Source: Liolophura sinensis
Lineage: Eukaryota; Mollusca; Polyplacophora; Chitonida; Chitonidae
NCBI RefSeq assembly: GCF_032854445.1
Contig: NC_088295.1
Coordinates: forward strand, 92,557,805-92,621,804
DNA length: 64,000 bases
Reading direction: 5' to 3'
Shown here in pieces: positions 1 to 64,000 of the stretch (the first letter of the stretch is position 1; every line of letters begins with the position of its first letter). The position numbers and the translations under genes were made by a program. The notes below the pieces were generated by a model that worked only from the letters and a program-made list of their open reading frames with translations, did not search any database and had not been told where the DNA came from.

Positions 1-389
1 ACGTCCATCAGTCCGGCTAGCTGTCCGTATGCAGGACGTCCATCAGTCCGGCTAGCTGTCCGTATGCAGGACGTCCATCAGTCCGGTTAGCTGCCCGTGT
101 GCAGGACGTCCATCAGTCCGGCTAGCTGTCCGTATGCAGGACGTCCATCAGTCCGGCTAGCTGTCCGTATGCAGGACGTCCATCAGTCCGGTTAGCTGCC
201 CGTGTGCAGGACGTCCATCAGTCCGGCTAGCTGTCCGTATGCAGGACGTCCATCAGTCCGGCTAGCTGTCCGTATGCAGGACGTCCATCAGTCCGGCTAG
301 CTGTCCGTATGCACGACGTCCATCAGTCCGGCTAGCTGCCCGTATGCAGGACGTCCACCAGTCCGGCTAGCTGTCCGTATGCACGACGT
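1..389. repeat. 35-bp tandem repeat, about 11 copies
   Basis: The unit starts ACGTCCATCAGTCCGGC and repeats every 35 bases with few substitutions (gctagctgtccgtat versus gttagctgcccgtgt variants). The array runs into the left edge of the window, so its true length is unknown. The last copies carry a GCACG variant before the array stops at about 389. No gene is evident in it. Confidence 0.95.
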
Positions 390-1067
390 AATTGCAGTAC
401 AACTTGAGTCAAAAGATTTTATATTTGGATTGCAGGTTCATAATGAGGTGAATAAGGCTCCTTTTTAAACTGAGTAATTTGGATCAAATTTCCGCTTTCC
501 ATGGCAAGAGAGTGACAATTGTTTTAATGACATGAATACAATATAATTCAGTCGGGGATTACATTTTTGGTATTCAGGCTCATTATGAACTAAATTACAA
601 GGCTTTCCCAGACAGGTTTTATTTCACAGTTATTTTTTCTTCTCTTCCAAAATTTGGGACACTACACATTGTCGTAACGCACAGTGTATACCTATAATAA
701 TGGACTGAATACAATCTCCTTGACCAAAATCACTTTGCTTGTTTATTCCAACCCACAAGACCATGGACATTCGATCTTAAACTATTATATTTCACTGACC
801 CATCGGATAGTCATCGCCTGGTCAGTATATTCTCTTTTACTGATACTCTCTTCCCTGACAGTTAATGTGATACCTTTGACCCTTGGTCACTTTAGATAAA
901 CACCCCTTAATGATATACGAAGAAACTATCAGTTATAATACATGTACTAACTCTTCACAAACGCTGTGAAACACGGAAGGCTGCGCGTACATGATTTTGA
1001 CCCGCAGAGATGGTCGGGAGCGATGCGCACGCTCGTGGACCAATATCTACAGATACCCGATGTAAGT
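390..1067. other. Unassigned DNA between two satellites
   Basis: AT-rich sequence with no convincing gene. The short open frame at 684-899 has no recognisable domain. The last 100 bases (about 964-1062) are more GC-rich, stay open in one + frame and end at a GTAAGT, so they could be a relic exon or retroelement piece. I cannot name it. Confidence 0.4.
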
Positions 1068-4000
1068 AACACACAAACAGAATCACAGAGAGAACTCACA
1101 GTGTGTACTGCCCAAAGTTAAGCCATACAAACACAACCACAGAGAGAACCCACCATGTGTACAGCTCAAGGCTAAACCACACAAACAGAACCACAGAGAG
1201 AACCCGCAATGTGTATAGCCCAAAGCTAAGCTACACAAACAGAACCACAGAGAGAGCCCACAATGTGTACAGCCCAAAGCTAAGCCACACAAACAGAACC
1301 ACAGAGAGAACCCACCATGTGTATAGCCCAAAGTTAAGTCACACAAACAGAACCACAGAGAGAAGCCACAATGTGTACAGCCCAAAGCTAAGCCACACAA
1401 ACAGAACCACAGAGAGAACCCACCATGTGTACAGCTCAAGGCTAAACCTCACAAACAGAACCACAGAGAGAACCCACCATGTGTACAGCTCAAGGCTAAA
1501 CCACACAAACAGAACCACAGATAGAACCCACCATGTGTACAGCCCAAAGTTAAGCCACACAAACAGAACCACAGAGAGAATCCACAATGTGTACAGCCCA
1601 AAGTTAAGTCACACAAACAGAACCACAGAGAGAACCCACCATGTGTACAGCCCAAGCCTAAGCCACACAAACAGAACCATAGAGAGAACCCACCATGTGT
1701 ACAGCCCAAGCTGTGCCGCAAAAACAGAACCACAGATAGAACCCACCATGTGTACAGCCCAAAGCTAAGCCACACAAACAGAACCACAGAGAGAACCCAC
1801 AATGTGTACAGCCCAACGTTAAGCTACACAAACAGAACCACAGAGAGAGCCCACCATGTGTACAGCCCAAAGCTAAACCACACAAACAGAACCACAGAGA
1901 GAACCCGCAATGTGTATAGCCCAAAGTTAAGCTACACAAACAGAATCACAGAGAGAATCCACAATGTGTACAGCCCAAAGTTAAGTCACACAAACAGAAC
2001 CACAGAGAGAATCCACCATGTGTACAGCCCAAAGCTAAGCCACACAAACAGAATCACAGAGAGAACCCACCATGTGTACTGCCCAAAGCTAAGCCACAAA
2101 AACAGAACTGCAGAGAGAACCCACAGTGTGTACAGCCCAAAGTTAAGCCACACAAACAGAACCACAGAGAGAAACCACCATGTGTACAGCCCAAGGCTAA
2201 GCCACACAAACAGAACCACAGAGAGAACCTGCAATGTGTACAGCCCAAAGCTAAGCCACAAAAACAGAACTGCAGAGAGAACCCACAGTGTGTACAGCCC
2301 AAGCTGTGCCACACAAACAGAACCACAGAGAGAACCCACCATGTGTACAGCCCAAGGCTAAGCCACACAAACAGAACCACAGAGAGAAGCCACCATGTGT
2401 ACAGCCCAAAGTTAAGTCACACAAACAGAACCACAGAGAGAACCCACCATGTGTACAGCCCAAAGCTAAGCCACACAAACACAACCACAGAGAGAACCCA
2501 CCATGTGTACAGCCCAAGGCTAAGCCGCACAAACAGAACCACAGAGAGAACCCACAATGTGTACAGCCCAAACCTAAGCCACAAAAACAGAACCACAGAG
2601 AGAACCCACCATGTGTACAGCCCAAGGCTAAGCCACACAAACAGAATCACAGAGAGAACCCACAATGTGTACAGCCCAAAGTTAAGCCACACAAACAGAA
2701 CCACAGAGAGAACCCACCATGTGTACAGCCCAAAGTTAAGTCACACAAACAGAACCACAGAGAGAACCCATAGTGTGTACAGCCCAAAGTTAAGCCACAC
2801 AAACAGAACCATGTGTACAGCCCAAAGTTAAGTCACAAAAACAGAACCACAGAGAGAACCCACCATGTGTACAGCCCAAAGTTAAGCCACACAAACACAA
2901 CCACAGAGAGAACCCACCATGTGTACAGCCCAAAGCTAAGCCACAAAAACAGAATCACAGAGAGAACCCACAATGTGTACAGCCCAAAGTTAAGCCACAC
3001 AAACAGAACCACAGAGAGAAACCACCATGTGTACAGCCCAAAGTTAAGTCACACAAACAGAACCACAGAGAGAACCCACCATGTGTACAGCCCAAAGTTA
3101 AGCCACACAAACAGAACCACAGAGAGAACCCACCGTGTGTACAGCCCAAGGCTAAGCCGCACAAACAGAACCACAGAGAGAACCCACAATGTGTACAGCC
3201 CAAAGCTAAGCCACACAAACAGAACCACAGAGAGAATCCACAATGTGTACAGCCCAAAGCTAAGCCACACAAACAGAACCACAGAGAGAACCCACAGTGT
3301 GTACAGCCCAAGCTGTGCCACACAAACAGAGCCACAGAGAGAACCCACCATGTGTACAGGCCAAGGCTAAGCCACACAAACAGAACCACAGAGAGAAGCT
3401 GCAATGTGTATAGCCCAAAGTTAAGCCACACAAACAGAACCACAGAGAGAACCCACAATGTGTACAGCCCAAAGCTAAGCCACAAAACAAAACCACAGAG
3501 AGAAGGCACAGTGTGTACAGCCCAAAGTTAAGCTACAGAAACAGAACCACAGAGAGAGCCCACCATGTGTACAGCCCAAGGCTAAGCCACAAAACAAAAC
3601 CACAGAGAGAAGGCACAATGTGTACAGCCCAAAGTTAAGCTACAGAAACAGAGCCACAGAGAGAACCCACCATGTGTACAGCCCAAGGCTAAGCCACACA
3701 AACAGAACCACAGAGAGAACCCGCAATGTGTATAGCCCAAAGCTAAGCCACACAAACAGAACCACAGAGAGAACCCACAATGTGTACAGCCCAAAGCTAA
3801 GCCACAAAACAAAACCACAGAGAGAAGGCACAGTGTGTACAGCCCAAAGTTAAGCTACAGAAACAGAGCCACAGAGAGAACCCACCATGTGTACAGCCCA
3901 AGGCTAAGCCACACAAACAGAACCACAGAGAGAACCCGCAATGTGTATAGCCCAAAGCTAAGCCACACAAACAGAACCACAGAGAGAACCCACAATGTGT

Positions 4001-4224
4001 ACAGCCCAAAGCTAAGCCACAAAACAAAACCACAGAGAGAAGCCACCATGTGTACAGCCCAAAGTTAAGCTACAGAAACAGAACCACAGAGAGAGCCCAC
4101 CATGTGTACAGCCCAAGGCTAAGCCGCACAAACAGAATCACAGAGAGAACCCACAATGTGTACAGCCCAAGCCTAAGCCACACAAACAGAACCACAGAGA
4201 GAACCCACAATGTGTACAGCCCAG
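1068..4224. repeat. 54-bp minisatellite, about 58 copies
   Basis: The unit is of the type ACAGAACCACAGAGAGAACC followed by CACCATGTGTACAGCCCAAAG and TTAAGCCACACAA, 54 bases in total. Because 54 is a multiple of three, several frames on both strands stay open for 60-220 codons, but the peptides are only 18-residue echoes and no start, splice or domain context supports coding. Between about 3480 and 4070 a four-monomer block repeats with a 215-bp period (one monomer is a base short), which marks a recent block duplication. The array stops abruptly where the BEL/Pao relic begins. Confidence 0.95.
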
Positions 4225-4249
4225 ATTTGGTGGTACGCGGTTTGGTGGT

Positions 4250-4560
4250 ACGCGGATATGACAGCGAGCTAAAAATTCATCATCCCGCGACATACATTAG
4301 GGATGCGATTCATGCCGATCTGTCCCCTATCCCGGACCAGAGATTACGCTACAATGGCTACACTGAAGACGTATAGCAAACAAACTGATGATTCTATCGA
4401 CAGCAAAGATTGCTTACTGGTGGGATATTACTGTTCGCTCGCGTGGAAACTCGCGAATTTATCCCCATCGAGCACGACGAGCCTATTGGAAAGCGAACGG
4501 ATCTTGGTTGGGATATCGTAGATATCGTGGATCTTAACCTAGTTGCAATAGGAAATAATC
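4250..4560 (+). pseudogene. BEL/Pao protease-RT linker remnant
   Basis: Two frames carry the conserved pieces: one ending near 4376 with a PATYIRDAI...IPD segment, the next from about 4410 to 4530 with a PIEHDEPIGKRTDLGWDIV segment typical of the region between protease and reverse transcriptase in BEL/Pao polyproteins. A frameshift or small deletion separates them. No active protease can be made. Confidence 0.7.
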
Positions 4561-4759
4561 ATATTGAATGTAGCCACAAAGTCTTAACCCGAGAAGTACC
4601 TTACTAACTCAGCGAGCATTCCGCAAATGGTACTGCCATTTTCAAAGTTTCGTTTTGTTTTCGAACCGAGGTGAAGGAGGATATCAACCCTTTGGAAATT
4701 AATCAAATGATGGCCATTGACAAGTGTCTCAAGAGGACGGTAAGTTCATATCTAAGGCA

Positions 4760-5640
4760 TCAGAAGGTAGCCGTCCACTGGATGACAACGACTACGAATT
4801 GCCCCCGCCTTTTAAGGATACAGAACTGAAGTTGCCCAACAATGAGTACATCTGATGATGTTCGAAAGGCGATTCGTGGGCAATCCTAAATATCGCCCTT
4901 ACTACGTCCGTTTTATGAAGGACATCACTGGGAGTAGCTTGGTAGAATAGGATTCCTAATCCAAAATGTGGGACCGCAAAGGATGGATCTGGCATATCCA
5001 GCAGCACGGAGTGTACAACCCCAAAAAGCCGGGCAAAATTCGCGTCGTATTAGGTTGTAGCGCGACGGAGGGTCACTTAACAACCACCTTATTCAAGGAC
5101 TCGACTTTTCTAACGCTCTTCTTGGTGGACTACGTAGATTTTGTCAGGAACATATTGCATTTATATGCGACATAAAGCAAATGCTCTACCAGATCAAGGT
5201 CTCGAAAGGGCATTGGGATTTCATGCGTTTCCGGAGATTACACAGGGAACCCAGATGAGTACAGAATAAACGTACACATATTCAGAGCAGTGTCCTCTCG
5301 ATCTCGGTAGTGCCAACTTGAATCTTTGCGTCGAAACACACATTCATATACCAGCCATCAACCAAGATGGACATTCTACGTAATTATCACAAAGCCAATT
5401 GCCAAAGCGACGTTGAATACAAACTACCATAGTACTAAGAAAGTATATAAAGTACGAAAATAGGGCGGAATCATGCAAATAGAAGCAGGCAACAGTTTTC
5501 AACGAAGCTGGAAAGACGCTAGGTGTGGTCTGCTTCAGTGAAACTGTTAGCTAACGATTAAGAAGTGGAATTTGGTTCCGATGTTGCGAACTTCATTCGA
5601 CGAGATTTTTACGTTGACGATCTTTACGTGTAAAGCCCAG
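4760..5640 (+). pseudogene. BEL/Pao reverse transcriptase remnant
   Basis: Before about 4850 there is a PPPFK...LPNNEY stretch, the usual N-terminal block of BEL/Pao reverse transcriptases. It is followed by the KPGKIRVV block and, after several stops, the FYVDDLYV catalytic box (Tyr-Val-Asp-Asp at 5610-5621). Multiple stop codons and frame changes occur between blocks, so this is a non-functional copy. The two catalytic Asp codons are still present. Confidence 0.8.
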
Positions 5641-6279
5641 ATCTACAGCACACGATCTGCAAAGCTTATCAAGAACAGATGAGACGTGGGTGTTGTCTGC
5701 TGTAATGTCGATATATAACCCCCTAACTAAATCATTTCTAAGGTGTCTGCATGTGAAAACTGATGATAACCCTGCAGATGAAGCATCAAGAGGCAAAGGA
5801 CCCTTTAGAGTTTGCAAGTAACTCTCGATGGACAACATGAGCTCCTGTGGGAAAGGGAACTCCTGGAGATACGGACGCACTTACCAACACTGCTTTCCCT
5901 CTTTCTTCTGATAATCCCGAGATACAGATATCAACGGTTTTTCGGACAGAAACTAAAGACTTTTTGACCCAAAGATTTGAGTACTTCTGTTGGTTTTGCT
6001 TGAACGGGGCGGTTATTAACTGCCTTAAGGTTTAACGTAAACTGCGAACCTCCGTACAGGGCGCATTCACTCTGCGTGAAGGCTTAAAGAGTCAGATAAA
6101 GAATTCGTTCGACTTTTTCAGACCAAAGCCTTTTAGGATGAAGTGAAGGCTTTAAGAAGTATTGGTGTATCAAGTGCTATGAACACAGAACACAGACAGA
6201 AAGGCGTCAGTTGGGCCAGCTCTCTGTCGAGACTGGGCCATTTGCTTGACATCCTCGGAATTGTCAGATAGGTGGTCTC

Positions 6280-7560
6280 TTCAGAAGAGCCACACTGGCC
6301 GCAGAATACACTCATGCAATTATATGGCTCAATAACAGCCATGTAACTCGTCTTATCGCGAGGCATTTTCATGACCGTGGAGAACATTGGGGGAGAAGCA
6401 TCACAATCAATAAGGCTAGACGAAGTGGATACTTGGTAACTGGATGTCGCTCCGTTGTATCGTTACTCATTCAGGTCTGGTCAAGATGCGCAGACCTGTG
6501 AGAAGAACAGACGATGGCAGGTCTCCAAGGGGTCCGATTGCAGGCTACCCCTCCCTTGCGGTGTGGATTACTTTGCACCGTGGTTGATCGAAAAAGGAGG
6601 TCGAAAGGAGGTGAAGAACTATGGAGTACTTTTTGTGAGTATGGCTCCTGGTGCCGTTCACAGTGAGACTGCAAATGCATTGAGCAACAATTCGTTCATA
6701 AATATTAGCGTCAAGTCCGACATTCCTATACCATTCGTAGTCCGTAAAGGGTGTTCCAAGTCGATAATCGCAAGATCCATTTCCAAAACAACGTTTAACA
6801 CTAACTCCCAAAGACAAAGGTATGTAAGAAATTATACAAATAAGAAATAAAGCCGATAACACACAAGAGAGAAGCGGTCATCAGTTTCCAATGATGCCGG
6901 GCTGACAATGAATAGGTCGTTTTATAGCTGTTAGCACACCGATCCGACAGGTGCAGTCAGACAAAGGTACGAATTTTGTTGGTGCTCAGCGTGAGAGCTA
7001 GATCACGGTTTAATCGTGTGCCACCTGGGCCTAAATGAACTGTGTGACTACTTTGATTTCACAATGAATGTCCATGCGGACGGTGCTTGACAACGACAGA
7101 CTGGCATGGTTCGTAACGTGCTGTTTTCATTGATGTCAGAACAGGGAGCTATGTAAGATTCCTTCATGTGTGAGACAGCAGCCGTGGTAAACAGCCGTCC
7201 GTTATCCCCTTGTAACTGAAATGACGACCCTTTAACTCCCAACAACATTTTGACGATGAAATCAGGAATCACTTTGCCCCCTCCCGAAGAGTTTCATGAT
7301 GCTGACAAATACTGCAGAAAGCGCTGACGTCGGATAGAGTACTTCACCAATAAACTCTGGGACACGTGGAGGAAGCTACACCTACAGTGGCGCAATGAGA
7401 GACGGAATTTTGCGATTGGCAATGTCACCCTCATTACAGATGAGTGTCAGTCAACAGGTTGCAGCTTTATTCGGACGAGGATGGTGGCGTTCGCGAGGCT
7501 GAACTCGACCTGGCTGTCTCGTCGCTCGACAATAAGGGTAAACGAAAACATTCGCTCCGT
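6280..7560 (+). pseudogene. BEL/Pao integrase remnant
   Basis: A zinc-binding region (HVTRLIARHFHDRG, about 6335-6380) precedes an open stretch (6455-6850) with GVDYFAPW and AVHSE, the first part of the DDE core. The C-terminal PLTPN-like and PPPEEFHDAD blocks are visible at about 7200-7310 in another frame. Stops and shifts break it in several places. Confidence 0.8.
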
Positions 7561-7580
7561 CATTCAAAACGTTCCCCTTC

Positions 7581-9480
7581 AAACGTTAGTGTTACTTTTC
7601 CCCACAGGACTGGGATTTTATTTTTATTTCACACGGGGTTGGGAAAAATAAGTTAGTAACTTAATTTTGAGGAGGTATGTTATGGTTGACGAGATCATTT
7701 AAATTTACCTCCCTTGTACGACTCCCTGACACATTGCTTCACCACGGGTTCTCTCACGTGCTTAACCCGAACCTTTTGGGGGGATTGATATCTTGTAATC
7801 GAAATAGACCCAGGATGGTTCGTTTATATGCATTTATTTCTTCTTGTTCTATATGATGTCACAACAACAGTGAGATTACGCATTTTTTGATGATTCGTGC
7901 CTATTTTGTGTACTTCACCACGTGTGTGTTTATCTTATGTCCAATTGTCGTCACTCAGATGTCGCACAATTTTTGTATGTTACAGTTTCAGGGAGGTAAT
8001 GAACATCTATGCTACTATGTAAAATATGTGGATTGTGTCCTCATTAGCACAGGCATCGGTGATCCCGTGGTGGCTTAAAGTTACACGGAAACCATTGTGC
8101 CACCGTTACACTCTAGTTACACCGTTACACTGACTACTCCAGTCCACTAATGGAATTTATCTTTTCAGTGCATAAGAACCATGACATGCATGGTTACATG
8201 TTTTGTTTTAATGGCTCTTGGAATATATTTCGATTACCTGAAATACTTGGATCGGAACTTTCTTATTTAACTTCTAGTTCTTGTTGTTCTTACATGAAAG
8301 GTGAAGAGTCGGACTTCATTTCAGTTTCGTGGCTTACTGTTCCTTCTATATCTAATTCTGATTGATATGATTGAAGTGGCTCTTGTTAGGTCATGAGGTA
8401 CCTACCAGGCGAGTTTATTTCACAAGATTTCTTCCATTTTCCTTCGCCATGGCGAAAGAACTTGGTCCGGTATGAAGATCACCATCAGGGTCAATCCTCA
8501 CGCGCGCACGTGTTTCCATAGTGAATGGCGCAATGCGGAATGGGTGTGATTGACACTGTTTTTGGTTTTTTTTTTTGATTGGTTAAATTAGGAGGTCACA
8601 GGTCATGGTTGGGTACTATGAATAGTGAGCCTTGGTTGATGGGCTGAATCAAGGGGAAATCCCTACTGCAGTACCTATAATTAGGACGGTTACGTCTTAC
8701 GTGTGGAAGCCTTTGAAGTTGACCTTTTTACCCACTATCGTTAAAATAGTCTCTGGGCCCCTGTAAAAATTGCTATCAGTCAACAACAGGATGAATAGAC
8801 AACCCAGACTTTAATGGAGAGGCAGTTGTATTTTAACATGGATGGGGCATTCCACCAAATATGGTGATATATTTCACCCTGGTGTAATCCGTTTCTTGCT
8901 GTTGATTAGAGCCCTCCCATTTACATCAACCTTGTTATTCCGAGATGATGGATGATCCTTACTTTGGCCAGGGAGGGATAAGGACCTAATGAGACCAATT
9001 TGAATCCTTGAATTAAATTTGTCGAATTTAAATCGTTTCAGTTTATTGAATTTTGCTGTGATAAAACTGTTCACTCTACAGTTTAATTCCTATTCTCTGT
9101 TGTTAATGAGTCTGTTGATTCCTTAGTTACTGTCTTAATTAAGCACCTTACTAGAACCCTTGGCAATAGGTTAATGGATTACCTTAAGCTCTAATGTCCG
9201 TTATAAGTGCTGAGTGCTGGTTGTGGAGTTATTAGAGACTCCCCAGTAATAATCACCAGGGTAGACGCGACAATATAGATATTTTTCTTCGTTGTGGTAT
9301 TGTTTGGAAGTATTTTGTCATATATATAGTTAGTTTCGCCTCGGAAGCAATCGTTTTCATTACCAGTTACTTCTCCCTTAAACTTTTGCTGTGACATCAG
9401 TCTAGTATGTGCCTAGTTGATTATTTTTTATGGACCCACACTTGCGAGTTTGTAGTTTGAGTGGTGATAGAAGACAACTT
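7581..9480. other. Unassigned DNA downstream of BEL/Pao relic, possible decayed LTR
   Basis: A purine-rich GAGGAGG stretch (about 7669-7675) followed by TGTTATGG at 7678 would fit a polypurine tract and LTR start. There is no 5' LTR to compare with, and I could not fix the 3' end (an ...AACA near 8786 is only one candidate). No protein domain is recognisable in the small open frames here. Confidence 0.25.
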
Positions 9481-9489
9481 GTACCACCG

Positions 9490-9585
9490 GAGTGCGCCCG
9501 CGATTGGTATACGATAGAGCGGGATTCGAACCCACGAACACAAGACTTTGAAACATTCCAATATCACACTGAGATATCCGGGAAG
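9490..9585 (-). repeat. tRNA-like / SINE-head-like patch
   Basis: On the minus strand there is a good pol III B box (GGGTTCGAATCCCGC, about 9520-9534) with a weaker A-box-like stretch upstream (ATATCTCAGTGTGATATTGG). A clean cloverleaf cannot be drawn, so an old tRNA-derived SINE head or tRNA pseudogene is likelier than a functional tRNA. Confidence 0.35.
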
Positions 9586-10484
9586 ACCATACAATCCTTT
9601 TTGGCGACTTTAAACGTTTGTTCTCACCTCAGTTCTAACCGACCATAAAAGTTTCGTTCTTCACCGTCATTTCAAATACACCAAATGTCGCCAGTCTGAG
9701 AAAAGGCAGAGTCGCTCATTACTTCTCTTAGACACAAATACGAACAGCAAAAAAGAGTTTGTACGAAGATAAAACAGTGAGCCTAATTTATGGAATTCTC
9801 ATTTCCAGCATTTTGGATGTCTCGAGGCCTTGTTATGTCAATGTGACAGCAATTGTGTAATCTACTATCAGACTTCAACAGATTAAAAGTTACCTTCAAT
9901 CAATTCAGATTTATTTTCCCGCATAACTAATCATAACTATGCTTAAGTAGTAATGTTTATAGAGTACAACGAAAATGGTAAAAGTTCTCAAGATGTTCAT
10001 CTAAAACTTCATGTAACACCGTCACGAAAGATCAACCATGCTACGTATTGCTTCTTTCAGAGGCATTTAGGAATTGGGATGGTATAGATTGACAGAGGCA
10101 TCACTTATGGATAACAACTCCTGGATTTATTGTGTTGGTGACGTTTCGATGTAGGTTCTTACATCGTTATCAAACCATATGAACATATGGTTCACCACAC
10201 TTTTACGTGGTATTGAGTTTGCTTGGTTTATTTTTCCTTAGCTTATTATGTATGCATTAGATAGGTAAATATATGCACTCATATATATTAGGTTCAGGGC
10301 AAGTTAGACTGATAGGTGAGGGGAGACAGGCATTAGTATATATAGATCCGTGTTAAAGACATATACGGGCAGTACATATGGATACATAGTTACATAGAGT
10401 ATAAAAACAAATTCACAGCTGAAGTATTTCCCATGTAAAATCATTATCTAAAACAATTTGTTCCCCTCATTTCATAGGATTAAG
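9586..10484. other. Unassigned DNA with a hammerhead-like hairpin
   Basis: Mostly AT-rich sequence without gene signals. On the minus strand of about 10138-10190 there is a stem (CGATGTA / TACATCG) preceded by TTGATAA and followed by AAACGTC, which resembles the hammerhead ribozyme signature found at Penelope-like element ends. The core differs from the consensus CTGATGA at two positions. Confidence 0.35.
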
Positions 10485-10712
10485 TTAAAATCGATGGCAA
10501 CGGGTTAAAAAATTGGCAACTACCTGAAATACCTTATTGGTGTTGTTCCTGGGACATAAAATGCATTTTGTGTCTATCGTCTTAATTCCCAGGGCTCGCA
10601 ATTCTCTGTAAAACAAATTTCGTGCGTAAGTATGGCGTTGACAATGTAACAATAAGACTTCAGTGCTATCCTCCACCATACATTCCTCACAGAGGCCTGT
10701 ATAAATGTACAT
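10485..10712 (-). pseudogene. Probable non-LTR retrotransposon ORF2 C-terminal fragment
   Basis: The 75-codon minus-strand frame contains CEEC...LLLHCQRHTYARNLFYREL, i.e. the C-x2-C...H...C arrangement with the following R-x-x-L typical of the short Cys/His tail after non-LTR reverse transcriptases. No reverse transcriptase core is found upstream on this strand, so only the 3' end of the element was inserted or survives. The family within non-LTR elements cannot be told. Confidence 0.5.
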
Positions 10713-11241
10713 TTTTTGGTTTAAATACTGGTTTTAGGGTCACTTTCATGGCGGATATCGTGGCCCATCAATCAGTGTTTTATTTATTTTTTTTAACACA
10801 TGAATATTTTGGGTACATAATAGCAGTGCGTTGGTATACTATTTACATATGTACATGAGTCAATTAGTGGGATTAAACCTCTTTGTGGTAGCATGTGTAC
10901 AGCTTATTGTATAGGTTTAAATGCTGCCATGGTCATTTAACAGAAAGGGGGTAAATAGTAAGCTATTTACAGAGATTAACGTTATCTTTACATTAGAAAT
11001 ACATAGATCTACATTAAAGAATTACAATGAGTTGCCTATACAGAAATTTACACAGAGAGAAAACAACAGTAGTGCTTTTATTTATTGGTTAACAGTTTTG
11101 TTCTCTTGCTTCCTCCTCTGTGACGTGGAGTTCAGGAGCTCCCGCCACTTATACCGAATATACAGAGATACAAGACAACATATATACAGTAAGAGAGTGA
11201 GTGGTGTCAAAACAGGCAACAATGTAACATAGATAATGGCT
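10713..11241 (-). other. Possible 3' region of the Penelope-like element
   Basis: This AT-rich stretch lies just downstream (minus sense) of the GIY-YIG reading frame. An open frame on the + strand (10921-11232) has no recognisable domain and is probably chance. I treat the region as likely 3' UTR of the adjacent retroelement plus unknown flank. Confidence 0.3.
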
Positions 11242-11454
11242 TCAGGGTTTAAGGCGGTCACTGTCTAATCTGATGAGGTCACTGTAGGCGCTCGGTAGGT
11301 GGTACCCTCTGTCTCGGTTAAGCTGTGGATTGTGTCGTCGGATCATGATGGCTTCCAGCAGTTTCCTTCTTTTGTAGTCTGACTGGTTGTTCTGTAGGGT
11401 ATGAACTGTGTTCCATTGGAGTTGTTCTGGATGGGCTCTGATGTGGTCACTGAG

Positions 11455-11570
11455 GGCTGATTTCCATCTAATTTTTCTACTGAGGCCTTGTGCTCTGCAA
11501 TTCTGATATTGAGTGATCTGCCGGTTTCTCCAATGTATTGCCGTTGACAGTCACAATTAATGCTGTACAC
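11455..11570 (-). pseudogene. GIY-YIG endonuclease domain of Penelope-like element
   Basis: The segment begins GSVYSINCDCQRQYIGETGR and continues SLNIRIAEHKASV. It matches the C-terminal GIY-YIG nuclease of Penelope-type elements, with a Cys-x-Cys knuckle before YIGETGR and the downstream Arg and Glu-His residues. A one-base frame change near 11460 switches the downstream part (SDHIRAHPEQLQW) to another frame. Confidence 0.85.
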
Positions 11571-12262
11571 AGATCCTTTGGGTTCTTCCCTATGGGTTGG
11601 CTGTTTCTTTCCATTGGCTTTGAGTAGGGTTTCAAGGTTAGAGGCGGAGGTAAACGTGGTTTGTATGTTCAGTTTGTCATGCAGGAGTCTTCTTATCTGT
11701 TAGCTTGGGGTGCCTATATACGGAATGGTTATATATATATTGGGGTGGTCGGGTCTCGTTGCTCTGGTCCTGTTATCTGGATTGAGGGTTTTACTGATCG
11801 TTCTCTCCACTAATTGTGGGGGGTATCGGTTTTGGGTGGTGACGGCTGTTTTGAGGTGATTTATTTCTTCTTGGAGGTTGATGCTGGATATCTGTATGGC
11901 TCGTTTTGTTAGGGTAGATATTATTCCTCTCTTGATCCGATTAGGTTGATTAGATGGGTAATTCACGTATTGGTCTGAGTGCGTGGGTTTGCGTGTATAC
12001 TGAAGTGAGGAGTTTGTCGTTCCTCTTGCTGATAAGTACATCCAGAAACGGTATGGTTTTGTTGCATTCTTGTTCCATGGTGAACTGTATCCTGCTGTTC
12101 TGGGTGTTGAGGTGGTCAAGTAGGGACTGGGGGTTGTCAGTCTTGTTTAGTGCTACGAATGTGTCTACCTTATGGAACCAACACAACGGTTTGATGGGGC
12201 TTGTAGCTAAGGCTTTGTTCTCAAATTCTGTCATGTATATTTCGGAGATAAGTGGTGATAGA

Positions 12263-12276
12263 GGGGGGGGGGGGGG
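12263..12276. repeat. 14-base G homopolymer inside the PLE reverse transcriptase
   Basis: The run lies exactly at the codons for the conserved residues after GLPMGSP. It moves the reading frame and probably arose by slippage expansion of a short C run in the coding strand. Confidence 0.9.
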
Positions 12277-13048
12277 ATCCCATCGGTAATCCGTGAAGTT
12301 GTTCATATATGTCATTTCCCCACGTGAAATAGGTGGACCGCATACACGAGTCCAGAAGGCTGATTATGCTGTCAGGTTTCATGGCTGGGTTGAGGGTGTG
12401 TTGTGTCAGCTTCTGTCGTATGATGTCTAGGGATTCTTCTTTAGGGATATTGGTAAATAGGTCGATGACGTCGTAACTGATCAGTTGGGCTGTGCCTCGA
12501 ATGTCTTTAATTTTGTTACAAAATTCTGCTGAGTCTTTGATGTAAGATTTGGAAGTTTTGCCCAGAGGTGTTAGGAGTTTAGTGAGGTACTCTGCCGTGT
12601 CGTAGTGGACAGTGCCTCTGGAGCAGATCAGGAGTCGGGCTTTGATCGGTTTCTTATGGACTTTGATGGTTGCCCTGGTGTAAGGTGCCCTGGGGTGCGT
12701 TGTGTTGAGCTTTCGGTACAGTTGGATGTCGATTTCATTGCTGTTCTGCAGGGCTCTGAGTTGTGCCCTAAATTCTCTTTCTAGTTTCGGTCTGGGGTCT
12801 TTGGTTATTTGCCTGTATGTCGTTGTATAGCTGAGCATATCGTTGACTAGTTGGTTGAATTTGTTCTTGTCAAGTATAACTGCGGCTCTTCCTCTGTCTG
12901 CAGGGGCGATGGTGATGGTACTATCGGAGCGTAGATTCTTGATGGCCGTTCTTTCTTCTCGGGTGATGTTTGGTTTTTGCTTGGGTGCTTTGATGAGAAT
13001 GTCGCTGATCTGGTGTCGGGTGTAATCAACATTACCTCCAGGGGCGAG

Positions 13049-13106
13049 TATTATTTTCAACTATGCGAATAATGCTACGTATTATTTTCAACTATGCGAA
13101 TAATGC
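13049..13106. repeat. Two direct copies of a 27-bp sequence at the PLE 5' edge
   Basis: TATTATTTTCAACTATGCGA plus ATAATGC occurs at 13049-13075 and again at 13080-13106, separated by 4 bases. It lies immediately beyond the truncated 5' end of the Penelope-like element and could reflect the insertion event or a local duplication. Confidence 0.8.
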
Positions 13107-13883
13107 GGCTGAGCAGGCACGAAACAGCATTCATTGACGTAAAACCTTTTCATTATTAGCTTGAAATAACAATAATATGTTGTCACTTGCATGATAATGT
13201 TTTGGTAATTTTCAGTGGTTTTTAGTATCTGTCTAGAATGCCTTGGAGCTTCGTGGAGGCCAGTGTAACATTTTACATACCTGTGCAGTAATGCAGAGGT
13301 AAATACATAAGCGAGAAAATATGACAGTTTTCATTTATTGATGCATTTCATGTAAATAACATGTATTTGATAACATGTATTTTAACGGAGTTTTTTTTTT
13401 TTACATTTGTGAGCTAAAATTAGCTCATGGACAGAATTAACACAGAGCAAGGATACAGGCCCCATTTGCCCAGAGGTGACCGAGACTTGGAAAGTTATAT
13501 TTAGGCTTTAGTTTAACAGCCTTATATCTTTCACACATCAAAGAATGAACTACAAAGTTGAATACTTAATAAAAGACTTATCAAGCGAATGCTTACTTCT
13601 GTATGCAAAATGTTATACAGAAAGGCAAGGTTTTCCGGATTTTTGATAGATGTAAGCGACAGCCAGTCCCAGCGTGGAGCTCTAGTCCCCACGTAGTGGT
13701 CCCAGTAGCGTGGATGTGGGATAATGTGGCAAGGTACGAGTGTCTACCGTTTCTTCTTAGAGGTTGCTGAGATGATAACGAAAACATTGTGTCATCAGCC
13801 GCGTTGAAATGAATTCAGTTAGGAGGAAGCTATGCGGAGAGGATTGTGAAACAACGTACATAAGCTAATCAGAGTATTATAAG
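13107..13883. promoter_or_regulatory. Upstream region / possible 5' UTR of the Ig-like membrane gene
   Basis: No other gene or element is evident. The last 250 bases before the ATG at 13884 are less AT-rich. I could not identify a convincing TATA box or initiator, so promoter placement here is by position only. Confidence 0.3.
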
Positions 13884-13938
13884 ATGGAGCCATGTGTATC
13901 TCTTCTGACAAGACTATTTTTAATAGCTGTAATATGGG
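13884..13938 (+). CDS. Exon 1: signal peptide
   Basis: Starts at ATG 13884 and encodes MEPCVSLLTRLFLIAVIW, an N-terminal hydrophobic stretch typical of a secretory signal. It ends in a strong donor (GG^GTAAGT) after the first base of a codon (phase 1). Joined to exon 2 the signal continues GLHVGG. The start is the first ATG of the frame and sits directly before the hydrophobic core. Confidence 0.72.
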
Positions 13939-16900
13939 GTAAGTTAACTCGTTGTTGTAATAGGAAGAAATGCTGTAGCAGTTCGTTTGAGACCGCGGAA
14001 TTTGGGCATTCTGATTTAATAGCCTATTTGCGCGCGCCATCACGTTTTACGGGAATTTCAAAGTTGAGGTTGTTGTCATGTGGTTGAGTGACTAACAAAA
14101 GGACCACACTAGCCTGCCCAGGTATCTATCCCTGAGGCCTGGCCGGTCGTTGTACATTTGTTTTTGTTGGAAACAAAATTTAACCGGTGCTAGCAATTAA
14201 GCTTTTGTCTAGCTGTTGGGTTTATACTGATTTGTACCAGCGAGTCTCACACCAAGTCTCACAACAACAATATCCATTATGTGGACAGAATTCATTAAAA
14301 CTACTAGTGATTTAACCATTGTCTATTTCATATCGACCACCATAATACTGGCCGATGTTGTTTAAGTGAAGTATGCGTGAGTGCGGCGTAGAACCGCAAT
14401 CAAATAAACAAAATAAATAAGTAAATATTGCATCGGGTGTAATACTTTTATGTTACCGTCTTTTGACGCAAGAAAGTATAAGTCTATAAAGGACTCGAAA
14501 CAGCGTGTCCTTTCAGACAGTCACTCTATTCCACTTAGTTCATCACCTTGAGCAGTCCTGCAGTATGTTACTTACATATTATTAGCCTATCGCTATGCTG
14601 CAACGTCATGAATAGTAATATAGGGGAGCTAATCATGTGATGTAAACATACACGTGCTATGATCTAAACAAATACACGTGGCAGACTATGACAATATCAC
14701 ATCAGGTAACATGATGTAGGTGATATTATGGGATAGATGGGGCCTCCTTGGCCTATAGTAGCGTGCCAGCGCTGAACAGTGACCTTAGAGCTTCTCACCA
14801 ATGCACTTGTTGTGGGTTCAGCTCATGCTGGCTTCCTCTCCGGTCGTATGTGAGAAAGTCCTGCGGATGGATGTGGGTTTCCCCCGGGCTCTGCCTGGTT
14901 TCCTCTCACCATAATGCTGGTCGCCATTGTATATAAAGTGATATATTCCTGAATATGGCATAAAACACAAATCAAATAAATAAATACATAAACAAATAAA
15001 TATGGGATAGAGTAGACACTGTGTCCAGATAAATCCCAAAGCTGTGTGCTGACGTTTTGATGAATTCTGCCCATATTTCTGGTGCTGCTCTTGAATACAC
15101 TAGCCACAGCTTTGAGCCTCTCTTCACTGCAACAGAAGCGATTACCAAATAACATGAGCAGCCAGTGGCTGCCTGTAGTCGCAGCTGGGTTAAGCTGGAA
15201 TGAGGAAATGAGGAATGTTGGTTCACTGGATTTGGTCATGAGTAAGTATTCTGGGAGGAAACTGACAGACTTGACAAGTTTTTGGGGGAGGGGGATAATG
15301 GTTGTGGAAGAGCCAGTCGAATATATCTATCCCTTACAGATGCACATAAGTATTTAAAAATATTATAATTTTGGTTATTATCAGCCATAGTTCTCAGAAC
15401 ATTGTCCAGGGTAGTGCATTATACCCTATACCTCCACATGTTATCTTTGACTTTGTTGGCTGCTTGTCACTGGATGTGAGCCTGGATGTACGCTCTCGAA
15501 CATGCTGGTCACAGAATTGCTGAATCGCTGAACGTTGTGTTCAAACACGTCAAACGAAGAATTGCAAAGCAGTGAATTGCCTATAGCACCTCATACCATG
15601 TCTCTGGAAGGTAAATCAGTGCAAACTGTTCTGAGTGGAAGAAGTGATAAGAGAGTGAGAGAGCTGTTTGAGTCGGGTATGGGATAATGTGAAGGTAACT
15701 GTCGGGGACAATGTAGTGCGAATGTTGCCTACCCCTTATTGTTATACTTAACTTGTGTAAGGTGCATACTCGGGTACCCCAGGTGTTTATACTTGGCTAA
15801 CTGATTACCTGATTGCCTTTCTAAGGTATGTGGATTTGTATAATAACTTTTCAAAAGCCTCATAAACAAGACATCACGGGACTTTCTTTTGCGCCTACCC
15901 TGTGGGCGGTTCCCACCATCTTGGTCTTTCTTTGGTGTGATATCAGAGTGTTAGGACATGGTAGTTGTATTTGTGCTGAGCGTTGAATAAGGCTCTATAT
16001 CTGACATATGGGTGTTGTGTGTAGTCTTCCTACAGGGCCCGGGGCGGTTTGTTTACTGGCACAGACTACATCCGAAATCAATCCTTACATGCTGATGCAT
16101 GTATCCAATCAAAGCACGCTTACCCAATGTCTTTGGACATTTTTGATAATAATAATATTGGTGTATAATCCCCTACGAAGTTGATTGTTTATGGACCTCT
16201 GAGGAGCATTTGAGAATCAGGCTGACGGTTGAATTTGAAGGCACCGTTTGACCATCGGCAGCACACTCGTAGCCTATCTTGGCAATCATTCCCTTGAGAC
16301 TGGTTTTGTGTTAGTGCCTAGAAAACCCCCTGATTATGATACTAGAAACAAAATGGGTATTATGTTATGATTTAAGGGATAAAATGCTGTAACTATACTG
16401 CCAAGTTCTGTTTAAGATGGTCTTTGTGTTTTGCAGGTTTACACGTAGGTGGTGTTGCGATTAACCGAGGAAATGAAATTGTGAAGTATAAATCATGTCC
16501 AGAAGACACAAAGCCTGTGTTTGTGGACTTGAAGTGCCCTTTTCAATTCTCCACTGCGTCATCTTCCCAACTCATCACCACTAAGTGGACGGATATAACT
16601 CATTACCCAAAGCAGACAACCGTGGTGAACATCAATAATAATGGAACCCTGTTGCCTGGCGATGCTTACCTAAATGCTAACATCACACGGCTTAGCACGG
16701 ATCGTCTTGACGGGTCCATTAGACTGGAGCTCCAAAACACACCCATTGGGGATCTGAGGACCATTGAGTGTGAGGTTTACGTCTTTGGGGATTCCCCCAA
16801 CTTGGACACAAGTACGACTACTGTCATTAACACAGGTGAGTTCAGTGTATCGGTAACACACTTGTGTGTCACAGCATGAAGCATGAGGTGGGCAGCTATT

Positions 16901-19900
16901 TGGGGGTGGCCTGATGTGTGCTGTGATGATGAAGGATGAATGACCTCTGACCATGTCTTAGTGTCACATGTCTTTATGCAGAATAACTTCCTCATGCCCC
17001 CAAGGCCTGATGTGTGCTGTCCTGATGAAGGATGAATGACCTCTGACCATGTCTTAGTGTCACATGTCTGTATGCAGAATAACTTCCTTGTGCCCCCAAG
17101 GTCTGATGTGTCCTGTCCTGATGAAGGATGAATGACCTCTGACCACGTCTAATTTTCAGACCAAGGGGTCAGTAGGAGTAATTAATTAATTAATTGTACT
17201 AATTAATTCAGATTTAGTTGCTGACTTTATGTTCACTTTAAGGTGGATGAGTTGGTCAGAATCAAGCAAACACTCTGATTTAAACATGTTTATTGTGGTC
17301 AGCATGTGACATAAGGTCAATCTGAGCTTGAGCTATACAGGTTATCATCTGAAAGGAGGATGAGGAGGTCACGTGGGACCTCCACTTCTGGAGCCGCCAC
17401 ATGTTGAGTCTCCACACCTGGAGCCTCCACATGTTGAACCTCCACACCTGGAGCCTCCACATGTTGAGCCTCCACACCTGGAGCCTTCACATGTTGAGCC
17501 CCCAGACCTGGAGCCTCCACATGTTGAACCTCCACACCTGGAGCCTTCACATGTTGAGCCCCCAGACCTGGAGCCTCTACACCTAGAGCCTCCACTTCTG
17601 GGGCCTCCACACCTGGAGCCTCCACACCTGGGGCCTCCACATGTTGAGCCCTCAGACCTAGAGCCTCCACACCTGGAGCCTCCACATGTTGAGCCTCCAC
17701 ACCTGGAGCCTCCACATGTTGAGCCTCCACACCTGGAGCCTCCACATGTTGAGCCTCCACACCTGGAGCCTCCACATGTTGAGCCTCCACACCTGGAGCC
17801 TCCACATGTTGAGCCCCCACACCTAGAGCCTCCACACCTCGACATGCTTGAGGCGAGTCCCCAGACAGTCATACATTAATACAATCATTTCACACATCAT
17901 CTCATCAACATAATGATATCAATCAAGATGGACAAATCTCTCAAATCCATGTTCGTGTAGCTTAACCAGTTTTCCACATTTTGATTATATTTCTTGTGGT
18001 ATTCTCACTGTGCTATATTACCACTGACAACTCTGTCTTTATACGTCTGTTAACTCAAATCGGTGGACATTCAAGCTTCAGTGTGATATTCACATGTATA
18101 TGTACATGACTGTTTGGTATTCACAAACATATTAAGATATTTGACTGAACTGTCAAATATCTTGGCAACTTTTGTACAATGGAAATTGATAACTAATCAG
18201 TACCTGTTAACTTTATACACTGTGAAATAGTAACCAGTCAGTACCTGGTAAGTTTTATACACTGTGAAGCAGTAACCAATCAGAACCTGGTAACATTATA
18301 CACTGTGAAGCAGTAACCAATCAGTACCTGGTAACTTTTGTACACTGTCAAGCAATAACCAATCAGTATCTGGTAATTTTTATACACCATGAAGCAATAA
18401 CCAATCAGAACCTGGTATTTTTTGTGCCCAGGAAAGTAGTAAGTAATCTGTAGGTGACAAGTTTGAAACACAAAGAAGTACTATCTAATCGCATAAAAAT
18501 AAGTCATAAGAGGTTGAAACCAGATAATTGGCGGAATACTTGACTTGATCACCTAAAATGATTAATTGTAGAAAAACATTGATATATAAAAATGTTCTCT
18601 ACCACTTTTCAAAAATTGCTTGGTCTTTTGTTTTGATGTTGCACCATTTTTTCATCATTTGGTTATTCATTGATTTGGTTGTTGAACACCATGTGCCATA
18701 ATGTTAATGTACAGTTGATTTGGTTGATGTTTAACACCATGTGCCATAATGTTAATGTACAGTTGATTTGGTTGATGTTTAACACCATGTGCCATAATGT
18801 TAAAGTACAGTTGATTTGGTTGATGTTTAACACCATGTGCCATAATGTTAATGTACAGTTGATTTGGTTGATGTTTAACACCATGTGCCATAATGTTAAT
18901 GTACAGTTGATTTGGTTGATGTTTAACACCATGTGCCATAATGTTAATGTACAGTTGATTTGGTTGTTGTTTAGCACCATGTGCCATAATGTTAATGTAC
19001 AGTTGATTTGGTTGTTGTTCAACACCATGTGCCATAATGTTAATGTACAGTTTTAATACAAGATGACAGGATTATGCAGGGTTCATACACATTTTTGAGA
19101 ACGTTGATATCCTGGAATTTTGGAGATATTATTTTCCTGGCCCTGGAAATCCTTGAATATTTCATATTTGCTCTTGCATTCCTGGAAAGCTTTTGCGACT
19201 CTGAAACCGCTTACAAAGGACTCTGGTTAAAGTTTAAAATTTAGTCTTGAAGTCTTCAGTACAAAAAAATGTGACACCTGAAGCCTGTATATTAGGACAA
19301 TGGCAACAGTTTGATAACGGGACATCGATCACAGATCGTGTTGAAATGATATTGTGATGCCGGTCACAATTTGTAATCAGGAACAATCAGGAACACTCAA
19401 GGCAGGATTTACTTAAGTACTGAACACTTTATGAATGATAGGAAAACATGCACATATAAATTAGACAGATTCACACTAGCTGGTGTAACTTCAGCAATGG
19501 CACAGTTGTATCACAGAGTCGGTGGTTCCGGGGCTATGGGTACCCTTTTACAAGTGACAGTACATTTTTATACAAAAACATACTGCATAGTAACAAACAA
19601 GGTTTAACAAGGTTTACAGACATATAATTCTAACAATAACGTACATGACTGGTCCTGATATGCAGCGTTGCGGTGGATTAAAACAGTAGGTGGTCACCAA
19701 GCCTACAGTTCCACTGCAAGACCAGATTAAAACAGATTATGTGTAAGGCCTGCTAACATTCACAATACAACAGTGAACTTGGCTATGAAAGGAACTCCTG
19801 GGATCTTCTGTGGAGGTATGTGCATATGTCACGTGCAGTTATACAGAGAAACAACAAACCATCTGATGAAGGGCAAGCCTTGAGTGGACATGACTACCAG

Positions 19901-22900
19901 TCATTTTCAGGTATTTTAAATCATGAGAAAATGTTGACAGATACTATTTTTTCCTTCATTTGTTCATATTTTTATGCCTCCTGAAAGAGTGGGGTCGCTT
20001 TTTATCTGGGGTCATTGGACCTGTCGGCAATGTTCGCTTATCTCGTGAAAACTACCTGGAGGATAATCATGGAACCCACAGGTTACATTGAACATGCCAG
20101 CCTTCAGATCAAATCCCGCCTCCCCCCCCCCTCAACCAATCCGTGAATAAATTTAGCATTTTCATTCGATTCTTTGATTCACATTGGTTGTTTATTTCTT
20201 TACAATAACATACTGCTCTAAATATTGCCCAATTTTTTGGTGCAAGTTCATTTTGGATAGCAGGGTTGCTGTATGTTGCCCATATCTGGAACAGTCATTT
20301 GAGGTCGTGGATGTGACAGCTTACACGGAGTCTGTTAGATGATTGACAAACATTTAAAACTCAATATTTTCTATAATTATTGACATCTGGGTTGGTGGGT
20401 GGGGGTTATTGATACTCATAAGCTTGGATTGTTTTTTTTTGTGCTTTCTCCTTTATTATTCGCCCCCCACCATTAGGCAGAATGTATTATGTTATAGCAA
20501 TTTTGTCTGTCTGTCGATCTGTATTTGTCTGCGGGCAATAACTCCCAACAGTTTTCCACATATAATTTTAATGTCTCACAACTTACATTTTCCCATTTCC
20601 GCGGTTGTCATGGTTACCAGATTGCCATTTCCCTATTTACACTATATAAATAGATATGATTTTGTGTCTGGGCTGTAACTCCAACATTTTCCACATAGAG
20701 TTTTACTTTTGGTGGATTCATAGATACACAGATGACGATGTGTTGTGACTCCCATTTGTCCAATTCACAGTTGTCCGACAGGGAACATCTAGCAAGCCAT
20801 TATCCTTTCATATATAAATAAATACGATTTTGTGTCCTGGTTATAATGCTGTTTTCCACTTGGAGTTTTCATTTTGTGGTGGATACATACATAAACAGAT
20901 GATAACATGTCATGACTCACATTTGTCGATTTCTGCAGTCGTCAAGGTTACCAGATGGCCATTTTACCTACATATACTATATAAATAGGTATGATTTTGT
21001 GTCCAGGCTACAACTCCAACTGTTTTCAGCATAAAGTTTGGATTTGAGGCGGACACCTTTGTCCACTTTCAATAAAGATTTCTCTCAGGGGTTATTATCA
21101 CCACTGTACTGCTGGTATTCTTTTATACATTTCAGACAAGTGCATCTGTTGGGGCGTATGTTGTGTTCTCCTGAACTCTTGTTCGTTATAAAAAGACAAT
21201 CAGCTTGTGGCATCATAGAAATGAAAAGCCTTTTGGCCCTGAAATGTTATGTAGTGTTATTTTTAATTAATTTGAAAGTCCGCCACAGCCTATGAAATAT
21301 GATATTTTATAACTCTTCTTAGCCATCTGAAAATATTTCCCTTATGAACGCTTCACTATGACAAAAAAGAATGTTTATTGAAATGTGAAAGTACATGTAA
21401 GTGTAGTTCCTAAAGGGGAAATAAACCCCAATATATCCCCCCTTCGAGAACAAATGGGCTACGTGCCATGCCATTGCCACAGGCTTTTTGTCAGATCTGT
21501 CAAAGGGAAGATTCTTGGGATTGACACTGTGCTCACAGCTACTTCAGTCATCATGTAGCCGGTTGAGGCATTCGTCTAGTTGGTAGGTTCAGTGTAACCA
21601 AGAGACTTCTCCCCAGACAAAGTGAACTATGCATGTCTACACAGGGGATTTCCTCAGAAAGACATGCATGTGTAACAGGGCACAAACATAGCCGGGAAAT
21701 AAGGTTGTGGCGATTGTGGTATGTGGACCAGCCAAGGATTCTGCCGAAGTGACACAACAACATAACCATCAGCATATTTAACTGCTGAGTTTAATAGTTA
21801 GACCATTTAATTTATGTACACAGATTCACTAAATAAGGAATGTTTTAGGCGCAGTTAGCAGGCCATTGGGGTATGTGCTAAGAGGGCACCACTGAACGTT
21901 TTTACTCCATCTCGAGCAGTGGTTTATTCCATGCACACATAGATACATGCCATAGCATACACCGTGGTTCAGATGTTTACAAGGGTATGTCCATGGTATT
22001 TAGGTTGTTTGAATTTCTTTGGTTTCTAATATATGGTCATATTATTAATGCTAAAAAGGAATTTGTCAGCCAGCTTATTATCTGAAAACTTTCACATTTT
22101 GGAACTAATATGTGCGCAGATGAGAGTGCATTTAAATCTGGAAATCAGATGTAGGTTTGAGTCTTTTCTTTAGAATCGAGCAACCAAAACAGACACTTAA
22201 GTGAATGGCACACAATTGATATTTGGGTGACATTTGTCCACTTGTATCACTCTCGGTACTCAGATAGCCAGAGAGGTGAATATTGTTAGTAAGGAAACAG
22301 CAATCTTCATATGGGGTATTTGGGCTAGGCATAAACGTGTCGTGTTGAGAAGACCATCTGTAGACCACTCCTTTTTTTAAGGATACGGCAACCCTAGATT
22401 CGTTTTTATGCTGCCTAATGAAAGAGCCAGAGAAAATCAAAGAAACAAAAAATTCCATCAAAAAAGTAAAAAGTGTTGAGTAGGGCCTTTTTTTTTAAAT
22501 AGGCTACCTGCAACGAAGATATTTTTAATGATGGCCCAGGCGAGATTTACTTTACACTAAAATGAACAATGGTCCCTCCCTCCCTCGATAAACCAGGCAG
22601 AGTGAGATTACAACATGACAAATGCCCTGGTTAATTCCTTCATTCTGAAATCCTTTAATATGTCTGTGCTTGTCAAAGCAGTAAGTTCATGAACACTGAA
22701 ACAGTATTTCATGAACATTGAAACAGTAATTCATGAACACAGAAACAGTAGTTCATGAATAGTGAAACAGTAATTCATGAACACAGAAACAGTAGTTCAT
22801 GAATAGTGAAACAGTTGTGTGTGTAACTTTTATGTTAAAAGGTTTTCTAGCTTATAATTTCTTGAGAGCATAGTCTAGTTAGTTTTTGATGTCTTTGATA

Positions 22901-25900
22901 CGAGAGATAGGAGATACTGCAAAATGAAATGAAAACCACGTGGAGTGAAGTGTCACAATTTTCATATCTACAACAGAATTTTCTTTCCGTCTTTGGAGAA
23001 CGTGCCCTTATCCATGGAGTCAGACAATATTGATGCTGTTATTCTCTGCCCATTCTGGCTGTACATTTACTGCTGTCTATGGCTGTACTGTTGTTTTCAG
23101 ACCCATGCCTCTCTGTCACAACGCCTGCTCCATGCAATTGTCCAACCAGTAAGTACACTCAAACTGGATCTCAAATGTGTGGGCTATTACAGACTTCATG
23201 GATGGTGGACATTTTGTGCTTAAAACCAATGACGGTTAGAAGTGCACCAATTTTGTCATTTAACAAAAAATTTTTTTGTTAATCTAAGAGTAAAGAGTTT
23301 GTAATGTATGGCTCTGAAATTAATTTAATTTCAAGTTTTTCTCCAAGTAAGCGTATATGTGAAGTGAGGCAGCATTGGAAAAAGTCAAGAAAATGGTTTG
23401 ATCAATTTGGTGGAATTACATTTTATGATGATGATTTTTTGCTTGTATTCATCAGCTTTTTCCCCAGATAAAAAATACCCTGGGGCACTTTTCTGTGCAC
23501 TATTCCTCAACTTCTTGCTGTGGTGGTATAATTGCTTTCAGATCCATGCCCTGATTCTTCAGCCCCACTAACATGTCCTGATTGTTCAACCTCAGTAACA
23601 TGTCCTGATTGTTCAACCTCAGTAACATGTCCTGATTGTTCAACCTCAGTAACATGTCCTGATTGTTCAACCTCAGTAACATGTCCTGATTGTTCAATCC
23701 CTGTAACATGTCCAGCATACACAGTCAGTAAGTACACTAACACATGGTGTGTTTGTACGACTTTATTTTCACTGAGGCTGGCATCTATCTGTTAATTTGT
23801 TTGTCCTTTTACTCTCTGAACCCTCTCTGAAATATCCGTTCAGTTCAACTCTTCAATACCAGAGTGCTCCAGTTTGTTGCCACACGTGCACCTAGCCTCC
23901 AAAGAACTATATATCATGCTTGCGTCTGATAACCCAATGTATTGTGATACCCAAACAATTGTGTACAGTAGTCAAGCCGAAGAATCCAGTGTTGCCAGGT
24001 TGAAATGTAAAGAAACCAGTGTATTGCTTGTTCACCTTTGCCAGGTTGAAAGGCCCAGTGTCTTGGGGCTGAACTTAATAGTGTGAAGAATTCAGTGTAT
24101 TGCTTGTTCACCTTTGCCAGGTTGAAAGGCCCAGTGTCTTGGGGCTGAACTTAATAGTGTGAAGAATTCAGTGTATTGCTTGTTCACATTTGCCAGGTTG
24201 AAATGCCCAGTGTCTTGGGGCTGAACATAATGGTGTGAAGAATTCAGTGTATTGCTTGTTCACCTTTGCCAGGTTGAAATGCCCAGTGTCTTGGGGCTGA
24301 ACGTAATAGTGTGAAGAATTCATTGTATTGCTTGTTCACCTTTGCCAGGTTGAAATGCCCAGTGCCTTGGGGCTGAACTTAATAGTACGAAGAATTCATT
24401 GTATTGCTTGTTCACCTTTGCCAGGTTGAAATGCCCTCTGTCTTGGGGCTGAATGTAATGGTGTGAAGAATTCATTGTATTGCTTGTTCACCTTTGCCAG
24501 GTTGAAATGCCCAGTGTCTTGGGGCTGAACTTAATAGTGTGACGAATTCAGTGTATTGCTTGTTCACCTTTGCCAGGTTGTAATGCCCAGTGTCTTGGGG
24601 CTGAACGTAATGGTGTGAAGAGTTCAGTGTATTGCTTGTTCACCTTTGCCAGGTTGAAATGCCCAGTGTCTTGGGGCTGAACTTAATAGTGTGAAGAATT
24701 CAGTGTATTGCTTGTTCACCTTTGCCAGGTTGAAATGCCCAGTGTCTTGGGGCTGAATGTAATGGTGTGAAGAATTCAGTGTATTGCTTGTTCACCTTTG
24801 CCAGGTTGAAATGCCCAGTGTCTTGGGGCTGAACGTAATGGTGTGAAGAATTCAGTGTATTGCTTGTTCACCTTTGCCAGGTTGAAATGCCCAGTGTCTT
24901 GGGGCTGAACTTAATAGTGTGAAGAATTCATTGTATTGCTTGTTCACCTTTGCCAGTTTGAAAAGCCCGCTGAATTAGAGTAAACCTCTCCAGTGTGAAC
25001 ATCTATGTTTATGTACGTGTATTTCTTGTTCACCTAACCATAGAGAAAGCCCTGTTGTTTAAACAGTTTCAAGTTTTAACCTTGCCAAGGTAAAGACACT
25101 AGTGCAACAGTTGTTCACCTCACCTAGGTGAATGCCCCAGTGTTCAAACAATTTTGTGGGTTAATCTTGCCAATGTAAAGATGCCAGTGCAACAGTTGTT
25201 CACCTTACCAGGGCGGAAACTCCTTTGCCTTGGGTTAGTGTTCTGACCTCAGTGTAGTAGATGTGCTTTATATTCACCTAACCAAGGTGAAACACCACTG
25301 TTTTAGGTGTGCGGTAATCCAGTGTGAAGACCCCAATGTATTGACTTGATCAGCTATCTCAGGGGTCAGCCACAGTGTTGTTAAGTCTATAAGAATGATG
25401 TGTCAAACATAGACACATTAACCTAGGGTCATCCGACTGGTGTTGAAGTGTTGGGCGAATAACCTGACTAAGTTCCAAGTGATTTTCTGTTGGAAACTGT
25501 CTTTTTTTCCTCTTTCCTCTCTCCCTTTTCTTGCTCTGCTTACATGCTTTGTTTTCACCTGCATAGAGTTTTTATCCCAAAGCAGTAATGTTTAGCGCTA
25601 AGATGTTTTTATGGATACATGTAGCAAGATGCTTTTGAGGGTACATGTAGCAAGATGTTTTTATGGATACATGTAGCAAGATGCTTTTGTGGATACATGT
25701 AGCAGAAGTAGAGGTTTTGACTCAAATTTCAGCAGTAATCAGACCTGTGTTGTAGAGCTTGCAGTGATGTTCAGTTAGACATGTTGTATGCCCTGATGCT
25801 GATCACAAAGCACTCTGATTCAGTGTGTATCCTCCAATGGGTTGTTGCTTGTTGCTTTCCTGTTTTTTTTTTTGGTCTTGTGGCAAGGTTGAATACATTC

Positions 25901-28900
25901 GTTATTCATTCTTAATCTTGGCATGTGACAGCTATTAAATACTTCCGACCTGATACCAATTAAGATACCAATTTATGTTTAGTGAAGGGTAGTGAAAACA
26001 ACAGTGAGAGTTTTTGATAAAAATCTGGGGGCAAATCCCGTCACTGTGGAATTATGTCTATTTGAAAACGTTGCTTGTTTTTGTGCCTTGTGCCCAGTGT
26101 ATTGATCAACACTTACTTCTGGCTGTGCCCATGTGTCATTGTTTTCAGAACCTTGTCCTGAATCTGCAACCACTGTAGAATGCCCAACATGTCCAGTCAG
26201 TAAGTAAAACAGAGATTTGGATGTGTGAAAATACAATGTGACGGAGAAAATATGTAGCACCACCTGAAGATGGCCTCTCTTCTGTGATCAGAGAAAGCTA
26301 CATATCTGCACACATGTACATATAAAGTTTACTGTAGTATGAGAATAAGTAACCAGTCTTTAGAAATGATGCTGTCGGAACTTGCTCTGTTTTCTTACCT
26401 TCATAACTAAAAAAAACTTTCTGTATTTTGTTTCTTCTGTACGGTCTTTAATAAAACCATATATAAGTATAACCAGATGAAATTAAAATGTCTCGTAAGT
26501 CACAAAACTGTAACACTTCAGATAAAGGTCTACCATTGAGCCGTACTAAACTACAAGAGTGCACATGCAGTTGAAAATTATTATCCAGTGGGTTCGATTT
26601 GTCTTTTTGATAATTGAATACATAGCAAAGCACCTTTCCTCTGCTGAATTACTTCTGACATGGGCTTCTGACACTGGAGCAGTTTCCTGCCATTTTGGCT
26701 CCTTGTTAACACACTTTTAATGCTGGTTTCATTATAATGTTTCATCTGAATGACTTTCATCTGGCCACTGGTCAGTGCTGTTTGCCCATGGTCAGTTCTG
26801 TGTGCTGGTGGTTAGTGCTGTGTGCTGGTGGTCAGTGCTGTGTGCCGGTGGTCAGTGCTGTCTGCTAGTCGTCAGTGCTGTGTGCAGGTGGTCAGTTCTG
26901 TGCTGGTGGTCAGTGCTGTGTGCCAGTGCTCAGTGCTGTGTGCCAGTGCTCAGTGCTGTGTGCCAGTGGTCAGTTCTGTGTGCCGGTGGTCAGTGCTGTG
27001 TGCTGGTGGTCAGTTCTGTGTGCCAGTGCTCAGTGCTGTGTGATGGTGGTCAGTTCTGTGCCCGGTGCTCAGTGCTGTGTGCCGGTGGTCAGTGCTGTGT
27101 GCCGATGCCAGTGGTCAGTGCTGTGTGCCGATGCCGGTGGTCAGTCCTGTGTGCCGGTGGTCAGTGCTGTGCGCGGGTGTTCAGTGCTGTGCGCCGGTGT
27201 TCAGTGCCGTGTGCCGGTGGTCAGTGCTGTGCGCGGGTGTTCAGTGCTGTGCGCCGGTGTTCAGTGCTGTGTGCCGGTGGATAGTTCTGTGCCCCAGTGG
27301 ATAGTTCTGTGTGGCGGTGATCAGTTCTGTGTGCCGGTGGTCAGTGCTGTGCGCGGGTGTTCAGTGCTGTGTGCCGGTGGACAGTTCTGTGCCCCGGTGG
27401 TCAGTTCTGTGTGCCGGTGGTCAGTGCTGTGTACCGGTGGACAGTGCTGTGTGCTGGTGGACAGTTCTGTGCCCCGGTGGTCAGTGCTGTGCGCCGGTGG
27501 TCAGTGCCGTGTGCCTGTGGTCAGTGCTGTGTGCCTGTGGTCAGTGCTGTGTGCCGGTGGTCAGTGCTGTGCGCGGGTGGTCAGTGCTGTGTGTGGGTGT
27601 TCAGTGCTGTGCGCTGGTGTTCAGTGCTGTGCGCCGGTGTTCAGTGCTGTGTGCTGGTGGACAGTTCTGTGCCCCAGTGGTCAGTTCTGTGTTCCGGTGG
27701 ACAGTTCTGTGCCCCGGTGGTCAGTTCTGTGTGCCGGTGGTCAGTGCTGTGCGCGGGTGGTCAGTGCTGTGTGTGGGTGTTCAGTGCTGTGCGCCGGTGT
27801 TCAGTGCTGTGTGCTGGTGGACAGTTCTGTGCCAAGGTGGTCAGTTCTGTGTTCCAGTGTTAGGTGCTGTGCGCCGGTGGTCAGTGCCGTGTGCCTGTGG
27901 TCAGTTATGTGTGCTGGTGGTCAGTGTGGTTCTGCCCGCCACAGCTAACAGTGAGTGTTGAATTCCCCTGGCTGGAGTGTTGTGTGTTATGAATCTCTCT
28001 ACCCTGGACATTGTTTTCAGGTTCATGCAAGACTTTAAATTGTACAACGAGTTGTAAGTAAACTCTGTGTGTAGTGGTGCGATATTTCTACTGTGTTTGT
28101 GTTGTTGTGTTACCCCTCTATCCGCATCCCACAACACACAATCTACCTGCTTTCACCAAAGCCTAAAATTACTAACTGTGCACTGTATCATAACCATCAA
28201 ACCAGTCTCCACCCCACCCCCTTCCTTCTGCCATACCATTGTTTTATTGTACATCCTTTACTTACTCTTAAATGTTGTGGTTAATTGTCACCATGATAAT
28301 TACTTAGAAAAATGGGCCTCAGCACCTGATGTCCAATAGGTGTGATCAGCAAGGTGGGTTCATGACAAGAAACTTGATCACATCTGTAGAACATTTGTAT
28401 CATCACATGATCAAAGCAAAATCTGTCTGTTTGTTCACATTTGTATTACATGCATTAAAGCAAAGTCTGCTTGTTGGAGTATTATGTCTGCATCATGACC
28501 TGATCAAAGATTAAATGGCTGAAGCACACAAAATAGCCATGTAGTCAGACCCTGAACTCTTCATGCACACATATATGTATATGCTCATTATATATGATAT
28601 AACTATGACTGTATAACTCCTTAAAAAAGTATTTAGAAGGTGATGGAGCAGCATCACAGGGTTTGTGTATGGTATGTGCGTGTATACATTTACAGCTCTA
28701 CATATACATGTACCTGTTTGTGTATGGTATGTGCATGTATACATTTACAGCTCTACATATACATGTACCTGTTTGTGTATGGTATGTGCATGTATACATT
28801 TACAGCTCTACATGCACATATACCTGTTTGTGTATGGTATGTGCGTGTATACATTTACAGCTCTACATATACATGTACCTGTTTGTGTATGGTATGTGCA

Positions 28901-31900
28901 TGTATACATTTACAGCTCTACATATACATGTACCTGTTTGTGTATGGTATGTGCGTGTATACATTTACAGCTCTACATGCACATATACCTGTTTGTGTAT
29001 GGTATGTGCGTGTATACATTTACAGCTCTACATATACATGTACCTGTTTGTGTATGGTATGTGCATGTATACATTTACAGCTCTACATGCACATATACCT
29101 GTTTGTGTATGGTATGTGCATGTATACATTTACAGCTCTACATATACATATACCTCTTTGTGTATGGTATGTGCATGTATACATTTACAGCTCTACATAT
29201 ACATGTACCTGTTTGTGTATGGTATGTGCGTGTATACATTTACAGCTCTACATGCACATATACCTGTTTGTGTATGGTATGTGCGTGTATACATTTACAG
29301 CTCTACATATACATGTACCTGTTTGTGTATGGTATGTGCATGTATACATTTACAGCTCTACATGCACATATACCTGTTTGTGTATGGTATGTGCATGTAT
29401 ACATTTACAGCTCTACATGCACATGTACCTGTATGTCCTGTAAGGTAAAGATTTTACATGTATCTTAATTGACTCTCTTGGAATACAATATTAGACTTCA
29501 CACTGAAACATTTGCAGAGTAATAAATGAGAAGTTGTTGTCCATACACAAAGCCAGTGATGTGATTGTATGTAACACGTGTATGCAAAGCGGGCTGTGGT
29601 TTAGTGCTTATAAAAACTGCACTCGTCTTTCAGTCGCTGAGATATGCAAAATGCGGGATAAAAAAAAAGGTTGTGCGCTGGGCATTTGTATATTGTTGTG
29701 CTCTTAATGGCCTTGCTGGTAATAAACACTTAACAACATGTCTTGTGGTCATCTGCACAGTCTAACATTCATTGATCACCACTTGTCTTCTGCCAATGTT
29801 GCGTGCAACTCTTTATGTCAGATGTAGAAAAGTTTGTCAGGGACTTGTCAAAGATTGATGGTTTATGCCTCAGCCACTCTGGTTTCCTTCAGCCATGGAA
29901 CTGACCAACATCATATGAGTGAAAAATCCCTTAGTATGGCATTAGACATAAATGAAATAAATACTCCTCTAAGCTGGGTGTAATCCTCAAGCCGTGTCAC
30001 AAGTGGCCTCCATGGCATAGTGACTTTGTGGTTTCTCCTTATCAACCACTTGCTCTTCACCAATGAAGAAGCATGTAGATGGTTCACCTTCAGCTCTCAT
30101 GTCTTGTTACATTGTATATGACTGCTTCACAGGAGATTATTTAGACACCTGTCTGTAGCTAGCCAGTCTCACCTAGTCTAGTGGCCATTCCCTATTCTGA
30201 TTTGCTGATGAATAGATCTGGAGAAAGTTGTACTTTTGTTCGTCCAGAATTCTTGCTTGTGTATTTTGGGAAGTGGGCTCTTTTTAGTACTTGTGAAGTT
30301 TTCTGGTTTGACCGTTGCTGACCAGAGGAGCCATTGGACAGTGTGCACATGTACATTTCCTCAGATTAAGTAAGGGACAAGTCCGTCTAGGGAGTGGCTA
30401 CCAGGTCAGGCTTTACAGTGAGATTTGGTCCGTGCACCTAATGAAATGAAATGGTTTGCTTTCTGCTTCTCCACCCAGGAAGGGGTTTGTATCCTAACTT
30501 TGAAATATTACTGGGCACAGTGCAAAATACCAAACAAATAAATACTCATCCTGCACATATCTGACTATTCTATACAGACAAAAGTTTGAAAAAGTAAAAC
30601 TCAGGTAGCTCTTTTATCATACATGTGCGTGATGACGTGTTCTTTCTTAGAGAAATCCAAAATTAACATATAATCGTTGATTTTCTGAGCTAATCCAAAC
30701 TTACAGTTGTGACCTGTGTTACATGTATAGTAAGCATGTACAAACCTGGCCTTTTCAGACAAACTAATGTTGCAGGTAGCTGTGACTTTCTGAGACAAAC
30801 TTTTATTCTGTTGATTTTTGCCAGCATCTGTAAAGTCTGTACTATGTGTTAACCTATATGTCATCTTTCTCTGGTTTCCTCAGGTGTTATACATGTTCCA
30901 GAGAAGCTTGGGCCTGGTCTGAGTATAGCCTTGGCTCTCATAGCGCTCGTCACGGCAGTGTTTAACATATACATGGTGAAAACAAATCCCAAGCTGTTAA
31001 GTGGAGGTGAGTGGAATTGTGGATTGTCTCATTTCTGTTTCTCCCCCTTTACTAACTAGCCTTTAATTATGGAAATACTGACCACTCACAGAGCAGGAAT
31101 ATTGTTGCACTAATTATTCTAAGATGGCTACCACTAAGAGCAGTATGCATGTACCTGTGGGGAAACAACCCGGCCATTTGTTCACTGATGTTTCCTGGGG
31201 CCCACATGGAAACGTCCGTATGACACGGAAAAAATGCTAGCAGTAAATTTTGATGTTCAGGTGGGCTTTCAGTGTATCTTTTTGAGTAGAAGACAACCCT
31301 GAAAAAGTACATGTAGCTGTCAATCAAAGAATTAAATGAGGTGAAATTGTAACTTTACCCAAAGTAGATGGCCACATGTGCCTGCTCCAGATTTGACTAA
31401 ATTAGCTGTCTGCAGCAAAATGGGGACTTTACTCAAAGTAGATGGCCACATGTACCTGCTCTATATTTGACTAAATTAGCAGGCTGCAGCAAAATGGGGA
31501 CTTTACCCAAAGTAGATGGCCACATGTACCTGCTCTATATTTGACTAAATTAGCAGGCTGCAGCAAAATGGGGACTTTACCCAAAGTAGATGGCCACATG
31601 TACCTGCTCCAGATTTGACTAAATTAGCAGGCTGCAGCAAAATGGGGACTTTACTCAAAGTAGATGGCCACATGTACCTGCTCTATATTTGACTAAATTA
31701 GCAGGCTGCAGCAAAATGGGGACTTTACTTGAAGTAGATGGCCACATGTACCTGCGCCAGATTTGACTAAATTAGCAGGCTGCAGCAAAATGGGGACTTT
31801 ACCCAAAGTAGATGGCCACATGTACCTGCTCCAGATTTGACTAAATTAGCAGGCTGCAGCAAAATGGGGACTTTACCCAAAGTAGATGGCCACATGTACC

Positions 31901-34900
31901 TGCTCCAGATTTGACTAATTTAGCAGGCTGCAGCAAAATGGGGACTTTACCCAAAGTAGATGGCCACATGTACCTGCTCCAGATTTGACTAAATTAGCTG
32001 TTTGTAGCAAAATGGGGACTTTACTTGAAGTAGATGGCCACATGTACCTGCTCCAGATTTGACTAAATTAGCTGTCTGCATCAAAATGGGGACTTCACCC
32101 AAAGTAGATGGCCACATGTACCTGCTCCAGATTTGACTAAAGTAGCTGTCTGCAGCAAGATGGGGACTTTACCCAAAGTAGATGGCCACATGTACCTGCT
32201 CCAGATTTGACTAAATTAGCAGGCTGCAGCAAAATGGGGACTTCACCCAAAGTAGATGGCCACATGTACCTGCTCCAGATTTGACTAAATTAGCAGGCTG
32301 CAGCAAAATGGGGAGTTCACCCAAAGTAGACTGCCACATGTACCTGCTCCAGATTTGACTAAAGTAGCTGTCTGCAGCTAGATGGGGACTTTACCCAAAG
32401 TAGATGGCCACATGTGCCTGCTCCAGATTTGACTAAATTAGCAGGCTGCAGCAAAATGGGGACTTTACCCAAAGTAGATGGCCACATGTGCCTGCTCCAG
32501 ATTTGACTAAATTAGCAGGCTGCAGCAAAATGGGGACTTTACCCAAAGTAGATGGCCACATGTACCTGCTCCAGATTTGACTAAAATAGCAGGCTACAGC
32601 AAAATGGAGACTTTACCCTAAGTAGATGGCACATGTACCTGCTCCAGATTTGACTAAAGTAGCTGGCTGCAGCCAGGTGGTAACTGCCGACCGATTACCC
32701 CCAGAGGTCACTGATACTATATTATACCCTGAGTGAGCAAACACAGATAAAATGATAACAGTTTCTTATTTGGGTGAATGACCTAAAGTTTCGCCCTCAG
32801 ACTTGCTAAGTGTATCCGGTAATCCATTGTGCTGTGACCACTGGTGAGCACAGGGGTGGTCAGGGGATTATATGGCTGATTCACCCTATCTAATCAACCT
32901 GTGCTCCCCACCTACAGTTCACGTTTCCTCGGTTTTGATCATAGTGAATTCAGTACGTGTACTTGTTGACTGCTTTAAGGTCCGTTTATACAGAGCGCGA
33001 ACGCGAACGCGGCCAAAGCGAACGCGAACGCGACTTTTTAGCAGTTTGGCCGTTCAAATAGAGCGCGGAAAACCATCGACAGCTTTCCAGGCGGCTCGCC
33101 TTTTTCTTGTTGTGAGAGTTAAAATTTTGTCATTCTGGATCATGGCACAGGCAGAGTCAGACACGGAGGAGATCATAGCTCTGTATTTATACACAAAACA
33201 GCGTAGAAAGAGAAAGAGGCGTGTGTCCGTGCATGAAATTTTACAGAGAAGAAGTGAATATGGAGAGTACCACCACCTCGTCCAAGAACTGTATTTTCAT
33301 CCTGCAAAATTTCAGCAATATTTTCGAATGACTGAGGAGCAATTTGACTACATTTTGGAATTAATTCGAGGCGACATTTGCAAACAAGATACTAACTGGA
33401 AGAAGGCCATCACCCCAAGAGAACGACTGGCCGTTCGTTTGAGGTAAGTAAAGTTTCAGTGTTTTCCCTATAATAAGTTAATTTTGGATCTGCAATGTTT
33501 ATATTTCAGTGGGAAATACTGTAGCAGACACGCATTGACAAGGATGGAAAAATAATTAAAAGAAGAAAAAAAACAAAAAAAAAACAAAACAAAACAAAAA
33601 AAAAAACAAAACAAAAAAACAAAACCAAAAAAAACGTGTAAAATTATAATTAAAAGATTTTATTTATACAATGCATTCGTTAACTAAAACAATACTTGAA
33701 TAGCATTTCAAACATTTATTATGTATGCTTGTGTTCAGTGCAGTAAATCTTTATAACAGGTTCGAGTGAAAAAGAAGCAGTAGTAAAAATAATCGTAATT
33801 ATTGTATTATCGATTCAAATGTCCAAAATGAAAATAATTACAGTTTGTTCCATCGAATCTTGACTGAAACAGTTCAAAATGAAAACAATAACATTTCCTT
33901 TCCATCGTATCTTGATGAAAACAGTTCAAATGTTCAAAATTAGCATAAACACTGTTATGTGTTTCTCATTTTGTTTAGCAATATTTTCCTAAATCTAAAT
34001 ATTTCCTTAAAATTGTCATCTGCAATTTAAAATTATAATAACTCAAAGAAACAAAGATGCCCTTGTGGTCATCACGATCCCTGAGAGTCCAGAAACTGGG
34101 AGTACGACTGGAAACCCTGACAGGTTGATTCCAAGTTGCTTCTGACGGTGGGCTGGCTGCCCATTGGCTGCATGTCATGCGCAGGAGATGTCATGCATCG
34201 GGTGTAGGTCAAATTCGGAAGTTCACTCATGGGCTGCATATCAACTGGTGTCGACATTTCAGGGAAGCAGCACTGCATTTCCGCTTGATGTACGACGCTA
34301 TATATTTTAAACTTAACCTCGGCCTGTTTACGTGCAGGGAGCTTTCTGATTGTTTCGGCCATTGACAGAAGGAACAGATCCACACCATCTTGCTTTTCCT
34401 CTCTTTTCTCAGGAGTACGTGACTTCTTCTTCAAATAGTGACATAAGGTGGCGTCCAAATCATCCTGAGTGTGCCTTTGTTTTCGCTTGGACTGACTTGA
34501 GGAGGCAACACTGGTGCTCAGTGGTGTAACTGGTCGATCATGTCGTGGCTGGATGTCAGATATTTGACTTGCATCATCTTCTTCGTCAGAGAAGGTGTCT
34601 GGTGGCAATGGGTCCTCATCTGATCCCTCTGTCAAGTTGCTGCTGGTGGGTCTGTCACCCAAGTAGGGGGTTAGAAAGGACAGAGCTTTTGCGTACTTGT
34701 ATTCCTTGACTGGTTTAGCTGCATCCCCGCTCTGGCATTTCAGCTTCCTTGTATATTTAGAAAAGCCATCACGCACATTCTTCCAACGAGTTTCCACTTC
34801 TTTACCTGAAACAGAAATGCAGATCTCTATTAATATCTTTTGTTTGCTTTCAGGTTCTTGACAACTGGGGATTCCTACCACACCATAGCATCGAGTTACC

Positions 34901-37900
34901 GTGTGGGGGTTGCGACAGTGGCAGCAATCGTACGTGAAGTATGCGAGTCGATTTGGAATCAACTACAACCAATTCATCTACCTCAGCCAACTCAAGAAAT
35001 GTGGCGGCAAACTGAAAGGGGATTTCGTGAAAGATGGCAGTTCCCAAACTGCATAGGTGCTTTAGATGGAAAGCACGTATTGATTCAGGCGCCTCCCTGT
35101 TCAGGAAGTAAATACTTCAATTACAAAAAATCTTTCTCAATCGTTCTTCTGGCCCTCGTGGATTATCGGTAGCGTTTTACATTTGTGGATATTGGTTCAT
35201 ACGGGTCAAACAGTGATTCTGGCGTTTTCAAAAACACTGCATTGTTTCGAAAGATGCAAAACAAAACGCTTGCCCTACCGGATGACAAACCATTAATCGT
35301 GGATGATCAACCCTGTCCTCATGTAATAGTAGGAGATGAAGCCTTCCCGCTCATGACCAATTTGATGCGCCCGTACCCAGGTTCTCATCTGAATGATGCA
35401 AGGCGGATTTATAATTACAGACTATCGCGAGCAAGGAGAATCTCTGAAAACGCGTTTGGCATACTGGCAAATCGGTGGAGAATGTATCACAGAAAACTCT
35501 CTCTGTCACCTGAAAATGTGGAGTGTGCAGTGAAAGCAAGCATTGTTTTACATAACATGTTGTGTGGTGAACTGGAGGTCGGTGCACACGGGGCTGACGT
35601 GGAGGCCATGGAAACAGACATCCACGATGGTGTATTGAGGCCTTTCAGGCGAGAAGGCCATCGACCTAGGGATGCAGCCATTGAGGTGCGAGAACAGTTC
35701 AAAAACTATTTCGTCTCCCCAGCAGGAGCAGTCACATGGCAAATGGAAGAATGCTTTGGACATGCCAATTAGGACATAGACATGCATCCACACATTCAGA
35801 GGACGTTTTAAACAAAGTGTGACAACAGTCAATTTCCCCAAAGAAGATAATATTCACAGCTCTGTCTAGACAATAACGAGAACAGATAGACAAACAGATT
35901 GCCTGTGTTTATTGTATTCCTGTGTATCAGATCTGTCAGTGTGAGACGCAGGCTTTATAATATCGTAATTCCTTCATATACAGGTACGTCTCATAAAATT
36001 AGAATATTATGAAAATGGTCAATATTTTTGTCAGTTGGTTCAGAAAGTATAAATCATACATTTTGAGGATTTATTACATAAAGTGTTAAATATTTCAAAC
36101 AGTTGTTCTTGAAATTTTGCTAATTGGTAGGACATTGTCGTTGAAATCAGAAAAAAATATTATCTAAAAAAATATTAAGCATTTCCATCATATTCTATTT
36201 TTTTTCGACGTACCTGTAGTTCTCTCAGAGCTAAAATGGTGTCATTATGATGACTGCTAACATGAAAGTTAAAACGTGTTTAATAATTGAATTGGTACAT
36301 ACAATTATGTTAGTTTCATACCTTTGTTGACAGAGGCAAAATAAATTGAAATTAATTTCAATCACAGACCTGTCAGTCCAATTTTCTCTCCAATTGCCTT
36401 CCAAATATCTTTCTTTTTGACTGTCTCTTTGTAAGCTTTATCAGGTTTGTCAAACAAAACCGTATTTTTTGCCACTTCTAAAATCAAGACTTCCGTTTTA
36501 TCCATCTTCTCGGCATCGGCCATACCCTACAAGCAACGTAGACTGGTTATGAGTAGCGTTTTCTTGGAAAAGCCATGCCTACAAGTTTCTATTTTTGGAA
36601 ATGATGCAATGGGAGGTGGTACTTCCTGATTGGTTGATACAACCTGATAGCAAGAAATCCGCCGCGGCGTTCTGAAAAATTCGCTCTGGGGGCAATCTCG
36701 GCGGTCGTTCGTGCGAACAAATATTTGTTCGCTTTCGAGTTCACACTCTATTTGAACGGTTCCATTATAAAAGGACTATACCATTCCAGGACGAAAAACC
36801 GCGTTCGCGTTCACGTTCGCGCTCTGTATAAACGGACCTTTATGATGCCATTATATGATAACTGAGAATTTGGGAGAAAACACTGGGGAGACTGAGCATG
36901 ACTGCCAAAACCCAGTACCTTTACACATGTTGACTGACATGTAAAATACCTGTTCAAATGCAGAGCTCTTAATGTAGAAGCCCTTAACTGCAAATCACCA
37001 GCAGATGGTGTCAGGCTACATTTAAAGTGACAACTTACAACCACAGGACTCTTTAATTTCCACTTGTCTTTCCAGTGGATGGGGTGATTATTTGAACTGG
37101 TGACATGTTAGATTTTTTTCGCTTTTCAACGGCGACGCGTAAATCACGTCTGGGCAAATTTTCATACCAGTACTTATAAAACATGCACTTTATTTTGACA
37201 TATTTTACTTGATAGTGTCTTCAGTTTATTTTATGGGTATAAATGGAGCTGCACAAGAACTAGTTGTGAGATATTCACACCTCACTGTCAGTGATTGACC
37301 CTGTGTGGCGAGGATTAACAACCTGCTGCTATGCAGGCTAATGAAACTGGTGAAGGGCTAATCACTTTCTTCTGTCATCTTGTCACTAACAGTGCAAAAG
37401 TCAGTGACAGTAAAGCCTATATAATATATCATATTTACTGTAATGCTGTGAAAGTTGTCAGTGTATGAACAAAACTTTCTGTAATTTATATATTGAAGTG
37501 GTACCAATGTTTTGTTAAGAAGAGGGCGGGGAGGAGAATCTTTTGGAAGGCCTGTTATCTGTATTATTTAGCCATCCTGTTCCTATTTCAGTTGGATTTA
37601 GGGACCGTACAATGTAAGTTTTCTTCTTACCGTGTGCAGCACCATTTTCCTTGAGTTATGTAGGTTCATGTTTCTGTTTGACAGGGAGCAAGTGGGTTGC
37701 ATTGATGCTGTCAGCGATAGGAGTAGTACTATGTATACCAGCCATCGTCGTATCTGTTTTGTATATCACCCAGGAACATGCCTCTGATCTACCATATAAG
37801 GGTAAATAATCTGTGTGACTGTAATCATCATCAGCCTTATGTGGCAATCAGGTACACACCTGTAAACTACCACACACAGGTAAGTGATCTGTGTGACTGT

Positions 37901-40900
37901 TATCATCATCACCATCACAGTGATATGTCTGTCAGGTACCCACCTGTAATCTACCACACACAGGTGAGTGATCTGTGTGACTGTTACCATCATCACCATC
38001 ACAGTGATATGTCTGTCAGGTACCCACCTGTAAACTACCACACACGGGTAAGTGATCTGTGTGACTGTTATCATCATCACCATCACTGTGATATGTCTGT
38101 CAGGTACCCACCTGTAATCTACCACACACAGGTAAATGATCTGTGTGACTGTTACCATCATCACCATCACAGTGATATGTCTGTCAGGTACCCACCTGTA
38201 AACTATCACACACAGGTAAGTGATCTGTGTGACTGTTACCATCATCACCATCACAGTGATGTGTCTGTCAGGTACCCACCTGTAAACTACCACACACGGG
38301 TAAGTGATCTGTGTGACTGTTATCATCATCACCATCACTGTGATATGTCTGTCAGCTACCCACCTGTAAACTACCACACACGGGTAAGTGATCTGTGTGA
38401 CTGTTATCATCATCACCATCACAGTGATATGTCTGTCAGGTACCCACCTGTAATCTACCACACACAGGTAAGTGATCTGTGTGACTGTTACCATCATCAC
38501 CATCACAGTGATATGTCTGTCAGGTACCCACCTGTAATCTACCACACATAGGTAAGTGATCTGTGTGACTGTTATCATCATCACCATCACTGTGATATGT
38601 CTGTCAGGTACCCACCTGTAATCTACCACACACAGGTAAGTGATCTGTGTGACTGTTACCATCATCACCATCACTGTGATATGTCTGTCAGGTACCCACC
38701 TGTAATCTACCACACACAGTTAAGTGATCTGTGTGACTGTAATCATCACCACCATCACTGCGATATGTCTGTCAGCTACCCACCTGTAATCTACCACACA
38801 CAGGTAAGTGATCTGTGTGACTGTTATCATCATCACCATCACTGTGATATGTCTGTCAGGTACCCACCTATAATCTACCACACACAGGGAAGTGATCTGT
38901 GTGACTGTAATCATCACCACCATCACTGCGATATGTCTGTCAGCTACCCACCTGTAATCTACCACACACAGGGAAGTGATCTGTGTGACTGTTATCATCA
39001 TCACCATCACTGTGATATGTCTGTCAGGTACCCACCTGTAATCTACCACACACAGGTAAGTGATCTGTGTGATTGTAATCATCATCACCATCACTGTGAT
39101 ATGTCTGTCAGGTACCCACCTGTAAACTATCACACACAGGTAAGTGATCTGTGTGACTGTTACCATCATCACCATCACTGTGATATGTCTGTCAGGTACC
39201 CACCTGTAATCTACCACACACAGGTAAATGATCTGTGTGACTGTTACCATCATCACCATCACTGTGATATGTCTGTCAGGTACCCACGTGTAATCTACCA
39301 CACATAGGTAAGTGATCTGTGTGTCAGTCAGGTACCCACCTGTAATCTACCACACATGTGTAAGTGATCTCTGTCAGTCAGTACCCACCTGTAATCTACC
39401 ACTCATAGGTAAGTGATTTGTGTGTCAGTCAGGTACCCACGTGTAATCTACCACACATAGGTAAGTGATCTGTGTGTCAGTCAGGTACCCATGTGTAATC
39501 TACCACACATAGGTAAGTGATCTGTGTGTCAGTCAGGTACCCACGTGTAATCTGCCACTCATAGGTAAGTGATTTGTGTGTCAGTCAGTACCCACGTGTA
39601 ATCTACCACTCATAGGTAAGTGATCTGTGTGTCAGTCAGGTACCCACGTGTAATCTACCACAGATAGGTAAGTGATCTGTGTGTCAGTCAGGTACCCACC
39701 TGTAATCTGCCACACATAGGTAAGTGATCTGTGTGACTGTCATTAGTCAGGTACCCACCTGTAATTTGCCACATGCAGATAAATGATCTGTGTGTCAGTC
39801 AGGTACCCACCTGTAATTTGCCACATGCAGATAAATGATCTGTGTGTCAGTCAGGTACCCACCTGTAATTTGCCACATGCAGATAAATGATCTGTGTGTC
39901 AGTCAGATACCCACCTGTAATTTGCCACATGCAGATAAATGATCTGTGTGTCAGTCAGGTACCCACCTGTAATTTGCCACATGCAGATAAATGATCTGTG
40001 TGTCAGTCAGGTACCCACCTGTAATTTGCCACATGCAGATAAATGATCTGTGTGTCAGTCAGGTACCCACCTGTCAACAGCTGAATTCAGATACAGTGTA
40101 CATGTATAAGGTTTTTGCCCAGCTGCATTTATTACATTGGCCAAGGAAATGGGTAGAAAAGGAGGGAATAGTTTCTGTTTACCCGTAATTACCTGAAGAT
40201 TTTATTATTGGAAGCTAGCGTCTACTCTTTACCTACATGCACATGTAGCTGAGATATGACATGCCTCATTAAGGCAGGGAGCTCTTGTGTTGGTTCTGTC
40301 AGTTTTGACCTGTGTGTAGATTTGGTGCAAGAGTGTACCACATGGAGAGTGGTGGTTCTGTCAGTTTTCACCACAGTGTCGAGTTGGTGCATGTATGTAC
40401 CACATGAAGAGTGTTGGCTCTGTCAGTTTTCACCCATGTGTAGATTTGGTGCATGTATGTACCACATGAAGAGTGTTGGCTCCGTCAGTTTTCACGTGTG
40501 TGTAGATTTGGTGCATGTATGTACCACATGGAGAGTGTTGGTTCTGTCAGTTTTCACCTGTGTGTAGATTTGGTGCATGTATGTACCACATGAAGAGTGT
40601 TGGTTCTTGTCAGTTTTCACCTGTGTGTAGATTTGGTGCATGTATGTACCACATGAAGAGTGTTGGCTCCGTCACTTTTCACGTGTGTGTAGATTTGGTG
40701 CATGTATGTACCACATGAAGAGTGTTGGTTCTGTCAGTTTTCACCTGTGTGTAGATTTGGTGCATGTATGTACCACATGAAGAGTGTTGGCTCCGTCAGT
40801 TTTCACGTGTGTGTAGATTTGGTGCATGTATGTACCACATGAAGAGTGTTGGTTCTGTCAGTTTTCACCTGTGTGTAGATTTGGTGCATGTATGTACCAC

Positions 40901-43900
40901 ATGAAGAGTGTTGGCTCCGTCAGTTTTCACGTGTGTGTAGATTTGGTGCATGTATGTACCACATGAAGAGTGTTGGCTCCGTCAGTTTTCACCTGTGTGT
41001 AGATTTGGTGCATGTATGTACCACATGAAGAGTGTTGGCTCCGTCAGTTTTCACCTGTGTGTAGATTTGGTGCGTGTATGTACCACATGAAGAGTGTTGG
41101 TTCTTGTCAGTTTTCACCTGTGTGTAGATTTGGTGCGTGTATATGCCACATGAAGAGTGTTGGTTCTGTCAGTTTTCACCTGTGTGTAGATTTGGTGCAT
41201 GTATGTACCACATGAAGAGTGTTGGTTCTTGTCAGTTTTCACCCATGTGTAGATTTGGTGCATGTATGTACCACATGAAGAGTGTTGGCTCCGTCAGTTT
41301 TCACGTGTGTGTAGATTTGGTGCATGTATGTACCACATGAAGAGTGTTGGCTCCGTCAGTTTTCACCTGTGTGTAGATTTGGTGCATGTATGTACCACAT
41401 GAAGAGTGTTGGTTCTTGTCAGTTTTCACCTGTGTGTAGATTTGGTGCATGTATGTACCACACGGAGAGTGTTGGTTCTGTCAGTTTTGACCTGTGTGTA
41501 GATTTGGTGCATGTATGTACCACATTGAGAGTGTTGGCTCTGTCAGTTTTCACCCATGTGTAGATTTGGTGCATGTATGTACCACATGAAGAGTGTTGGC
41601 TCTGTCAGTTTTCACGTGTGTGTAGATTTGGTGCATGTATGTACCACATGAAGAGTGTTGGCTCCGTCAGTTTTCACGTGTGTGTAGATTTGGTGCATGT
41701 ATATACCACATAAAGAGTGTTGGTTCTGTCAGTTTTGACCTGTGTGTAGATTTGGTGCATGTATGTACCACATGGAGAGTGTTGGCTCTGTCAGTTTTCA
41801 CGTGTGTGTAAATTTGGTGCATGTATGTACCACATGAAGAGTGTTGGTTCTGTCAGTTTTCACCTGTGTGTAGATTTGGTGCATGTATGTACCACATGGA
41901 GAGTGTTGGCTCTGTCAGTTTTCACCTGTGTGTCGATTTGGTGCATGTATGTACCACATGAAGAGTGTTGGTTCTTGTCAGTTTTCACCTGTGTGTAGAT
42001 TTGGTGCGTGTATGTACCACATGAAGAGTGTTGGTTCTTGTCAGTTTTGACCTGTGTGTAGATTTGGTGCATGTATGTACCACATGAAGAGTGTTGGTTC
42101 TGTCAGTTTTGACCTGTGTGTAGATTTGGTGCATGTATGTACCACATGAAGAGTGTTGGTTCTGTCAGTTTTGACCTGTGTGTAGATTTGGTGCATGTAT
42201 GTACCACATGAAGAGTGTTGGTTCTTGTCAGTTTTCACCTGTGTGTCGATTTGGTGCGTGTATATGCCACATGAAGAGTGTTGGTTCTGTCAGTTTTCAC
42301 GTGTGTGTAGATTTGGTGCATGTATGTACCACATGAAGAGTGTTGGCTCTGTCAGTTTTCACCTGTGTGTCGATTTGGTGCGTGTATATGCCACATGAAG
42401 AGTGTTGGTTCTGTCAGTTTTCACGTGTGTGTAGATTTGGTGCGTGTATATGCCACATGAAGAGTGTTGGCTCTGTTAGTTTTCACCTGTGTGTCGATTT
42501 GGTGCATGTATGTACCACATGAAGAGTGTTGGTTCTTGTCAGTTTTCACCTGTGTGTAGATTTGGTGCATGTATATGCCACAAGAAGAGTGTTGGTTCTG
42601 TCAGTTTTCACCTGTGTGTCGATTTGGTGCGTGTATATGCCACATGAAGAGTTTTGGTTCTGTCAGTTTTCACCTGTGTGTAGATTTGGTGCATGTATGT
42701 ACCACATGAAGTGTTGGTTCTGTCAGTTTTCACCTGTGTGTAGATTTGGTGCATGTATGTACCACATGAAGAGTGTTGGTTCTTGTCAGTTTTCACCTGT
42801 GTGTAGATTTGGTGCATGTATGTACCACATGAAGAGTGTTGGCTCCGTCAGTTTTCACCTGTGTGTAGATTTGGTGCATGTATGTACCACATGAAGAGTG
42901 TTGGTTCTTGTCAGTTTTCACCTGTGTGTCGATTTGGTGCATGTATGTACCACATGAAGAGTGTTGGTTCTGTCAGTTTTCACCTGTGTGTAGATTTGGT
43001 GCGTGTATGTACCACATGAAGAGTGTTGGTTCTTGTCAGTTTTCACCTGTGTGTAGATTTGGTGCATGTATGTACCACATGAAGAGTGTTGGCTCCGTCA
43101 GTTTTCACCTGTGTGTAGATTTGGTGCGTGTATGTACCACATGAAGAGTGTTGGTTCTTGTCAGTTTTCACCTGTGTGTAGATTTGGTGCATGGATATAC
43201 CACATGAAAAGTGTTGGTTCTGTCAGTTTTCACCTGTGTGTAGATTTGGTGCATAAATATGCCACATGAAGAGTGTTGGTTCTGTCAGTTTTCACCTGTG
43301 TGTAGATTTGGTGCATAAATATGCCACATGAAGAGTGTTGGTTCTGTCAGTTTTCACCTGTGTGTAGATTTGGTGCATGTATATGCCACATGAAGAGTGT
43401 TGGTTCTTGTCAGTTTTCACATGTGTGTAGATTTGGTGCATGTATGTACCACATGAAGAGTGTTGGTTCTTGTCAGTTTTCACCTGTGTGTCGATTTGGT
43501 GCGTGTATATGCCACATGAAGAGTGTTGGTTCTGTCAGTTTTCACCTGTGTGTAGATTTGGTGCGTGTATATGCCACATGAAGAGTGTTGGTTCTTGTCA
43601 GTTTTCACCTGTGTGTAGATTTGGTGCGTGTATATGCCACATGAAGAGTGTTGGTTCTTGTCAGTTTTGACCTGTGTGTAGATTTGGTGCGTGTATATGC
43701 CACATGAAGAGTGTTGGTTCTGTTAGTTTTCTCCTGTGTGTCGATTTGGTGCGTGTATATGCCACATGAAGAGTGTTGGTTCTGTCAGTTTTCACCTGTG
43801 TGTAGATTTGGTGCGTGTATATGCCACATGAAGAGTGTTGGTTCTTGTCAGTTTTCACCTGTGTGTAGATTTGGTGCGTGTATATGCCACATGAAGAGTG

Positions 43901-46900
43901 TTGGTTCTGTCAGTTTTGACCTGTGTGTAGATTTGGTGCATGTATGTACCACATGAAGAGTGTTGGTTCTGTCAGTTTTGACCTGTGTGTAGATTTGGTG
44001 CATGTATGTACCACATGAAAAGTGTTGGTTCTGTCAGTTTTTATCTGTGTGTAGGTTTGGTGCATGGATATACCACATGAAGAGTGTTGGTTCTTGTCAG
44101 TTTTCACCTGTGTGTAGATTTGGTGCGTGTATATGCCACATGAAGAGTGTTGGTTCTTGTCAGTTTTCACCTGTGTGTCGATTTGGTGCGTGTATATGCC
44201 ACATGAAAAGTGTTGGTTCTTGTCAGTTTTCACCTGTGTGTAGATTTGGTGCGTGTATATGCCACATGAAGAGTGTTGGTTCTTGTCAGTTTTCACCTGT
44301 GTGTAGATTTGGTGCATGTATGTACCACATGGAGAGTGTTGGCTCTGTCAGTTTTCACCTGTGTGTCGATTTGGTGCGTGTATATGCCACATGAAAAGTG
44401 TTGGTTCTTGTCAGTTTTCACCTGTGTGTCGATTTGGTGCGTGTATATGCCACATGAAGAGTGTTGGTTCTTGTCAGTTTTCACCTGTGTGTCGATTTGG
44501 TGCGTGTATATGCCACTTGGAGAGTGTTGGTTCTGTCAGTTTTCACCTGTGTGTAGATTTGGTGCGTGTATATGCCACATGAAGAGTGTTGGTTCTTGTC
44601 AGTTTTCACCTGTGTGTAGATTTGGTGCGTGTATATGCCACATGAAGAGTGTTGGTTCTGTCAGTTTTGACCTGTGTGTAGATTTGGTGCATGTATGTAC
44701 CACATGAAGAGTGTTGGTTCTGTCAGTTTTGACCTGTGTGTAGATTTGGTGCATGTATGTACCAAATGAAAAGTGTTGGTTCTGTCAGTTTTTATCTGTG
44801 TGTAGGTTTGGTGCATGGATATACCACATGAAGAGTGTTGGTTCTTGTCAGTTTTCACCTGTGTGTAGATTTGGTGCATGTATGTACCACATGAAGAGTG
44901 TTGGCTCCGTCAGTTTTCACCTGTGTGTAGATTTGGTGCGTGTATGTACCACATGAAGAGTGTTGGTTCTTGTCAGTTTTCACCTGTGTGTAGATTTGGT
45001 GCATGGATATACCACATGAAAAGTGTTGGTTCTGTCAGTTTTCACCTGTGTGTAGATTTGGTGCGTGTATATGCCACATGAAGAGTGTTGGTTCTGTCAG
45101 TTTTCACCTGTGTGTAGATTTGGTGCATAAATATGCCACATGAAGAGTGTTGGTTCTGTCATTTTTCACCTGTGTGTAGATTTGGTGCATGTATATGCCA
45201 CATGAAGAGTGTTGGTTCTTGTCAGTTTTCACATGTGTGTCGATTTGGTGCATGTATGTACCACATGAAGAGTGTTGGTTCTTGTCAGTTTTCACCTGTG
45301 TGTCGATTTGGTGCGTGTATATGCCACATGAAGAGTGTTGGTTCTGTCAGTTTTCACCTGTGTGTAGATTTGGTGCGTGTATATGCCACATGAAGAGTGT
45401 TGGTTCTTGTCAGTTTTCACCTGTGTGTAGATTTGGTGCGTGTATATGCCACATGAAGAGTGTTGGTTCTGTCAGTTTTGACCTGTGTGTAGATTTGGTG
45501 CGTGTATATGCCACATGAAGAGTGTTGGTTCTGTCAGTTTTCTCCTGTGTGTAGATTTGGTGCGTGTATATGCCACATGAAGAGTGTTGGTTCTGTCAGT
45601 TTTCACCTGTGTGTAGATTTGGTGTGTGTATATGCCACATGAAGAGTGTTGGTTCTTGTCAGTTTTCACCTGTGTGTAGATTTGGTGCGTGTATATGCCA
45701 CATGAAGAGTGTTGGTTCTTGTCAGTTTTCACCTGTGTGTAGATTTGGTGCATGTATGTACCACATGGAGAGTGTTGGCTCCGTCAGTTTTCACCTGTGT
45801 GTCGATTTGGTGCGTGTATATGCCACATGAAAAGTGTTGGTTCTTGTCAGTTTTGACCTGTGTGTAGATTTGGTGCATGTATATGCCACATGAAGAGTGT
45901 TGGTTCTTGTCAGTTTTCACCTGTGTGTCGATTTGGTGCATGTATATGCCACATGAAGAGTGTTGGTTCTTGTCAGTTTTCACCTGTGTGTCGATTTGGT
46001 GCGTGTATATGCCACATGAAGAGTGTTGGCTCTGTCAGTTTTCACCTGTGTGTAGATTTGGTGCATGTATGTACCACATGAAGAGTGTTGGTTCTGTCAG
46101 TTTTCACCTGTGTGTCGATTTGGTGCGTGTATATGCCACATGAAGAGTGTTGGTTCTTGTCAGTTTTCACCTGTGTGTAGATTTGGTGCATGTATGTACC
46201 ACATGAAGAGTGTTGGCTCCGTCAGTTTTCACCTGTGTGTAGATTTGGTGCGTGTATGTACCACATGAAGAGTGTTGGTTCTTGTCAGTTTTCACCTGTG
46301 TGTAGATTTGGTGCGTGTATATGCCACATGAAGAGTGTTGGTTCTGTCAGTTTTCACGTGTGTGTAGATTTGGTGCATGTATGTACCACATGAAGAGTGT
46401 TGGTTCTTGTCAGTTTTCACCCATGTCTAGATTTGGTGCATGTATGTACCACATGAAGAGTGTTGGTTCTGTCAGTTTTCACGTGTGTGTAGATTTGGTG
46501 CATGTATGTACCACATGAAGAGTGTTGGCTCTGTCAGTTTTCACCTGTGTGTCGATTTGGTGCGTGTATATGCCACATGAAGAGTGTTGGTTCTGTCAGT
46601 TTTCACGTGTGTGTAGATTTGGTGCGTTTATATGCCACATGAAGAGTGTTGGTTCTGTCAGTTTTCACCTGTGTGTCGATTTGGTGCATGTATGTACCAC
46701 ATGAAGAGTGTTGGTTCTTGTCAGTTTTCACCTGTGTGTAGATTTGGTGCATGTATATGCCACATGAAGAGTGTTGGTTCTGTCAGTTTTCACCTGTGTG
46801 TCAATTTGGTGCGTGTATATGCCACATGAAGAGTTTTGGTTCTGTCAGTTTTCACCTGTGTGTAGATTTGGTGCGTGTATGTACCACATGAAGAGTGTTG

Positions 46901-49900
46901 GTTCTGTCAGTTTTCACCTGTGTGTAGATTTGGTGCATGTATGTACCACATGAAGAGTGTTGGTTCTTGTCAGTTTTCACCTGTGTGTAGATTTGGTGCA
47001 TGTATGTACCACATGAACAGTGTTGGCTCCGTCAGTTTTCACCTGTGTGTAGATTTGGTGCATGTATGTACCACATGAAGAGTGTTGGTTCTTGTCTGTT
47101 TTCACGTGTGTGTCGATTTGGTGCATGTATGTACCACATGAAGAGTGTTGGTTCTGTCAGTTTTCACCTGTGTGTAGATTTGGTGCGTGTATGTACCACA
47201 TGAAGAGTGTTGGTTCTTGTCAGTTTTCACCTGTGTGTAGATTTGGTGCATGTATGTACCACATGAAGAGTGTTGGCTCCGTCAGTTTTCACCTGTGTGT
47301 AGATTTGGTGCGTGTATGTACCACATGAAGAGTGTTGGTTCTTGTCAGTTTTCACCTGTGTGTAGATTTGGTGCATAAATATGCCACATGAAGAGTGTTG
47401 GTTCTGTCAGTTTTCACCTGTGTGTAGATTTGGTGCATAAATATGCCACATGAAGAGTGTTGGTTCTGTCAGTTTTCACCTGTGTGTAGATTTGGTGCAT
47501 GTATATGCCACATGAAGAGTGTTGGTTCTTGTCAGTTTTCACATGTGTGTCGATTTGGTGCATGTATGTACCACATGAAGAGTGTTGGTTCTTGTCAGTT
47601 TTCACCTGTGTGTCGATTTGGTGCGTGTATATGCCACATGAAGAGTGTTGGTTCTGTCAGTTTTCACCTGTGTGTAGATTTGGTGCGTGTATATGCCACA
47701 TGAAGAGTGTTGGTTCTTGTCAGTTTTCACCTGTGTGTAGATTTGGTGCGTGTATATGCCACATGAAGAGTGTTGGTTCTGTCAGTTTTGACCTGTGTGT
47801 AGATTTGGTGCGTGTATATGCCACATGAAGAGTGTTGGTTCTGTCAGTTTTCTCCTGTGTGTCGATTTGGTGCGTGTATATGCCACATGAAGAGTGTTGG
47901 TTCTGTCAGTTTTCACCTGTGTGTAGATTTGGTGCGTGTATATGCCACATGAAGAGTGTTGGTTCTTGTCAGTTTTCACCTGTGTGTAGATTTGGTGCGT
48001 GTATATGCCACATGAAGAGTGTTGGTTCTGTCAGTTTTGACCTGTGTGTAGATTTGGTGCATGTATGTACCACATGAAGAGTGTTGGTTCTGTCAGTTTT
48101 GACCTGTGTGTAGATTTGGTGCATGTATGTACCACATGAAAAGTGTTGGTTCTGTCAGTTTTTATCTGTGTGTAGGTTTGGTGCATGGATATACCACATG
48201 AAGAGTGTTGGTTCTTGTCAGTTTTCACCTGTGTGTAGATTTGGTGCGTGTATATGCCACATGAAGAGTGTTGGTTCTTGTCAGTTTTCACCTGTGTGTC
48301 GATTTGGTGCGTGTATATGCCACATGAAAAGTGTTGGTTCTTGTCAGTTTTCACGTGTGTCGATTTGGTGCATGTATGTACCACATGAAGAGTGTTGGTT
48401 CTTGTCAGTTTTCACCTGTGTGTCGATTTGGTGCGTGTATATGCCACATGAAGAGTGTTGGTTCTGTCAGTTTTCACCTGTGTGTGGATTTGGTGCGTGT
48501 ATATGCCACATGAAGAGTGTTGGTTCTTGTCAGTTTTCACCTGTGTGTAGATTTGGTGCGTGTATATGCCACATGAAGAGTGTTGGTTCTGTCAGTTTTG
48601 ACCTGTGTGTAGATTTGGTGCGTGTATATGCCACATGAAGAGTGTTGGTTCTGTCAGTTTTCTCCTGTGTGTCGATTTGGTGCGTGTATATGCCACATGA
48701 AGAGTGTTGGTTCTGTCAGTTTTCACCTGTGTGTAGATTTGGTGCGTGTATATGCCACATGAAGAGTGTTGGTTCTTGTCAGTTTTCACCTGTGTGTAGA
48801 TTTGGTGCGTGTATATGCCACATGAAGAGTGTTGGTTCTTGTCAATTTTCACCTGTGTGTAGATTTGGTGCATGTATGTACCACATGGAGAGTGTTGGCT
48901 CTGTCAGTTTTCACCTGTGTGTCGATTTGGTGCGTGTATATGCCACATGAAAAGTGTTGGTTCTTGTCAGTTTTGACCTGTGTGTAGATTTGGTGCATGT
49001 ATATGCCACATGAAGAGTGTTGGTTCTTGTCAGTTTTCACCTGTGTGTAGATTTGGTGCATGTATATGCCACATGAAGAGTGTTGGTTCTTGTCAGTTTT
49101 CACCTGTGTGTCGATTTGGTGCGTGTATATGCCACATGAAGAGTGTTGGTTCTTGTCAGTTTTCACCTGTGTGTCGATTTGGTGCGTGTATATGCCACAT
49201 GAAGAGTGTTGGTTCTGTCAGTTTTCACCTGTGTGTAGATTTGGTGCATGTATGTACCACATGAAGAGTGTTGGTTCTGTCAGTTTTCACCTGTGTGTCG
49301 ATTTGGTGCGTGTATATGCCACATGAAGAGTGTTGGTTCTTGTCAGTTTTCACCTGTGTGTAGATTTGGTGCATGTATGTACCACATGAAGAGTGTTGGC
49401 TCTTGTCAGTTTTGACCTGTGTGTAGATTTGGTGCATGTATGTACCACATGAAGAGTGTTGGTTCTTGTCAGTTTTCACCTGTGTGTAGATTTGGTGCAT
49501 GTATGTACCACATGAAGAGTGTTGGTTCTGTCAGTTTTCACCTGTGTGTCGATTTGGTGCGTGTATATGCCACATGAAGAGTGTTGGTTCTTGTCAGTTT
49601 TCACCTGTGTGTAGATTTGGTGCGTGTATATGCCACATGAAGAGTGTTGGTTCTTGTCAGTTTTCACCTGTGTGTAGATTTGGTGCGTGTATATGCCACA
49701 TGAAGAGTGTTGGTTCTTGTCAGTTTTGACCTGTGTGTAGATTTGGTGCGTGTATATGCCACATGAAAAGTGTTGGTTCTTGTCAGTTTTCACCTGTGTG
49801 TAGATTTGGTGCATGTATGTACCACATGAAGAGTGTTGGTTCTGTCAGTTTTCACCTGTGTGTCGATTTGGTGCGTGTATATGCCACATGAAGAGTGTTG

Positions 49901-52900
49901 GTTCTGTCAGTTTTCACGTGTGTGTAGATTTGGTGCATGTATGTACCACATGAAGAGTGTTGGCTCTGTCAGTTTTCACCTGTGTGTCGATTTGGTGCGT
50001 GTATATGCCACATGAAGAGTGTTGGTTCTGTCAGTTTTCACGTGTGTGTAGATTTGGTGCATGTATGTACCACATGAAGAGTGTTGGCTCTGTCAGTTTT
50101 CACGTTTGTGTAGATTTGGTGCATGTATGTACCACATGGAGAGTGTTGGCTCTGTCAGTTTTTACCTGTGTGTCGATTTGGTGCGTGTATATGCCACATG
50201 AAGAGTGTTGGTTCTGTCAGTTTTCACCTGTGTGTAGATTTGGTGCGTGTATATGCCACATGAAGAGTGTTGGTTCTGTCAGTTTTCACCTGTGTGTAGA
50301 TTTGGTGCATGTATGTACCACATGAAGAGTGTTGGTTCTTGTCAGTTTTCACCTGTGTGTAGATTTGGTGCGTGTATATGCCACATGAAGAGTGTTGGTT
50401 CTGTCAGTTTTCACCTGTGTGTAGATTTGGTGCGTGTATGTACCACATGAAGAGTGTTGGTTCTGTCAGTTTTCACGTGTGTGTAGATTTGGTGCATGTA
50501 TGTACCACATTGAGAGTGTTGGTTCTTGTCAGTTTTCACCTGTGTGTAGATTTGGTGCATGGCTGTACCACATGAAGAGTGTTGGCTCTTGTCAGTTTTC
50601 ACCTGTGTGTCGATTTGGTGCGTGTATATGCCACTTGGAGAGTGTTGGTTCTGTCAGTTTTCACCTGTGTGTAGATTTGGTGCGTGTATATGCCACATGA
50701 AGAGTGTTGGTTCTTGTCAGTTTTCACCTGTGTGTAGATTTGGTGCGTGTATATGCCACATGAAGAGTGTTGGTTCTTGTCAGTTTTCACCTGTGTGTCG
50801 ATTTGGTGCGTGTATATGCCACATGAAAAGTGTTGGTTCTTGTCAGTTTTCACATGTGTGTCGATTTGGTGCATGTATGTACCACATGAAGAGTGTTGGT
50901 TCTTGTCAGTTTTCACCTGTGTGTCGATTTGGTGCGTGTATATGCCACATGAAGAGTGTTGGTTCTGTCAGTTTTCACCTGTGTGTGGATTTGGTGCGTG
51001 TATATGCCACATGAAGAGTGTTGGTTCTTGTCAGTTTTCACCTGTGTGTAGATTTGGTGCGTGTATATGCCACATGAAGAGTGTTGGTTCTGTCAGTTTT
51101 GACCTGTGTGTAGATTTGGTGCGTGTATATGCCACATGAAGAGTGTTGGTTCTGTCAGTTTTCTCCTGTGTGTCGATTTGGTGCGTGTATATGCCACATG
51201 AAGAGTGTTGGTTCTGTCAGTTTTCACCTGTGTGTAGATTTGGTGCGTGTATATGCCACATGAAGAGTGTTGGTTCTTGTCAGTTTTCACCTGTGTGTAG
51301 ATTTGGTGCGTGTATATGCCACATGAAGAGTGTTGGTTCTTGTCAGTTTTCACGTGTGTGTAGATTTGGTGCGTGTATATGCCACATGAAGAGTGTTGGT
51401 TCTGTCAGTTTTCACCTGTGTGTAGATTTGGTGCGTGTATATGCCACATGAAGAGTGTTGGTTCTTGTCAGTTTTCACCTGTGTGTCGATTTGGTGTGTG
51501 TATATGCCACATGAAGAGTGTTGGTTCTTGTCAGTTTTCACCTGTGTGTAGATTTGGTGCGTGTATATGCCACATGAAGAGTGTTGGCTCTGTCAGTTTT
51601 CACCTGTGTGTAGATTTGGTGCGTGTATATGCCACATGAAGAGTGTTGGTTCTTGTCAGTTTTCACCTGTGTGTCGATTTGGTGCGTGTATATGCCACAT
51701 AAAGAGTGTTGGTTCTTGTCAGTTTTCACCTGTGTGTCGATTTGGTGTGTGTATATGCCACATGAAGAGTGTTGGTTCTTGTCAGTTTTCTCCTGTGTGT
51801 AGATTTGGTGCGTGTATATGCCACATGAAGAGTGTTGGCTCTGTCAGTTTTCACCTGTGTGTAGATTTGGTGCGTGTATATGCCACATGAAGAGTGTTGG
51901 TTCTTGTCAGTTTTCACCTGTGTGTCGATTTGGTGCGTGTATATGCCATATGAAGAGTGTTGGTTCTTGTCAGTTTTCACCTGTGTGTAGATTTGGTGCG
52001 TGTATATGCCACTTGGAGAGTGTTGGTTCTGTCAGTTTTCACCTGTGTGTAGATTTGGTGCGTGTATATGCCACATGAAGAGTGTTGGTTCTTGTCAGTT
52101 TTCACCTGTGTGTCGATTTGGTGCGTGTATATGCCACATGAAGAGTGTTGGTTCTTGTCAGTTTTCACCTGTGTGTAGATTTGGTGCGTGTATATGCCAC
52201 ATGAAGAGTGTTGGTTCTTGTCAGTTTTCACCTGTGTGTAGATTTGGTGCGTGTATATGCCACATGAAGAGTGTTGGCTCTGTCAGTTTTCACCTGTGTG
52301 TCGATTTGGTGCGTGTATATGCCACATGAAGAGTGTTGGTTCTTGTCAGTTTTCACCTGTGTGTCGATTTGGTGCGTGTATGTACCACATGAAGAGTGTT
52401 GGTTCTGTCAGTTTTCACCTGTGTGGAGAGTTTGTGCATGGTTGTACCACATGGAGAGTGTTGGTTCTGTCAGTTTTCACCTGTGTGTCGATTTGGTGCA
52501 TGTATGTGCCACATGAAGAGTGTTGGTTCTGTCAGTTTTCACCTGTGTGGAGAGTTTGTGCATGATTGTACCACATGAAGAGTGTTGGTTTCCTCCTCCT
52601 TCATTCGATACATCTGACTGCTATCATACAGGTAAATGAGGAAAACTTCAACACAAACTTAAGAAAATACCTGTGTGTTTTTCTTCCCTGCAGAACTGTA
52701 CCCTATGTTTACCTGTATGCGTTTTGTTTACCTGCAGATTATGACATTGCCGGCGGGGTATGCAGCTGTGTTGAGCTTGTGAGCGTACTAGGTGCACTTA
52801 TCATCACCGTCGTGGGGATTCAAGGTTAATATCTGTCTGCTTTGTGTGTCTGTACCATTGTAATGTACTTCCTCTGCAAAACTCTATTTTGTCAACCTGT

Positions 52901-55900
52901 TCTGTACAATAGTAATACTGAGACCAGTTCTCACCTCAACAAAAACCTTATTTCCTGGTCTCTCCTCAGCAAATGTACCTGGTGTTGCCTTGTGATGAAT
53001 TTGTGACTGAGGGTAGCTTCAGCTTTATTATATCTGTGCGAGTATGAAAGATGTCCCTAACCAAGTTGTCCCAATTTATATCCGTTTTAAAGAACATGCA
53101 GTTTACTCCGCCCGTTGCTATGTAGAGCAGCATTTTACTCCGCCCTGTTGCTATGTAGAGCAGCATTTTACTCCGCCCCGTTGCTATGTAGAGCAGCATT
53201 TGACTCCGCTCTGTTGCTATGTAGAGCATCAATGTTGATGCAGGTCACTTCGGTGTTGTAACATGACAACATCGGACCAATGTTAAATATTACATGTAGT
53301 TATACAATGGTCTGCAGTTATGTGACTTTGGCATCTACATTGAGTGCAGACTTTTGAAGATAGACTGTAGCCATGGCTACTTGAGAGATTCGTCTATCAG
53401 TTTCATTCTTGTTACATAAGAATGACGGTGCCGTTGGAGTAGTTGAATGTTTCGGTCTGGTATGTGTCATTGTCACTGATTTTCCTCAAGGTCTTCCTTT
53501 GACAAACTTATTCTGCTACTCAGTTTTAATTGTATTGATGATAATCTGAAAAATCCACCCAAATTTTAGTCATCAAAGGCAGTTCTGAAAATGCACCCAT
53601 TTGTGTGATATATAAATCATCTTGTGGATAAATCTTGTGGTTTGGCTTGAAGAGGAACTACTGGTGTCACATCCCTGAATTACTCTGTCTAATGAATTTA
53701 ATACTACAGTGTGACTGAATGGAGATCCTCTATTTGTTCAGTGTGGAGACGTGGTGTTTCATTTTTGAGCTCTTTTATTCATGTCTGGAGAATTTAGATG
53801 AAATATTAACAATGTCTTCAGCAGATAGGAACATTGTAGATGTGTTTTTGCTTGCATCAGTTTGATAGACGAGAGATACACACCATTCAGTTTGATAGAC
53901 TAAAGATACACACTGTTCAGTTTGATAGATGAGAGATGCACGTTCAGTGTGATAGAGATACACACGGTTCATTTTAATAGACTAGAGATACACACCATTC
54001 AGCTTGATAGACTAGAGATACACACTGTTCAGTTTGATAGACTAGAGATACACACCATTCATTTTAATAGACTAGAGATACACACCATTCAGTTTGATAG
54101 ACTAAAGATACACACTGTTCAGTTTGATAGATGAGAGATGCACATTCAGTGTGATAGAGATACACACGGTTCATTTTAATAGACAAGAGATACACACCAT
54201 TCAGCTTGATAGACTAAAGATACACACTGTTCAGTTTGATAGATGAGAGATGCACGTTCAGTGTGATAGAGATACACACGGTTCATTTTAATAGACTAGA
54301 GATACACACCATTCAGCTTGATAGACTAGAGATACACACTGTTCAGTTTGATAGACTAGAGATACACACCATTCATTTTAATAGACTAGAGATACACACC
54401 ATTCAGTTTGATAGACTAAAGATACACACTGTTCAGTTTGATAGATGAGAGATGCACATTCAGTGTGATAGAGATACACACGGTTCATTTTAATAGACAG
54501 GAGATACACACCGTTCAGGTTGATAGACAGGAGATATGCACCGTTGAGTTTGACAGACAAGGGATACAGTTCAGCTAATCCAACAGTAAACTTGTTCTAT
54601 CTGATATTGTTAACTGTATTATTGTATCTGTCGTGATTTTCCATTGCGATCGTGAGGTGAGGCATTGTAACCTTGTTAACATATGTGGAGTCAGTTTGGG
54701 GGGATGGTTTTAAAATGATAGCATTCCAGCAAAAGATTGAGACGGTTTCAACAAACGTTCCACCACTCACACTATGACATATACACCCGTGTAAGTGGAC
54801 CAAAGTCCACAGTTTAATAAGATTGACATTTGAATTTTGTTTCATGTAAAAGCAGGAGTGTTTGTGAAAACCAGAGACTAATCTATCTATTTTTTTATTC
54901 TGCCAAATGGTTTAAAAAAATACAGGATGTTTGAGGATGTCATCGTGTAGAAAGCTTATGAAATGTCTGTATCTTTGGTGTTATGCCATGCATCAAGTGT
55001 AAGGCCCAGTCCTGCGTCTTATGACCACACCTAGTGTCAATCCATTGAGTGTTGTTGTTGACTTCATTGCATGGACATGTATGGGGTTCTTAGTTAAGGT
55101 TATATGTGACAGTGTTTATAGCATATGTTACCATGATAGCTGGCATTTTTTGATTATTTGGGGTGTGGTTTTGTTTGAAAGAGGGAATGCATGTCGGGCC
55201 TAGTCAGTTCCACACACTGACTGTTGTGAAAAGCTGGTTAGTTCTGTGTATTGTAGTACTGTCTAGGTACCCGGTTTGTAACCAGATCCTCATGTTTGTG
55301 TTACCGGAAGCGTGTTAAGTGATTCTGTTCATCTTTGCACATTTGTGTTTGTGGGGCAAACAAACTCACTGGGGGACCAGCACATGTTGTGCATGTGGGG
55401 CAGACAAACTCATTGGGGGACCAGCACATGTTGTGCATGTGGGGCAGACAAACTCATTGGGGGACCAGCACATGTTGTTTGTGGGGCAAACCAACTCATT
55501 GGGGGACCAGCACATGATGTGTTTGTGGGGCAGACAAACTCATTGGGGGACCAACACATGTTGTGTTTGTGGGGCAGACAAACTCTCAGGGCGACCAACA
55601 CATGTTGTGTTTGTGGGGCAGACAAACTCACTGGGGGACCAGCACATGTTGTTTGTGGTGCAGACAAACTCACTGGGGGACCAACACATGATGTGCATGT
55701 GGGTCAGACAAACTCACTGGGGGACCAACACATGTTGTTTGTGGTGCAGACAAACTCACTGGGGGACCAACACATGATGTGCATGTGGGTCAGACAAACT
55801 CACTGGGGGACCAACACATGTGTTTGAGGAACAGATGAGGTTTAGTGATCAAATCTTTAGATATGAGCGCCAGTAACTCTGTTGTCTACATAGGGACAAT

Positions 55901-56722
55901 ACCAATGTTCAGGTATGTGTATCTGCATGGAGGCTAGCATTGTTCTGTACAGTATATCTGAACACCATTCTTATGGACTCTTTTACTGTAGGGAAGTCAC
56001 ATACAAACACTCTGATGTTAACATCTACTTTGCATATATATATTTTATCTTAAATGTACATGTATATATTTTATATGTGGTTTTTAAACTCTTAAGGCAG
56101 CACATTTCATTTCAGTACAAGTGTTTCAGTCCATTCCATATATGTGTTACATGGCGCGTGTACATACATACGTTTCTCTGCATGATTCTGTCCTAATTCT
56201 GCTCATTATAAACTTCCATTATAGCTGGTGGTTTGTGTTAGACGTCATTTTGGGAACACATTTTTGTTTTGACACATTTGTGAGCTTGACATTGCTTTGC
56301 TTGAGCGCGTGATCGTTGTACATTATGTTTGGCAGAATATTATGTGACCTTGTACTGATCTGCCAAAACATTCAGTCTATGAGGTATAATGATACATGTA
56401 CATGAAGCTGAAATTCATGTCCACAAACCTCAACAAACGTTAGGACAGTCCGGCACGACATCCTGCTTGTTATATGAATGGATGAGCTTGTTGAGTGCAT
56501 GGTCGTGTTTCTTTTTAAAATCGTGGATTTAAAACGGTTTTGTTTCTTGCAAGTTTCTTTGGATATATTACTGTTGTTTGAATATATATTTCCTGACTGT
56601 GAAGTTTAACTTGAATTTGTTGAAAGGGTTTAAAATTTAAGTCTAATAATGCTTGTCTTTGAATCCTAGACAAGTCCAAGAGCAGTGCACAAAACAATGA
56701 CAGGACAAATGGGGCACAGTGA
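13884..56722 (+). CDS. Ig-like, Cys-rich-stalk, three-pass membrane protein (10-exon gene model)
   Basis: Model: join of 13884-13938, 16437-16835, 23101-23148, 23542-23727, 26149-26199, 28021-28053, 30884-31006, 37685-37801, 52738-52824 and 56670-56722, 1152 nt, 383 residues. Every intron is GT-AG and phase 1, and the joined frame has no internal stop. Order of parts: signal peptide (1 to about 20), Ig-like domain (about 35-135, Cys52-Trp69-Cys130), Cys/Pro/Thr stalk (152-258), membrane helices at about 270-289, 302-327 and 344-365, then a polar tail ending NGAQ. With the N terminus outside, the tail is cytoplasmic. Likely role: cell-surface receptor or adhesion molecule (inference). I do not recognise a named family; CD47 has a comparable Ig-plus-multipass plan but five helices. 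Missing or extra exons are possible. Confidence 0.72.
14335..14427 (+). repeat. 5'-truncated SINE tail copy
   Basis: The segment ACCACCATAATACTGGCCGA through to the CAAATAAACAAAATAAATAA tail aligns by eye to the 3' half of the complete SINE 300 bases downstream, with many substitutions. It is an older copy lacking the tRNA-like head. Confidence 0.75.
14738..15000 (+). mobile_element. Full-length tRNA-derived SINE with 11-bp target duplication
   Basis: A tRNA-like head (CCTTGGCCTATAGTAGCG as degenerate A box; GGGTTCAGCTC as B box) is followed by the widespread molluscan body CCCCCGGGCTCTGCC...ACCATAATGCTGGTCGCC and an AAATAAATA tail. TATGGGATAGA flanks it at 14727-14737 and 15001-15011, so insertion by target-primed reverse transcription is well supported and fairly recent. 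Confidence 0.88.
16437..16835 (+). CDS. Exon 2: Ig-like domain
   Basis: Acceptor TTTTGCAG^ at 16436 and donor ACAG^GTGAGT after 16835 give a 399-nt, phase 1-1 exon, the classic symmetric Ig-domain cassette. It encodes residues 19-151. The features are an extra Cys39, Cys52 (DLKCPF, strand B), Trp69 (TTKWTD, strand C), then DGSIRLELQNTP and IECEVYV with Cys130 (strand F). Potential N-glycosylation sites are Asn87-Gly-Thr and Asn100-Ile-Thr. The fold call is from the Cys-Trp-Cys spacing and strand pattern. Confidence 0.75.
16908..17156. repeat. 96-bp tandem repeat, about 2.6 copies
   Basis: GGCCTGATGTGTGCTGT recurs at 16908, 17004 and (as GGTCTGATGTGT) 17100, with GAAGGATGAATGACCTCTGA in each copy. 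It starts 70 bases after exon 2. Confidence 0.9.
17378..17845. repeat. 30-bp minisatellite (15-bp half units)
   Basis: Alternating halves CTCCACACCTGGAGC and CTCCACATGTTGAGC form a 30-bp unit repeated about 15 times with some half-unit losses. The Pro/Glu-rich and Cys/Gly-rich open frames on the two strands are side effects of the multiple-of-three period; no splice sites flank them. Confidence 0.93.
18178..18428. repeat. 42-bp tandem repeat, about 6 copies
   Basis: GTAACCAATCAGTACCTGGT followed by AACTTTTATACACTGTGAAGCA repeats with moderate divergence. Confidence 0.9.
18672..19053. repeat. 48-bp minisatellite, about 8 copies
   Basis: The unit GATTTGGTTGATGTTTAACA plus CCATGTGCCATAATGTTAATGTACAGTT is nearly identical between copies. 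Open frames in three registers are period artefacts. Confidence 0.95.
19078..19200. repeat. Possible DNA-transposon-derived fragment
   Basis: CAGGGTTCATACA followed by repeated CCTGGAA / CCTTGAAT motifs resembles the ends of widespread non-autonomous DNA transposons. No matching opposite end was found, so this is tentative. Confidence 0.25.
20520..21060. repeat. Diverged ~167-bp tandem repeat, about 3 copies
   Basis: GATTTTGTGTC plus a downstream CATTTGTC...GTCA-GGTTACCAGAT block recurs with starts near 20657, 20824 and 20991, a spacing of about 167 bases. Copies differ by many substitutions, so it is old. Confidence 0.65.
22683..22816. repeat. 22-bp tandem repeat, about 6 copies
   Basis: CAGTAATTCATGAACACAGAAA-type units with alternating ATTCATGAACAC and GTTCATGAATAG versions. 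Confidence 0.9.
23101..23148 (+). CDS. Exon 3: Cys/Pro-rich stalk cassette
   Basis: Acceptor TTGTTTTCAG^ and donor A^GTAAGT bound a 48-nt phase 1-1 exon encoding residues 152-167, DPCLSVTTPAPCNCPT. It is the first of four related cassette exons. The intron after it is only 393 bp. Confidence 0.65.
23542..23727 (+). CDS. Exon 4: Cys-rich stalk with 27-bp coding VNTR
   Basis: Acceptor TTGCTTTCAG^ and donor TCA^GTAAGT bound a 186-nt phase 1-1 exon (residues 168-229). After PCPDSSAPLTC it repeats the nine-residue unit CPDCSTSVT, then ends SIPVTCPAYTV. Each repeat adds two Cys, so the stalk is probably disulphide-bonded. Copy number changes keep the frame because the unit is 27 bp. Confidence 0.7.
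23566..23712 (+). repeat. 27-bp coding minisatellite within exon 4
   Basis: ACATGTCCTGATTGTTCAAC plus CTCAGTA is repeated about five times with almost no nucleotide differences, whereas the first and last copies are diverged. The homogeneity suggests recent expansion and likely length polymorphism. Confidence 0.9.
23975..24963. repeat. 76-bp minisatellite, about 13 copies
   Basis: Each unit contains TTGCTTGTTCACCTTTGCCAG followed by GTTGAAATGCCCAGTGTCTT and GGGGCTGAAC. The pyrimidine run plus CAG resembles a 3' splice site but opens no useful frame. More diverged relatives of the TTGTTCACC...AGG motif continue to about 25310. Confidence 0.95.
25598..25703. repeat. 26-bp tandem repeat, about 4 copies
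   Basis: AAGATGTTTTTATGGATACA plus TGTAGC repeats with minor changes. Confidence 0.88.
26149..26199 (+). CDS. Exon 5: Cys/Pro-rich stalk cassette
   Basis: Acceptor TTGTTTTCAG^ and donor TCA^GTAAGT bound a 51-nt phase 1-1 exon for residues 230-246. The sequence PCPESATTVECPTCPV is clearly related to the start of exon 4 (PCPDSSAPLTCPDC), so exons 3-6 look like products of exon duplication. Confidence 0.68.
26200..28020 (+). other. Intron 5 of the Ig-like membrane gene
   Basis: Phase 1 intron. About 560 bases of unassigned sequence are followed by a 20-bp array that nearly reaches exon 6. Confidence 0.6.
26768..27938. repeat. 20-bp G/T-rich minisatellite, about 58 copies
   Basis: The unit GTGCTGTGTGCCGGTGGTCA, with GTTCTG, GTGTTCA and CGCGGG variants, is strongly skewed (few A on the + strand). 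Since 20 is not a multiple of three, a peptide repeats only every 60 bases, yet all three + frames stay open because the unit lacks stops in any register. No coding signal is implied. Confidence 0.95.
28021..28053 (+). CDS. Exon 6: small Cys stalk exon
   Basis: Acceptor TTGTTTTCAG^ and donor GTT^GTAAGT bound a 33-nt phase 1-1 exon for residues 247-257, SSCKTLNCTTS. It shares its upstream intron end (ACATTGTTTTCAG) with exons 3 and 5. Being tiny, it is the least certain exon, but removing it would not shift the frame. Confidence 0.6.
28661..29433. repeat. 55-bp minisatellite, 14 copies of two monomer types
   Basis: The unit GTTTGTGTATGGTATGTGC plus GTGTATACATTTACAGCTCT and ACATATACATGTACCT alternates irregularly with a version ending ACATGCACATATACCT. 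All three + frames are open for about 260 codons because no register has a stop; I treat this as a repeat artefact. Confidence 0.95.
29770..29963 (+). repeat. Old SINE copy
   Basis: TCTGGTTTCCTTCAGCCATG, then ATATGAGTGAAAAATCCCTT, then AGTATGGCATTAGACATAAA with a GAAATAAATA tail follow the SINE body order seen at 14738-15000 with heavy divergence. Confidence 0.65.
30452..30545 (+). repeat. Old SINE tail copy
   Basis: GGTTTGCTTTCTGCTTCTCC through GAAATATTACTGGGCACAGT and ACCAAACAAATAAATA aligns by eye to the SINE 3' half. A SINE-head-like GTGGCCTCCATGGCATAGTG lies at about 30007, but the 500-base spacing is too long for one intact copy. Confidence 0.55.
30884..31006 (+). CDS. Exon 7: first transmembrane helix
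   Basis: Acceptor GGTTTCCTCAG^ and donor GGAG^GTGAGT bound a 123-nt phase 1-1 exon (residues 258-298). VIHVPEKLGPG leads into the hydrophobic SIALALIALVTAVFNIYMV, followed by the positively charged loop KTNPKLLSG, which fits an out-to-in helix after a signal-peptide-bearing ectodomain. Confidence 0.75.
31340..32672. repeat. 74-bp minisatellite, about 18 copies
   Basis: The unit GGGGACTTTACCCAAAGTAG plus ATGGCCACATGTACCTGCTC, CAGATTTGACTAAATTAGCA and GGCTGCAGCAAAAT repeats with few substitutions. Confidence 0.96.
32978..33034. repeat. Left terminal inverted repeat with GCGAAC repeats
   Basis: The outer 26 bases pair perfectly with the right end (36814-36839). The inner part carries GCGAAC four times, twice on each side of a GGCCAAA spacer, and could be the binding region for transposase or its partner protein (inference). 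Confidence 0.92.
33142..33443 (+). CDS. Harbinger transposase exon 1
   Basis: Encodes the N-terminal 100 residues, including QRRKRKRRVSVHEILQRRSE and the YFRMTEEQFDYILELI segment (the usual N-terminal region before the DDE core). It ends in phase 2 at a consensus donor. Confidence 0.9.
33555..33640. repeat. A-rich low-complexity tract
   Basis: Runs of A broken by single C (AAAACAAAACAAAAA type) within the transposase intron. Confidence 0.9.
34072..34805 (-). CDS. MADF protein exon 2
   Basis: Acceptor CTGTTTCAG^ (minus strand) leads into GTAAAGAAGTGG. It encodes the rest of the MADF domain, the acidic/Ser linker and the BESS-like helix, ending FLDSQGS. It sits wholly inside the transposase intron. 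Confidence 0.9.
34072..36523 (-). CDS. Harbinger-encoded MADF/BESS DNA-binding protein
   Basis: Two minus-strand exons, 36523-36370 and 34805-34072, join in phase 1 to 295 residues with no stops. Exon 1 (MADAEKMDKTEVLILEVAKN...) and the start of exon 2 form one MADF domain: TEVLILEVAKNTVLFD, IWKAIGEKIGLTG | KEVETRWKNVRDGF and YKYAKALSFL. An acidic-Ser linker (SDEEDD) and a basic patch (SKRKQRHTQ) follow, then a BESS-like C-terminal motif (DLFLLSMAETIRKLP...VKFKIYSVVH). In known Harbingers the partner protein binds the element ends and imports the transposase; the same is inferred here. It appears intact. Confidence 0.9.
34806..34853. promoter_or_regulatory. Bidirectional 3' splice-site region shared by two opposing introns
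   Basis: These 48 bases are the last bases of both introns, one on each strand. TATTAATA (34828-34835) is its own complement and fits the TNYTRAY branch-point consensus both ways, placing a branch A 20 nt before the + acceptor and 24 nt before the - acceptor. Pyrimidine runs lie on either side in the right orientation. Confidence 0.75.
34854..35772 (+). pseudogene. Harbinger transposase exon 2 (DDE core)
   Basis: Carries the whole catalytic core. The frame is open on both sides of the TAG at 35170-35172 (LVDYR, stop, RFTFVDIGSYG) and ends with TAG at 35770-35772. The exon lies inside the intron of the antisense MADF gene. Confidence 0.92.
35981..36216. mobile_element. Nested 236-bp mariner-type MITE
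   Basis: Begins CAGGTACGTCTCATAAAATT and ends with the complement of CAGGTACGTCGAAAAAAAAT. Similarity continues inward through AGAATAT-ATG-AAATG for about 50 bases. TA dinucleotides flank it at 35979-35980 and 36217-36218, as for Tc1/mariner. It lies in the MADF intron, so it inserted after the Harbinger or was carried by it. Confidence 0.85.
36370..36523 (-). CDS. MADF protein exon 1
   Basis: ATG at 36523-36521 (minus) opens a 154-nt exon ending ACAG^GTCTGT. It supplies the first helix and second helix start of the MADF domain, without which the downstream frame has only half a domain. Confidence 0.88.
36796..36839. repeat. Right terminal inverted repeat
   Basis: Reads GCGTTCGCGTTCACGTTCGC and then GCTCTGTATAAACGGACCT, the complement of the left end with one altered inner hexamer (GTTCAC). 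Confidence 0.92.
37592..37613 (+). other. Candidate 22-nt alternative microexon
   Basis: TCCTGTTCCTATTTCAG^ upstream and AAT^GTAAGT downstream bound TTGGATTTAGGGACCGTACAAT. Entered in phase 1 it reads (V)GFRDRT and leaves in phase 2, so it cannot splice to exon 8 in frame, but it can splice in frame to an alternative acceptor at 52693. Purely predicted. Confidence 0.4.
37685..37801 (+). CDS. Exon 8: second transmembrane helix
   Basis: Acceptor TGTTTGACAG^ and donor AAGG^GTAAAT bound a 117-nt phase 1-1 exon (residues 299-337). GSK precedes WVALMLSAIGVVLCIPAIVV and SVLYIT, then the polar QEHASDLPYK. The donor is weak compared with the copies of itself amplified just downstream. Confidence 0.75.
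37802..39310. repeat. 84-bp minisatellite, about 18 copies, seeded by the exon 8 donor
   Basis: The unit GGTAAGTGATCTGTGTGACT plus GTTATCATCATCACCATCAC, AGTGATATGTCTGTCAGGTA and CCCACCTGTAATCTACCACACACA begins at the exon 8 splice site. The exon 8 end and intron start (GATCTACCATATAAG^GGTAA) is a diverged first copy. The multiple-of-three length makes long open frames on both strands, which I do not regard as coding. Confidence 0.95.
39311..40070. repeat. 52-bp derivative array, about 14 copies
   Basis: Same unit as the preceding array but lacking the internal ACTGTTATCATCATCACC...GATATGT part (32 bases). Later copies change to AATTTGCCACATGCAGATAA. Confidence 0.93.
40278..52590. repeat. 62/63-bp minisatellite, roughly 200 copies over 12.3 kb
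   Basis: Unit GGTTCTGTCAGTTTTCACCT plus GTGTGTAGATTTGGTGCATG and TATGTACCACATGAAGAGTGTT; a TTCTTGTCAG version is one base longer. Variants (GTGTATATGCC, GTCGATTT, GCTCCGTC, TTGACC) recur in the same order in distant blocks, for example around 43.3-44.3 kb and 47.4-48.4 kb (offset about 4.12 kb), showing block duplications inside the array. The final copies (52420-52590) are diverged (GGAGAGTTTGTGCATG). Confidence 0.97.
52738..52824 (+). CDS. Exon 9: third transmembrane helix
   Basis: Acceptor TACCTGCAG^ and donor CAAG^GTTAAT bound an 87-nt phase 1-1 exon (residues 338-366). DYDIAGGVCSCVELVSVLGA continues LIITVVGIQ. A Cys-x-Cys pair and Glu350 sit at the start of the helix. A stronger-looking acceptor (TTTTTCTTCCCTGCAG) 44 bases upstream keeps the same downstream frame but needs phase 2. 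If the GTTAAT donor is not used, a TAA follows immediately. Confidence 0.65.
53098..53230. repeat. 33-bp tandem repeat, about 4 copies
   Basis: TTACTCCGCCCTGTTGCTAT plus GTAGAGCAGCATT repeats with small changes. Confidence 0.9.
53851..54570. repeat. 30-bp minisatellite with a 314-bp higher-order repeat
   Basis: Units of GTTCAGTTTGATAGACTAGA plus GATACACACT. A block from about 53922 recurs almost exactly at 54236, an offset of 314 bases, including a shortened CGTTCAGTGTGATAGAG monomer. Confidence 0.94.
55345..55826. repeat. 44-bp minisatellite, about 11 copies
   Basis: GTGGGGCAGACAAACTCATT plus GGGGGACCAGCACATGTTGTGCAT, with shorter (about 39-bp) copies. Confidence 0.93.
56670..56722 (+). 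CDS. Exon 10: cytoplasmic tail and stop
   Basis: Acceptor TTTGAATCCTAG^ leads in phase 1 to DKSKSSAQNNDRTNGAQ and TGA at 56720-56722. The short hydrophilic tail after a membrane helix is a sensible end. The downstream sequence would be 3' UTR. Confidence 0.6.
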
Positions 56723-57910
56723 AAAAGACACCAACAGGACTGTCACCAGCTTGAGATATCTGGGTTAAATGCCTGTGCCTTTGCTATCTTCACATTAAGA
56801 AGAGTGTCTATATGTGCCCTAAACCAGGGATCTTGACATTTTGCGTTCAGTGATGAAGATGAAACAGATTTTAGGATTGTAGTCTCTGTTCGAGGATCAC
56901 ACAATATTGTGGAAACTCATCGCCTGAATGGAATGGAGAACAAGTTTTCTGTTGTAATGTTTTATTTCACTCACCTCTGTCATTCCATTGTACCTGTGTC
57001 ATGACATGTCCTGTTTGACTTGTGTGGAGTATCTGGAATGGGTGCTGCAACTGCAGACACTACATCTGTGTTTCTTTGAATGGAGAGTTTCTCTGCACTA
57101 TCATTTATATCTTCAAGTTTGCTGTTTTGGATGTTTCTGTGAAAAGTGTACAGTTTTACGGAGTATTTCTCACCACATCATTTTTCCTGCTGTTACTGTG
57201 AGCCATTATACTGGGATTACTGGTGAAGAGGACGCGTGTATCTTGTTATGGACACATATTTCCAGTTTTTTAACGGACATACCACTCGGAATTCGTGAAT
57301 TAGAACATGTTTATGTGTTGACCGTGGAATATATAATACACCTGAATACAGTGATGTGTCACCCAGCTCCAGTCTTGTTTGACATCAGGACTTTGAAGCA
57401 GCATTGTGTGGGATAGAGTACATGCTTTGTTAACGCAGCATCATGTGGGATAGAGTACATGCTTTGTTAACGCAGCATCATGTGGGATAGAGTACATGCT
57501 TTTTTTGTTAACGCAGCGTCATGTGGGATAGAGTACATGCTTTGTTAACGCAGCGTCGTGTGGCATAGAGTACATGCTTTGTTAACACAGCGTCGTGTGG
57601 GATAGAGTACATCCTTTGTTAACGCAGCATCATTTGGGATAGAGTACATGCTTTGTTAACGCAGCGTCGTGTGGCATAGAGTACATGCTTTGTTAACGCA
57701 GCATCATGTGGGATAGAGTACATGCTTTGTTAACGCAGTGTCGTGTGGAATAGAGTACATGCCTTGTTAACGCAGCATCATATGGCATAGAGTACATACT
57801 CTGTAACTGTTTTATTTAATCCTATTTGGCATGTCATTTTGTCATAATTGGTAATTTGTGTTTCATATATGACCATGTTGTTGGTGTGTGTACATAACTG
57901 ATTAAACATT
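56723..57910 (+). other. Probable 3' UTR
   Basis: Follows the predicted stop. An ATTAAA (57901-57906) is a candidate poly(A) signal; an AATAAA also occurs at 60305-60310. A 142-codon open frame at 56988-57416 has no recognisable domain and is probably chance. The extent is unknown. Confidence 0.35.
57403..57800. repeat. 37-bp minisatellite, about 10 copies
   Basis: GTGGGATAGAGTACATGCTT plus TGTTAACGCAGCATCAT, with GCGTCGT and GGCATAG variants. If the 3' UTR call is right it lies within the transcript. Confidence 0.94.
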
Positions 57911-58449
57911 TTTGTATAGACCTAGAAGAAAGCACATTGGTTTATGTGGACAGGTTTGAGTAGCTGGTGGGATAGGTGTGGTAGAGGGGAGTTACAGTGC
58001 TGATGGGGAAATAGATTGCTCTACCCTATGTAGTTCAGGCACTCTGGGTGTGGCCTCAAACCTCTCTGGTAGTGATACTGTATTGATTTCAGCCCTGTAG
58101 CCCACAGTTGGCTGTGTACAATGTATACACAGAGGTTTATGTCTGCTGGCTGATATTGAATGTAAACCAGGCTCTGTGGTGCAATATCACCTGACATTCT
58201 GTACACGTAACAGCAGGTACAGTAACATATACAGGTACCCTCCTAAATGTCCTCCTGGTCTGATGTTAAACATGATATATATACACGAGGCATTCACTGA
58301 GGGCCACCCAGTCACTGGAGTGTAATATGGCTATGTACAGCTTCCTGTACTAGAGATATTAACCATATGCATATAGCAGCTTGTCAATGACAGGGACGGT
58401 CGTACACAGTTACCCTTGTTGTTGCTCAGCATTTGAGCAGAACTGGATG
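57911..58449. other. Unassigned DNA
   Basis: No gene, element or repeat is recognised in this interval. Confidence 0.4.
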
Positions 58450-59270
58450 TGTGATGAATACACATGCTCAACATACTGTACAATGTTAGGTCAACAGTAC
58501 ATGGTAGAATTACACATGCTCAACATACTGTACAGTATTAGGTCAACAGTACATGGTAGAATTACACGTGCTCAACATACTGTTCAGTGTTAGGTCAACA
58601 GTACACGGTAGAATTACACACGCTCAACATACTGTACAATGTTAACATTCTGCAGCACACAGTAGAATTGTACACATGCCCAACACACTGTACAATGTTA
58701 AGTCAACAGTACACAGTATAAGTACACATGCTCAACACACTGTACAATGTTAACACTCTGCAGTACACAATAGAATTGTACACATGCCCAACACACTGTA
58801 CAATGTTAAGTCAACAGTACACAGTATAAGTACACATGCTCAACACACTGTACAATGTTAACACTCTGCAGTACACAATAGAATTGTACACATGCTCAAC
58901 ACACTGTACAATGTTAACATTCTGCAGTACACAATAGAATTGTACACATGCCCAACACACTGTACAATGTTGAATCAACAGTACACAGTAGAAGTACACA
59001 TGCTCAACACACTTTACAATGTTAACACTCTGCAGTACACAATAGAATTGTACACATGCTCAACACACTGTACAATGTTAAGTCAACAGTACACAGTAGA
59101 AGTACACATGCTCAACACACTTTACAATGTTAACACTCTGCAGTACACAATAGAATTGTACACATGCTCAACACACTGTACAATGTTAAGTCAACAGTAC
59201 ACAGTAGAAGTACACATGCTCAACACACTTTACAATGTTAACACTCTGCAGTACACAGCAAAATTACACA
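58450..59270. repeat. ~54-bp minisatellite in 108-bp dimers
   Basis: ACACATGCTCAACACACTGT plus ACAATGTTAAGTCAACAGTA alternates with ACAATGTTAACACTCTGCAG monomers, giving a 108-bp dimer in the right part. Early copies are less regular. Confidence 0.92.
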
Positions 59271-59389
59271 TGAATTTTATAAATACTGTATAATGTTAAA
59301 ATTCAGCAAATTCACATCAGAATCACACATCCTTAACACACAGTACAACTCATGCCCAGTACATTGTGTCTATCTGTACCAAATGTACA

Positions 59390-59425
59390 TAGTACGACGT
59401 TAAACCCCAAGCACTCACTCACCAA
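59390..59425 (+). repeat. Short SINE-tail-like fragment
   Basis: GTACGACGTTAAACCCCAAG plus CACTCACTCACC matches a tail type I associate with molluscan SINEs; the body is absent. Confidence 0.4.
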
Positions 59426-59740
59426 ATGTACATATAGCTGATCTAATAATGGGTTGTGCATGTGAATAGTGTTGGTTACGGCCTGCATGCATATACAGGT
59501 CAAACAGTGAGTGTCCTCCTATAATGACATTGAGAAGGTCAGCTGACTAGTGTGAGTTACACCCATTGGTGGATGAACATACTCCTCTGTAGTAAAGAGT
59601 TCAATTGTGGAAGGAACCACAGCACATGTAGGAAGCTTTCCACTTTCTTAGTTACTTGTTTCTGAAAAATATGATAGTGTCAAGAGTAGAGACAAGTGTT
59701 AAGTTCCACAACCTTAATTGTATGTTTATCATGTATTGGT

Positions 59741-60045
59741 TAATCATGCATAGGTTAGTCATGCTTTGGTTAATCATGCATTGGTTAATCATTTATAGGT
59801 TAATCATACTTTGGTTAATCATTTATAGGTTAATCATGCTTTGGTTAATCACGCATAGGTTAATCATGCTTTGGTTAATCGTGCATAGGTTAATCATGCA
59901 TTGGTTAATCATTTATAGGTTAATCATGCTTTGGTTAATCATTTATAGGTTAATCATGCTTTGGTTAATCACGCTTTGGTTAATCACGCTTTGGTTAATC
60001 ATGCATATGTTAATCATTGATAGGTTAATCATGCGTTGGTTGATC
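59741..60045. repeat. 15-bp tandem repeat, about 20 copies
   Basis: GGTTAATCATGCTTT alternates with GGTTAATCATGCATA and GGTTAATCATTTATA. The multiple-of-three unit creates an open frame (59656-60102) that is not taken as coding. Confidence 0.94.
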
Positions 60046-60654
60046 ATGCAATCCGTGGGAAGTCCCATTGTGGGACATTCGAGAGACACATGTAATATTT
60101 AATTTCCTGTATGGAAACAGTTTCAGTTTCTGTTCCACATAAATGTAACAAATGATCTCAAACTTGATTCTGCTTCTGAAACAAAAATATCAGGAAGAAC
60201 ATGTAAAATTACTGAGCCAAATTGTGTGTGAGTTTTTGATATACCTCAGTAGCTGTATCAGCACAGAATGTACTTTAAGGTGCGAATGTGATATGCATCA
60301 TTGTAATAAAACAGCACTTAATAATGAGTTTCTATCAATAATAATCAAGTGTCCTTTACCTGGTACGTAACAGATGGACTCAGTGCCTGTGCATGAGAAA
60401 ATGACATTCTACACTGGAATATTTGCTCCTAAAGCAAAAGAATATTGATGTCGTATTTATCTGTCATATTTTTACTGTTTTAATTTATTCCTTATAGTGA
60501 GTGATTTATTAAATGGTTTGTACATATAATATAATGTGTTGTTGTAGAGGGTGTCTTCTTTATGTTATGTTGTTGTTGTGTCGTGAACATGTACATGTAA
60601 TGTACAGGTAGCGGTATTCAGTGATTATCTTTCACATAAAATTGATTTGAGTGT
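60046..60654. other. Unassigned AT-rich DNA
   Basis: No recognisable gene or element beyond the AATAAA at 60305-60310. Confidence 0.4.
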
Positions 60655-60903
60655 TATACAGGTGTATCATTGTAGTGCTGATACAGGTGTATCATTGTAG
60701 TGCTGATACAGGGGTATCATTGTAGTGCTGATACAGGTGTATCATTGTAGTGCTGATACAGGTGTATCATTGTAGTGCTGATACAGGGGTATCATTGTAG
60801 TGCTGATACAGGTGTATCATTGTAGTGCTGATACAGGTGTATCATTGTAGTGCTGATACAGGGGTATCATTGTAGTGCTGATACAGGGGTATCATTGTAG
60901 TTC
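60655..60903. repeat. 25-bp tandem repeat, 10 copies
   Basis: GTGTATCATTGTAGTGCTGA plus TACAG, with GGGTATC variants. Copies are nearly identical. Confidence 0.96.
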
Positions 60904-63245
60904 TTATTTCGGTTGGGATAACCAAAGTTACATAATGTAGAACAGGTTTCTTTGACATCATTTCTTTTTTTTTTAATCTCAAAATTTAATGGACAATTTA
61001 ATGAAATTGAAGCATCTTAATTATTTCATGATGAATCTAAAACTACAATCATATATGGATGAGGGTTGTCAACCCCGTGGTTATACAAAAAGTAAGATTT
61101 TATAAGCATAATTATATTGAAAATCTTACAAAATGTACATCATGCATGTCTGGACTTATGCAAACACACAGAAGGGTGACAAATTGCGGTGTTAGCAGCA
61201 ACACTTTGTCAGATGCCCCTCTATAGGATGTACACATGTGGTGGTGGATGAAGGGAAGGTATTGATTGCCATGGCAACAGTCTCACTATTGAACCAGCTT
61301 CATGCCAGGTGTTAAAAGTGCTATGTCATTGAATTGTGCATGTGCTTGTGTGTTATCCTTGGAGAGGTTCTTGTAGTAGAATTTCTGGATTGGGGTCTTT
61401 AGTCTGTTACCTCTGAGAGGGATACTTGCTTGAGAATTCAGAGGAGAGTGGAGAATGGCAGGCATGTGTATCAAGCTCAAACAGGGCCATAAGACTTTCC
61501 TACTGTGTCCTGAGCTGTCAGCTTCCCAGGTGACACTCCTAAGTAGAGTTTTATCATTTAAGGTGTGAATAAACGGTGCTTAATTTTAATAGCCATTTCT
61601 TATTGCTTGACTTTTATTAGCGGGACTTTTATCATTATATTTTTAATTGGATAACAATGTATTATATAGATGTAGATGTCTCTGAAGTGGACTGATTTTT
61701 CATATATTAGTATTTTAGCTGAGTGTTGTAAACTGTTGTTTAGGTATTGATAATTGTGAAGGACCTCTACATCCTCTGTCATCTATATGTATCTCCCTGA
61801 CATAAATGTCTGTATGATTACATGAACATAGCTTTGCATGCAAACCAGCTGTTGCTTAGTTTGTGTCCATGGTGAATGGTGTAAACTGCCTGATTTGTGT
61901 CTAATGCCACATCTCCACCCCTGGGGGCCCATGTAATACACCTGTGGGTGGCTCTGCTACAAGTTGGTTTTAGTTGCTGAGTTGGCTTAATTTGGTTGGT
62001 TTTGATTGATCAGGAGTTAGGTTGGGTATGATTAGTGTGGCAGTTGGTTGATTGTAATGGGTCAGGAGGTTGGTGGATTGAACTCGGTTGGTGGATTGAA
62101 CTCGGTTGGTCAATTAGATACATACTGTTAAGGGGCTAAATGGGTCGAGCCATAAATTTGACAGCTAAGTATCAATACAATTCTTCCTGATACCTGAGCA
62201 CCAGTGTTTAAATAAAGAAGTAGTTTTATTAGTGATCATAGGTGACCCGGGTTTGTATGTTCATATCTGTACCTGTGATTTGATATGGGGTGATGTGGCT
62301 CTCATGGGTTTACCCCTGTTAGTGATCTGTAAAGGTGCTGCTGCTGCCGCCATCAAGCTAGCCTCATTTTTCCTAAGTGCTATTTAATGGTCTCACCCTG
62401 GTACATATAGATCTACCTTTATTGAGGTCAAAGAATAACTTTCAGTGCAATTTATGCACATTTTTAATTTGATTTTGGAGACAAAACTACGTTGGTTGGA
62501 TTGACCAATTTCAGGGTTTCAAGTATAATTTTTATCTTTATTTTGTCTACTCAAAATAATGCCCTCAGAATATGCTCGAATAAACACCTTGTAAACATGC
62601 GAAAAGGCTGAAGAATCCCAGTACCTGTGGTAAGTAAGGCAGTGCTGATGAGGTGTTAGGTACACGTGGACTGTGTAGCAAAACTGTACATGCATGTTAT
62701 AAAACTGATATTAGTGCTAAGGATAAACAGTCATGCATAATAATTATTTGGCATATATGTATATGAAGTGCAAATGTATATACTCCGATCTGTTAGATAT
62801 ATTTACATGGTCAGTTTTGTGTAACGTCCTAATTATTTATGCAATATACAGAATTGTGTGCTTGTCTGTAAATAAAAATATGTATTCCACATTGACGAAG
62901 GATGTTGTGTTTTGTGTGAAATATCATTATCTGTCGTAAACTTGCATGGGGATTTGTCTGTGGATTTCCTGGGGTACTCAGTTTTCATCTGTTTCCTGTT
63001 TGCTGATAGTATAAAAATCATGAGGTGCACAGTCGAGTTCCCTCTTCCTCATCAGTAATGTGTGTGAAATAGTTACAGTGAAGTTTCCCCTTTAGGTCCA
63101 ACAAGAAATCTGTGGTATATAGAAGTTGCAGAATTTTAATCACCAAACTTTAATCCACTTAGGATTTAATTTAGCATTTGTAGTTCTTGTAGTGAACTGG
63201 CAGCCTCAATGTTATGATGGTGTGATTTTTCTTAGTCTTTGTAAC
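60904..63245. other. Unassigned DNA
   Basis: No recognisable coding region. A short 18-bp repeat (GGTTGGTGGATTGAACTC) lies at about 62070-62107. Confidence 0.4.
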
Positions 63246-63345
63246 TATTTATTTATTTATTTGATTGGTGTTTAACCAACTAAGCCACGGAGGTCTCTCT
63301 TTGTAACTATGTGTCACTAAGCCAGGGAGGCCTCTGTTTGTAACT
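63246..63345 (-). repeat. Internally deleted SINE
   Basis: On the minus strand a head-like GACCTCCGTGGCTTAGTTGG joins directly to the tail ACACCAATCAAATAAATAAA. A second head-like GAGGCCTCCCTGGCTTAGTG lies 45 bases upstream. The whole body between head and tail is missing. Confidence 0.65.
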
Positions 63346-64000
63346 ATGTGTCACTACAACTTGTACACCTTGGTCTCTGTCCTTGGACTAGCTGAGTTAC
63401 CAGCCCAATCTGTCTTTGTGGACTTTTTAAAAATGCTTTATTATTCTAGAAGATCCATCAGAGTATTAAACATAGCTGCTGTTTACCTGTGAATCCCTAT
63501 ATTGACATGGTTGCATTGTCAGGGACTCTATCAAAGTGTCTGTTGACTTCCTAGTAACGCCTCAAAACACTGGACCAAAATACCTGTAGCTCCAGCAGGG
63601 AATTCCCCCTGATGATGGCGCTATAAATCAGCGAATGTCTAGACAGTCAGCCATCACCAGGTGGCCACATATTATTGACCTATTTTTTCAGCGTTACCTG
63701 GAAATTTATTGTTCAGGTAGTCCTTGAAATCAATTTTGAAAGCTCTTAGCTTGTTAATGGTGTAGTCCTACTGCTTCTTTACCTGTGTGGCATCAAGAGG
63801 AGACATATACCCCTGCATCCCTACCCCTGAGTTCAAACTTACAAAGGATAATTCACCTGTACAACCCCTATTTGTGTAGTGTCCTGTATGTCAGTTAAAA
63901 TATGGAATATTCCAACAGTGATATGTGCTCTGAGTAAACAGGTGACACCCAAGTTGTCGATGTGCAGGTGAAAGTCTCTAACCGGATGATGTAATGGTGC
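63346..64000. other. Unassigned DNA at the right edge
   Basis: No gene, RNA or repeat identified. Confidence 0.35.

Follow-up and report, generated by a model that had tools for sequence, protein, structure and literature searches.

A predicted V-set-like receptor gene with three phase-1 membrane-helix exons in the chiton Liolophura sinensis, likely a diverged member of a genomic family

A ten-exon gene model in a single frame

We identified a candidate protein-coding gene of ten exons on the plus strand of a 64,000-nucleotide window (the whole stretch of DNA analyzed, C1:92,557,805-92,621,804; contig C1 is 96.4 Mb long) of the Liolophura sinensis genome (Table 1). The genome that we searched comprises 609,464,459 bases in 632 contigs; the available text of the report on this chiton genome, deposited under Liolophura japonica, puts the size at 609.5 Mb, in 632 scaffolds (PMC11068029), and the species name has been corrected from L. 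japonica to L. sinensis (PMC12441733). The initial annotation had proposed that ten exons join in one frame, and this model could be rebuilt exactly from the sequence between 13884 and 56722: the spliced exons make 1152 nt in a single frame, encoding 383 amino acids and a stop that ends at 56722. The signal peptide, Ig-like domain, Cys stalk, three helices, and short polar tail that it had described are each present in the sequence. The start codon (ATG at 13884) has A at -3 and G at +4, and an in-frame TAA lies 18 bases upstream of it, at 13866.

Table 1. Predicted exons of the gene, in window coordinates, with the evidence for each.
Feature	Position (bp)	Strand	Evidence and remarks
Exon 1, signal peptide MEPCVSLLTRLFLIAVIWG	13884..13938	+	phase-1 donor gtaagt; in-frame TAA upstream
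Exon 2 (1-1), divergent V-set-like Ig domain	16437..16835	+	hhalign to chiton V-set profiles; phase-1 frame alone open
Exon 3 (1-1), Cys stalk micro-exon	23101..23148	+	joined model, phase-free frame check
Exon 4 (1-1), Cys stalk, in-frame 27-bp repeat CPDCSTSVT	23542..23727	+	tandem-array and frame check
Exon 5 (1-1), Cys stalk micro-exon	26149..26199	+	joined model, phase-free frame check
Exon 6 (1-1), Cys stalk micro-exon	28021..28053	+	joined model, phase-free frame check
Exon 7 (1-1), membrane helix 1 and basic loop	30884..31006	+	hydropathy; family TM1 profile, 2/500 shuffles as good
Exon 8 (1-1), membrane helix 2 and acidic loop	37685..37801	+	hydropathy; family TM2 profile, 16/500
Exon 9 (1-1), membrane helix 3, weak donor gttaat	52738..52824	+	hydropathy; family TM3 profile unmatched, 251/500
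Exon 10, 17-residue polar cytoplasmic tail, TGA stop	56670..56722	+	joined model

All nine introns (9/9) of the rebuilt model are in phase 1, those around the membrane exons included, just as had been claimed. This rule is not an artefact of seeking phase 1 only, because lengths and open frames hold from the exon borders alone: with no frame assumed, the length is 0 mod 3 in 8/8 internal exons, phase 1 leaves an open frame in each of the eight, and in six of them no other frame is open (the exceptions are 23101-23148, open in all three frames, and 28021-28053, open in two). A scan for T[TC][TC]CAG returned eight rows with a GTAAGT donor, and the four among them with a length divisible by three are the four stalk micro-exons. 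Splice signals alone are indecisive, since at loose thresholds open 1-1 candidates number 25, a figure within the range of the other phase classes (16-30). The codon-usage score, which was trained on titin-like Ig exons, is dominated by amino-acid composition, and is not counted as proof, falls below zero in 4/8 internal exons. The predicted splicing is least certain around the last two helices: exon 8 has extra in-frame acceptors at 37640 and 37664, the donor of exon 9 (AAG/gttaat) is poor (0.5 with a generic splice matrix), and the blind helix-exon scan described below favored a rival acceptor for exon 9 at 52694, in phase 2-1.

Ig-type genes such as MHC class I also carry a phase-1 intron after the membrane exon, so phase 1 at one helix exon is not unheard of; three phase-1 helix exons in series within a family could not be matched to a known case. 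In the available text of a treatment of exon shuffling, class 1-1 includes the titin Ig modules, and phase-1 introns are described as common near signal-peptide cleavage sites (PMC8001218). The gene resembles the class 1-1 shuffled modules treated there in that its introns are all in phase 1, the one at the signal-peptide boundary included; it differs in that those modules, as far as that text goes, are extracellular, membrane-associated, or from muscle, whereas here the membrane-helix exons are also 1-1 (PMC8001218).

The Ig-like head and the Cys stalk

Exon 2 carries what we take to be the hallmark positions of a V-set domain (C52, W69, L115, D124, and C130). Searched alone against Pfam, it matched no Ig model and gave below-cut-off rows only, so the Ig assignment required a profile test. 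We utilized hhalign to compare exon 2 with a profile of eleven chiton V-set domains, and obtained a score of 28.1 (E 2.2e-4), whereas 100 shuffles reached 16.9 at most and the reversed sequence 18.1; this sequence match to V-set profiles upholds the Ig-like domain of the initial annotation. Exon 2 scored 27.4 against the six V domains of the three-pass family described below (0/200 shuffles as good, maximum 21.2), and 21.3 against five V domains outside that family (again 0/200), where “outside the family” means places from the V-set genome search that are absent from the lists of the three family queries, the downstream DNA having been examined at two of the five. The five outside V-sets themselves score 29.9-49.4 against the family profile, all above exon 2, which in fact scores below each of the 11 V-sets run against that profile; exon 2 would therefore be a strongly diverged case. 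AlphaFold2, run on exon 2 alone without an alignment, gave strands only (pLDDT 36), and the best row of a PDB sequence search with exon 2 and the first stalk exon had an E of 0.18. A head profile of seven rows (exon 2 and six clear V-sets) matched solved V domains, including JAML (1.4e-12) and VCBP3 (6.1e-9), among the best 60 of 1206 rows; since six of the seven rows are clear V-sets, these matches support the family more than exon 2.

The stalk has 107 residues, among them 21 Cys, 36 Ser/Thr, and 18 Pro. Its four micro-exons have common edges (ttttcag, in one case ctttcag, and gtaagta) and an early Cys, which indicates exon duplication, and exon 4 contains an in-frame 27-bp tandem array of 6.3 copies (23545-23713). 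The stalk may thus have grown through micro-exon duplication together with the in-frame repeat, and would probably be disulfide-laced and O-glycosylated; putative N-glycosylation motifs are located at residues 87, 100, and 253.

A V-set family with three-helix exons in the same genome

A V-set search of the genome found 20 places. Three of these V-set domains, used in turn as queries, returned 33, 29, and 22 rows (E up to 0.01), from which a hand count gives 37 distinct family places: 31 on C2 (a 28-Mb scaffold) and four on C347 (a small contig), which together hold 35, and one each on C6 and C1. Nine of the 37 contain stops or are in fragments. Such a distribution, with many copies, some of them broken, and most of them on one scaffold, would suit birth-and-death evolution as in recognition families. 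Genome searches with exon 2 and with the whole window protein returned no Ig- or helix-exon paralog, the stalk-like matches of the whole protein elsewhere being Cys repeats, and neither the V-set search nor the three family queries reached exon 2 of the window gene.

Nine stretches of 9.9 kb, each lying downstream of a family V exon, were scanned for hydrophobic open exons with splice signals, without requiring any phase. On the sense strand this blind scan gave 23 candidates (18 in class 1-1), compared with three (one in class 1-1) on the antisense strand. Three further family loci (L047, L048, and L049) and two V-set loci outside the family (L050 and L051) were fetched afterwards as a test, and three helix exons were found in two of the three family loci and in neither of the outside loci (0/2): L047, on C6, carries three helix exons of class 1-1; in L048 two helix exons are 1-1, and the third is entered in phase 1 and continues to a stop; L049 offers no convincing helix exon; and at the standard threshold one outside locus has no helix and the other a single helix (1-0). 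These five later stretches combined gave nine sense candidates (five of them 1-1) and two antisense candidates (one of them 1-1).

Altogether, three membrane-helix exons lie downstream of the V exon in 10 of the 12 family loci; the set was not found at L049 or at the first gene of L043 (a second gene at L043 is cut). When the phase at the 30 helices of the ten loci was left to whichever acceptor and donor scored best in the open frame, entry was in phase 1 in 30/30 and exit in 26/30, the best donor being in another phase for TM2 of L041, TM1 and TM3 of L044, and TM3 of L048, the last of which runs to the stop. The standard threshold alone recovers three 1-1 helix exons in 4/12 loci (L038, L040, L042, and L047), and also three in L041, where TM2 was picked as 1-2 and a 1-1 alternative exists. 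The sets at the other loci were filled in below threshold, from homology, or by reading (TM2 of L039, TM3 of L044, TM1 and TM3 of both L045 and L046, and TM3 of L048); among these, TM2 of L039 is weakly hydrophobic (1.4), and TM3 of L048 comes from a terminal-exon scan and was picked by its likeness to the family TM3. Several candidates were left unused: 258-484 and 607-720 (both in a tandem array) and 4944-5176 (1-0, beyond TM3) in L038; 9509-9649 (1-1), a further hydrophobic candidate 3.7 kb past TM3, in L041; 1557-1780 (2-1) in L048; and 966-1158 (0-1) and 2756-2871 (1-0) in L049. Given the extra candidates past TM3, at L038 and L041 three helices are seen in order, and the full number may be larger.

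The relative designated L024/L038, which lies on the strand of the window gene and 236 kb past the window, is the only one that was read through: its signal peptide, V exon, TM1, TM2, and TM3 join with all introns in phase 1 and with no stop, and a Cys stalk is absent. The V exon of this nearest family gene is separated from its TM1 by a stretch that holds a 24-bp tandem array of 44 copies (L038:281-1344), which is partly open in phase 1 as a Ser/Thr-rich repeat and which we read as intron.

The helix exons of six relatives appear to be under constraint, with pN below pS in 15/15 pairs and dN/dS of 0.18-0.57 in the nine pairs that lack synonymous saturation. At the level of sequence, the plan of the window gene, a V-set domain followed by three helices, is thus common to a family of the same genome and is not a one-off.

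Comparison of the window helices with the family helices

TM profiles were built from the ten paralogs, each paralog was tested without itself, and the scores were compared with those of 500 shuffles. The helices of L040, L041, L044, L045, L046, and L048 were recognized above all 500 shuffled sums; the summed scores of the remaining four were equaled by 1/500 shuffles (L047), 7/500 (L038), 79/500 (L042), and 110/500 (L039), so that the helices of the last two went unrecognized. For the window protein, 1/500 shuffles was as good as the sum of its three helices. Since 2 and 16 shuffles were as good for its TM1 and TM2, vs. 251 of 500 for its TM3 (Table 1), the sequences suggest a moderate link to the family helices for TM1 and TM2, and none for TM3. 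TM2 of the window protein scored 7.5 bits against the family TM3 profile, better than its own TM3, and with a smaller TM profile 12, 44, and 23 of 200 shuffles were as good as the three window helices. The gene has the arrangement by which the family was recognized, in which a V-type exon precedes three helix exons, each with phase-1 entry; it is a likely member of the family.

Membrane topology and alternative readings

The window protein has three hydropathy peaks after the signal peptide (2.27, 2.78, and 2.43, at residues 271-289, 303-321, and 345-363). The charges are +3 in the loop between helices 1 and 2, -2 in the loop between helices 2 and 3, and +1 in the tail; summed over 11 proteins they are +29, -1, and +24, and loop 1-2 is more positive than loop 2-3 in nine of the 11 (the exceptions are L040 and L048). 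This charge pattern fits a serial three-pass protein with its N-terminus outside and its C-terminus inside, rather than a set of interchangeable single anchors.

The alternative that survives best, and that we nonetheless consider unlikely, is that the helix exons are alternative symmetrical cassettes, of which one or two are included per transcript, giving one-pass or secreted forms, with the three-pass form rare or absent. Such a use would be open to this gene, since the internal exons are all 1-1 and therefore any one of them could be skipped with the frame kept; the three in-frame acceptors of exon 8 and the poor donor of exon 9 point in the same direction. The charges, however, both in the window protein and over the 11 proteins, fit an opposite orientation of helix 2 within a serial chain, and the same order of the three helix exons is kept at ten related loci.

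Somewhat less probable is a tetraspan in which the signal peptide stays uncleaved as the first helix, the N-terminus lies inside, and the Ig domain and stalk form the first extracellular loop, a topology (not a homology) like that of claudins and MS4A proteins. Cleavage of signal peptides follows the (-3,-1) rule, and although the N-terminal hydrophobic stretch reaches a hydropathy of 1.96, its G/A residues fit the (-3,-1) pattern. In the Pfam scan of the window protein neither claudin nor MS4A appears, and the cleavage boundary is also the site of a phase-1 intron, a position near which such introns are common according to the available text of PMC8001218.

A third reading, to which we give less weight again, takes the model for a decayed gene, or for two genes, an upstream secreted or GPI-type Ig protein and an unrelated downstream membrane protein whose phases match by chance. 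The long introns full of tandem arrays, with a transposon in one of them, and the negative codon-usage score in half of the internal exons speak for this reading; against it stand the continuous 383-aa frame across ten exons, the in-frame stop that precedes the ATG, and the family loci, in which a V exon and then three helix exons occur within 9.9 kb.

Finally, that the three-helix set is a chance product of hydrophobic-exon scanning, and the family likeness an artefact, is very improbable: hydrophobic open exons do arise randomly, above all in tandem arrays (the minus strand of the window has 19 candidates, none 1-1, and the plus strand eight, three of them 1-1), and the terminal-exon scan also yields rows in the control loci (four in L050 and two in L051), but chance would not account for the excess of sense over antisense candidates, the uniform phase-1 entry of the 30 helices, the six loci whose helices, each compared with the corresponding profile of the remaining loci, outscore every shuffled sum, or the consistent deficit of pN relative to pS.

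The reading that we favor, at a probability of roughly 0.65, is that this locus of L. sinensis holds a real protein-coding gene for a cell-surface recognition or adhesion receptor with a V-set-like head, a Cys stalk, and a three-helix anchor, probably a diverged member of the V-set/three-pass family. The open model, its intron phases, the family plan at ten further loci, and the charges of the loops are seen directly in the sequences, while the modeled splicing, the place of the window gene in the family, the stalk glycosylation, and a role in recognition are inferred.

Predicted mode of action and comparison with known systems

In this receptor, cleavage of the signal peptide would export a single V-set-like Ig head, and such a head, held on a stiff stalk that is probably glycosylated, would suit the binding of a ligand on another cell or on a microbe. 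The three helices, with the N-terminus outside and the C-terminus inside, would serve as the membrane anchor. The 17-residue tail contains no tyrosine, and hence no ITAM or ITIM tyrosine motif; a very short tail of this kind would imply signaling via a partner, or an adhesion or decoy role, and its combination with three helices may favor clustering or partner-mediated signaling rather than direct signaling. Recognition or adhesion would be the likeliest use of the receptor.

We found nothing above the cut-off in Pfam for the whole 383-aa protein or for its membrane part, and only below-cut-off rows in NCBIfam for the whole protein, which agrees with the earlier statement that it matches no named family; a PDB sequence search with the membrane part had a best E of 0.44. 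Membership among the claudin or MS4A tetraspans was rejected (no such Pfam row, and three helices after the signal peptide), as was identity with CD47 (no CD47 row in the Pfam scan, and three helices). CD47 consists of a V-set domain and five helices, with the N-terminus outside, the C-terminus inside, and a short tail. The window protein is like it in having one V-type head, an odd number of helices, the same predicted orientation, and a short tail, and differs from it in having three helices instead of five, and a Cys-rich stalk. Among the three relatives that were joined, V-set_CD47 appeared in two, below the cut-off only (E 0.1 and 0.035).

The head profile also links the family to VCBP3, JAML, CD226, nectin, and TCR alpha, whose solved V domains it matches; we know of no three-helix anchor in VCBP3 or in these vertebrate V-set receptors. 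The Alr proteins of Hydractinia are single-pass, in contrast to the three passes of the chiton family. They resemble it as a multigene invertebrate family with V-set heads, the available text on this allorecognition family giving 41 genes with V-set and I-set domains (PMC11999971). A literature search of limited coverage (Ig or V-set domains with three helices, molluscs, phase 1, CD47, and Hydractinia) found no V-set/three-helix family.

Invertebrate multigene V-set receptors are natural candidates for recognition systems, and the relatives described here turn a one-gene oddity into a family. If our reading is correct, a family anchored by three helices adds a membrane plan that we could not match to any named one, and the phase-1 rule known from shuffled extracellular modules can extend to membrane-helix exons, which would leave head, stalk, and anchor free to recombine. 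It is about an even bet that chitons, and perhaps other lophotrochozoans, possess an undescribed family of three-pass V-set receptors encoded by phase-1 exons, the helices included, which grew into a recognition set through birth and death, chiefly on a single chromosome, and of which the window gene would be an early stalk-bearing branch.

Repeats, transposons, and other observations

Intron 7 (31007-37684) contains a transposon of the PIF/Harbinger kind, with a DDE_Tnp_4 domain at 35173-35772 (plus strand, E 2.5e-21) and, on the reverse strand at 34072-34962, a reading frame of the MADF/BESS type. Most of intron 8 is filled by a 12.3-kb minisatellite (40287-52590) with about 197 copies of a 62-bp unit, and several other introns of the gene also have tandem arrays. 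Two more arrays are located near the start of the window, at 1-389 (11 copies of 35 bp) and 1070-4223 (59 copies of 54 bp). Upstream of the gene, the region 11950-13060 contains overlapping reading frames on the reverse strand, which we take to resemble a retroelement reverse transcriptase; their best Pfam rows (E 0.049 and 0.28) are noise.

Two observations were made elsewhere in the genome. At L031 (C2:25806320-25806601, reverse strand), a V-set domain is encoded in a single open frame with a hydrophobic C-terminus followed by a stop, and the protein is perhaps GPI-anchored. On C11, a 453-residue open frame of Cys repeats (5335321-5336331) resembles the stalk of the window protein, with a best E of 4.5e-7.
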